35,823 bases of DNA from Muribaculaceae bacterium (GTDB lineage Bacteria; Bacteroidota; Bacteroidia; Bacteroidales; Muribaculaceae): NCBI GenBank assembly GCA_017559355.1, contig JAFYSL010000057.1, forward strand, positions 1-35,823. The letters run 5' to 3'. Positions within the stretch are counted from its first letter, which is position 1. Each line of letters starts with the position of its first letter. Position numbers and translations under genes: made by a program. Under the pieces are notes generated by a model. The model had not been told where the DNA came from and did not search any database. It was given only the letters and a program-made list of their open reading frames with translations. Positions 1 through 35,823 of this stretch are shown piece by piece.

Positions 1-451
1 CCCGTCAATGACAACCCCATATATTCTAAAACCTTGGGATTTGAGCCATTCAACTCCTTCCAAATAATCTTTTATAGTTTCATAGCGAACATACTTTCGC
101 CAAAGTATTTTATTACGTAAGGCATCTTTTATAACCATTAAACCAAAGTTGCGCCCCCAATATGTAGTGTCCAATTGAATGGTGACATCTTTGTTCTTGA
201 CTATTTTCTGCACATAACGCATTCCGTTTAAATCTCGTTGGATTGTTCGGGATGAAACGCCATACTTGACAGAAAGCTGTTCTATTGTCTGTTTTCCCTC
301 TACATAGTCGGTTATTACTTGTGTTTTATTTCGTCTGCGACCTCCCACAAATTGACGCTTACAAGCATTGCATTTATACATTTGTTTTCGGCTTTTTAAG
401 CCGTTTCTAACGACCTTATTTGAGCCACAAAAAAAGCATTTTTTTTACCAT
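1..451 (-). CDS. Transposase, IS256-like variant with N-terminal zinc ribbon (partial, apparent frameshift near the start)
   Basis: Read on the minus strand, the frame encodes a zinc ribbon (CFFC near the start, CNAC about 20 residues later), then a helix-turn-helix (TIEQLSVKYGVSSRTIQRDL), then the start of a DDE domain (QLDTTYWGRNFGLMVIKD) and a later VIDG. This order matches the Zn-binding variant of IS256-type transposases. The start is odd. ATG at 449-451 is followed by GTA and a run of eight A residues (439-446 on the plus strand), which puts the zinc-ribbon frame one base out, and the ribbon frame itself has a TAA just upstream. With seven A residues it would read MVKKCFFCG. So the copy is either frameshifted, expressed by slippage on the A8 run, or carries a sequencing error. 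The C-terminal part is outside the window. Confidence 0.7.
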
Positions 452-468
452 ATCAATAATATTCTTCA

Positions 469-497
469 CAAAGATATGTATTTCAGCGCATTACAAA
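469..497 (-). promoter_or_regulatory. Promoter of the transposase gene
   Basis: On the minus strand a TTTG (494-497) is followed after 17 bases by TATCTTTG (469-476). This fits the Bacteroidetes -33/-7 promoter pattern and lies 17 bases upstream of the transposase ATG. Confidence 0.5.
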
Positions 498-568
498 GAT
501 TTTATCCTACTTTTTGTCCACCCTGCCCATTAAAACGTAATGCTGTTTTCGTGATGAAGAGGTGGTTA

Positions 569-603
569 ATAAAACAACTCCGCCGACGATTGTCAACGGA
601 GTT
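569..603 (-). terminator. Rho-independent terminator after the L28-L33-DUF4295 genes
   Basis: A 7-bp perfect stem (AACTCCG at 576-582 with CGGAGTT at 597-603) is followed on the minus strand by GTTTTATT. It lies 30 bases beyond the DUF4295 stop codon, so it closes this operon before the insertion sequence. Confidence 0.7.
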
Positions 604-632
604 GCGATATAGTGTAAAATGTGATGTTCTGA

Positions 633-785
633 TTACTTAGCCAAAACGTCTTTTACTGCGTCATTGGGCACCATTTCTTCTTTGAACATATAAGCACCAG
701 TTTTTGGCGATTTTACCATTTTGATAACTTTGCTATATGTACGACCTTCACCTTTTTGGAGTGATGCTACGGTTTTCTTTGCCAT
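633..785 (-). CDS. DUF4295 small basic protein
   Basis: A 50-residue protein, MAKKTVASLQ to NDAVKDVLAK, lysine-rich and with no cysteines. Its size, start and position directly after rpmG match the DUF4295 family, which in Bacteroidetes is encoded with L28 and L33. Its function is not established; the gene order and basic character suggest a ribosome-associated role, but that is inference. The start is 10 bases after the rpmG stop, so the two are co-transcribed, and a terminator follows at 569-603. Confidence 0.85.
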   Translation of the reverse strand: MAKKTVASLQKGEGRTYSKVIKMVKSPKTGAYMFKEEMVPNDAVKDVLAK

Positions 786-795
786 ATCTTAGTTA

Positions 796-984
796 TTATT
801 TAATTTCTTTGTGAACTGTTACTTTCTTGAGGATAGGGTTGTATTTTTTCAACTCCATACGCTCAGTTGTATTTTTGCGGTTTTTGGTAGTGATGTAACG
901 AGAAGTACCGGGCATACCACTTGCCTTATGTTCAGTGCATTCGAGGATAACTTGCACGCGATTACCTTTAGCTTTCTTTGCCAT
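796..984 (-). CDS. rpmG: 50S ribosomal protein L33
   Basis: A 62-residue L33 with the family signatures [20 protein letters not shown] and a C-terminal HKE. It is part of the large ribosomal subunit near the tRNA exit site. The two CxxC pairs of zinc-binding L33 are missing: only one cysteine (ECTEH) remains, and the second pair is replaced by NPIL. It is therefore a zinc-independent ('C-minus') L33. The gene begins 4 bases after the rpmB stop and is followed 10 bases later by the DUF4295 gene, giving a tight three-gene operon. Confidence 0.95.
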
Positions 985-988
985 CTTA

Positions 989-1246
989 TTAGAATTCTAA
1001 ATATTTGATTTCTGTTAAATAACCCTTGTCGGCAGCTTGCTTCATCGCAAGGTTAAGGCCGAGTTTGTTGATAGTGCGAAGACCAGCAGCAGAGATAGTA
1101 AGGCTGATCCAAGTTTCTTGCTCAACCCAATAGAACTTCTTAGTGAAGAGGTTCACATTGAATTTACGTTTGGTACGTCTCTTAGAGTGCGATACGTTGT
1201 TACCAACCATCGCTTTCTTGCCTGTGATTTGACAAATTTTTGACAT
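989..1246 (-). CDS. rpmB: 50S ribosomal protein L28
   Basis: An 85-residue L28 with the typical start [21 protein letters not shown], the basic stretch [11 protein letters not shown] and the [13 protein letters not shown] motif. It is a large-subunit protein at the interface with the small subunit. It is the first gene of the L28-L33-DUF4295 operon and has its own promoter about 130 bases upstream, so it need not depend on the upstream cinA/tsaD transcript. Length and sequence are normal for the family. Confidence 0.96.
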
Positions 1247-1373
1247 GGCTGTTGTTGTTTATCTTGTTTTATTAATAATTAACACATTGTTGTTTAGGGG
1301 CTTGCATCAGGTCTCATATCGCAGTCAAGTGCATCTTTCTTAACGGCTTTCAAGATGGGCCACAAAACAGAGT

Positions 1374-1406
1374 GCAAAGTAACGAATTTTTCTTGATTTA
1401 CGCAAA
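1374..1406 (-). promoter_or_regulatory. Promoter of the rpmB-rpmG operon
   Basis: On the minus strand TTTG (1403-1406) and TTACTTTGC (1374-1382) are separated by 20 bases, close to the Bacteroidetes -33/-7 consensus. The predicted transcript has a leader of about 120 bases before the rpmB ATG. I see no clear riboswitch or attenuator in that leader. Confidence 0.5.
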
Positions 1407-1449
1407 TTTTTCGACTCTAAATGTGAATTTTATATTAAATATTCATTAT

Positions 1450-2697
1450 TTAGGGCTTTGTTTTTAATTCCTTTATTAGAGTGATGATTGCCGTAGTTGT
1501 AGCTCGGTCGATTACTCGACTACGATTGCCTGGGAAGTGATGTGTGTCGGAAACAATGCTCCAAGGAGTTTTTACTGCTATGCACACTGTGCCTACTGGT
1601 TTGTCGGGCGAGCCTCCTCCTGGTCCAGCAATGCCAGATGTTACAATCGAACAATCTGTGTCAATGACTTGGCAAACACCTTGTGCCATATCTTCAACCG
1701 TAGGGATACTCACTGCTCCATAAGAATCAAGAGTTTCATTCGTTACCCCTAATACTCGATGTTTTACGTCGTTGCTATAAGCTACTACACTACCCATAAA
1801 TACCGATGAACTGCCTGCTATAGAGGTGATTTGATGGGCAATATTTCCACCGGTACAACTTTCGGCTGTTGCTACGGTAAACCCTAATTTATTGAGATGT
1901 AGCAGGAGTATTTCGGGAGGAGTGAGGTCGTCATCGTGTAGAATGTCGTCTCCTAAATGGTCGATTAATTCTTGTCGATATTTGTTGAGTTCGCTATTTA
2001 TAAAATCTTTATCGTGGTGAGTTCCATCGAGTCGTAGGCGTATCAATCCTGGTTTAGGAAGATATGCAAGGTGTATATATGAGGGTAGGGCATCTTCCCA
2101 TTCGCTAATCTCCATGGCAAGGCGTGATTCGCTCCAACCTGTAACAAGCAGTGTGCGATGCTCAATGGCGACATTGCTATGGAATTTCTGCAATAAACGG
2201 GGGAGTACCTCTTTGGGGAACATGTGTTGTGTCTCAAAAGGAACTCCAGGCATTGCCACAAGAACCTTGCCATCTTTTTCAAACCACATCAAAGGTGCTG
2301 TCCCTACCTCATTTTGAATTACTTGGCACGATGAAGGAACAATGGCCTGTGTTGCAGTGAGGTCATTAAGTTTTAGTCCTCGTTTCTCTACTACCTCTAT
2401 TACATTTTTAAGTACTTCAGCGTTTTCGTATAGTTCGCCACCAAAATATTGGCATAATACCGACTTGGTGATATCATCTTTCGTGGGTCCGAGTCCTCCA
2501 GTAGTGAGCACTACATCGCTAGATTCAAATGCACGCTCTATGGAACGGAGGATTTGTGAGGCATCATCACCCACAACTTGTACATTATTTACGCGCCAAC
2601 CATATGGGTTGAGTATGCGAGCAATGTCCCCCGAATTAGTGTCAATCACTTGCCCAATGAGAATCTCATCTCCAATAACAACGATAGAAACATTCAT
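1450..2697 (-). CDS. cinA: CinA family protein (ADP-ribose pyrophosphatase / NMN amidohydrolase type)
   Basis: A 415-residue two-domain CinA of normal length. The N-terminal half (about 3-170) is a MoCF-like domain with [15 protein letters not shown] and [11 protein letters not shown]. The C-terminal half (about 250-410) is the PncC-type amidohydrolase domain with TAESCTGG, the GSVVAYSN segment and [16 protein letters not shown]. The C-terminal domain in this family converts nicotinamide mononucleotide to nicotinic acid mononucleotide, and the N-terminal domain hydrolyses ADP-ribose. Both fit pyridine nucleotide recycling. The gene is downstream of tsaD and the four-helix-bundle gene on the same strand. 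A glutamine-hydrolysing-type NAD synthetase gene lies 1.7 kb away on the other strand. Confidence 0.93.
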
Positions 2698-2712
2698 AAT
2701 AAAAAAGGAAAG

Positions 2713-2768
2713 ATGATAGAAGAAAGAGGAAAAATAATGAATTAGAAAATGATAGAAGAAAGAGGAAA
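2713..2768. repeat. 20-bp direct repeat between cinA and the four-helix-bundle gene
   Basis: The sequence ATGATAGAAGAAAGAGGAAA occurs at 2713-2732 and again at 2749-2768, 36 bases apart. The purine-rich strand continues as similar GAGGAAA-type DNA beside the tsaD stop (about 3188-3214, opposite strand). It may be a trace of insertion of the small gene 2770-3138. Confidence 0.8.
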
Positions 2769-2769
2769 T

Positions 2770-3138
2770 TTAAGGTTGTTGATTGCTTAAATTTTGCTTT
2801 GCAGTTTTTATGCTTGATGTTAGTAATGCAATTATTTCGGAAAGGTCGTTGTATAATGAATTAAAGATATTGTTATCGATAATTTCGCTTTCAACGAGTA
2901 ATTCAAGCCAATATGCTGTTTCATCAGCTTCTTTTAACGCAATAGATAATTTGTGAATAAAATCATGTTTACTTTGCGCATTGTTGCATTCTCTTGTGTT
3001 TGCACCAATGCTTGTACCACATCTAAGAAGTTGTTTTGAGATTATGTATTCATTTTTCTCGATCGTCAAATATTTATGAAAACGAATAATGCGAATAGCA
3101 AATGCCTTGGTCTTTTGATGAGTAATGCTATTATTCAT
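2770..3138 (-). CDS. Four-helix-bundle protein (S23 / 23S rRNA intervening-sequence family)
   Basis: A 122-residue, mostly helical protein. The family signatures are IIRFHKYLT near the N-terminus, RCGTSIGANTRE in the middle, and DFIHKLSIALKEADETAYWLELL in the second half. I start it at MNNSITHQ (codon 3136-3138); the frame is open further upstream but has no better ATG. Proteins of this family form pentameric helical bundles, and their cellular role is unknown. In Bacteroidetes and other phyla they are often found as single, scattered genes. Here it is wedged between tsaD and cinA and followed by a 20-bp direct repeat, which suggests acquisition as a small cassette. Confidence 0.85.
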   Translation of the reverse strand: MNNSITHQKTKAFAIRIIRFHKYLTIEKNEYIISKQLLRCGTSIGANTRECNNAQSKHDFIHKLSIALKEADETAYWLELLVESEIIDNNIFNSLYNDLSEIIALLTSSIKTAKQNLSNQQP

Positions 3139-3214
3139 ATTACTTATTAATGTAACTAATAACAAGTCAATATTTACAGATTTATTTTTGCTCTTTGCTC
3201 TCTCCTTTTTCCTC

Positions 3215-4231
3215 TTATATAGTTACTCTTGCATAAGGTACAGCGTCGTAGTGGCAGAAGTCGCCTGCGAGGTATTTGTAGTATCCAGCGATGGCAACCA
3301 TGGCAGCGTTGTCGGTAGTGAATGCTCGTTCGGGAATGAACGCTTTTAATCCTCGTTTGTCGCAGAAATCGGCAATGGCTTGGCGTACACCAGAGTTGGC
3401 TGATACACCACCACCAATAGCAACAGTTTTCACACCTGTTTGGTCAACGGCTTTTTTGAGTTTATCAATAAGAATTTCAATGATAGTGCGTTGTAGTGAT
3501 GCTGCAAGGTCGGCCTTGTTGTTTTCGATGAAATCGGGGTCGAGTTTCTTTGCATCACGGAGCGTGTAAAGGAATGAGGTTTTCAATCCACTGAAACTAT
3601 AGTTAAGACCAGGGATATGAGGTTTTGAGAATTTGAATCGATTAGCATCACCTTCGGCTGCAAGACGGTCAATATGGGGACCACCAGGATAGGGAAGTCC
3701 CATCACTTTGGCGCATTTGTCAAATGCTTCGCCAGCAGCATCGTCGATGGTTTGACCGAGCACCTCCATGTTGTTGTAATCTTTGACGAGAATGATTTGA
3801 GAGTTCCCCCCTGATATGAGCAAGCAGATGAATGGATATTCGGGAACAACATCATTTTCTTCACGACGAATAAAATGCGATAGCACATGACCGTGAAGGT
3901 GGTTTACATCGACAATAGGAATGCGTAATCCGAGCGAAAGGCCTTTGGCAAACGAGGTGCCTACGAGCAACGAACCGAGCAAACCTGGCCCACGAGTAAA
4001 AGCAATGGCACTAAGATCGCTTTTTTCAATGCCAGCACGTTTGATAGCAGTATCAACCACTGGTACGATATTTTGTTGATGAGCGCGAGATGCTAATTCG
4101 GGCACTACACCTCCATATTCCTCATGCACACTTTGACTTGCAATGACGTTTGATAGAAGAATACCATCTTTGATGATTGCTGCGCTGGTGTCGTCGCACG
4201 ATGATTCAATGCCTAATATAATATTGCTCAT
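3215..4231 (-). CDS. tsaD: tRNA N6-adenosine threonylcarbamoyltransferase
   Basis: A 338-residue TsaD (Kae1/Gcp family) that transfers the threonylcarbamoyl group to A37 of ANN-decoding tRNAs, working with TsaB, TsaE and TsaC. Visible signatures are GIESSCDDTSAAI at residues 7-19, the metal-binding HLHGH at 111-115, LLISGGNSQIILV, and a late GGGVSANSGVRQ. Length is normal. It is transcribed away from nadE; on the minus strand TAACTTTG at 4268-4275 is a likely -7 element. The genes downstream on the same strand are the four-helix-bundle gene and cinA. Confidence 0.97.
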   Translation of the reverse strand: MSNIILGIESSCDDTSAAIIKDGILLSNVIASQSVHEEYGGVVPELASRAHQQNIVPVVDTAIKRAGIEKSDLSAIAFTRGPGLLGSLLVGTSFAKGLSLGLRIPIVDVNHLHGHVLSHFIRREENDVVPEYPFICLLISGGNSQIILVKDYNNMEVLGQTIDDAAGEAFDKCAKVMGLPYPGGPHIDRLAAEGDANRFKFSKPHIPGLNYSFSGLKTSFLYTLRDAKKLDPDFIENNKADLAASLQRTIIEILIDKLKKAVDQTGVKTVAIGGGVSANSGVRQAIADFCDKRGLKAFIPERAFTTDNAAMVAIAGYYKYLAGDFCHYDAVPYARVTI

Positions 4232-4267
4232 ATTTTATTTTGTTGTCGATGTTGTGATTTTAGAGTA

Positions 4268-4275
4268 CAAAGTTA
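4268..4275 (-). promoter_or_regulatory. Likely -7 element of tsaD
   Basis: TAACTTTG on the minus strand, 37 bases upstream of the tsaD ATG, matches the Bacteroidetes TAnnTTTG box. I see no good TTTG at the usual -33 distance. Confidence 0.4.
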
Positions 4276-4327
4276 CGCAAAAGAAATGAAAGGTAATAAA
4301 AAATATAAGAGTTGTGAATTTTTTATT

Positions 4328-4335
4328 TACTTTTG
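4328..4335 (+). promoter_or_regulatory. Likely -7 element of nadE
   Basis: TACTTTTG fits the TAnnTTTG box and lies 25 bases upstream of the ATG at 4361. It lies inside the in-frame upstream extension of the reading frame, so it argues for the start at 4361 rather than 4286. An AAGGA-type site precedes that ATG. Confidence 0.5.
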
Positions 4336-4360
4336 TAATGCAAAACACAACAAGAAGGAT

Positions 4361-6181
4361 ATGAATCAAGAATTTTACAAAATAGCGGCTGCTGTGCCCA
4401 AGATTAGTGTTGCTAATTGTGATTATAATGCCGATAGCATTATAGAATTATGTGATAAATTGAGCAAATCGGAGGTGCAGATGGCGATATTTCCACAATT
4501 GACCACTACGGGTGTGACTTGTGGAGATTTGTTCCATTCGGAGATGCTTGTTTATGCAGCGCAATGTGCATTGTTGCGTGTTGTTGAGGCTTCGCGAGCA
4601 TGGGATATGTCGTTGATTGTAGGTTCGATAATAGCTTATGAAGGTAGAGTATATGACTGTGGTGTGGCTATATCTCGTGGTGAAATAATCGCCGTGGTGC
4701 CAGGTAATATAAATGGCAATGATTCATGTTTTGCAAATGGCAATGAGGTAGATGCTATCATAAAAATAGGCGATAGACGGGTGCGAATGTTGAGCAATCA
4801 GATGTTGCCTGTTGAAGATGTCAAAGTGGCAATTGTGATAGGAGATGACGAGATAAGTCTGTCGTTGAAATATCAAGCAAAAGGTCAAGTAGTGGCACAT
4901 TTAGGCGCTCGCAAGGCATCGATGGGTAGTCGTCAAGGTTTTATTGAAGATATTAAGGCTCGTTCATTGGAGTTATTCACCACATATATATATGTAGGTT
5001 CGGGCTATGGCGAATCGACTACCGACCATGTGTATGATGGATGTGCTATCGTTGCTCAAAATGGTGAGTTGATAGCTCAAAATGAACAGTGGCAAAGCGA
5101 ATCACAATCGGTTGTTGCCGAGGTGGGGTGTGCAACTCCTCATTTTATGAATGTGGCAAACCGTAATAGCGCAAAGAGTAAAGAATCAGTTGTTGCTAAT
5201 CCATTTTTGCCCGACGCTTCGCTTGCTGAGGCGTATTGCAATGATGCAGTGAATATTCAAGTATTGGCGTTGATGCGTCGTATGGAGGTTACATGGTGCA
5301 AAAACCTTGTAATAGGGATTTCGGGCGGACTTGATTCTACGCTTGCATTATTGATAGCCGTTAAGGTATTTGATCGCATGGGACTTGACCGTAAGGGTAT
5401 CATAGGTGTTACGATGCCAGGATTTGGCACTACCGATCGCACATATAATAATGCCCTTGTAATGATGCGTTCGCTAGGTATTACTATGCGCGAAATATCT
5501 ATTGTTCCTGCCGTAAAACAGCATTTTGCCGATATTAATCACGATATAAATGTTCACGATATAACCTACGAGAACTCACAAGCACGCGAACGCACGCAGT
5601 TACTTATGGATATAGCCAATCAAGTAAACGGCATGGTGCTTGGCACTGGTGATATGTCGGAATTGGCTCTCGGTTGGGCTACCTATAATGGAGATCATAT
5701 GTCGATGTATGGCATCAACGCTGGTGTGCCTAAAACCCTTGTACGCCGATTGGTTGAATGGATTGCCTCTACCGAGCAAGATGAGGCGTGCCGCAAGGCA
5801 TTGCTTGATGTTATTGACACACCTATTAGCCCTGAACTTGTTCCTGCCGATAGTGATGGAAATATCAAACAAAAAACAGAGGATTTAGTAGGACCTTACG
5901 AGTTGCACGATTTCTTCCTATATTATACGCTGAAGTATGGATATCGTCCTCAACGCATTTATACACTTGCAATGGAAGTGTTTGCTGGAGCGTATGATGG
6001 TGCGACAATCAAACATTGGCTTACAACTTTCTGCCGACGATTCTTTAATCAACAGTTCAAACGTTCTTGTATGCCCGATGGTCCATGTGTGTGTGGATTG
6101 AGCCTATCGCCTCGTGGTGGCTGGTCAATGCCCTCTGATGCTTCGTCGGCAATGTGGCTCAAAGAGTGTGAAAGTTTGTAG
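4361..6181 (+). CDS. nadE: NAD+ synthetase, glutamine-dependent type but with a degenerate glutaminase domain
   Basis: A 606-residue protein with the two-domain layout of glutamine-dependent NAD synthetase. The C-terminal synthetase half looks intact: the ATP P-loop SGGLDST at 321-327, then PGFGTTDRTYNNA, GTGDMSELALGW and NAGVPKTLV. It makes NAD from deamido-NAD, ATP and a nitrogen donor. The N-terminal nitrilase-like domain (about 5-245) keeps landmarks such as TTTGVTCGDLF and GYGESTTDHVYDG. All three expected catalytic residues seem replaced: the Glu of FPEL is Gln46, the Lys of VVPK is Gly115, and the Cys of EICED is Gly161. The segment between the last two is also shorter than usual. I infer that the enzyme uses free ammonia or a partner's ammonia. 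I chose the start at 4361 because the promoter -7 box lies upstream of it. Confidence 0.92.
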   Translation: MNQEFYKIAAAVPKISVANCDYNADSIIELCDKLSKSEVQMAIFPQLTTTGVTCGDLFHSEMLVYAAQCALLRVVEASRAWDMSLIVGSIIAYEGRVYDCGVAISRGEIIAVVPGNINGNDSCFANGNEVDAIIKIGDRRVRMLSNQMLPVEDVKVAIVIGDDEISLSLKYQAKGQVVAHLGARKASMGSRQGFIEDIKARSLELFTTYIYVGSGYGESTTDHVYDGCAIVAQNGELIAQNEQWQSESQSVVAEVGCATPHFMNVANRNSAKSKESVVANPFLPDASLAEAYCNDAVNIQVLALMRRMEVTWCKNLVIGISGGLDSTLALLIAVKVFDRMGLDRKGIIGVTMPGFGTTDRTYNNALVMMRSLGITMREISIVPAVKQHFADINHDINVHDITYENSQARERTQLLMDIANQVNGMVLGTGDMSELALGWATYNGDHMSMYGINAGVPKTLVRRLVEWIASTEQDEACRKALLDVIDTPISPELVPADSDGNIKQKTEDLVGPYELHDFFLYYTLKYGYRPQRIYTLAMEVFAGAYDGATIKHWLTTFCRRFFNQQFKRSCMPDGPCVCGLSLSPRGGWSMPSDASSAMWLKECESL

Positions 6182-6183
6182 TC

Positions 6184-6227
6184 ATGTTACCATAATAAGT
6201 GGGTAACATTGGTAACGATGGTAACAT
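6184..6227 (-). repeat. GTTACC element, copy R1
   Basis: Read on the minus strand it has three GTTACC boxes at 9-bp steps, a spacer (CACTTATTAT), then GGTAACAT. It fills the 45-base gap between the convergent ends of nadE and the symporter gene and touches the symporter stop codon. No T-run follows it on either strand, so it is not a standard terminator. Confidence 0.9.
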
Positions 6228-7615
6228 TATTTATCCCAGCAGGGAGTTTTGCTCGCAATTTGTGGAATGGCTGATGAATGATAGACGGGGTTATATCCAC
6301 GGAGTCGTTGATTGCGATAGTCGTCGAGTGCTTTAATGGCATATTTACCTAGTACGAGGATTGCTGCGAGGTTGCATATAGTCATCATACCCATTGTAAT
6401 ATCGGCAAGAGCCCACACAAGGTCAAGACTTGCTACTGCTCCTATCATTACCATTGCTCCAACAGTTAGACGATAAGCATATAACACCCAACGATTGGAG
6501 GTAAGAAACTGAATATTAGTCTCTCCGTAATAATAATTCCCAACGATACTTGTAAAGGCAAAAAGGAATATCGCAATTGATATGAAATAGGCTCCAATTG
6601 GTCCTATTTCGCTCACTAATGCCATTTGAGTGAGTTCGATGCCGTTGTATTGTGTATAAAATGTGCCACTGCAAAGGATAATGAGCGCAGTGCAGGTGCA
6701 TATAATTAAAGTATCGGTATAAACGGCAAGAGTTTGCACTAATCCTTGTTTTACTGGGTGACTCACTGATGCAGTTGCTGCTACATTGGGGGCAGAACCT
6801 TCGCCAGCCTCGTTGCTAAACAATCCACGTTTTATCCCCATAAGCATAGCCATTCCTAATCCACCTCCAATGGTCGACTCAATAGAGAACGCTTCGGTAA
6901 CGATGAGTTTCAAAACCGAAGGAATCTGCGTGATATTGAGACTTAATATTACTATGGCAAGCAAAATATAAGCAATAGCCATAAATGGCACTACAATTTC
7001 GCTAAAACGAGATATGCGATGAATGCTTCCACATATAATAATTAACGCTGTTGCGGTGAGAATGATACCAACAATCATTGGCGACCATCCAAATGATGCT
7101 TTTACTGCCGATGCGATGGTGTTGCTTTGCACTGAGTTGTAGGCAAGACCAAAGGTAATTGTGATGAGTATTGCAAAGGTGTTTGCCCACAGTTTGTTTC
7201 CTATTCCATATTTGATATAGTAGGCAGGACCTCCCATAAATGAGTTTTCCCCTTTAATTTTATAGATTTGGGCGAGAGTTGACTCAATAAATGCGTTTGC
7301 AGCACCAAGTAGGGCAATCACCCACATCCAAAATACTGCTCCTGGCCCACCAATGGCGATTGCCGTTGCAACACCTGCAAGATTGCCTGTGCCCACACGA
7401 CTTGCTATTGATACAGTAAAGGCTTGAAACGAACTAATAGACTTTTTGCTCGATTCCTTGTCGGACTTTCCCGAATTGGCAAGTTCTTTTATCATATCGC
7501 CAATCATAGTAAATTGTACGCCACGAGTCTTTATTGTAAAATATATGGCACAAAACAGTAGGGATACAATGAGAAGGTAACTCCAAAAATCGTTTATGAT
7601 GTTAATAATTTCCAT
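6227..7615 (-). CDS. Alanine/glycine:cation symporter (AGCS family)
   Basis: A 462-residue polytopic inner-membrane protein of the sodium:alanine/glycine symporter family. Family signatures include TIKTRGVQFTMIGDM near the N-terminus, SRVGTGNLAGVATAIAIGGPGAVFWMW, and KRGLFSNEAGEGSAPNVAATA around the middle. About ten hydrophobic segments are visible. It takes up alanine or glycine with Na+ or H+. It begins 18 bases after the tamB stop codon on the same strand, so it may be read through from tamB, although the functions are unrelated. It ends at element R1. The substrate cannot be fixed from sequence. Confidence 0.93.
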   Translation of the reverse strand: MEIINIINDFWSYLLIVSLLFCAIYFTIKTRGVQFTMIGDMIKELANSGKSDKESSKKSISSFQAFTVSIASRVGTGNLAGVATAIAIGGPGAVFWMWVIALLGAANAFIESTLAQIYKIKGENSFMGGPAYYIKYGIGNKLWANTFAILITITFGLAYNSVQSNTIASAVKASFGWSPMIVGIILTATALIIICGSIHRISRFSEIVVPFMAIAYILLAIVILSLNITQIPSVLKLIVTEAFSIESTIGGGLGMAMLMGIKRGLFSNEAGEGSAPNVAATASVSHPVKQGLVQTLAVYTDTLIICTCTALIILCSGTFYTQYNGIELTQMALVSEIGPIGAYFISIAIFLFAFTSIVGNYYYGETNIQFLTSNRWVLYAYRLTVGAMVMIGAVASLDLVWALADITMGMMTICNLAAILVLGKYAIKALDDYRNQRLRGYNPVYHSSAIPQIASKTPCWDK

Positions 7616-7633
7616 TTATAGTCCAATCAGAGG

Positions 7634-10600
7634 TTACTTTTCTTTTACAGCAGTACTATCGATAGGAGTCGCTGGGATAATCGTTTTAGTAGTATCAACA
7701 ACTATGGAGTCGGGAATGTTTTTAGATTTTTTTGAATTAGATGAACGGAATATATTGTCAAAGTCTTGACGGTACATAATACCCACACCTTGAGTTGTAG
7801 TGGCTGTTTTGATATAGTAGTTTTGGTCGTTATAACGGTTATATGCTTTCAAACGCCATGAACCACGAGGAGTGAGAAGGTATTCGAGGTCAAAATCTCC
7901 AATGAATTGGTTGGTGTTGAGTGATTTATCGCGATAACCGAAATTGCCATTAAGACGTAGACGGTTGTTAAGAAGTGTACTTGAAAGAGCCACATCGACC
8001 TCTACATCAGAGAAGTCGCCTAGGTCGCTTCGGAGGTTGGGGGATATGGTCCAATTTTCGCTCAATTGTCCGAGCATACTACTCAATTGTGATGAAATAG
8101 TTGATGATGCCACCGAGAATAGTTCGTTACCGCTAGTGGTAGTCATATATTCGGGTGTGTAGAATCGGTTGAGGGCGAGAAGATATAGACATTGACGTTT
8201 CATCATATCCTCAGTGCTCACAATGCTATTTACTTTACTTTCAATATCTCCTTTAGAGTTAGCAAATGATGGGAACTCGAGTTTGTAGTTAATGTCGGGT
8301 TGAGTCATGATACCTTTAATGTCAAATACCACATCGATAGGCACATTGGTGTTATTGATACTCTTATCTTCGAGGAATGACTGGTCGAGGTCGCTGAGGC
8401 TGGCTTTCACTGGGTATACAGCCGAAATATCTAATTTAGCAGCCATAGGATCGCCGTCAAACGAAATCTTGCTATCATCTCGCAATTTGAAATCTTTGAT
8501 AATAATATCTTGGAGTGTGAAGTTGTAGCTACCTTTATCGATTTCGTATGTGCCATACATCTTCACATCTTCGTTGGCTGAGCCGTAGTGTAGTTTAAGT
8601 TGGCCTTCGCCGTTGGCTTTAATTTTGTCACCACCTACAGGGTCCATTACTAAAGTAATTTGGGCATCGGGGGTTACATCGACGATAATATCAAGATTGA
8701 ACTCCGATGAACTTTCCTCTTCAACCTTTTTTATTTGTTCTTTGAAGCGTGTGACCTCAATAGGAGTCTCTCCTATAGGTGTTATTGTCTTCTCTTTTCC
8801 TATGTTATTTTTGTCGCGGAAAGTAAGGAAATTGTAGTCGTAGGCATTTTGAGTGTCAGAAATGACAAATGTAAATGTTGATTTAGGTGCACTTTTCATC
8901 TCAACGTTGATGTTTACTACACCCGGTTTTCCTTCAATGCGAGCAAATCCGTTACCATTGATGTGACCAAACCAAGTATCGGTAGGTGATTCTTTTACAT
9001 CGTAGCAAAGGAAGTTTTTTGTGTTAGTAATATTGAACTCAAATTCAGCATCTCTGAAGTAATTGTGACGTAGCTCTCCATTGAGTGTGGCAGTGTTGCC
9101 CGATGGGTCGTAGAGCGTGATGTCGCTCATTTTTATTAATCCTGGGCGGAAATGCACTGAATCGGTGGTAGAGTAAGTAACATTGGTGTAATCAATGTGA
9201 AGTTTGAGGTTTTCGGCTAATACATCACCCTCTAAGTTAATGTCTTTGAATGGACCAAATAGACGAGCTTTGCCCGATGCTTTACCACTTACATTAGATG
9301 CAAATGCCGATACGAATGGCTCTAAGAATGATGCATCGACTCGGGTTACATCAAATCGCAAATCAAGGGCCTCTTTAATGGGATATATCTCGCAGTTAAT
9401 GTAAGAGTCTTTAATGCCAGGTTGGAATATTTCAGCATCAATGTGCACAGCTCCGAGGTCGTTGTCCCAGTGTGATACAATATCGGCATCGCCAAACACA
9501 GCACCATTGTAGCTGATGCCTTTAACTTTTAGCAGTGGAGTATAGGCTACTGGTTGCTTGCTAAAAAGATTGCGAGCATAGAATGTGCCAGTAGCATCTC
9601 CGCCAATGTTAACTTGATTGATTTGTAGGGTTTGAAATATGTAGTCGAGATTTACATTCTTGAGATTGAGGCATAGACTATCGTTGGGCGAAGGAGATGC
9701 TTTGCCTGAGAGAGTAATGAATTGATCGGCATGGCGTGCGTCAAAGTTATCTACGGTTATACTCTTGTCGGTATACTCGATGTGAGCTTGGTTAATGGTC
9801 CACACACTATCGTTAAATACTAATTGACTTGGGTTGATGTCGAGGTTGACTGCAAGAGAGTTATCCTCATTGCGAGAGAATAGAGTAGAGAGATCGAGTG
9901 CGCCTTCAAAACGCTCTTTGCGATTGATTTTCCAGTTTATGTAGGTGTCTAGACGATTGTCAATACCATTGCAAGAGATGTCGATAGGCATCATGCCATG
10001 TTTTGTAGGGAATTCGGAGTGTGCAACAAGTTGACATTTGTCAAAATTTTTGTCGATATCTATGAGTAGATAAGTACTTTCGTAGAGTTTCTTTTTCTTT
10101 GCAAAATAGGGGATATATACTGCCAAATCAATGCGTTGTGATGATTGGTTCATCTCGCCGTTGATAGTGATAGGAGAGAAGAGACGTAATTCGGGATTGA
10201 AATACGATAATACCTCATTGTCGCTATTGATAGTGATGTTGTAAAGGAAGTCGTTGGGCTTGGTAGTGATAGATTCGGTAATGTTGTTTTGTGCCATTTG
10301 AGATTCGTTGCCAAGGATAACTGGGAATGCATTGTTGAGCATTGCTTTGATTGATGGCACGAGGGTGTTGAATGAGTAACTGCCTTCGATTGATGCATTT
10401 AGGAGGTCGGATGTGACCTTTATTTGTTGAGGATAGTTACTATTTTGGACATTTAGATTGACCTCTTTGATGTGGAGTGATTCTTCAGGACGATTGTTAA
10501 AGTTAATGTCACTAATATTGACGTTCCCATTGATCGTGTTGAGGTCAAAACCCTGAATGTCGGCTTTTATGTCGGCGTCAATAGTACAATACTCTTTAGA

Positions 10601-12193
10601 GAGCGCAGTCTCGTGAAGATTAAAGTATGGAATTGATGCATAAACCGATGCTGTGGGTGTCTCTTTGTTAAGATTTGCACTACCCATTAACTCGAGTTGT
10701 AGGCAAGAATCCCTGACCTCTGCGTAGGTAGAAAACTCATCGTCAATGAGATGTCCTCTTAAATTGATATTGTTGTAGCGATAGTTGTTGTAGTCAAGAT
10801 GATCGATAAATGATTCAACTTTGATGGTGCGATATCCTTTGCCGAGGTTAATCTCAAAGTCGCATGAACCAGTTGTAGTGCCAAATTGAGGGTTAATTAC
10901 CTGACCAATATTGAGATTGGAGGTGTTGACATCGCCGTGAACCGAGAGAGCGTTCTTGTTAGACGCAAGTTTGTAGTTGACATCAAGGTCCACATTCCCT
11001 ATGCCCGAGTTGATGTTACCAACGAGGTGTGCGTCAATAGGTTTACCATTGAATTGTGCGTTTAGGTCAACATTTCCCAATTGTGCTATTTTGTTGCCAA
11101 CCTGTGGTTTGATAACATTAATCGAGGTGAGAAGATTGCTTAAATCGTTGGCGTTGGTTTTAATCGTAAGCGATGGGAGGTTTATATCCATCAACTCAGG
11201 ATGCTTAACGCCAGAGATATGTCCAGTTGTAGATATGTTGATATTTTTTGAATCGTGGGCAATGCTGAATGACTTAATTGATAGATTATTGAGATTGCCG
11301 TTTAGATTGAAATCGATATTAAATCGTTGGTCGGCATTTTTTAGAGTAGGAACAAATGGGGCGAGGTCACCGATGTTAATGTGACTGCCTTTGTGAAGCG
11401 CAATGTTAAGAGGAATTTCTTTCAATTCGTTGGTGGCGAGATTGATGTCGCCAAAGTTGAGTGATGAATTGTTGAGAGCTATGCTCAGTCCATCCACCTC
11501 AATAGCGTCGGCAGTAATATGGAAATCGCCTGTTAGCGAGGTGATATTTATGCCCGAATGCTCTTGGATTTGAAAACGCTTAATATTGAATATGAAATCG
11601 TTGTTTTTGAGCTGTGGTAGGTATACATCGGCATTGAAATCGCTCACTTTGATATGGTTTTTGTCAAAGCGGTTAGCGAGAGATGGCTCGGATAGAATAT
11701 CAAACGAAGCATGCGATTCACGTATTACTATCGTGTTGACGCGAAGGTCAAACTGTGTAGGAGGCTTGTTTTTGTCCTTTGGTTGAAGGTGGTCGATGAT
11801 TCCTTGAATGTTAAGTGGTGCAGAGGGGTTGTTTTTATACAATCGAGCATCAAGACCGATGATGGCAGCATGGGTTATTACGATTTTTTCGTTGTTAAAA
11901 AGTTCGTAAAGGTCAATGCCAGCAGCAATGGTTTCTACCTTGAGGGCATCTTTGTTGTAGTCATCTTTGATTGTAACATCACCTACGGCAATGTGGTTGA
12001 AAGGTGTGATTTTAACGCGTTCGATATTAACCTCAGTGCCAAGCAGTTTGCTTAATTCAGTTTCGCTCACTTTACACAATTTTTGTTGCACCTGGGGGAG
12101 TGAAACAACTACAAACAAAGCCATCGGCAACACTATGAAAAGTGCCAATAGTGAGATGAGCAATGTGCGTAATATTGTATAAAGTACCTTCAT
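7634..12193 (-). CDS. tamB: TamB-like translocation/assembly module protein (AsmA-like, DUF490)
   Basis: A 1519-residue protein with one N-terminal membrane anchor (about 5-32) and a very long beta-rich periplasmic region, ending in the TamB (DUF490) domain around residues 1080-1490 (for example GTYEIDKGSYNFTLQD and KLRDDSKISFDGDP). TamB/AsmA-like proteins span the periplasm as hydrophobic grooves and are implicated in lipid transport to the outer membrane and in outer-membrane protein assembly. The length is usual for Bacteroidetes members. From memory, Bacteroides genomes often have tamB divergent from tsaD; here nadE and a symporter lie between them. A -7 box (TAAATTTG, 12210-12217) is 17 bases upstream of the ATG. 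Confidence 0.92.
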   Translation of the reverse strand: MKVLYTILRTLLISLLALFIVLPMALFVVVSLPQVQQKLCKVSETELSKLLGTEVNIERVKITPFNHIAVGDVTIKDDYNKDALKVETIAAGIDLYELFNNEKIVITHAAIIGLDARLYKNNPSAPLNIQGIIDHLQPKDKNKPPTQFDLRVNTIVIRESHASFDILSEPSLANRFDKNHIKVSDFNADVYLPQLKNNDFIFNIKRFQIQEHSGINITSLTGDFHITADAIEVDGLSIALNNSSLNFGDINLATNELKEIPLNIALHKGSHINIGDLAPFVPTLKNADQRFNIDFNLNGNLNNLSIKSFSIAHDSKNINISTTGHISGVKHPELMDINLPSLTIKTNANDLSNLLTSINVIKPQVGNKIAQLGNVDLNAQFNGKPIDAHLVGNINSGIGNVDLDVNYKLASNKNALSVHGDVNTSNLNIGQVINPQFGTTTGSCDFEINLGKGYRTIKVESFIDHLDYNNYRYNNINLRGHLIDDEFSTYAEVRDSCLQLELMGSANLNKETPTASVYASIPYFNLHETALSKEYCTIDADIKADIQGFDLNTINGNVNISDINFNNRPEESLHIKEVNLNVQNSNYPQQIKVTSDLLNASIEGSYSFNTLVPSIKAMLNNAFPVILGNESQMAQNNITESITTKPNDFLYNITINSDNEVLSYFNPELRLFSPITINGEMNQSSQRIDLAVYIPYFAKKKKLYESTYLLIDIDKNFDKCQLVAHSEFPTKHGMMPIDISCNGIDNRLDTYINWKINRKERFEGALDLSTLFSRNEDNSLAVNLDINPSQLVFNDSVWTINQAHIEYTDKSITVDNFDARHADQFITLSGKASPSPNDSLCLNLKNVNLDYIFQTLQINQVNIGGDATGTFYARNLFSKQPVAYTPLLKVKGISYNGAVFGDADIVSHWDNDLGAVHIDAEIFQPGIKDSYINCEIYPIKEALDLRFDVTRVDASFLEPFVSAFASNVSGKASGKARLFGPFKDINLEGDVLAENLKLHIDYTNVTYSTTDSVHFRPGLIKMSDITLYDPSGNTATLNGELRHNYFRDAEFEFNITNTKNFLCYDVKESPTDTWFGHINGNGFARIEGKPGVVNINVEMKSAPKSTFTFVISDTQNAYDYNFLTFRDKNNIGKEKTITPIGETPIEVTRFKEQIKKVEEESSSEFNLDIIVDVTPDAQITLVMDPVGGDKIKANGEGQLKLHYGSANEDVKMYGTYEIDKGSYNFTLQDIIIKDFKLRDDSKISFDGDPMAAKLDISAVYPVKASLSDLDQSFLEDKSINNTNVPIDVVFDIKGIMTQPDINYKLEFPSFANSKGDIESKVNSIVSTEDMMKRQCLYLLALNRFYTPEYMTTTSGNELFSVASSTISSQLSSMLGQLSENWTISPNLRSDLGDFSDVEVDVALSSTLLNNRLRLNGNFGYRDKSLNTNQFIGDFDLEYLLTPRGSWRLKAYNRYNDQNYYIKTATTTQGVGIMYRQDFDNIFRSSNSKKSKNIPDSIVVDTTKTIIPATPIDSTAVKEK

Positions 12194-12209
12194 CGTAATA
12201 ATTAACCTA

Positions 12210-12217
12210 CAAATTTA
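12210..12217 (-). promoter_or_regulatory. Likely -7 element of tamB
   Basis: TAAATTTG on the minus strand, just upstream of the tamB ATG. No clear -33 TTTG is visible at the right distance. Confidence 0.4.
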
Positions 12218-12297
12218 CGATTTTTTTGCCGTTTACACATTGTAATATAAGAAAAAGATGTGCGAAAAATTCTATAATCATCAACGGAAACGTATCT

Positions 12298-12350
12298 GTT
12301 ACCATTGTTACCGATGTTACCGCTGTTTTTTATGGTAACACGGGTAACAT
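12298..12350 (+). repeat. GTTACC element, copy R2
   Basis: Three GTTACC boxes (first spacing 9, second 9), spacer GCTGTTTTTTAT, then GGTAAC, ACG and GGTAACAT. The two right-hand boxes can pair with two left-hand boxes. It is nearly identical to copy R3 in the opposite orientation, sharing the whole spacer and right arm. Confidence 0.92.
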
Positions 12351-12438
12351 GGAGAGTAGATGGTAAAGTGGTTATAAATTTTCTATTCTCAATTTTTCAT
12401 TTTGTGCATTATCGCAGTTTTTTGGATATTTCGTGTTG

Positions 12439-12446
12439 TAACTTTG
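12439..12446 (+). promoter_or_regulatory. Likely -7 element of the AAA ATPase gene
   Basis: TAACTTTG followed by C matches the Bacteroidetes -7 box. The only upstream TTTG is at 12421-12424, closer than usual, so the -33 is uncertain. It predicts a leader of about 130 bases. Confidence 0.45.
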
Positions 12447-12508
12447 CATCATCAAAGCAATGGTGACGAACCTTTGAGTTCAAGACATTCTACACTTATA
12501 CTTTGGTG

Positions 12509-12530
12509 CTACTATTATAAGTAATAGTGG
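12509..12530 (+). promoter_or_regulatory. Stem-loop in the leader of the AAA ATPase gene
   Basis: CTACTATTA (12509-12517) pairs with TAATAGTGG (12522-12530) with one G-U pair and a 4-base loop. It lies in the untranslated leader and is not followed by a T-run, so it could be an operator or an RNA regulatory hairpin rather than a terminator. Confidence 0.35.
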
Positions 12531-12581
12531 TAGGGGTGGTATATATTACTATTAACAAGTTAATCTAATATCTATTTAATT

Positions 12582-13577
12582 ATGAATCAAATGAATGAAA
12601 AGTATCAAATGCAAGATCTAATGCAAGAAATGGCACAATCTTCAATCAAAATCAAGGATAACTCGCTAATTACCGTAACCTCGGCAAAGGAATTGCGTAG
12701 CGAGATTGCTAATGTGAAGGATTTGGTTCCTCTATACGAACCATATTTCTACGAAGGTGAGTGTAGTGTTCTATTTTCTGATACCAATACAGGAAAGTCG
12801 ATTCTCTCGGTGCAGATTGCCGATGAGATTTCGCGCAATGGCAACAGGGTATTATATCTCGACTTTGAAATGTCGCTACGACAATTTGCTTCGCGTTGTC
12901 GTGATGAAAATGGTAATGTGTATGAGTTTCACGATAATTTTATGCGTGGTAGTATTAATCTTGAAACTATTCTTAGTCAGGAAGATGTAAACTATGAGAA
13001 TGAACTTATTTCCACGATTGAAAATCGCATAAAAGTATTTGAACCACAAGTGGTTATAATTGACAATCTTACATATCTATGCATTCAAAGTGAATCGGGT
13101 TCGGAGGCTGGTGCATTGATGCGACGCTTGATTGAAATAAAAAATCGTTATGGTATTTCGATGCTTGTGATTTCTCACACTCCAAAACGAAATCTTAGCG
13201 AACCATTGACAGAGAATTCGCTAGCTGGAAGTAAGCGAATAGCAAACTTTGCCGATTCAATGTTTGCGATAGGAAAGAGTGTAGTAGATGATAATATTCG
13301 CTATATTAAGCAGATAAAGAGTCGTAGTGGGGAGATTGTATATGGAGCATCTAATGTGCAAGCATGTTATATTGACCGACAAGATGGATTATTGAAATTT
13401 ATCTCTATGGGAGAGTCTTGCGAGAGCGAACACTTGCGACAAAAGGGTAAAAAGCGAGATATGACTGAAGAGATACGCCAATTGCTGAAAGAGGGTAAGT
13501 CTATTAGAGAAATCGCAACTCAATTGCAGGTGAGTAATCGTGCTATCTACAAAGTAAAATCAGAGATGGGACTATAA
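12582..13577 (+). CDS. AAA family ATPase, RepA/RecA-like, with C-terminal helix-turn-helix
   Basis: A 331-residue P-loop ATPase of the RecA/RepA (AAA_25) type. The Walker A is SDTNTGKS (66-73), an LYLDFEMS strand follows at 91-98, the Walker B is VVIIDN (157-162), and a sensor-like SHT is at 198-200, followed by GSKRIANFADS. The last 40 residues form a helix-turn-helix (GKSIREIATQLQVSNRAIYKVK). Related proteins are hexameric helicases or replication initiators carried by plasmids and integrative elements of Bacteroidales. Here it lies between two inverted GTTACC elements and is followed by a DUF6371 gene, a common pairing in mobile DNA. No integrase or relaxase is visible nearby, so it may be a domesticated or remnant module. 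Confidence 0.85.
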   Translation: MNQMNEKYQMQDLMQEMAQSSIKIKDNSLITVTSAKELRSEIANVKDLVPLYEPYFYEGECSVLFSDTNTGKSILSVQIADEISRNGNRVLYLDFEMSLRQFASRCRDENGNVYEFHDNFMRGSINLETILSQEDVNYENELISTIENRIKVFEPQVVIIDNLTYLCIQSESGSEAGALMRRLIEIKNRYGISMLVISHTPKRNLSEPLTENSLAGSKRIANFADSMFAIGKSVVDDNIRYIKQIKSRSGEIVYGASNVQACYIDRQDGLLKFISMGESCESEHLRQKGKKRDMTEEIRQLLKEGKSIREIATQLQVSNRAIYKVKSEMGL

Positions 13578-13593
13578 TCAAGTATTAAGAGAA

Positions 13594-13645
13594 ATGTTAC
13601 CCGTGTTACCATAAAAAACAGTGGTAACATTGGTAACATGGTAAC
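13594..13645 (-). repeat. GTTACC element, copy R3
   Basis: On the minus strand it reads as three GTTACC boxes (first spacing 8 rather than 9), spacer ACTGTTTTTTAT, GGTAAC, ACG, GGTAACAT. It is about 50 of 53 positions identical to R2 but inverted. It lies between the ATPase and DUF6371 genes, inside what should be one transcript. Confidence 0.92.
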
Positions 13646-13671
13646 AATTGTTGTGAAAAATATTGAATAAT

Positions 13672-14379
13672 ATGAGCGCTAAATTTGAACGTAATAAGCT
13701 AATAGAGAGTACTATGCAAAACGAGTTAAACTATTTTGCAAATCCACTTGTGGAGCATATGTGTAGCATGTATCGTACTCCTGATATATATTGGTCGTTT
13801 CTTAATCTCATGCGACGATATTGTGTGGGAATTACTCATAATGATGGAGTGGTGTACTGGCAAGTGGGTAAAAATGGGGAGTGTAATTTGGGGAAAGTGG
13901 TGAGGTATGACTCTAATGGAGAGGCATGTAAATGGAGTGATATTGAGTGGTTGTCGCTTGACCAATCAATGCCCACTAATCAGTTGCAACGATACCCTTT
14001 TGGATTACATTTGTTGCCAAATCACCCACAAGATGTGTCGATAGCAGTGGTGGCAAATGAGGTGTCGGCATTATTGGCAATGACATATAATGTGATTTAT
14101 CTGCGCAATGATAAGCAGCTGCCTCTGTATATTGCTACTGGAGGTATGGGAACTATGGATACATTGCAACACCTACAAGGTAGAAATGTAACACTGTTTC
14201 CCGATGATGATCTTACCGAAACATGGACTTATTTGGCTCAAATGCAGAGTGATAAATTCAAGTCAATAGAGGTGTGCCCGATGGTTCGCAATATGGTGAA
14301 CCGCTCGTTACTTCCTCCTGGTAGCACCTTTACTGATATGATTGCTACTTGGCGTCAAAATAAACTGAGGAGAGTCTAA
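13672..14379 (+). CDS. DUF6371 toprim-like protein
   Basis: A 235-residue protein resembling the DUF6371 family, found with RepA-like ATPases on Bacteroidales elements and thought to be primase-related. The pattern is: FANPLVEHM at the start, YCVGITHNDGVVYWQVG, GKVVRYDSNG, PFGLHLLP, a toprim-like VANEVSAL with the acidic residue, IATGGMGTMDTLQHLQGRNVTLFPDDD, then a TW helix. The N-terminal zinc finger of longer relatives is not seen. I start at ATG 13672; a TTG further upstream is possible. It follows the ATPase gene by 94 bases with R3 in between. A DNA-primase role is inference. Confidence 0.7.
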   Translation: MSAKFERNKLIESTMQNELNYFANPLVEHMCSMYRTPDIYWSFLNLMRRYCVGITHNDGVVYWQVGKNGECNLGKVVRYDSNGEACKWSDIEWLSLDQSMPTNQLQRYPFGLHLLPNHPQDVSIAVVANEVSALLAMTYNVIYLRNDKQLPLYIATGGMGTMDTLQHLQGRNVTLFPDDDLTETWTYLAQMQSDKFKSIEVCPMVRNMVNRSLLPPGSTFTDMIATWRQNKLRRV

Positions 14380-14415
14380 ATTTATTACATTCTTTTCATT
14401 TTCAACTAAAAAACT

Positions 14416-14423
14416 TATCTTTG
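14416..14423 (+). promoter_or_regulatory. -7 element of the serine hydrolase gene
   Basis: TATCTTTG followed by C is an exact Bacteroidetes -7 box, 22 bases upstream of the ATG at 14446. The -33 is not obvious. Confidence 0.55.
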
Positions 14424-14445
14424 CACAAAACAAAATTATTTAACC

Positions 14446-15945
14446 ATGATAAAGAATCAATTACGATTAAAAACTCTTTTATGTGCCATCGTGTTGATGG
14501 CGAGTGTGTGTGCAAGTGCTGCATATCGTCTGCCTCGCACTACTCCCACATCGGCTGGGATTGAACCCAAGCAGTTTGAATTGCTTTATGACTCATTGTT
14601 GTCGAGTGATATTACTGAAATACATCACCTTATGGTGGTTGTAGATGGAAAAGTGGCTGGCGAAATCCACCCTGCGCCATTTAAGGCAAGTGATCGTCAC
14701 ACACTCTATTCGGTGTCTAAAACTTTTACTGCTGTGGCAGTTGGCCTTGCTGTTGACGATGGGTTGTTGTCGGTTGACGATGAGTTAGTAAAGTTCTTCC
14801 CTCAATATGCTCAATACATTGGCGGTATTAAGGTTAAAGATGTGCTCACAATGCGCTCGGGATTCAAAACCAATGGTGGAATGCGTAATTCGCAAACCGA
14901 CTGGGTTGATTATTACCTATCTCGTCCACTTGTGGCGACTCCTGGTACAAAATACTCTTATGATTCAATCGAAACATATCTATTATCGGCTATTGTGCAA
15001 CAAGTTACGGGTAAAGATGTTCTTACATTGCTCAACGAACGAGTGTTCTTCCCAATGGGCATCGATGATGTGGAGTGGGAGAGATGTCCTAAAGGAATCG
15101 TTACTGCAGGTTGGGGTATTTATATGACAGCCGAAGCGCAAGCAATGTTTGGTCAATTGTTGCTCCAAAAAGGTAATTGGAAGGGTCAACAACTCGTGTC
15201 GCAAGAGTGGGTTGAAGAGATGATGACAGTGAGAGTAGTGCGAAAAGCATCTAACGATTATGGCTATCAAATATGGCTCTGTGAATACCCTGGTGCATGG
15301 CGTGCTGATGGTGCTTATGGACAATATATAATCATTGTGCCTCAAAAGAATATGGTAGTAGTGTTAAATCAATGCTCAAAGAGTAAAGGCTGGCCCGAAA
15401 GAAGCAATATTTGGCACACTGTAGTGAAGAATGCTCATGGCTGTGCTATTGAAGGAGAGCCTGATGAACTTGAAAATTTAGCAAAATTTGAGGCAAATGC
15501 ATCGCTTCCTTTGTTAAAAGGTGATGCTACAAATGCTTTGGCGAAGAAATATAACGGAAAAGAGTATAAATTACCCAAAAACAAACTCGGTTGGAAGTCG
15601 ATTAAGTTCAACTTTGAACCAAATAAATTCACTCTTAACGTAGTAGATGCCGAGGGTAAAAAATCGGCAATTGCAATGGGTTACAATGAGTGGTTGATGA
15701 GTGATTTGGCGGGGTATCCACACTATTCAATCAGTGCAAAAGGACGATTTACAGGTATAACTGGCCCATTTACAACCGGTGCGTGCTATGCGTGGAACAA
15801 TGACAATACTCTCTCTGCTAAAATTCACTACACCAATTGGATTACCTCATTAAAGTTAGACTTTAAGTTTAATGAAAAAGGTGGTTTGCAAATTGAAATT
15901 GTAGAGAATTTCCTCAAGCAACCTTTCACAATTGAAGTGGAGTAA
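14446..15945 (+). CDS. Exported serine hydrolase, beta-lactamase (class C) family
   Basis: A 499-residue protein with a signal peptide (about 1-25, cleaving after CASA) and a class C beta-lactamase-like serine hydrolase domain at about 35-340. The active-site SxxK is S89-V-S-K92, followed by TFTAVAVGLAVDDG. The Tyr motif is PGTKYSYDSIETYLLSAIVQQ, where YxN is replaced by a YSYDS form seen in esterase-like members. A C-terminal beta-rich domain (about 370-499) is extra. Members of this family include D-aminopeptidases, esterases and penicillin-binding-like enzymes, so a true beta-lactamase role is not implied. It has its own promoter and a terminator at 16000-16038. Confidence 0.87.
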   Translation: MIKNQLRLKTLLCAIVLMASVCASAAYRLPRTTPTSAGIEPKQFELLYDSLLSSDITEIHHLMVVVDGKVAGEIHPAPFKASDRHTLYSVSKTFTAVAVGLAVDDGLLSVDDELVKFFPQYAQYIGGIKVKDVLTMRSGFKTNGGMRNSQTDWVDYYLSRPLVATPGTKYSYDSIETYLLSAIVQQVTGKDVLTLLNERVFFPMGIDDVEWERCPKGIVTAGWGIYMTAEAQAMFGQLLLQKGNWKGQQLVSQEWVEEMMTVRVVRKASNDYGYQIWLCEYPGAWRADGAYGQYIIIVPQKNMVVVLNQCSKSKGWPERSNIWHTVVKNAHGCAIEGEPDELENLAKFEANASLPLLKGDATNALAKKYNGKEYKLPKNKLGWKSIKFNFEPNKFTLNVVDAEGKKSAIAMGYNEWLMSDLAGYPHYSISAKGRFTGITGPFTTGACYAWNNDNTLSAKIHYTNWITSLKLDFKFNEKGGLQIEIVENFLKQPFTIEVE

Positions 15946-15999
15946 CATAATGTGCGTGGTGCATAGTTAAGTGTAGAGAAATTTTACATATAAATACAA

Positions 16000-16038
16000 A
16001 TAGCGAGTGGCTCATTGAGTCGCTCGCTATGTTTTTTT
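16000..16038 (+). terminator. Terminator after the serine hydrolase gene
   Basis: ATAGCGAG (16000-16007) pairs with CTCGCTAT (16023-16030), followed by GTTTTTTT. It lies between convergent genes and may also act for the DnaJ gene on the other strand, where an AT-rich tract follows. Confidence 0.8.
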
Positions 16039-16118
16039 CTGGGAGGTGTAGGGGAGAAACCACCAGGTGATATAAATACGATAGTCGCTATGAAACGAGA
16101 TGTATATATAATGGTGTT

Positions 16119-16898
16119 TTAGCTTATGCCCCTTTCTTTGTAGATTTTGTCTTTTGCTTCGTTGATTTGACGGAATTTCTCCTCGGCAGCTTTGCGAATA
16201 TCTTCGCCAAGAGATGCCACACGGTCGGGGTGGTGTTTAAGGGCGAGTTTGCGATATGCAGCTTTTACCTCGTCGTCGGTTGCTGTTGGAGAGATCTCAA
16301 GTACTTTGTATGCAGCATCGAGAGTGTTGCGACCAAGGTTGAGCATAGAGTCGACCTCGCTTGTCGATAACCCCATTGCTGATGCTACCTCTTTGAGAGC
16401 TTCAATCTCCTTGTCGCACACATGTCCATCGCTTTGGGCAATCATGGCAAGGAAACGAAGAAGTTGTAGGCGTTCTTCGTAGGTGAGATTTGATGCTATT
16501 TGTCGACCGCAATCGTAGATGGTGCTACGGAATGCAGAAGGGTTGATGGCATCCATCTGTTTGCGACGTTCAAAGAGGTTGAGAAGAATTTGATTTCCTT
16601 CAATAGCTGCTTCGGGTCCAAAGTTATTGCGAAGGAATTGTCTCACAAATTCCATTTCGCTATGCATGATTTTGCCGTCGGCTTTAATGATGTATGAAGC
16701 CATAACGAGCATAGAGAATAGGAACGAATTGCGTTGTCCCGATTCGGGCGATGCGGTGTTGTGTTCAACTGTAGTTTGATTTGAAGAGTTTTTGGCATCA
16801 GAGTCGATTATTGCTCCGATGGCAAATCCGGCAAGAGCGCCGAGAGGACCAGCCGTCATCCAACCTATAAATCCTCCAATCCATTTTCCAAAAGCCAT
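16119..16898 (-). CDS. TerB and DnaJ domain protein (DjlA-like)
   Basis: A 259-residue co-chaperone-like protein. The first 35 residues form a glycine-rich hydrophobic segment ([24 protein letters not shown]) that could insert in a membrane. A TerB-like helical domain covers about 55-180 ([18 protein letters not shown], later [18 protein letters not shown]). A J domain (about 192-257) has the essential HPD in [12 protein letters not shown]. This layout matches DjlA. J domains stimulate Hsp70 (DnaK) ATPase activity. It is transcribed alone from a TATCTTTGC box at 16938-16946. Confidence 0.9.
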
Positions 16899-16937
16899 AG
16901 TGGTGTTTTATATTATTAATGTATTGCGTATTTTTTT

Positions 16938-16946
16938 GCAAAGATA
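16938..16946 (-). promoter_or_regulatory. -7 element of the TerB-DnaJ gene
   Basis: TATCTTTGC on the minus strand, 40 bases upstream of the ATG. No clear -33 TTTG is seen. Confidence 0.5.
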
Positions 16947-16996
16947 GTTGATTTGGGTGAAACATTTTGTGGTATAAAGATAAATTTGAATCATAT

Positions 16997-17040
16997 ATGT
17001 TACCATCGTTACCAATGTTACCGATAAAAAAGGGTAACAT
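16997..17040 (+). repeat. GTTACC element, copy R4
   Basis: Three GTTACC boxes at 9-bp steps, spacer GATAAAAAAG, then a single GGTAACAT. It lies upstream of both divergent promoters, between the DnaJ and exbB genes. Confidence 0.9.
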
Positions 17041-17126
17041 CGGAAAAATAGAGTAGAGATAGTGGGAGAGTAGAAATGCATAAAAGTATAAAAAGAGTGA
17101 AAAAATGCCCAATAAAAGTTTGATAG

Positions 17127-17160
17127 TTGAAAATATAGTATTATTTTTGCAATGTCATTT
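17127..17160 (+). promoter_or_regulatory. Promoter of the exbB-exbD-exbD-tonB operon
   Basis: TTG at 17127-17129 and TATTTTTG at 17152-17159 are separated by 22 bases. The predicted leader is about 110 bases long and AT-rich. Confidence 0.45.
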
Positions 17161-17278
17161 ATTGGGTAAAATACATACATTTGGTAAGACGCGTAGATGA
17201 CAAAATGATGAGAAAAGAAAGTTTAAATAAATTAATAAACTAATTATCAATTAATAACAAATTTTTAATTTTTAAATT

Positions 17279-18103
17279 ATGGAAGCTAAAAAGCCCGCAA
17301 CAAAGCCTGCTAAGGCTCAAAAATCAAATGCACCCGGTATCAAGAAAGCCTCTTGGGTAATCTTCGCGTGTATGGTAGTAACATTCTGTCTTTTCTTCTT
17401 CTGGTTTGGTAACCCATCACACTTCCAAGATGGCAACCCAGATGGACACCCAATCAACATTTGGGGTACAATCTACAAAGGTGGTATCATCGTGCCTATC
17501 CTCCAAGGTTTGTTCTTGACAGTAATCGTACTTTGCGTAGAACGTTTCTTTGCTCTTAACTCAGCAAAAGGTAAAGGTGACATCACAAAATTCGTTGCTA
17601 ACGTAAAAGCTAACCTCGTAAAAGGAGACATCGCTGCTGCACAAGACCTTTGCAAAAAACAAGGTGGTAGCGTTGCTGCTGTAGTTGCTGCTGCACTCGT
17701 TCGTTACGACGAAATGGACAAAAATACAGTTCTTTCTAAAGAACAAAAAATTGCAACTATCCAAAAAGAACTTGAAGAAGCAACAGCTCTTGAAATGCCA
17801 TCTCTTCAACAAAACCTTCCTATCGTTGCAACAATGACAACTCTTGGTACTCTCGTTGGTCTTCTCGGTACTGTAATCGGTATGATCAAATCGTTCCAAG
17901 CTCTTTCTGCATCTGGTGCTCCTGACTCAACTGAACTTTCAGCTGGTATCTCTGAAGCGCTTATCAATACTGCATTCGGTATCGCAACTGGTGCGTTCGC
18001 TGTAATTGGTTACAACTTCTATACTAACAAAATCGACCACCTCACTTACGCAATTGACGAAATCGGTTTCTCAATCGTGCAAACATTTGCTGCAACTCAC
18101 TAA
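17279..18103 (+). CDS. exbB: MotA/TolQ/ExbB family proton channel protein
   Basis: A 274-residue ExbB. The N-terminus is rich in Ala, Lys and Pro (1-22) and cytoplasmic; membrane segments lie near 25-45, 70-90, 180-205 and 225-245. The conserved core is NLPIVATMTTLGTLVGLLGTVIGMIKSFQAL, followed by GISEALINTAFG. ExbB and ExbD form the proton-driven motor that energises TonB and, through it, outer-membrane transport by TonB-dependent receptors such as SusC-type porins. It is first in a four-gene operon. Codons ending in C or T are strongly preferred (AAC, CTC, TTC) compared with nearby genes, as expected for a highly expressed gene. Confidence 0.94.
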   Translation: MEAKKPATKPAKAQKSNAPGIKKASWVIFACMVVTFCLFFFWFGNPSHFQDGNPDGHPINIWGTIYKGGIIVPILQGLFLTVIVLCVERFFALNSAKGKGDITKFVANVKANLVKGDIAAAQDLCKKQGGSVAAVVAAALVRYDEMDKNTVLSKEQKIATIQKELEEATALEMPSLQQNLPIVATMTTLGTLVGLLGTVIGMIKSFQALSASGAPDSTELSAGISEALINTAFGIATGAFAVIGYNFYTNKIDHLTYAIDEIGFSIVQTFAATH

Positions 18104-18158
18104 TTCCATATTTCAACCAATTAACAAGATTTTTTTAATCAAATAATAAAAGGTAAAT

Positions 18159-18971
18159 ATGGGAAAAGTAAAAATAAAAAGAAAGAGTACGCTCATCGAC
18201 ATGACCGCGATGAGTGACGTGACTGTTCTTTTGCTTACTTTTTTTATGTTGACTTCTACCTTCTTGGCTAAAGAACCTACTGTGGTTATGACTCCATCGT
18301 CGGTTTCTGAAGAAAAGGTGCCTATGAACAACTTGGTAACTATCCTTGTATCAGGCAAAGATAAACCAGGTAATGAAGGTAACCCTGCTACTGAAGGTAA
18401 AATCTTTATCTCTTTCACAGGTGATAAAGACTCAACCCTCTCAAGCGAGCACATTCGTGAAATGATGCTCTTGGAGGCAGTAAAAATTTACAATGAACAG
18501 CACCCCTCAGCAAAAGTTGAGCTCGACCAAACTCAAGTAGCTGAGTTTACAAAACTCAACATGTTTGGATTGCCTTTCCGTGGCTTGCCACAATATCTCA
18601 GTTTAGATCAAACTAAACGTGATGAATTCCAAGGCAATATGGAAGATCCTAACGTAGGTATACCCATCGACGGTAACAAAGACCGTAATGGTAAACTCAA
18701 CGACTTCCAAGTGTGGATGAAGGCTGTTTATAATGTAGCACAAAGAATTCACAATGATCAAAAGGATATGTTGACCGATCCTGCTGATGTTAAGAAGTTG
18801 GAAAACCTTTACACTGCTCTTATGCGTAAAGGTGAAGGTATCGCTGTTAAAGCTGATAAAAACACTCCTTACTCAACAGTACAAATCGTGTTTGACAACC
18901 TTCAAACTATGAAGCTTAATAAGTTTAGTCTTTTGACTGCACTTAAATCAGAAGATGAACCAACCCATTAA
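18159..18971 (+). CDS. exbD: ExbD/TolR family biopolymer transporter (first of two)
   Basis: A 270-residue ExbD-like protein, about twice the length of enterobacterial ExbD. The single membrane segment (about 18-38) contains the proton-path aspartate in TAMSDVTVLLLTFFML. The long periplasmic part includes an unusual middle insertion (about 60-225) rich in Asp, Asn and Lys and ends in TVQIVFDNLQTMKLNKFSLLTAL, which resembles the ExbD C-terminal fold. It follows exbB by 55 bases and the second exbD starts 12 bases later. Paired, non-identical ExbD proteins are usual in Bacteroidetes. Confidence 0.9.
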   Translation: MGKVKIKRKSTLIDMTAMSDVTVLLLTFFMLTSTFLAKEPTVVMTPSSVSEEKVPMNNLVTILVSGKDKPGNEGNPATEGKIFISFTGDKDSTLSSEHIREMMLLEAVKIYNEQHPSAKVELDQTQVAEFTKLNMFGLPFRGLPQYLSLDQTKRDEFQGNMEDPNVGIPIDGNKDRNGKLNDFQVWMKAVYNVAQRIHNDQKDMLTDPADVKKLENLYTALMRKGEGIAVKADKNTPYSTVQIVFDNLQTMKLNKFSLLTALKSEDEPTH

Positions 18972-18983
18972 TAAAGGTAAATT

Positions 18984-19700
18984 ATGGCACAAATAGAACA
19001 ATCAGATAACGGCGGCAAAAAGAAAAAAGGCGCCCAAAAGAAGATCGCTATTCATGTCGATTTTACCCCAATGGTGGACATGAACATGCTTTTGATTACG
19101 TTCTTTATGCTTTGTACAACAATGATCAAATCGCAAACTTTGCAATTGATTCTCCCTACTAACGAAGAAGTTAAAAAGGAAAATCAAAACCAAGCAAAGA
19201 AATCAGAAGCGGTAACTTTGATTCTTGATACAGAGTATAACGTACAAAGTGGTACTCCAGTAGTTGACGAAAACGGTAAAACAGCACACATCGTGTACTA
19301 CTATACCGGTATCGCTGATACTACTTTCTCTACTCCAGATTTCTTGAAAAAAGAAACATTTATCGGTAACCAAAATGGTCAACCACAAGGTATTCGTGCT
19401 ATTCTTGTTAAACGCAATGAAGCGGTTATGAAAGAATACTTGAAACTTAAAGAGATGTGGAAAAACGAAGAGATTTCAAAAGAGCAATTCGACTCTCTTG
19501 CTAAACTCAACGCTGCCGACTCTCTTAAGACTCGCCCTGTAGTTGTGATTAAACCAGGTCCTAACACTACTTACGAAGGATTGGTAAATGCACTCGACGA
19601 AATGCAAATCAACCAAATCTCTCGTTACAGTATTGAGACTCCAACTCACACCGATACAATTCTTCTTAACGAGTACAATCGTAGAAATCCAGCTAAGTAA
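18984..19700 (+). CDS. exbD: ExbD/TolR family biopolymer transporter (second of two)
   Basis: A 238-residue ExbD paralogue. A basic N-terminus (GGKKKKGAQKK) precedes the membrane segment, with the conserved aspartate in VDFTPMVDMNMLLITFFMLC (about 25-45). The periplasmic domain ends in YEGLVNALDEMQINQISRYSI, matching the ExbD C-terminal fold. It starts 12 bases after the first exbD and lies 47 bases before tonB. The two ExbD proteins may form a heterodimer within the ExbB pentamer; this is inference from their co-occurrence. Confidence 0.9.
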   Translation: MAQIEQSDNGGKKKKGAQKKIAIHVDFTPMVDMNMLLITFFMLCTTMIKSQTLQLILPTNEEVKKENQNQAKKSEAVTLILDTEYNVQSGTPVVDENGKTAHIVYYYTGIADTTFSTPDFLKKETFIGNQNGQPQGIRAILVKRNEAVMKEYLKLKEMWKNEEISKEQFDSLAKLNAADSLKTRPVVVIKPGPNTTYEGLVNALDEMQINQISRYSIETPTHTDTILLNEYNRRNPAK

Positions 19701-19747
19701 TTTTGTGTGAATGAACTATATATTAACCTGTTAAAACGTAAAGAAAA

Positions 19748-20608
19748 ATGGCAAAAGATGTAGATCTTTCATCACAAGGTTGGCGCGACCTGATTTTCGA
19801 AGGAAAAAATAAGGAGTTTGGTGCATACCAAATGCGTAAAGACTCTGAAGGTCGTCATAATAAGGCTATGTTGATCGTGTTGGCTGCATTGGCTGTAGTT
19901 CTCACTTTCGTAATCTTGATCGCTTCGGGTACTATTAGCTTCGAAAGCGAAGAGGTTGCTGATGCTGGTGTAGAACAAGCTGTAGTTAACTTCGACGAAC
20001 TCCCTGAAGAAGAAGAAATTGAAGAACCAGAAGTAATCGATATTCCAGAACCTGAGCAACAAATTGAAAAACAAGATGTTGCTAACGAACAACAAGTAAC
20101 TAAAATCGACATCGTTGAAGATGATAAATTCGACGACAAGAAAGAGGTGAAAGATATGAGCGAAGTACAAGAAAACGAAGCTCAATTCGGTTCTAAAGAC
20201 GTTACTGAAGGTACTAATGACTTGAACAAAGAGCAAGTTAAAGAAAAGGTTATCGTGGAAGAAATTAAAGCTCCAGAACCTAAAGAAGAACAAGTGTTCA
20301 CTGCAGTAGAACAAAAACCAGCATTCCCTGGTGGTGAAGCTGCTTTGATGAAATGGCTTAGCTCTAACATTGTTTACCCAGTTATGGCACAAGAAGAAGG
20401 TGCTCAAGGTCGTGTAGTCGTTCAATTCGTCGTTGAAAAAGATGGTCGCATTGGACAAGTAAAAGTGGTTCGTGGTCGTCACCCAGAACTCGATAAAGAA
20501 GCTGTACGCGTCGTTAAGTCTCTTCCTAAGTTCATTCCTGGTAAAAACAATGGTCAAACTGTTCGTTGTTGGTTTACTCTCCCTGTGAACTTCAAACTTC
20601 AACAATAA
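19748..20608 (+). CDS. tonB: Energy transducer TonB
   Basis: A 286-residue TonB. The N-terminal cytoplasmic part (LIFEGKNKEFGAYQMRK) is typical of Bacteroidetes TonB. One membrane segment lies at about 38-60, then a Glu/Pro-rich periplasmic spacer (about 70-185, with EEEEIEEPEVIDIPEPEQ). The C-terminal TonB domain (about 193-286) has PAFPGGEAALMKWLSSNIVYP and ends with a WFTLPVNFKL strand. It contacts the TonB box of outer-membrane receptors. Last gene of the exb operon, with a strong terminator 32 bases later. A long open frame on the opposite strand is a codon-use shadow. Confidence 0.94.
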   Translation: MAKDVDLSSQGWRDLIFEGKNKEFGAYQMRKDSEGRHNKAMLIVLAALAVVLTFVILIASGTISFESEEVADAGVEQAVVNFDELPEEEEIEEPEVIDIPEPEQQIEKQDVANEQQVTKIDIVEDDKFDDKKEVKDMSEVQENEAQFGSKDVTEGTNDLNKEQVKEKVIVEEIKAPEPKEEQVFTAVEQKPAFPGGEAALMKWLSSNIVYPVMAQEEGAQGRVVVQFVVEKDGRIGQVKVVRGRHPELDKEAVRVVKSLPKFIPGKNNGQTVRCWFTLPVNFKLQQ

Positions 20609-20640
20609 TATTACTTGATAATATTAAAACCTCTATAACG

Positions 20641-20675
20641 AAAGAGTGGCATGAAAATGTCACTCTTTTTTTGTT
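20641..20675 (+). terminator. Terminator of the exb-tonB operon
   Basis: A 12-bp stem (AAAGAGTGGCAT with ATGTCACTCTTT, one G-U pair) closed by a GAAA tetraloop and followed by TTTTTTTG. A strong rho-independent terminator. Confidence 0.9.
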
Positions 20676-20680
20676 CTTTA

Positions 20681-20715
20681 TTTGGCGTAATTTATAAATA
20701 AAATCAGTATATTTG
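20681..20715 (+). promoter_or_regulatory. Promoter of the small membrane protein-dxs-trkA-trkH genes
   Basis: TTTG at 20681-20684 and TATATTTG at 20708-20715, with 23 bases between. Transcription from here would place element R5 in the untranslated leader. Confidence 0.5.
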
Positions 20716-20732
20716 CATGTTAATAGTGACTG

Positions 20733-20776
20733 ATGTTACCATAGTTACCAATGTTATCCATGGTAACGGGTAACAT
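20733..20776 (+). repeat. GTTACC element, copy R5
   Basis: Boxes GTTACC, GTTACC and a variant GTTATCC, then ATGGTAACGGGTAACAT. The spacer is almost absent, so the arms form a tight hairpin. It is predicted to lie inside the leader RNA of the following gene. Confidence 0.88.
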
Positions 20777-20801
20777 TGTGAACTCATACAAAGCAAAAGA
20801 A

Positions 20802-20981
20802 ATGAAATTTTCTATCATACTGAGATTTGTAATATTAGGAGCATTATGGTTGGCGCTTAGTTATATGGTAGTGGCAACTGCTAAACCTATAACCCTCTAC
20901 ACTTGGTTTGTGGTCATAGCTTCGGGTATAATTATTTTTGCTCCTATGTATAAAAAATATTTTGGCAGCAAACGAAAATAA
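20802..20981 (+). CDS. Small two-helix membrane protein, unknown function
   Basis: A 59-residue protein with two hydrophobic helices (about 5-26 and 31-49) and a basic C-terminus (YKKYFGSKRK), so both ends are probably cytoplasmic. I chose the ATG at 20802, preceded by AAAGAA; an earlier in-frame ATG at 20751 would start inside element R5 and is unlikely. It lies 20 bases upstream of dxs and shares its promoter. I do not recognise the family. Small membrane proteins next to dxs occur elsewhere in Bacteroidales, but I cannot assign a role. Confidence 0.65.
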   Translation: MKFSIILRFVILGALWLALSYMVVATAKPITLYTWFVVIASGIIIFAPMYKKYFGSKRK

Positions 20982-21001
20982 CAAATTGTTGTTATAAAAT
21001 C

Positions 21002-22909
21002 ATGGTAGATACTCCATTATTAAATAATATAAACTCTCCTCACGACTTGCGTCAACTACCACAAGAGCAATTGCCTCAGGTGTGTAAGGATATTCGCGAG
21101 TTTCTCATCGATTCTCTTTCTCAAAATCCTGGACACTTTGCTTCGAGCATGGGCGCAGTGGAATTGACCGTAGCACTACACTATGTGTTTAATACCCCCT
21201 ACGACCGTATAGTGTGGGACGTGGGTCACCAAGCCTATGGACATAAACTCCTTACAGGTCGCCGCGATAGATTTGCTCAAAATCGCAAATTGGGTGGCTT
21301 GTGTGGATTCCCCAACCCTAATGAGAGTGAATATGATACATTTTCCGCTGGTCACGCCTCAAATTCAATCTCTGCAGCTCTTGGCATGGCTATAGCATCG
21401 CAATTAAAGCAAGAATCACCTCGTCGCAATGTAGTGGCTGTGATTGGTGATGCTTCGATAAGTGGAGGATTGGCTTTTGAAGGTATCAATAATGCAGCCA
21501 ACAATAAAAACAACCTCCTTATCATTCTCAATGATAATAATATGTCGATTGACCGCAATGTAGGTTCGCTCAACTCATATCTTGGGCATATCACAACATC
21601 AAAAGGCTATAATCGACTCCGTTATAAAGCATATAACTCACTCAAACGCCATAATCTCATCTCTGAAAAGTTGCGAGGCAAGGTGTTGCGTTTTAATAAC
21701 AGTTTGAAATCGCTCCTTTCAAGCAAGCAAAATATCTTTGAGGGGTTAAACGTGAGATACTTCGGACCATTTGATGGTCACGACCTTAATCGCATTATCA
21801 AAGTGTTGCGTGAGGTCAAAGATATGGAAGGACCACGCATTATTCACCTATGCACAGTGAAAGGTAAAGGTTATCAACCTGCCGAAGAGGACCCAGCATC
21901 ATGGCATGCTCCAGGTAAGTTTGACCCTGAAACTGGGGAGCGTCGTACAAATGAAAATGCTAATGCTCCGTTGAAATACCAAGATGTATTTGGAAATACA
22001 TTGCTTGAACTCGCAAAAGAAAACGATTCAATTGTGGGTATCACTGCAGCAATGCCTTCGGGAACCTCAATGAGCATCATGCAAGAGGCTATGCCCGAAA
22101 GAGTGTTTGATGTAGGTATCTCTGAAGGTCATGCTGTTACGTTTGCAGGTGGATTGGCGAAAGATGGTCTACGCCCTTATTGCGCTATATATTCATCGTT
22201 CTTGCAACGTGCCTACGACCATATAATTCACGATGTGGCATTGATGCGTTTACCCGTAACATTCTGCATCGACCGAGCAGGATTGGTAGGTGAAGATGGT
22301 GCAACTCACCATGGTGCACTAGATTTGGCTTATATGCGAGCAGTGCCTGGCATGATTGTGTCATCGCCTCGTGATGAACATTCATTACGCAATCTGCTTT
22401 ATACTACACAATGCGATAACTATGGTCCGTTTGCTATTCGCTATCCACGAGGTGGAGGTCATAACCCACAGTGGAAGAACGAGATGCAAAAGGTTGAGAT
22501 AGGTCGAGGAGAAAAACTTAAAGATGGCAGTGATGTTGCAGTGCTATCGCTCGGTCCTATTGCTCACGAGGTGTCGCAAGCGATAAAAAGCGTGGAAGAT
22601 GCTCACTCAATATCGGTAGCGCACTACGATATGATATTTCTTAAACCTATTGATGAACAAATACTTGCCGAAGTGGCGAAAAAAGAAGTTCCTATTATCA
22701 CGGTTGAAGATGGCACAAAAACAGGAGGATTAGCATCGGCAGTTGCCGAATGGCTTAATTCCCATGGATATAAATCAAAAGTATATCCAATAGGTATTCC
22801 CGACGAATTTATTGAGCAGGGTACTGTGAAAGAATTGTATGAGCGTTGTGGAATGGACGCTGAGTCTATTGCACAAGTAATTATAAGAGCTAAAAACGAA
22901 AACAAATGA
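21002..22909 (+). CDS. dxs: 1-deoxy-D-xylulose-5-phosphate synthase
   Basis: A 635-residue thiamine-diphosphate transketolase-like enzyme. It condenses pyruvate and glyceraldehyde 3-phosphate, the first step of the MEP isoprenoid pathway, and its product also feeds thiamine and pyridoxal synthesis. Signatures are DVGHQAYGHKLLTGR, the thiamine site VIGDASISGGLAFEGIN with ILNDNNMSID, and in the second half DVGISEGHAVTFAGGLA and RAGLVGEDGATHHGA. The usual GDG is GDA here, as I recall for Bacteroides relatives. It overlaps trkA by 4 bases (ATGA), implying translational coupling. Confidence 0.96.
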   Translation: MVDTPLLNNINSPHDLRQLPQEQLPQVCKDIREFLIDSLSQNPGHFASSMGAVELTVALHYVFNTPYDRIVWDVGHQAYGHKLLTGRRDRFAQNRKLGGLCGFPNPNESEYDTFSAGHASNSISAALGMAIASQLKQESPRRNVVAVIGDASISGGLAFEGINNAANNKNNLLIILNDNNMSIDRNVGSLNSYLGHITTSKGYNRLRYKAYNSLKRHNLISEKLRGKVLRFNNSLKSLLSSKQNIFEGLNVRYFGPFDGHDLNRIIKVLREVKDMEGPRIIHLCTVKGKGYQPAEEDPASWHAPGKFDPETGERRTNENANAPLKYQDVFGNTLLELAKENDSIVGITAAMPSGTSMSIMQEAMPERVFDVGISEGHAVTFAGGLAKDGLRPYCAIYSSFLQRAYDHIIHDVALMRLPVTFCIDRAGLVGEDGATHHGALDLAYMRAVPGMIVSSPRDEHSLRNLLYTTQCDNYGPFAIRYPRGGGHNPQWKNEMQKVEIGRGEKLKDGSDVAVLSLGPIAHEVSQAIKSVEDAHSISVAHYDMIFLKPIDEQILAEVAKKEVPIITVEDGTKTGGLASAVAEWLNSHGYKSKVYPIGIPDEFIEQGTVKELYERCGMDAESIAQVIIRAKNENK

Positions 22910-24246
22910 AGATAGTTATCGCAGGAGCAGGAGAGGTAGGTTCTCACTTGGCAAAATTGCTTTCATTTGAGAATCAAGACATTGTGTTGATTGATAGTGA
23001 TGCGTCAAAACTCGCTCCAATCGATGCCAATTATAATCTTATGACATTGGTAGGTCGACCTACTTCGTTCCAAACTTTACGCGATGCAGGCGTAGAACGT
23101 TGCGACCTATTTATTGCCGTTACTCCTTACGAAACAACTAATGTGGTGGCTTGTACAATGGCCAAGCAAATAGGTGCCGAACGCACAGTAGCTCGTATTG
23201 ATAACTATGAGTTCTTGAGTGACGAAAATCGCAAGTATTTTAGCTCAATGGGGGTAGATTCGCTCATTTATCCCGAATATCTCGCTGCTAAAGAGATTAT
23301 TACAGCCTTAAAGCGTCCTTGGGTGCGTCACTGGTTTGAACTCCAAGATGGAGAAATCATTCTTGTGGGTGTGAAGATGCGCGACACTGCAAAATTGATA
23401 GGAATGCAACTTAAAGAGTTGGCAGCATTGCAGCCATCATTCCACATTTCGGCAATTAAGCGCCATCACAACACCATTATCCCTCGAGGTGATGACTATA
23501 TAAAACTTGACGATATTCTTTATTTTACCACCACTCGCGACCATGTAAATGATTTGCTCGATATTTGTGGCAAGAAAAACTACGATGTAAAGCGAGTGAT
23601 GATAATGGGAGGTTCGCGTATTGCAGTGCGCACAGCTGATCTTGCTGGCGATGACTTCAAAATAAAGATTATTGAAAATAATATGGAGACATGTCAGCGA
23701 TTAGCCGAATTGTGTCCTAATTGTGATATTGTATATGCCGATGCTCGTGACATGGACGTGTTGCGTGAGGAGGGACTCGACGACTATGATGCATTTGTGG
23801 CATTGACCGATAGCTCTGAAACAAATATCTTGGCATGTATCATGGCAAAAGAGTTTGGTGTTGCTAAGACTATAGCAGAGGTTGAGAATATTCAACTCGT
23901 ATCAGAGGCCGAAAGTCTTAATGTTGGTACTACTATCAATAAGAAACTATTGGCGTCAAGTACGATATTCCAACTATTGCTTGATACCGACTCATCTACC
24001 TCAAAATGTCACTCATTGACCGATGCAGAGGTGGCAGAATTAGAGGCTCGTCCAGGTTCAAAAATCACTCGTGGACCTGTAAAGGACTTGAATCTATCTC
24101 GCGAAATGACTATTGCAGGTCTTGTGCGTGATGGAGTGGGCATGCTCGTAACTGGTAATACTGTGATTCAGCCAGGCGACCATGTCGTAGTATTCTGCTT
24201 GGCATGTGCATTGCATAAGGTAGAAAAATATTTTATAAATAATTGA
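22906..24246 (+). CDS. trkA: Trk system potassium transporter TrkA
   Basis: A 446-residue peripheral protein with two tandem RCK units. The first Rossmann fold starts at residue 1 (MKIVIAGAGEVGSHLAKLL) and the second near 227 (VMIMGGSRIAVRTADLA), each followed by a TrkA-C domain. It binds NAD(H) and nucleotides and gates the TrkH channel. The start codon overlaps the dxs stop (ATGA), and trkH begins two bases after its stop. Length is normal. Confidence 0.96.
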   Translation: MKIVIAGAGEVGSHLAKLLSFENQDIVLIDSDASKLAPIDANYNLMTLVGRPTSFQTLRDAGVERCDLFIAVTPYETTNVVACTMAKQIGAERTVARIDNYEFLSDENRKYFSSMGVDSLIYPEYLAAKEIITALKRPWVRHWFELQDGEIILVGVKMRDTAKLIGMQLKELAALQPSFHISAIKRHHNTIIPRGDDYIKLDDILYFTTTRDHVNDLLDICGKKNYDVKRVMIMGGSRIAVRTADLAGDDFKIKIIENNMETCQRLAELCPNCDIVYADARDMDVLREEGLDDYDAFVALTDSSETNILACIMAKEFGVAKTIAEVENIQLVSEAESLNVGTTINKKLLASSTIFQLLLDTDSSTSKCHSLTDAEVAELEARPGSKITRGPVKDLNLSREMTIAGLVRDGVGMLVTGNTVIQPGDHVVVFCLACALHKVEKYFINN

Positions 24247-24248
24247 TC

Positions 24249-25721
24249 ATGCTTTATAAGAGAGCGCAGATAAATGTAATGGCATTGACTCGAGTGGTGG
24301 GGGTGCTCCTACTTATTGAGTCGTTGTTTATGCTTATTCCATTGATTACATGCTTGGTATATGGCGAAAACGACTATAAAGCATTCCTCATAACGATACT
24401 AATTACCTCGGTAGTAGGTGGTGCGATGACCTATGTGGCTCGTAATTCTGATAAGGATATGGGTAAACGTGAAGGTTTTCTGCTCACAGCATTGACATGG
24501 GTAGTGTTCTCAATCTTCGGTATGTTGCCCTTTATGATAGGGGACTCAAAGATGAGCATCAGCGATGCGTTTTTTGAAGCAATGTCGGGATTCACGACCA
24601 CTGGTGCTACAGTAATGACCTCTATCGACCACTTGTCTAATGGTATACACATGTGGCGATGCTTGATGCAATGGATTGGAGGTATGGGGATTATCCTTTT
24701 TACTTTGGCTGTGATACCTATGCTCAACCACTCGGGTGGTATGCAGATGTTTAATGCCGAAGTTACAGGGGTAACTCGTGATAAATTACGTCCTCGCATT
24801 AGTCAGACAGCTAAAGGTCTATGGCTTGTATATATAATCCTCACAGTAATCTTGTGTGTGTTGTTGTGGCTCGGTCCAATGAACATGTTCGACAGTATTT
24901 GTCATGCTTTTAGCACAATGTCAACGGGAGGATTCTCTACTCGTACAGAAAGTATTGGCGCTTGGGATACAGTGTATGTGAAATCGGTTCTCACACTATT
25001 TATGTTCCTTGGAGGTGTAAATTTTGCACTATTATTCCGTGCAGCAACTGGTCATGTGGGCGACTTGTGGAAGAATGAAGTATTCCGTGCTTATGTGATA
25101 ATTGTAGGTGTGGCATTAGTGTTGTTTGTCGTAGCAATCGTTGCCAATAATCAAGTGTTGTCATGGGAATCGGTAACAATCGATCCTCTATTCCAAGTTG
25201 TGTCGGTAATAACCTCTACAGGGCTTGCTATTGGTAATTTTGAGAACTGGGGTTCATTTGTCATTGCGTTAATGTTCTTATTGATGCTTTTTGGAGCAAG
25301 TGCAGGGTCTACCAGTGGTGGTGCAAAGATTGACCGTATGCTCTTCTTGATGAAGAACATCAACAATGAGGTGTATCGTTGTTTGCACCCCAATGCAGTG
25401 TGTTCGGTACGTGTTAGTGGTAAAGTATTATCGGCCGATGTGGTTAATAAAGTAATCGCCTTTTTGTGTATCTATGTAATACTCATTATTGTGGGTGGGG
25501 TAGTGCTTACGGCTACAGGTATACCACTCGTTGATGCCTTCTTTTCTTCATTTTCATGTATAGGAAACACTGGTCTTGGTGCAGGCGTAACAGGCTATGG
25601 TGGTTCTTACGATATTATACCCAATGTAGGTAAATGGGTATTGTCGCTTTTGATGTTAATGGGACGTCTTGAGCTCTTTACAGTGCTATTGCTCTTCACT
25701 CGCACATTTTGGAAAAAGTAA
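24249..25721 (+). CDS. trkH: Trk system potassium uptake protein TrkH
   Basis: A 490-residue inner-membrane potassium channel subunit with about ten membrane segments and four pore-loop repeats. Visible filter-like stretches are SGFTTTGATVMTS, STGGFSTRTESIGAW, ITSTGLAIGNFENWG and CIGNTGLGAGVTGYG; the segment GASAGSTSGGAKIDR lies before the last third. It imports K+ under control of TrkA encoded just upstream. I prefer the ATG at 24249 over a TTG two codons earlier. Its 3' end faces element R6 and no T-run terminator is seen. Confidence 0.95.
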   Translation: MLYKRAQINVMALTRVVGVLLLIESLFMLIPLITCLVYGENDYKAFLITILITSVVGGAMTYVARNSDKDMGKREGFLLTALTWVVFSIFGMLPFMIGDSKMSISDAFFEAMSGFTTTGATVMTSIDHLSNGIHMWRCLMQWIGGMGIILFTLAVIPMLNHSGGMQMFNAEVTGVTRDKLRPRISQTAKGLWLVYIILTVILCVLLWLGPMNMFDSICHAFSTMSTGGFSTRTESIGAWDTVYVKSVLTLFMFLGGVNFALLFRAATGHVGDLWKNEVFRAYVIIVGVALVLFVVAIVANNQVLSWESVTIDPLFQVVSVITSTGLAIGNFENWGSFVIALMFLLMLFGASAGSTSGGAKIDRMLFLMKNINNEVYRCLHPNAVCSVRVSGKVLSADVVNKVIAFLCIYVILIIVGGVVLTATGIPLVDAFFSSFSCIGNTGLGAGVTGYGGSYDIIPNVGKWVLSLLMLMGRLELFTVLLLFTRTFWKK

Positions 25722-25742
25722 AAACTATAACTCTTTGCATCA

Positions 25743-25785
25743 ATGTTACCATCGTTACCAATGTTACCCACATATTATGGTAACA
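25743..25785 (+). repeat. GTTACC element, copy R6
   Basis: Three GTTACC boxes at 9-bp steps, spacer CACATATTAT, then one GGTAACA. The spacer resembles that of R1 (CACTTATTAT), which also lies between convergent genes. It sits between trkH and the repeat-protein gene. Confidence 0.9.
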
Positions 25786-25852
25786 AGGAAGATGAAAAAT
25801 GAGAGTGTAGAGAGATTTCTTTAGATTGCGAGAAAATACAGCAGAGAATAAT

Positions 25853-26311
25853 CTATAACATTACGAACAAAATTGGAGGGAATTGCCCAACGACACGATA
25901 AATGATGTCGCTGGTGTATTCGCTATACCCCGAGTATAATCTACTATTACTCCATGTGGCAAGAATGTTTGATGTGTAATTGCTTTTGCCATAATAGATA
26001 TATTTCCCATCAAAAGTGTAGAGAATGTCGCTTGAATAGCTGCTGCGACCTTTATAGAGAAACTGTCCGTCCCAAGTAGCTAAGATGTCGGAACTATACG
26101 AGCTATTCCCTTTATAGAGATATTTTCCATCCCATGAGTAGATAATGTCGCTACTGTAGGTGCTATTGCCACGAAAAAGGTGCTTACCGTCCCATGTATA
26201 TAGACAATCGCTTGAATATGTGCTGTTCCCACGATAAATCTTAGTTTGGGCTACAACTGTCACACAACACGTTAATATGACTAATAATATGGTGAAAAAT
26301 CTACGTTTCAT
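25853..26311 (-). CDS. Exported protein with six 20-residue repeats, unknown function
   Basis: A 152-residue protein with a signal peptide (about 1-22, ending VVAQ). From residue 27 almost the whole mature chain is six tandem 20-residue repeats of the form G-x-S-x-Y-x-S-D-I-L-x-x-W-D-G-K-x-L-Y-x. The first four are most alike; the fifth and sixth lose the W-D-G turn. Alternating hydrophobic and aromatic residues suggest two short strands per repeat and a beta-solenoid or similar fold. The protein is probably periplasmic or surface-exposed. No catalytic motif is visible and I do not recognise the family. It has its own promoter (26335-26365). Confidence 0.75.
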   Translation of the reverse strand: MKRRFFTILLVILTCCVTVVAQTKIYRGNSTYSSDCLYTWDGKHLFRGNSTYSSDIIYSWDGKYLYKGNSSYSSDILATWDGQFLYKGRSSYSSDILYTFDGKYIYYGKSNYTSNILATWSNSRLYSGYSEYTSDIIYRVVGQFPPILFVML

Positions 26312-26334
26312 ATCTCTCTACTATTTGATTATCA

Positions 26335-26365
26335 CAAAGTAAGGCAATAAGTGTTATATATGCAA
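26335..26365 (-). promoter_or_regulatory. Promoter of the 20-residue-repeat protein gene
   Basis: On the minus strand TTG (26363-26365), 20 bases, then TTACTTTG (26335-26342). The -7 differs from consensus at one base. Confidence 0.4.
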
Positions 26366-26422
26366 GCGAGTAGGGGTATATAAAAGAAAAACGACCAAAC
26401 ATTTCTGCTTGATCGTATCGAG

Positions 26423-26496
26423 TAGCGGGAACGAGAGTTGAACTCGTGACCTCCGGGTTATGAATCCGACGCTCTAACCAACTGAGCTATCCCGCC
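26423..26496 (-). tRNA. tRNA-Met (anticodon CAT)
   Basis: A 74-base cloverleaf on the minus strand. The acceptor GGCGGGA pairs with TCCCGCT (one G-U), the D arm is GCTCAGTTGGTTAGAGC, the anticodon loop is TTCATAA, and the T arm carries GTTCAACTC. CCA is not encoded. The first base pair makes an elongator tRNA-Met more likely than the initiator; a lysidine-modified tRNA-Ile cannot be fully excluded. Confidence 0.92.
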
Positions 26497-26515
26497 ATAT
26501 TTCCGTTTTGCGAGT

Positions 26516-26548
26516 GCAAAGATAGTGGTTTTGTTTTATTCTGCCAAA
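26516..26548 (-). promoter_or_regulatory. Promoter of the tRNA-Met gene
   Basis: On the minus strand TTTG (26545-26548), 20 bases, then TATCTTTGC (26516-26524), a near-perfect Bacteroidetes promoter about 20 bases upstream of the mature tRNA. Confidence 0.65.
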
Positions 26549-26584
26549 TTTTTTAAGAGAAAAGCGAAAATAAAATCATTTCGA

Positions 26585-26935
26585 TTACTTAAAACCTCTG
26601 ATAAAGATAAATTCTTCGCTAATTCGAGCAAAAATATTGATTAATGAGTTATATGCAGAGAGTGAAATATTGCTATTGTCGTAAACAGTGTTTTCATCAT
26701 TGGTGGCGATGGTAATTTTGCAATATACATCGGTGGGCATAGGTTTATTGCTATCAGTAGAGAGTGCTTGAGTGATATAAGAGGCAGTTTCGGAGAGTTG
26801 CGCGAATGGAATTTCCCCCTCTTCGCAACTATCGGTAGTAGCAAAGCGATAGTATGCTCGTGAGGCATTGAGCATTATATCGGCACGAGCCATATTCTCA
26901 ACCGAAAATGTTGCTGTGATAGAAACGTATTGCAT
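26585..26935 (-). CDS. Hypothetical protein, 116 residues
   Basis: A soluble-looking 116-residue protein (MQYVSITATFSVENMARADI to EEFIFIRGFK) with no signal peptide, membrane segment or known motif. It alternates strand-like stretches (YVSITATFSV, YCKITIATND) and helical ones (AYNSLINIFARISEEF), suggesting an alpha/beta fold. It has its own -7 box on the minus strand (TAACTTTGC at 26953-26961) close to the ATG. It lies between the tRNA-Met gene and a small outer-membrane protein gene. The promoter and in-frame coding character make it a likely real gene, but I do not know its function. Confidence 0.6.
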   Translation of the reverse strand: MQYVSITATFSVENMARADIMLNASRAYYRFATTDSCEEGEIPFAQLSETASYITQALSTDSNKPMPTDVYCKITIATNDENTVYDNSNISLSAYNSLINIFARISEEFIFIRGFK

Positions 26936-26952
26936 ATCCTTTTATCTTTGAT

Positions 26953-26961
26953 GCAAAGTTA
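26953..26961 (-). promoter_or_regulatory. -7 element of the 116-residue protein gene
   Basis: TAACTTTGC (minus-strand reading of GCAAAGTTA), 18 bases upstream of the ATG. Confidence 0.4.
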
Positions 26962-27044
26962 GTAATAGATTGTGTTATAGAAAAATTTTATGATGATATC
27001 GAAATTTTTCATAAACGAAATGTTTAATATGTGTGTTTATGTAT

Positions 27045-27052
27045 TATCTTTG
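27045..27052 (+). promoter_or_regulatory. -7 element of the outer-membrane barrel gene
   Basis: TATCTTTG followed by C, 39 bases upstream of the ATG at 27092. Confidence 0.5.
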
Positions 27053-27091
27053 CATCATAACAATATTAAATACTAACATAAATTGTAAATT

Positions 27092-27736
27092 ATGAAATCA
27101 ATTAAACGTTTTGTTGCTGTTGTAATCGTATGCGTTGCAATCGCTCTTCCAGCTTCGGCTCAATTCTCATTTGGTATTAAAGCTGGTGCCAAAATAAATG
27201 AAATTCCTGAAAATATCGGTGCTTTTGAGTTTGATGATTGTGCTGGTTTTACTGGTGGTATTATGGGTGAATTCACTTTCCCTATCGTAGGGCTAGGCGT
27301 TGATGCATCAGTGATGTATTCATATGAACCTATTTCTGCAGAACGTGAGTATGGCAAAAAAGAGACATCCTATACCGGAGCTAATCACTATCTTGATATT
27401 CCTATTAATTTGAAATATAAACTTTTAATTCCAGCTGTTGAGGAATTTGTAGCACCTTATGTATTTACTGGTCCTAATTTCTCATTTATGTTGAGTAAAG
27501 ATACTCAATCATTTGACCAATATTTCACTCAAAATCCAGTTGAAGTAGCTTGGAATCTTGGTATCGGTCTTGAATTGTTTAATCATCTTCAAATTGGTGC
27601 AAGCTATGGTTGGGGATTGAATAAATATATCACTGATTACGAAATTTTAGACGGAAATGTTGCTGACGCTAACCGATATATTAGCAATGGTAATAGAAAG
27701 AACTGTTGGACTATCACTGCAGCTTACTTGTTCTAA
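27092..27736 (+). CDS. Small outer-membrane beta-barrel (porin-family) protein
   Basis: A 214-residue protein with a signal peptide (MKSIKRFVAVVIVCVAIALPASAQ). The mature chain alternates strands typical of an eight-stranded OmpA/OmpX-like barrel: FSFGIKAGAKI at the start, a central YLDIPINLKYKLLI, EVAWNLGIGLELFNHLQIGASYGWGL, and a final WTITAAYLF with the C-terminal aromatic. Bacteroidetes encode many such 'porin family / outer membrane beta-barrel' proteins of unknown substrate. It is a single gene with its own promoter and terminator. Confidence 0.87.
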   Translation: MKSIKRFVAVVIVCVAIALPASAQFSFGIKAGAKINEIPENIGAFEFDDCAGFTGGIMGEFTFPIVGLGVDASVMYSYEPISAEREYGKKETSYTGANHYLDIPINLKYKLLIPAVEEFVAPYVFTGPNFSFMLSKDTQSFDQYFTQNPVEVAWNLGIGLELFNHLQIGASYGWGLNKYITDYEILDGNVADANRYISNGNRKNCWTITAAYLF

Positions 27737-27761
27737 TAATAGAATTTCATAAAAACATCAT

Positions 27762-27797
27762 AGACTGTCATCTCACAAGGGTGGCAGTCTTTTTTTA
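27762..27797 (+). terminator. Terminator after the outer-membrane barrel gene
   Basis: AGACTGTCAT (27762-27771) pairs with GTGGCAGTCT (27781-27790) with two G-U pairs, followed by TTTTTTT. Element R7 follows immediately. Confidence 0.85.
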
Positions 27798-27799
27798 TA

Positions 27800-27844
27800 A
27801 TGTTACCATATGTTTCCCATGTTACCATCGGTAACGGGTAACAT
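27800..27844 (+). repeat. GTTACC element, copy R7
   Basis: The most diverged copy: GTTACC, a variant GTTTCCC, GTTACC, then ATCGGTAACGGGTAACAT. It lies between the terminator of the barrel gene and the stop codon of the convergent gene, 4 bases from that stop. Confidence 0.85.
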
Positions 27845-27847
27845 CAA

Positions 27848-28489
27848 TCAATCATTCATTAAACCCATAGCGTGTGAACGGCCTACGAGGTCGGCAAAGA
27901 GTGGAAGTGGGGCAGAGGGATTTACATCTTCGTCAACAACTTTGATTGTAGGAGTTTGTATATCTACGTCGTTGCGTAATTGTGAGAGAATTTGGTATGC
28001 AACATGAAGGTGAGGAAAATCGGGACGAGCCTTGCCAACCTTGTTGTAGTAGTAATATAGCATTGATGCCAAATATCGCATAATCTCATTGAGGTGTTCA
28101 CGATCAGTGGCATCGGCATTGGCAAACTGTTGTTGAATGATTTGCATCAACGCAAAAATGGCTGTGATGTATAGTTGCATTGCCGATTGATTAAGCGAAA
28201 GGGAATCGCTCCTATCTATAGCCATTTGGAAAAGAGCAGTAACTGCCGTAGCGTATGCATCGTTGCAGTTGCTCATCATAGCGAGAGCATCGCAATGGTA
28301 TGCAGCAAGAATTGCCAACGCAGAGATTTCGTTTTGCGACGTACTATTATTGTTTCGAGCTACAGTCCACAAAGCATCAGCTTTAGCAAGTAGTTCGCCT
28401 GAAAGTCGCACAGCATCTTCAATATCTCCCTTGTCGAGCATTTCATCTATGGAGCGACAATTTTCTAATAATGCGTTGATTTTATCCAT
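27848..28489 (-). CDS. Hypothetical helical protein, 213 residues
   Basis: A 213-residue, almost entirely alpha-helical cytoplasmic protein (MDKINALLENCRSIDEML at the start, repeated Ala-rich helices such as ALAILAAYHCDALAMMS and YLASMLYYYYNKVGKA in the middle). The helix-turn-helix pairing looks like a TPR-type repeat fold. The last 45 residues are less ordered. I find no catalytic motif and do not recognise the family. It is divergent from the ECF sigma factor gene and shares a 100-base promoter region with it, so a functional link is possible but unproven. Confidence 0.65.
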   Translation of the reverse strand: MDKINALLENCRSIDEMLDKGDIEDAVRLSGELLAKADALWTVARNNNSTSQNEISALAILAAYHCDALAMMSNCNDAYATAVTALFQMAIDRSDSLSLNQSAMQLYITAIFALMQIIQQQFANADATDREHLNEIMRYLASMLYYYYNKVGKARPDFPHLHVAYQILSQLRNDVDIQTPTIKVVDEDVNPSAPLPLFADLVGRSHAMGLMND

Positions 28490-28507
28490 TAATTCACTTA
28501 ATTTTGA

Positions 28508-28516
28508 GCAAAATTA
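28508..28516 (-). promoter_or_regulatory. -7 element of the 213-residue protein gene
   Basis: TAATTTTGC on the minus strand; a TTG about 22 bases upstream (near 28536-28538) could be the -33. That TTG overlaps the proposed ECF -35 of the divergent gene. Confidence 0.4.
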
Positions 28517-28536
28517 GAATTTTTCTTTGATAGTGT

Positions 28537-28565
28537 TGCAACTAAAATGAAGTTTGTGCGTCTAA
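28537..28565 (+). promoter_or_regulatory. ECF-type promoter upstream of the sigma factor gene
   Basis: TGCAAC (28537-28542), 16 bases, then CGTC (28559-28562) and TAA. This matches the AAC / CGT pattern common to promoters read by ECF sigma factors, not the housekeeping TAnnTTTG pattern, and suggests autoregulation. The ATG at 28590 follows about 25 bases later. Confidence 0.45.
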
Positions 28566-28589
28566 CGAGCATAAAAGATATATTTTTAT

Positions 28590-29081
28590 ATGGCGATTAA
28601 ATTGGAAAAAGAGAAGCAATTTATGTCGATGATTGAGGAGAATCGTCAATTGATATACAAGGTGTGCTATATGTATGCTACCGACGATGATCACTTCAAC
28701 GACCTATATCAAGAGGTACTTATTCACATTTGGCAAGGCCTTGAGAATTTTAGAGGTTCATCTCAAATGTCGACATGGATTTACCGTACATCAATCAATA
28801 CATGCGTAACCTATTATCGCAAAAATCATAAATATAACGAAATGGAGTCGATTGATGGTTTGTCGATTGTAGATGTTGATGATGGTACACATCGTCAGCA
28901 GTTAAAAGAATTATATCGTCTCATAAACCGTCTTGACCGACTTGAAAAGGCGATAATACTCCTATGGCTTGACGAAAAATCCTATGATGAAATCTCCGAA
29001 ATCACTGGGCTGAGTCGCAATAATGTGGCATCACGATTGAGGAGAATTAAGATGAAATTACAACAATTTAGCGAAGAATAA
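28590..29081 (+). CDS. ECF-type RNA polymerase sigma factor
   Basis: A 163-residue sigma-70 family protein with region 2 (NRQLIYKVCYMYATDDDHFNDLYQEVLIHIW at about 18-48, then FRGSSQMSTWIYRTSINTCVTYYRK) and region 4 (LDRLEKAIILLWLDEKSYDEISEITGLSRNNVASRLRRIKMKL at about 112-155). Regions 1 and 3 are absent, as in ECF factors. It redirects RNA polymerase in response to some envelope or cell signal. The next gene, 13 bases downstream, encodes a membrane protein that may be its anti-sigma partner. The upstream region carries an ECF-like promoter. Confidence 0.9.
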   Translation: MAIKLEKEKQFMSMIEENRQLIYKVCYMYATDDDHFNDLYQEVLIHIWQGLENFRGSSQMSTWIYRTSINTCVTYYRKNHKYNEMESIDGLSIVDVDDGTHRQQLKELYRLINRLDRLEKAIILLWLDEKSYDEISEITGLSRNNVASRLRRIKMKLQQFSEE

Positions 29082-29094
29082 AAAACTGAATACT

Positions 29095-29673
29095 ATGGAT
29101 ATTGATGAATTGAAATCGCAATGGAAATCGATGGAATTGCGCATCGACCGTCTCGAAAAAGATAATAAGCAGTTGCTTTCACGCATTAGTAGCGACCGCA
29201 TGAAAGGCGTGAGGGGTAAATTAATAGCTCGTTATCGTGCTATTATAATGGTTTGTGTGTTAAGCCCATCATGGATTGTGCTGATGGATAAGATGTGGGA
29301 ATTTGATAATGAGATTCTTATCATATATACTTTCTTCTTTTTTGTTATGGCATTGGCCAACTATTATATGTGTCGACTTATAGAGAAGATTGATAGTTCT
29401 GTTATGTCAATAAAAGAGGCATTAGTGGCTACAGCAAAAGTGGAGGATACTCGTCAAAAAGTAAAACTTTTAGGGTGGATTTTGGCTGTGCCATTGACGA
29501 TAATTATGTTTGATGTATTCCAAGAGATAGGACATCCCGAGGTGATATATGGAGCATGTGCAGGGCTTGTAATAGGTGGTGTAGTTGGCTATTTGGTTGA
29601 GCGTAAAACGCGTCGCTTAATACGCGAACTTCGCCAAACACTCGCTGATGCACTCGCCGATGATGAAGAATAG
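29095..29673 (+). CDS. Membrane protein, possible anti-sigma factor
   Basis: A 192-residue protein. The N-terminal 50 residues are a charged, probably coiled-coil cytoplasmic region (MDIDELKSQWKSMELRIDRLEKDNKQLL). Four hydrophobic segments follow, at about 50-65, 77-94, 125-142 and 149-165, and the C-terminus is charged (ERKTRRLIRELRQTLADAL). It lies 13 bases after the ECF sigma gene, the usual place for a cognate anti-sigma. No zinc-binding anti-sigma motif (HxxxCxxC) is seen, so the role is inference from position and topology. Confidence 0.7.
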   Translation: MDIDELKSQWKSMELRIDRLEKDNKQLLSRISSDRMKGVRGKLIARYRAIIMVCVLSPSWIVLMDKMWEFDNEILIIYTFFFFVMALANYYMCRLIEKIDSSVMSIKEALVATAKVEDTRQKVKLLGWILAVPLTIIMFDVFQEIGHPEVIYGACAGLVIGGVVGYLVERKTRRLIRELRQTLADALADDEE

Positions 29674-29726
29674 CAAATATAGGTGCATTTTTGTTAAAAA
29701 CTTCTGCGAAAAATGTGAGGTAATAA

Positions 29727-29757
29727 TTTGCGAGTAGCGGGATATTCACTAACTTTG
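29727..29757 (+). promoter_or_regulatory. Promoter of the pyrB-pyrI operon
   Basis: TTTG (29727-29730), 19 bases, then TAACTTTG (29750-29757): an almost ideal Bacteroidetes promoter, 38 bases upstream of the pyrB ATG. I see no pyrimidine-type attenuator in this short leader. Confidence 0.7.
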
Positions 29758-29795
29758 TAGCAATATAAGTTATAACTCAAAAACTACATTGTGCA

Positions 29796-30728
29796 ATGAA
29801 TAGCAATAGCCTCGTGTCAATCTCCGATATCTCAAAAGAGGAGATATTGCGACTCCTTGAAAATGCTCGCTATTTTGAGGAGAATCCCAATCACAAAATT
29901 CTTGACGGTAAAGTTGTGGCAACCCTATTTTTTGAGCCATCAACCCGCACAAGATTGAGTTTTGAAACAGCAGTAAATCGCCTTGGTGGTCGTGTAATCG
30001 GATTCTCCGATGCAAGCACTACAAGTTCGTCAAAAGGCGAAACACTCAAAGATACCATTAAGATGGTGAGCAATTATGTTGACCTCATTGTGATGCGACA
30101 CTATCTAGAGGGGGCTGCTCGTTATGCTACCGAAGTTACTGATACTCCAATTATCAATGCTGGCGACGGTGCACATCAACACCCCACTCAAACAATGCTC
30201 GACCTCTATTCAATTTACAAAACTCAAGGCACTCTTGATAATCTCACAATTACAATGGTGGGCGACTTGAAATATGGTCGCACAGTGCATTCATTGTTGA
30301 TGGCAATGCAGTATTTCAACCCTACATTTAACTTTGTGGCTTGTGATGAATTGAAAATGCCTGCTGAATATAAAGAGTTTTGCGACAAAAAGGGTATTAA
30401 ATACACCGAGCACAAAGATTTCTCACAAGAGGTAATCAACTCATCAGATATTATCTACATGACACGCGTGCAACGTGAGCGTTTCACCGATATTATGGAA
30501 TATGAAAAGGTGAAAAACCTTTATAACCTCCATAATGCAATGCTCGACAATTCAAAGGATAATCTTCGTATTCTTCACCCACTGCCCCGTGTAACAGAGA
30601 TTGATCAAGATGTTGACGATAATCCAAAAGCATATTATTTCCAACAAGCTCAAAACGGATTATATGCTCGCCAAGCAATAATTTGTAGAGCGTTAAACAT
30701 TGATATTAAGGAGGTACAAAAATCATGA
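29796..30728 (+). CDS. pyrB: Aspartate carbamoyltransferase catalytic subunit
   Basis: A 310-residue enzyme that joins carbamoyl phosphate and aspartate in pyrimidine synthesis. The carbamoyl-phosphate site [14 protein letters not shown] is at about 48-61, then [27 protein letters not shown], and [10 protein letters not shown] with the conserved proline loop. Length matches the E. coli type that forms a 12-mer with PyrI. The start of pyrI overlaps its stop by 4 bases (ATGA), which couples subunit synthesis. Confidence 0.97.
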
Positions 30729-31183
30729 CAGGTAAAAAAGAACTCGCTGTAGCTGCATTGCAAAACGGCACCGTTATCGACCACATTCCCTCTTCGGTAT
30801 TGTTTGATGCTGTAAAGATTTTGGGAATTGAAAAGTTGGATACTCATGTTACAATAGGTAACAATCTCAATAGTAAAAAACTTGGCAAGAAGGGCATCAT
30901 CAAAGTTGCTGATGTGGAATTTCCCGAAGCAACACTCAATCGCATAGCCCTAATTGCTCCATCGGCAGTAGTGAATATCATTCGTGACTTTGAGGTGGTA
31001 GAGAAACATCAAGTGCAATTGCCCGATAATATTGTGGGGATTGTAAAATGTGGTAATCCAAAGTGTATCACTAACAACGAACCGATGAAGACTCGTTTCG
31101 AAGTAGTTGATCGCGAAAATGTAACTATTCGTTGTCACTATTGCGGACATTCAGTAACAAATAAAGAGGCTCAAATTGACTAA
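30725..31183 (+). CDS. pyrI: Aspartate carbamoyltransferase regulatory subunit
   Basis: A 152-residue PyrI with an N-terminal allosteric nucleotide-binding domain (about 1-100; [23 protein letters not shown]) and a C-terminal zinc domain. The four zinc cysteines are seen in VKCGNPKCI and IRCHYCGHS. It mediates CTP/ATP control of PyrB. Overlap with pyrB and the short gap to the next gene indicate an operon. Confidence 0.97.
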
Positions 31184-31195
31184 GAAATATTGCTG

Positions 31196-31762
31196 ATGAA
31201 GCAGAGTTGGAAACCCGGTACAATGATTTATCCCTTGCCTGCAGTGCTTGTGAGTTGTGGTAACACTCCCGAGCGTCGCAATCTTATTACAGTGGCATGG
31301 ACCGGAACAATCTGCACTAATCCAGCAATGTGTTATATATCCATTCGTCCCGAACGCCATAGTTATGGTATAATCAAAGAGGAGATGGAGTTTACAATCA
31401 ATCTCACTACCGAAGCAATGGCTCATGCGACCGATTGGTGTGGAGTGCGCTCGGGAAAGGATTTTGACAAATGGAAAGAAACTGGACTTACCCCAATGCC
31501 TGGAGTGAAAGTCGGTTGCCCATACATCGAAGAGGCTCCATTATCGATTGAATGTCGTGTGAAAGAGATTGTAAAACTTGGAAGCCATGATATGTTTATC
31601 GCCGAAGTGCTCAATGTGCTTGCCGATGAAAAATATATGGATTCAGAAACAGGAGCATTTGATCTAGCAAAGGCTCTACCTATAAGTTATAGCCATGGTG
31701 GGTACTACACTCAAGGCGAAAAGATAGGGGGCTTTGGTTGGACAGTAAAGAAAAAGAAATAA
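31196..31762 (+). CDS. Flavin reductase-like FMN-binding protein
   Basis: A 188-residue protein of the flavin reductase (split beta-barrel, FMN-binding) family. The N-terminal region has [15 protein letters not shown], then [43 protein letters not shown] and a late [12 protein letters not shown] start at ATG 31196; two in-frame upstream codons (TTG, CTG) lack support. It follows pyrI by 12 bases and precedes glyA by 28 bases. Related proteins reduce flavins or act as flavoredoxins; the substrate is unknown. A direct link to pyrimidine synthesis is not evident. Confidence 0.87.
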
Positions 31763-31790
31763 ATCAATAACTAATATATTATCAAAATTC

Positions 31791-33071
31791 ATGGAAAGAG
31801 ATAATCAAATTTTTGACATTATCGAGCGTGAACATCAACGCCAAAAGAAAGGTATTGAACTCATCGCATCTGAAAACTTTGTAAGCGAACAAGTGATGCA
31901 AGCAATGGGCTCTTGCCTCACAAACAAGTATGCTGAAGGCTATCCTGGACACCGTTATTATGGTGGTTGCCAAGTGGTAGACGAAGCTGAATCACTCGCT
32001 ATCGAACGCCTTAAAGAAATCTTCGGTGCAAGCTATGCTAACGTGCAACCACACTCAGGTGCGCAAGCAAATATGGCTGTATTTATGGCTTGTATGCAAC
32101 CAGGCGACAAATTCCTCGGTTTGAACCTCGCACATGGTGGTCACCTTTCACACGGTAGCCCTGTGAACTTCTCAGGCCTTATGTTCCAAGCTCTTGAATA
32201 TAACGTGAAAGAAGATACAGGTTTGGTTGACTATGACCAAATGGAAGAGGTAGCACGTCGCGAACGTCCTAAATTGATTATTGGTGGTGCAAGTGCTTAC
32301 TCTCGCGAATGGGATTATGCTCGCATGCGTCGTCTTGCTGACGAAATCGGTGCTATCTTCATGGTTGACATGGCTCACCCTGCAGGTCTTATTGCTGCTG
32401 GTTTGCTTGATAACCCAGTGAAACATGCTCATATCGTAACATCAACAACTCACAAGACTCTTCGTGGTCCTCGTGGTGGTATCATTCTTCTTGGTGAAGA
32501 CTTCGAAAACCCATGGGGCAAAAAGACTCCAAAGGGTGTAACTCGCATGATGTCATCTATCCTCGACTCTGCAGTATTCCCAGGTGTACAAGGTGGTCCA
32601 CTCGAACACGTTATTGCTGCTAAAGCTGTAGCATTTGGCGAAGCACTTCAACCTGAATATAAAGAATACCAAGCACAAGTGAAGAAAAATGCTGCAGTTA
32701 TGGCTCAAGCACTTGTTGACAAAGGTTACAAAATCATCTCTGGTGGTACCGACAACCACTGTATGCTCGTTGACCTTCGCACTAAGTTCCCTGAATTGAC
32801 AGGTAAAGTTGCTGAAAAGGTACTCGTTGAAGCAGATATTACAGCTAACAAAAATATGGTTCCATTCGATAGCCGTTCACCATTCCAAACATCAGGTATT
32901 CGTCTTGGTACTCCTGCTATCACTACTCGTGGTGCTAAAGAAGACCTCATGGGCGAAATCGTAGAAATGATTGATACAGTACTTTCTAACCCTGAAGATG
33001 AAAAAATCATCGCTTCAGTACGCGAAAAAGTTAACTCAATCATGGTTGAATACCCAATGTTTGCGTATTAA
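31791..33071 (+). CDS. glyA: Serine hydroxymethyltransferase
   Basis: A 426-residue pyridoxal-phosphate enzyme that converts serine and tetrahydrofolate to glycine and methylene-tetrahydrofolate, a main source of one-carbon units. Signatures are [11 protein letters not shown] at the start, [23 protein letters not shown], and the PLP lysine in [15 protein letters not shown]. It is rich in favoured codons, like the exb operon, pointing to high expression. It is the last gene of a run that starts with pyrB, and I see no strong promoter in the 28-base gap before it. A terminator follows at 33100-33135. Confidence 0.97.
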
Positions 33072-33099
33072 TCATCTGAAATTAGAATTCAATGATAAT

Positions 33100-33135
33100 A
33101 AGGTTGCATCATTCGTTGGTGCAACCTTTTTTTGT
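33100..33135 (+). terminator. Terminator after glyA
   Basis: AAGGTTGCA pairs with TGCAACCTT around a short loop and is followed by TTTTTTT. It separates glyA from the RHS fragment. Confidence 0.88.
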
Positions 33136-33201
33136 ACTTAAAACTTTTTTATATTCAAAAATATTGTAATTTAGTCGCATGAATCAGAATATAATCTCAC
33201 T

Positions 33202-34716
33202 ATGGGTTATGACAATATGCATAGAATTACATCTAAACAACAATTCTTGACACAAGAAAATGTGCAGTTTGATGGGGCAATCTATGCAGGATATTCATAT
33301 ACAGGAAATAGAATGAATCGCATAGTAGATAACTCTGAAACAGATGAATTTTTAGGAGAAATTCCACAACTTAGTGCCACAAGGCACCTTCTTGCATCCG
33401 ACATTATAGGATATGATGCTTCAGGGCGTTTGACTTCCGATTATAGCCGTGGAATTACCAATGTTACTTACAATCTTTTAGATTTACCTTCAGAAGTAAA
33501 AATGGGCTCTAAAGATCGTATTAACTATACCTATCGCTCCGATGGGGTGAAGATGCGCGAACAATCAGTTCATCAATACACCAAGTTGGTGATGAAAATT
33601 AGTGCGTCGGGAGATACTACTTATGTGCAACGCAATGCATCCGACACCCACTTCCGTGCTCACTATGGCAATTATGTGAAAGAGACAGGTCAACCAGATA
33701 AAATTTACAATGAAGAGGGATATATCGCTCTTCATGGCGATAGTGTGAGTTATCATTTCTTTGAGTGCGATTATTTAGGTAGCGTGAGGGCTGTATTTGA
33801 TCTATATGGCAATCTTGAGCAAACCAATGATTATAATGTAACAGGAATTCCCTCAAGCCGTCACCTCGGCAATGCCGATTTGCATAAACACACGGGCAAG
33901 GAGTTCCAAGGATTTAACGGCTTAGCATGGTACGATAATAATGCCCGCTACTACGACCCGATTTTAGGAAGATTTACGACTCAAGATCCCCTAGCGGAGA
34001 CAACCCCTTGGAACTCTCCATATGTACATAGTGAGAATAATGCATTATTATATACAGATCCAACAGGGTTAAGTACTCATGTAAAATCAAATCCAGATGG
34101 AACATATTCTGTTATTGGTGGAAGTTTAGATGATGACGATTTAAATATTTATTTATTTGACAATGGAAAAAAAGGCAATTCTATTGGAATTACAACATCA
34201 ATAACATCTTTTTATCATAGTGACGAAAAGAAATGGGCTATTGGAAGTATCATTAACCCTAATGATAAGAGTGGTAATATATTTCTTTCTAAGATGTTTA
34301 CAAATACACCTTCTTTAGATAATTATATTAAAAACGCGAGAACTAAGAATTTATATGATTTCAAATATTCTAATGGGACAAATACGACAGCTGATGATGG
34401 TCAAAATATGTATCGAGGAATGCCGGTCTCAATACCCGGAAAAAATTCCACTATATACACATCAGCACGAGATATTGGGAATATAGCAGCTGGATATGTA
34501 GCAGGAGTTAACGGGTTCAGTTGGGGAGAGTCAAGACTTGCATTTGACGCATACCAATCTTATACAAGCAAAAGTTTTGAAATCGAAGGTATTTCTACAA
34601 GAAACGCAGAATCTTATGGATGGAATTTAGGACATAAAAGAATGCCTTTGTGGAAAAAGGTCATGAATTTTTTAATCAAACCACCTTTGTTAAATTTAAC
34701 CAATTTATTAAAATGA
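33202..34716 (+). CDS. RHS-repeat C-terminal fragment with a variable toxin-like tail
   Basis: A 504-residue reading frame that begins inside a YD/RHS repeat (MGYDNMHRIT) and has no signal peptide. The RHS core lies at about 190-289: YLGSVRAVFDLYGN, KEFQGFNGLAWYDNNARYYDP and LGRFTTQDPLAE, ending at DPTG. The 215-residue tail (290-504) has a different, AT-rich composition and the conserved-looking blocks ARDIGNIAAGYVAGVNG, SWGESRLAFDAYQS and a final GWNLGHKR. Full RHS proteins run to a thousand or more residues with a secretion signal, so this is an orphan tip, not a complete secreted toxin. A stop codon lies just upstream in frame and no promoter is visible. The tail is probably a toxin domain; its activity is unknown. 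Confidence 0.8.
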   Translation: MGYDNMHRITSKQQFLTQENVQFDGAIYAGYSYTGNRMNRIVDNSETDEFLGEIPQLSATRHLLASDIIGYDASGRLTSDYSRGITNVTYNLLDLPSEVKMGSKDRINYTYRSDGVKMREQSVHQYTKLVMKISASGDTTYVQRNASDTHFRAHYGNYVKETGQPDKIYNEEGYIALHGDSVSYHFFECDYLGSVRAVFDLYGNLEQTNDYNVTGIPSSRHLGNADLHKHTGKEFQGFNGLAWYDNNARYYDPILGRFTTQDPLAETTPWNSPYVHSENNALLYTDPTGLSTHVKSNPDGTYSVIGGSLDDDDLNIYLFDNGKKGNSIGITTSITSFYHSDEKKWAIGSIINPNDKSGNIFLSKMFTNTPSLDNYIKNARTKNLYDFKYSNGTNTTADDGQNMYRGMPVSIPGKNSTIYTSARDIGNIAAGYVAGVNGFSWGESRLAFDAYQSYTSKSFEIEGISTRNAESYGWNLGHKRMPLWKKVMNFLIKPPLLNLTNLLK

Positions 34717-35231
34717 AAAAAATTGCATATTGTTTACTTATTGGATTGTCTTTTACATTACTTTGTTCTTGTTTTTCAGGTAAAGACGAGGGGTATTATA
34801 TGGACGAAATAAATATGGACATAAGGCTTTGTAAAAATACAGGGAATAATCCTTCAATAATATTCTTCTGTGATTCAGGGAAAATAGATAGTTCTAACTA
34901 TATTAAGTTTTCTACTCACGGAGACTTACCTCCAATGCGTATTATACTCAATCGGACAGATAGTATTATATATTTGTATAGAATATATTCTCATATTGAC
35001 GAAATAGCCACTCCTGATTTTCAAGTCGTTAAAATAGAACCTGAAAATTACAACCTTTATAGAGATGAACAACGAGGACTTTTTTGGGATAATGATTCAA
35101 TTGTTTTTTCTAATCTAAATCAAGGGAACAAAGAAATTGCCGTCTTCGAAATTTGGCCTTACGCTGAAGCAATACAAAAATGGTATGCATCTCCAGGTTG
35201 GCATAAAATGGAAGCATATTATATTGAATAG
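34713..35231 (+). CDS. Lipoprotein, candidate immunity protein for the RHS tail
   Basis: A 172-residue protein with a lipoprotein signal (MKKIAYCLLIGLSFTLLCSC, lipobox LCSC with Cys20). The ATG overlaps the stop codon of the RHS gene by 4 bases, the arrangement expected for a toxin-immunity pair. The mature part is beta-rich with no catalytic motif (for example PSIIFFCDSGKIDSSNYIKF and IAVFEIWPYAEAIQKWY). I chose this ATG over an in-frame one 63 bases upstream because it restores the signal peptide. A membrane-anchored immunity protein would place neutralisation in the periplasm. The immunity role is inference. Confidence 0.75.
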   Translation: MKKIAYCLLIGLSFTLLCSCFSGKDEGYYMDEINMDIRLCKNTGNNPSIIFFCDSGKIDSSNYIKFSTHGDLPPMRIILNRTDSIIYLYRIYSHIDEIATPDFQVVKIEPENYNLYRDEQRGLFWDNDSIVFSNLNQGNKEIAVFEIWPYAEAIQKWYASPGWHKMEAYYIE

Positions 35232-35758
35232 AATGATCATCTAAAATCCTACGCTATATATCTAATAATATTCCGATTAACTATTGACTTCGGTAAACAT
35301 CATTTAATCCTCATATAAGACCACTTGGATTTCTCCTCACAAGGAGCGAGCCGAGTGGTTTTTCTTTTATTGTTATGCGAGCTTCATCACTGCTCGATGT
35401 TCCTGTACTGTGCCTTATTTTACACTCTGATTTGATGATACAATCGCTGTCGCTTTTCGTCACACTATGATATTTCACTACGCAAAGTTAGGGTATCATT
35501 CACTACACAAGGACACTGCGAGTTATCCGAAATTTCTCCAGCCCTTTCGGGTAGTAAATTATCTGAGATAATCCTTGATGTTTGACGGCAACCTGCCTAA
35601 ATGTTGGCTTCGCCCAAATTCGGCTACACTCGGCATTGCTCAAACAAGTTTGGCGCTGCCCTCATTTGCACGAATTTTCACTTGCATACCCACTTGGTTG
35701 CTCGTAAAAATCAAGTGCGAAAGCACATAATTGTTAAATCATTAAATCGTAAAATAAT
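35232..35758. other. Gene-free region before the last coding sequence
   Basis: A 527-base gap. It holds the terminator at 35319-35367 and, on the minus strand, a -7-like TAACTTTGC at 35482-35490 that leads to no visible gene. From about 35520 to 35730 the GC content is higher than in the RHS region, with several short inverted repeats, for example GTGCGAAAGCAC. I see no open frame with coding character. Confidence 0.6.
35319..35367 (+). terminator. Terminator after the lipoprotein gene
   Basis: ACCACTTGG (35320-35328) pairs with CCGAGTGGT, with inner pairing CTCCT/AGGAG, followed by TTTTTCTTTT. Confidence 0.75.
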
Positions 35759-35823
35759 ATGACACATTCAGTTCAAACATCGGTAATGAATCTTGGTTTC
35801 GATAACAATTCAGTGAATAATCG
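35759..35823 (+). CDS. Start of a coding sequence cut by the window end
   Basis: An ATG at 35759 opens a frame that stays open to the window end and reads MTHSVQTSVMNLGFDNNSVNN. Only 21 residues are available. The start and the long upstream leader remind me of phage antirepressor-type genes common in Bacteroidales mobile DNA, but this is a weak impression. Confidence 0.4.
   Translation, partial: MTHSVQTSVMNLGFDNNSVNN

Follow-up and report, generated by a model that had tools for sequence, protein, structure and literature searches.

GTTACC box arrays in a Muribaculaceae genome as candidate iterons of a helicase-like ATPase

What are the short GTTACC elements that recur between the genes of this Muribaculaceae contig, and to which gene, if any, do they belong? 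The window, by which we mean the whole stretch of 35,823 nucleotides analysed, had been described as carrying seven copies, each with three GTTACC boxes at about 9-bp steps, a spacer, and one or two inverted boxes ending in AT. On direct re-reading, all seven lay within 1–2 bases of the positions given in that preliminary description. Seven groups of three or more boxes, each fitting within 56 bp, were counted, against a maximum of one (mean 0.003) in 300 dinucleotide shuffles of the window, so recurrence at chance level does not account for them. The general plan, boxes at ~9-bp steps followed by inverted boxes, also stands; the box letters, spacers and ending do not hold in some copies. Naming the copies by their first positions, one box reads GTTATC in copy 20733 and GTTTCC in copy 27800; one spacer is 2 nt in copy 13594 and 4 nt in copy 27800; and copy 25743 ends AACAA, not AACAT. 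There is one inverted box each in copies 6184, 16997 and 25743, and there are two each in copies 12298, 13594, 20733 and 27800.

All seven copies lie between plausible genes and occur on both strands, as had been noted. Two of them flank a single gene: an upstream array (12297–12350, + strand; three direct boxes, a T-rich 12-nt spacer and two inverted boxes) and a downstream array (13594–13646, − strand) that is its inverted copy, 12306–12350 and 13594–13638 forming a 96% inverted repeat. The other five are orphans. The array at 6184–6227 (−; three direct boxes and one inverted box) lies between convergent NAD synthase and Na:Ala symporter genes, and overlaps a stop codon by one base; 16997–17040 (+) lies between divergent TerB/DnaJ and ExbB genes and is overlapped by two short ORFs (90 and 104 aa), which we took for chance ORFs; 20733–20776 (+) lies between tonB and a small gene ahead of dxs; 25743–25786 (+) lies between convergent trkH and Bflower_3; and 27800–27844 (+) lies between convergent genes, one for an outer-membrane barrel protein and one without assignment. 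The borders are sharp: 11 pairs of equal-length copies are 75–96% identical over 44–45 bp and their flanks 27%, which supports the idea of short dispersed elements. The arms can pair, as proposed, with RNA minimum free energies of −8.8 to −19.8 kcal/mol (raw values, nine copies).

A sequence model of the seven window copies was run against the 1.78-Mb draft genome (72% complete), with the best 150 of 584 candidates scored. Nine strong copies resulted (E 1.5e-13 to 4.6e-10), the seven in the window contig and two elsewhere (C56:679–722 and C76:13252–13296); only the latter two are independent finds, because the model was made from the window copies. Copy 6184 is 95% identical to copy 25743 and 91% to the C56 copy, and copy 27800 is 96% identical to the C76 copy. 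The weaker matches (E 0.0014 to 0.13) were partial reverse reads of known elements, and the first unrelated place had an E value of 0.14. The 1.78 Mb yielded nine copies, and one 35.8-kb contig accounts for seven; the suggested likeness to a genome-wide REP/BIME family is therefore not borne out. Of the seven orphans, the C56 and C76 copies included, five are concentrated in 2.0% of the assembled sequence (binomial P 6.7e-8). No strong GTTACC copies were found in eleven congeners. In a scan of the genome collection, the pattern GTTACCn3GTTACCn3GTTACC matched at least 117 stretches, many of those listed being, by eye, coding-type tandem repeats; a viral scan, in which tblastn was also applied, gave at least 120. 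Mis-binning of the contig was rejected because its dxs is 95% identical to that of the congener G007 and 72–81% identical to ten others.

The gene between the two flanking arrays (12582–13577, + strand) encodes a 331-aa AAA_25/DnaB-KaiC-like ATPase with a C-terminal HTH_7 domain (Pfam, 3.9e-14 and 1.9e-5, respectively). Where a RAYT-like transposase or a DNA-binding protein had been proposed as the associated gene, the flanked gene inside the window is therefore that of an HTH-bearing, helicase-like ATPase, and not a RAYT (Y1) transposase. The protein matched DnaB-like helicase in PHROG (5.4e-20), and its family profile matched the primase/helicase chains 1cr0 and 1e0j (3e-4), both of which we take to be T7 gp4. 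KaiC ranked first in single-sequence and NCBIfam searches, below the NCBIfam cut-offs. The structure model has a mean pLDDT of 81. The next gene (13672–14379, + strand) encodes a DUF6371 protein (PF19898, 2.7e-21), a domain that one paper names, as far as a listing of titles goes. From similarity, this protein is possibly a primase remnant; the link is weak, with one of ten members matching a PHROG primase (2e-7) and a best E value of 0.36 against the PDB.

Relatives of the ATPase carry a like plan beside the gene, with inverted box sets at ~9-bp steps and a different box. At least four exact boxes were present downstream of the ATPase gene in 23/34 loci (0/680 shuffles) and upstream in 12/35, with 0/1380 shuffles for both sides together; the loci include some near-copies. 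Nine loci have arrays on both sides at the four-box threshold. The exact 3+3 arrangement that one might expect of a hexamer made up 8 of the 39 arrays listed. In a family scan for TGTTCA triplets (37 of 397 genomes), single hits were not used alone, because a reversed control pattern also matched several genomes.

If the HTH reads the boxes, then helix and box should change together, and they do. In all 38 proteins the HTH helix agrees with the class of box: K is at helix position 2 in 14/14 TGTCC proteins and 0/24 others, and a [LIV]xxVN helix is found in 15/15 TGTTC proteins and 0/23 others. These figures derive from 56 named loci, of which 55 were located (L132 had no match); 15 rows with unclear arrays were left out, leaving 40 box-labelled loci, and two more with an odd HTH were left out, leaving 38 with a readable helix. 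Most box labels were assigned by the analyst, not blind; the L330 label rests on three boxes, and L348 and L428 were excluded for array-like matches with conflicting or one-sided boxes. The best tree for the ATPase core, with the HTH left out, requires 12 changes of box label (the minimum possible is 4), and shuffled labels gave a mean of 20 changes, with 0/200 as low as 12. Independent pairs agree in 3/3 and 5/5 cases (sign tests, p 0.25 and 0.0625, not below 0.05). For viral loci with readable arrays, where the prediction was made beforehand, 5/5 of the TGTTCA type and 2/2 of the TGTCCC type fit. Viral L420 and L429 have a TGTTC-type helix and no array was found where one was looked for; L428 has an array upstream only, of another box.

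Paralogues within one genome show the same relation. Among 20 multi-copy loci in eight genomes, three pairs had arrays readable in both members. The G246 paralogues are 92% identical over 1222 bp; one has TGTTTC arrays (9 + 6 boxes) and helix VHR, and the other has TGTATC arrays (9 + 4 boxes) and helix VQR. In the G280 (80%) and G161 (77%) pairs, helix and box both differ. At L456 the nearest upstream array is TGATTC x4, not TGTATC. Copies in G103 and G061 either stop short of the HTH or run on into long proteins, with no array seen by eye; the G310 and G295 loci were unreadable, and G181 was compared outside the array reading. Clustered protein-binding sites at 9-bp steps, the second idea in the preliminary description, thus proved the better guess, since box and HTH helix covary across relatives; from that match we infer that the C-terminal HTH would bind the arrays.

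The congener G003 has the array–gene–array layout of 12297–13646 twice, the second time with an internal deletion. On contig C10 of that genome, homology to the unit on C6 reaches as far as the outer end of each array and no further, and ~950 bp of gene sequence are missing. That this second unit is bounded by arrays suggests that the array–gene–array unit moves. One such moved unit was found; of the features of an insertion sequence or MITE, the inverted repeats around the window gene and the internally deleted copy in G003 are likewise one case each. Inspection by eye showed no target-site duplication, and the unit contains no transposase domain or protein that could cleave or ligate DNA. 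Searches beside the orphan copies gave no convincing helicase or DUF6371 remnant (best E 0.79). In G007, two of three comparable sites hold unrelated sequence of similar length, not a clean empty site: of about equal length at the 16997 site and 11 bp shorter at the 20733 site, where G009 has almost nothing. Copy 25743 lies inside ~130 bp absent from G007. Orphans are not general: G009 has arrays only at the gene, plus a single further site carrying two mismatches, and in G122, a genome in one contig, its own box forms an array at one place.

The phage P4 alpha protein is an initiator-helicase with short iterons whose box resembles the TGTTCA class, and is a single fused primase-helicase, unlike the two-gene pair here. 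As with SaPI/PICI Rep and SCCmec Cch2 (PMC7581432, PMC6092414), a helicase with a C-terminal DNA-binding domain adjoins iterons and has a (here possible) primase partner; in Cch2 and SaPI Rep that domain recognises iterons beside its own gene (PMC7581432), and arrays beside their own helicase gene are what the family counts above record. The present ATPase differs from these helicases in being of the DnaB/KaiC type, and the locus differs in its near-palindromic arrays, their presence on both gene sides in the nine loci, and orphans scattered over the chromosome. Moreover, in a PICI origin an AT-rich region lies between two sets of iterons, whereas here T- or A-rich spacers occur in only part of the window copies and the family-wide spacers between box sets are short, mixed and not AT-rich; an AT-rich origin core was rejected on this basis.

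Homologues of the ATPase also sit in Tn4555-like mobilizable elements, and a plasmid homologue is 47% identical over 83% of the query in 7/8 plasmid records. The Tn4555/cfxA elements of Bacteroides have the same order of ATPase gene then DUF6371 gene, and the array that follows their ATPase gene has the box TGTCCC, where the window has GTTACC. Unlike them, the window has no integrase, excisionase or mobilization domain among its scanned proteins, and its DUF6371 is shortened. A literature search found nothing combining any two of NBU1, prmN1 and oriV1. According to a 2017 review, nobody had yet investigated whether and how IMEs replicate once excised (PMC5704250).

We consider it probable that the arrays are iterons of the helicase-like ATPase and that the orphans are footprints of locally moved array–gene–array units. 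The arrays beside the gene in relatives would probably serve as origin and/or operator: the helicase would bind the inverted box sets, open the DNA and act with the DUF6371 protein, a possible primase, to replicate a mobile element. The window pair, with no integrase or mobilization genes around it and with the DUF6371 zinc ribbon lost, would be a chromosomal resident. The five window orphans and the C56 and C76 copies may then be solo arrays left by units after gene loss, for example via recombination between a unit's two near-palindromic arrays.

Alternatively, the ATPase may be kept by the host, with the arrays as working sites for helicase loading, fork restart or local gene control and not footprints, which we regard as rather unlikely. 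In its favour, NG86 dN/dS for the ATPase is 0.07 and 0.13 in the two of three pairs that were computable (with dS saturated), its Walker-type residues are invariant, and mobility domains are absent from the scanned window proteins. For DUF6371, dN is about twice that of the ATPase, the N-terminal zinc ribbon is lost in the three carriers of the genus and present in 10/10 others in the alignment, and its motif residues are altered (ESEK to ANEV in the window, FPD to FPG in G009). However, the ATPase gene is found in only 3/12 genomes of the genus and therefore seems dispensable, and the orphans occupy mixed positions relative to genes, without a common target class. Quite improbable is that the boxes are the operators of some conventional transcription factor whose gene lies elsewhere and has no connection with the ATPase. 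Boxes at 9 bp, tandem and inverted, would also suit a regulator, and copy 20733 directly follows a TATATTTG string, which is similar to a Bacteroidetes promoter element; but four of the seven orphans lie between convergent genes, unexpected for operators, and the plan recurs beside the ATPase gene across the family, with the box tracking the HTH.

A family of the REP/BIME kind, dispersed by a Y1 (RAYT) transposase, would explain short palindromic intergenic units in both orientations, inverted copies around a gene and scattered relatives. According to PMC6006769, REP repeat and RAYT protein are believed to coevolve, and the structures that flank RAYT subclass 2.6 of Bacteroidetes are atypical. 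The likeness is nonetheless one of layout only, a gene flanked by its own repeat with scattered intergenic solo copies. The units number just nine, start with ATGTTACC, and are built of tandem 9-bp boxes, not of a GTAG-type foot and one hairpin; and the gene between two of them encodes a DnaB/KaiC-like ATPase. We judge this very improbable. RNA hairpins acting as terminators or mRNA-end structures seem the least credible: the arms can pair and 4/9 copies lie between convergent genes, yet copies also occur in divergent and upstream regions, a hairpin needs no tandem boxes, and Rfam at gathering thresholds matched a tRNA and no element.

More tentatively, and with considerable doubt, the iteron reading might extend to a minimal transposase-free mobile element, in which HTH and iterons coevolve, units are copied locally and leave solo arrays, and divergent boxes let several units share a genome; in this genus domestication would be under way, with the primase disabled. 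If so, solo arrays would be left much as retroelements leave solo LTRs. The relation between helix and box can be read in 38 proteins, and initiator specificity is therefore testable with isolated domains. A dispersed, REP-like repeat whose partner is not a transposase would also raise the question of how helicase-type elements could spread pieces of their origins.

The seven GTTACC repeats noted in the preliminary description are all present where it placed them, and most copies align to the consensus ATGTTACC-ATn-GTTACC-nAT-GTTACC, followed by a spacer and one or two inverted boxes ending GGTAACAT. The window has seven clusters of at least three boxes, and none of its 300 shuffles has more than one. 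The profile scan of the genome proposed with that description was carried out with a sequence model on the draft assembly (1.78 Mb, 72% complete), and extended the set to nine strong copies: the seven, plus two on other contigs (C56:679-722 and C76:13252-13296). The strict triple-box pattern was found in none of 60 relatives, nor did the model find a copy in the 11 other genomes of the genus (150 of 366-624 candidates scored per genome). The window contig itself belongs to the genus, since its dxs and the dxs of the congener G007 share 95% identity. Seven copies lie elsewhere than beside the helicase gene described below; five of these are on this contig, which makes up 2.0% of the assembly (P 6.7e-8 under even scatter).

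To compare the copies as units, we aligned the 11 pairs of equal length, which were 75-96% identical across 44-45 bp. Copies 6184, 25743 and C56 also have their spacer in common (91-95% identity), and copies 27800 and C76 are 96% identical. Mean identity of the flanks was 27% (72 comparisons), the level of unrelated DNA. High identity within copies and unrelated flanks argue that the elements are units copied with sharp borders, rather than sites that arose one by one. Their gene context is mixed: copies 6184, 25743, 27800 and C56 lie between convergent genes, 12298 and 16997 between divergent genes, and 13594, 20733 and C76 before or between genes of the same direction. The C56 copy is ~70 bp past an ORF that we read as transposase-like and its terminator-like hairpin (L258:1-722).

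Two arrays (12297-12350 and 13594-13646) are mutual inverted repeats, 96% identical across 45 nt, and bracket a gene (12582-13577) that encodes an AAA_25 ATPase domain followed by a resolvase-type HTH at the C terminus; a DUF6371 gene comes next. Matches of the product include phage families of DnaB-like and primase/helicase type (about 1e-20), and a profile built from the ATPase family matched primase/helicase chains 1cr0 and 1e0j in the PDB (3e-4), which we take to be T7 gp4. KaiC ranked first in the single-sequence PDB search (2.3e-5) and in NCBIfam (1.1e-11, far below the cut-off), and so we infer helicase activity from superfamily membership. ATPase homologues occur in eight plasmid records from Bacteroides, Phocaeicola and Butyricimonas; among the seven fetched, a DUF6371 gene is listed after the ATPase in four and Tn4555 genes are named in two. 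Elsewhere in the window, ORF 33202-34716 carries an RHS-associated core domain (TIGR03696, 9.6e-13).

The helicase gene is present in 3 of 12 genomes of the genus. The congeners G003 and G009 (66-69% identical) have arrays at the two positions seen in the window, one before the gene and one separating it from DUF6371, with boxes that differ from GTTACC (GTTATC and GTTTCC); the downstream array of G009 is imperfect and falls outside the tally below. Across the family, a homologue of the ATPase (E 1e-20) occurs in 58 of 397 genomes. Counting exact repeats only (at least four boxes, both orientations; some loci are near copies), arrays lie downstream of the gene at 23 of 34 loci and upstream at 12 of 35, with 0 of 1380 in shuffles. 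At L344 (G214), four tandem copies of an ~82-bp TGTCCA array unit precede the helicase gene. In genus g17, TGTTCA arrays spread across tens of kb around the gene (L404-L408): six in 60 kb of G210 C11 (L404-L406; four intergenic, the others within ORFs, with an integrase gene there) and, in G406 C66, five over 40 kb (L407-L408; two intergenic, the others within ORFs). Three helicase copies in G103 (L451-L453), 91-94% identical across 881-979 bp, stop before the HTH, and no arrays were seen there by eye.

In 38 proteins both the HTH helix and the array could be read, and helix and box were clearly related. All 14 proteins with TGTCC boxes have lysine at the second helix position, and none of the other 24 does; all 15 with TGTTC boxes have the form [LIV]xxVN, which none of the other 23 has. 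On the ATPase core without the HTH, the best tree needs 12 box changes (minimum 4; shuffled 20), which argues that box classes cluster by descent, though not via one old split. Phylogenetically independent pairs agreed in 3/3 and 5/5, numbers low enough that the sign tests fall short of significance (p 0.25 and 0.0625). A prediction for viral loci, fixed together with the search but before its output was read, was borne out at 5/5 and 2/2 loci with readable arrays, the latter two being near copies of known loci; at viral L420 and L429 no arrays were found despite a TGTTC-type helix. Paralogues within one genome also differ in both helix and box. In G246, where they are 92% identical across 1222 bp, one has TGTTTC arrays of nine and six boxes with helix VHR, and the other TGTATC arrays of nine and four boxes with VQR; the nearest array upstream of the second copy (L456) is TGATTC x4. 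The pairs in G280 are TGTCCC with SKT and TGTTTC with SVS, and in G161 TGTCCC with SKS and GTTCAC with SVG; at G280 L444 the array has three exact boxes only. Similar AT-rich repeats (CACGAAGAAAA...TTTTCTTTGTGTG; about 1205-1465 and 2535-2855) lie on both sides of the TGTATC unit of L456 (G246 C14).

Published work describes self-loading helicases of mobile islands that bind iterons adjoining their own gene, as with SaPI Rep (PMC7581432), iteron binding by Cch2 of SCCmec through its C-terminal domain (PMC7581432), and PICI origins in which two iteron sets flank an AT-rich region (PMC6092414). By analogy with the SaPI/SCCmec helicases, the ATPase of this family would bind likewise, as an oligomer that reads the inverted box sets via its HTHs. 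Unlike the PICI origin, the family arrays have spacers that are not AT-rich; of the 39 arrays listed, 8 have the exact 3+3 layout that would fit a hexamer. In other phyla, 6 of 10 proteins hand-chosen among the matches listed beside GTTACC arrays are of replication type (L106, L034, L038, L095, L099 and L132, with DUF927 plus Cch-type HTH_56, Toprim/zinc-ribbon primase (Toprim_3), DUF5906, NrS-1-like and AAA_25 domains) and the other four have no replication domain; the box is apparently shared by several helicase types in unrelated phyla. Separately, Prevotella and other Bacteroidales have GGTTACC multiple arrays in threes, alternating in orientation inside about 250 bp and in many cases adjoining CACGTGT strings (L116:3559-3806, L119:2568-2810, L069:98-340, L039:2888-3110), with no replication protein in the one neighbour scanned at each of three loci.

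The congeners suggest how the solo copies may have arisen. A second locus in G003 (C10:68.08-68.63 kb), between ordinary genes, shows homology to the C6 unit that is bounded on each side by the far edge of an array, with about 950 bp of the gene missing. These limits and this loss argue that the array-gene-array unit, without DUF6371, was once at this second place and has since decayed. If two near-palindromic arrays then recombined, a solo array with borders as in the window would be left, a step we infer. The elements are absent from G007, where two element sites hold unrelated sequence of similar length and a third lacks ~130 bp rather than 44; these sites are not cleanly empty, which opposes this simple account. 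G007 also lacks the gene pair, with 62 bp between its TamB and beta-lactamase-like gene matches and, by eye, a possible remnant of the DUF6371 end. Around TamB (window 1000-17300), the order and orientation of matches differ among the four congeners G007, G009, G006 and G003, a sign of inversions or moves within this region.

Domestication of the gene pair in this genus is a serious rival to a mobile element, because DUF6371 lacks its zinc ribbon in G000 (the present genome), G009 and G003 (present in 10/10 other aligned members), with conserved motif residues altered in G000 and G009, while the ATPase is under constraint and its Walker-type residues are invariant. The elements are predicted to be a known kind of part: the iteron arrays of a mobile-element helicase. 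Neither scattered solo arrays nor the helix-box relation was found in the literature, in searches not directed at the relation. What would be new is the scatter of solo copies among housekeeping genes around the helicase gene, and the clear relation of helix to box.
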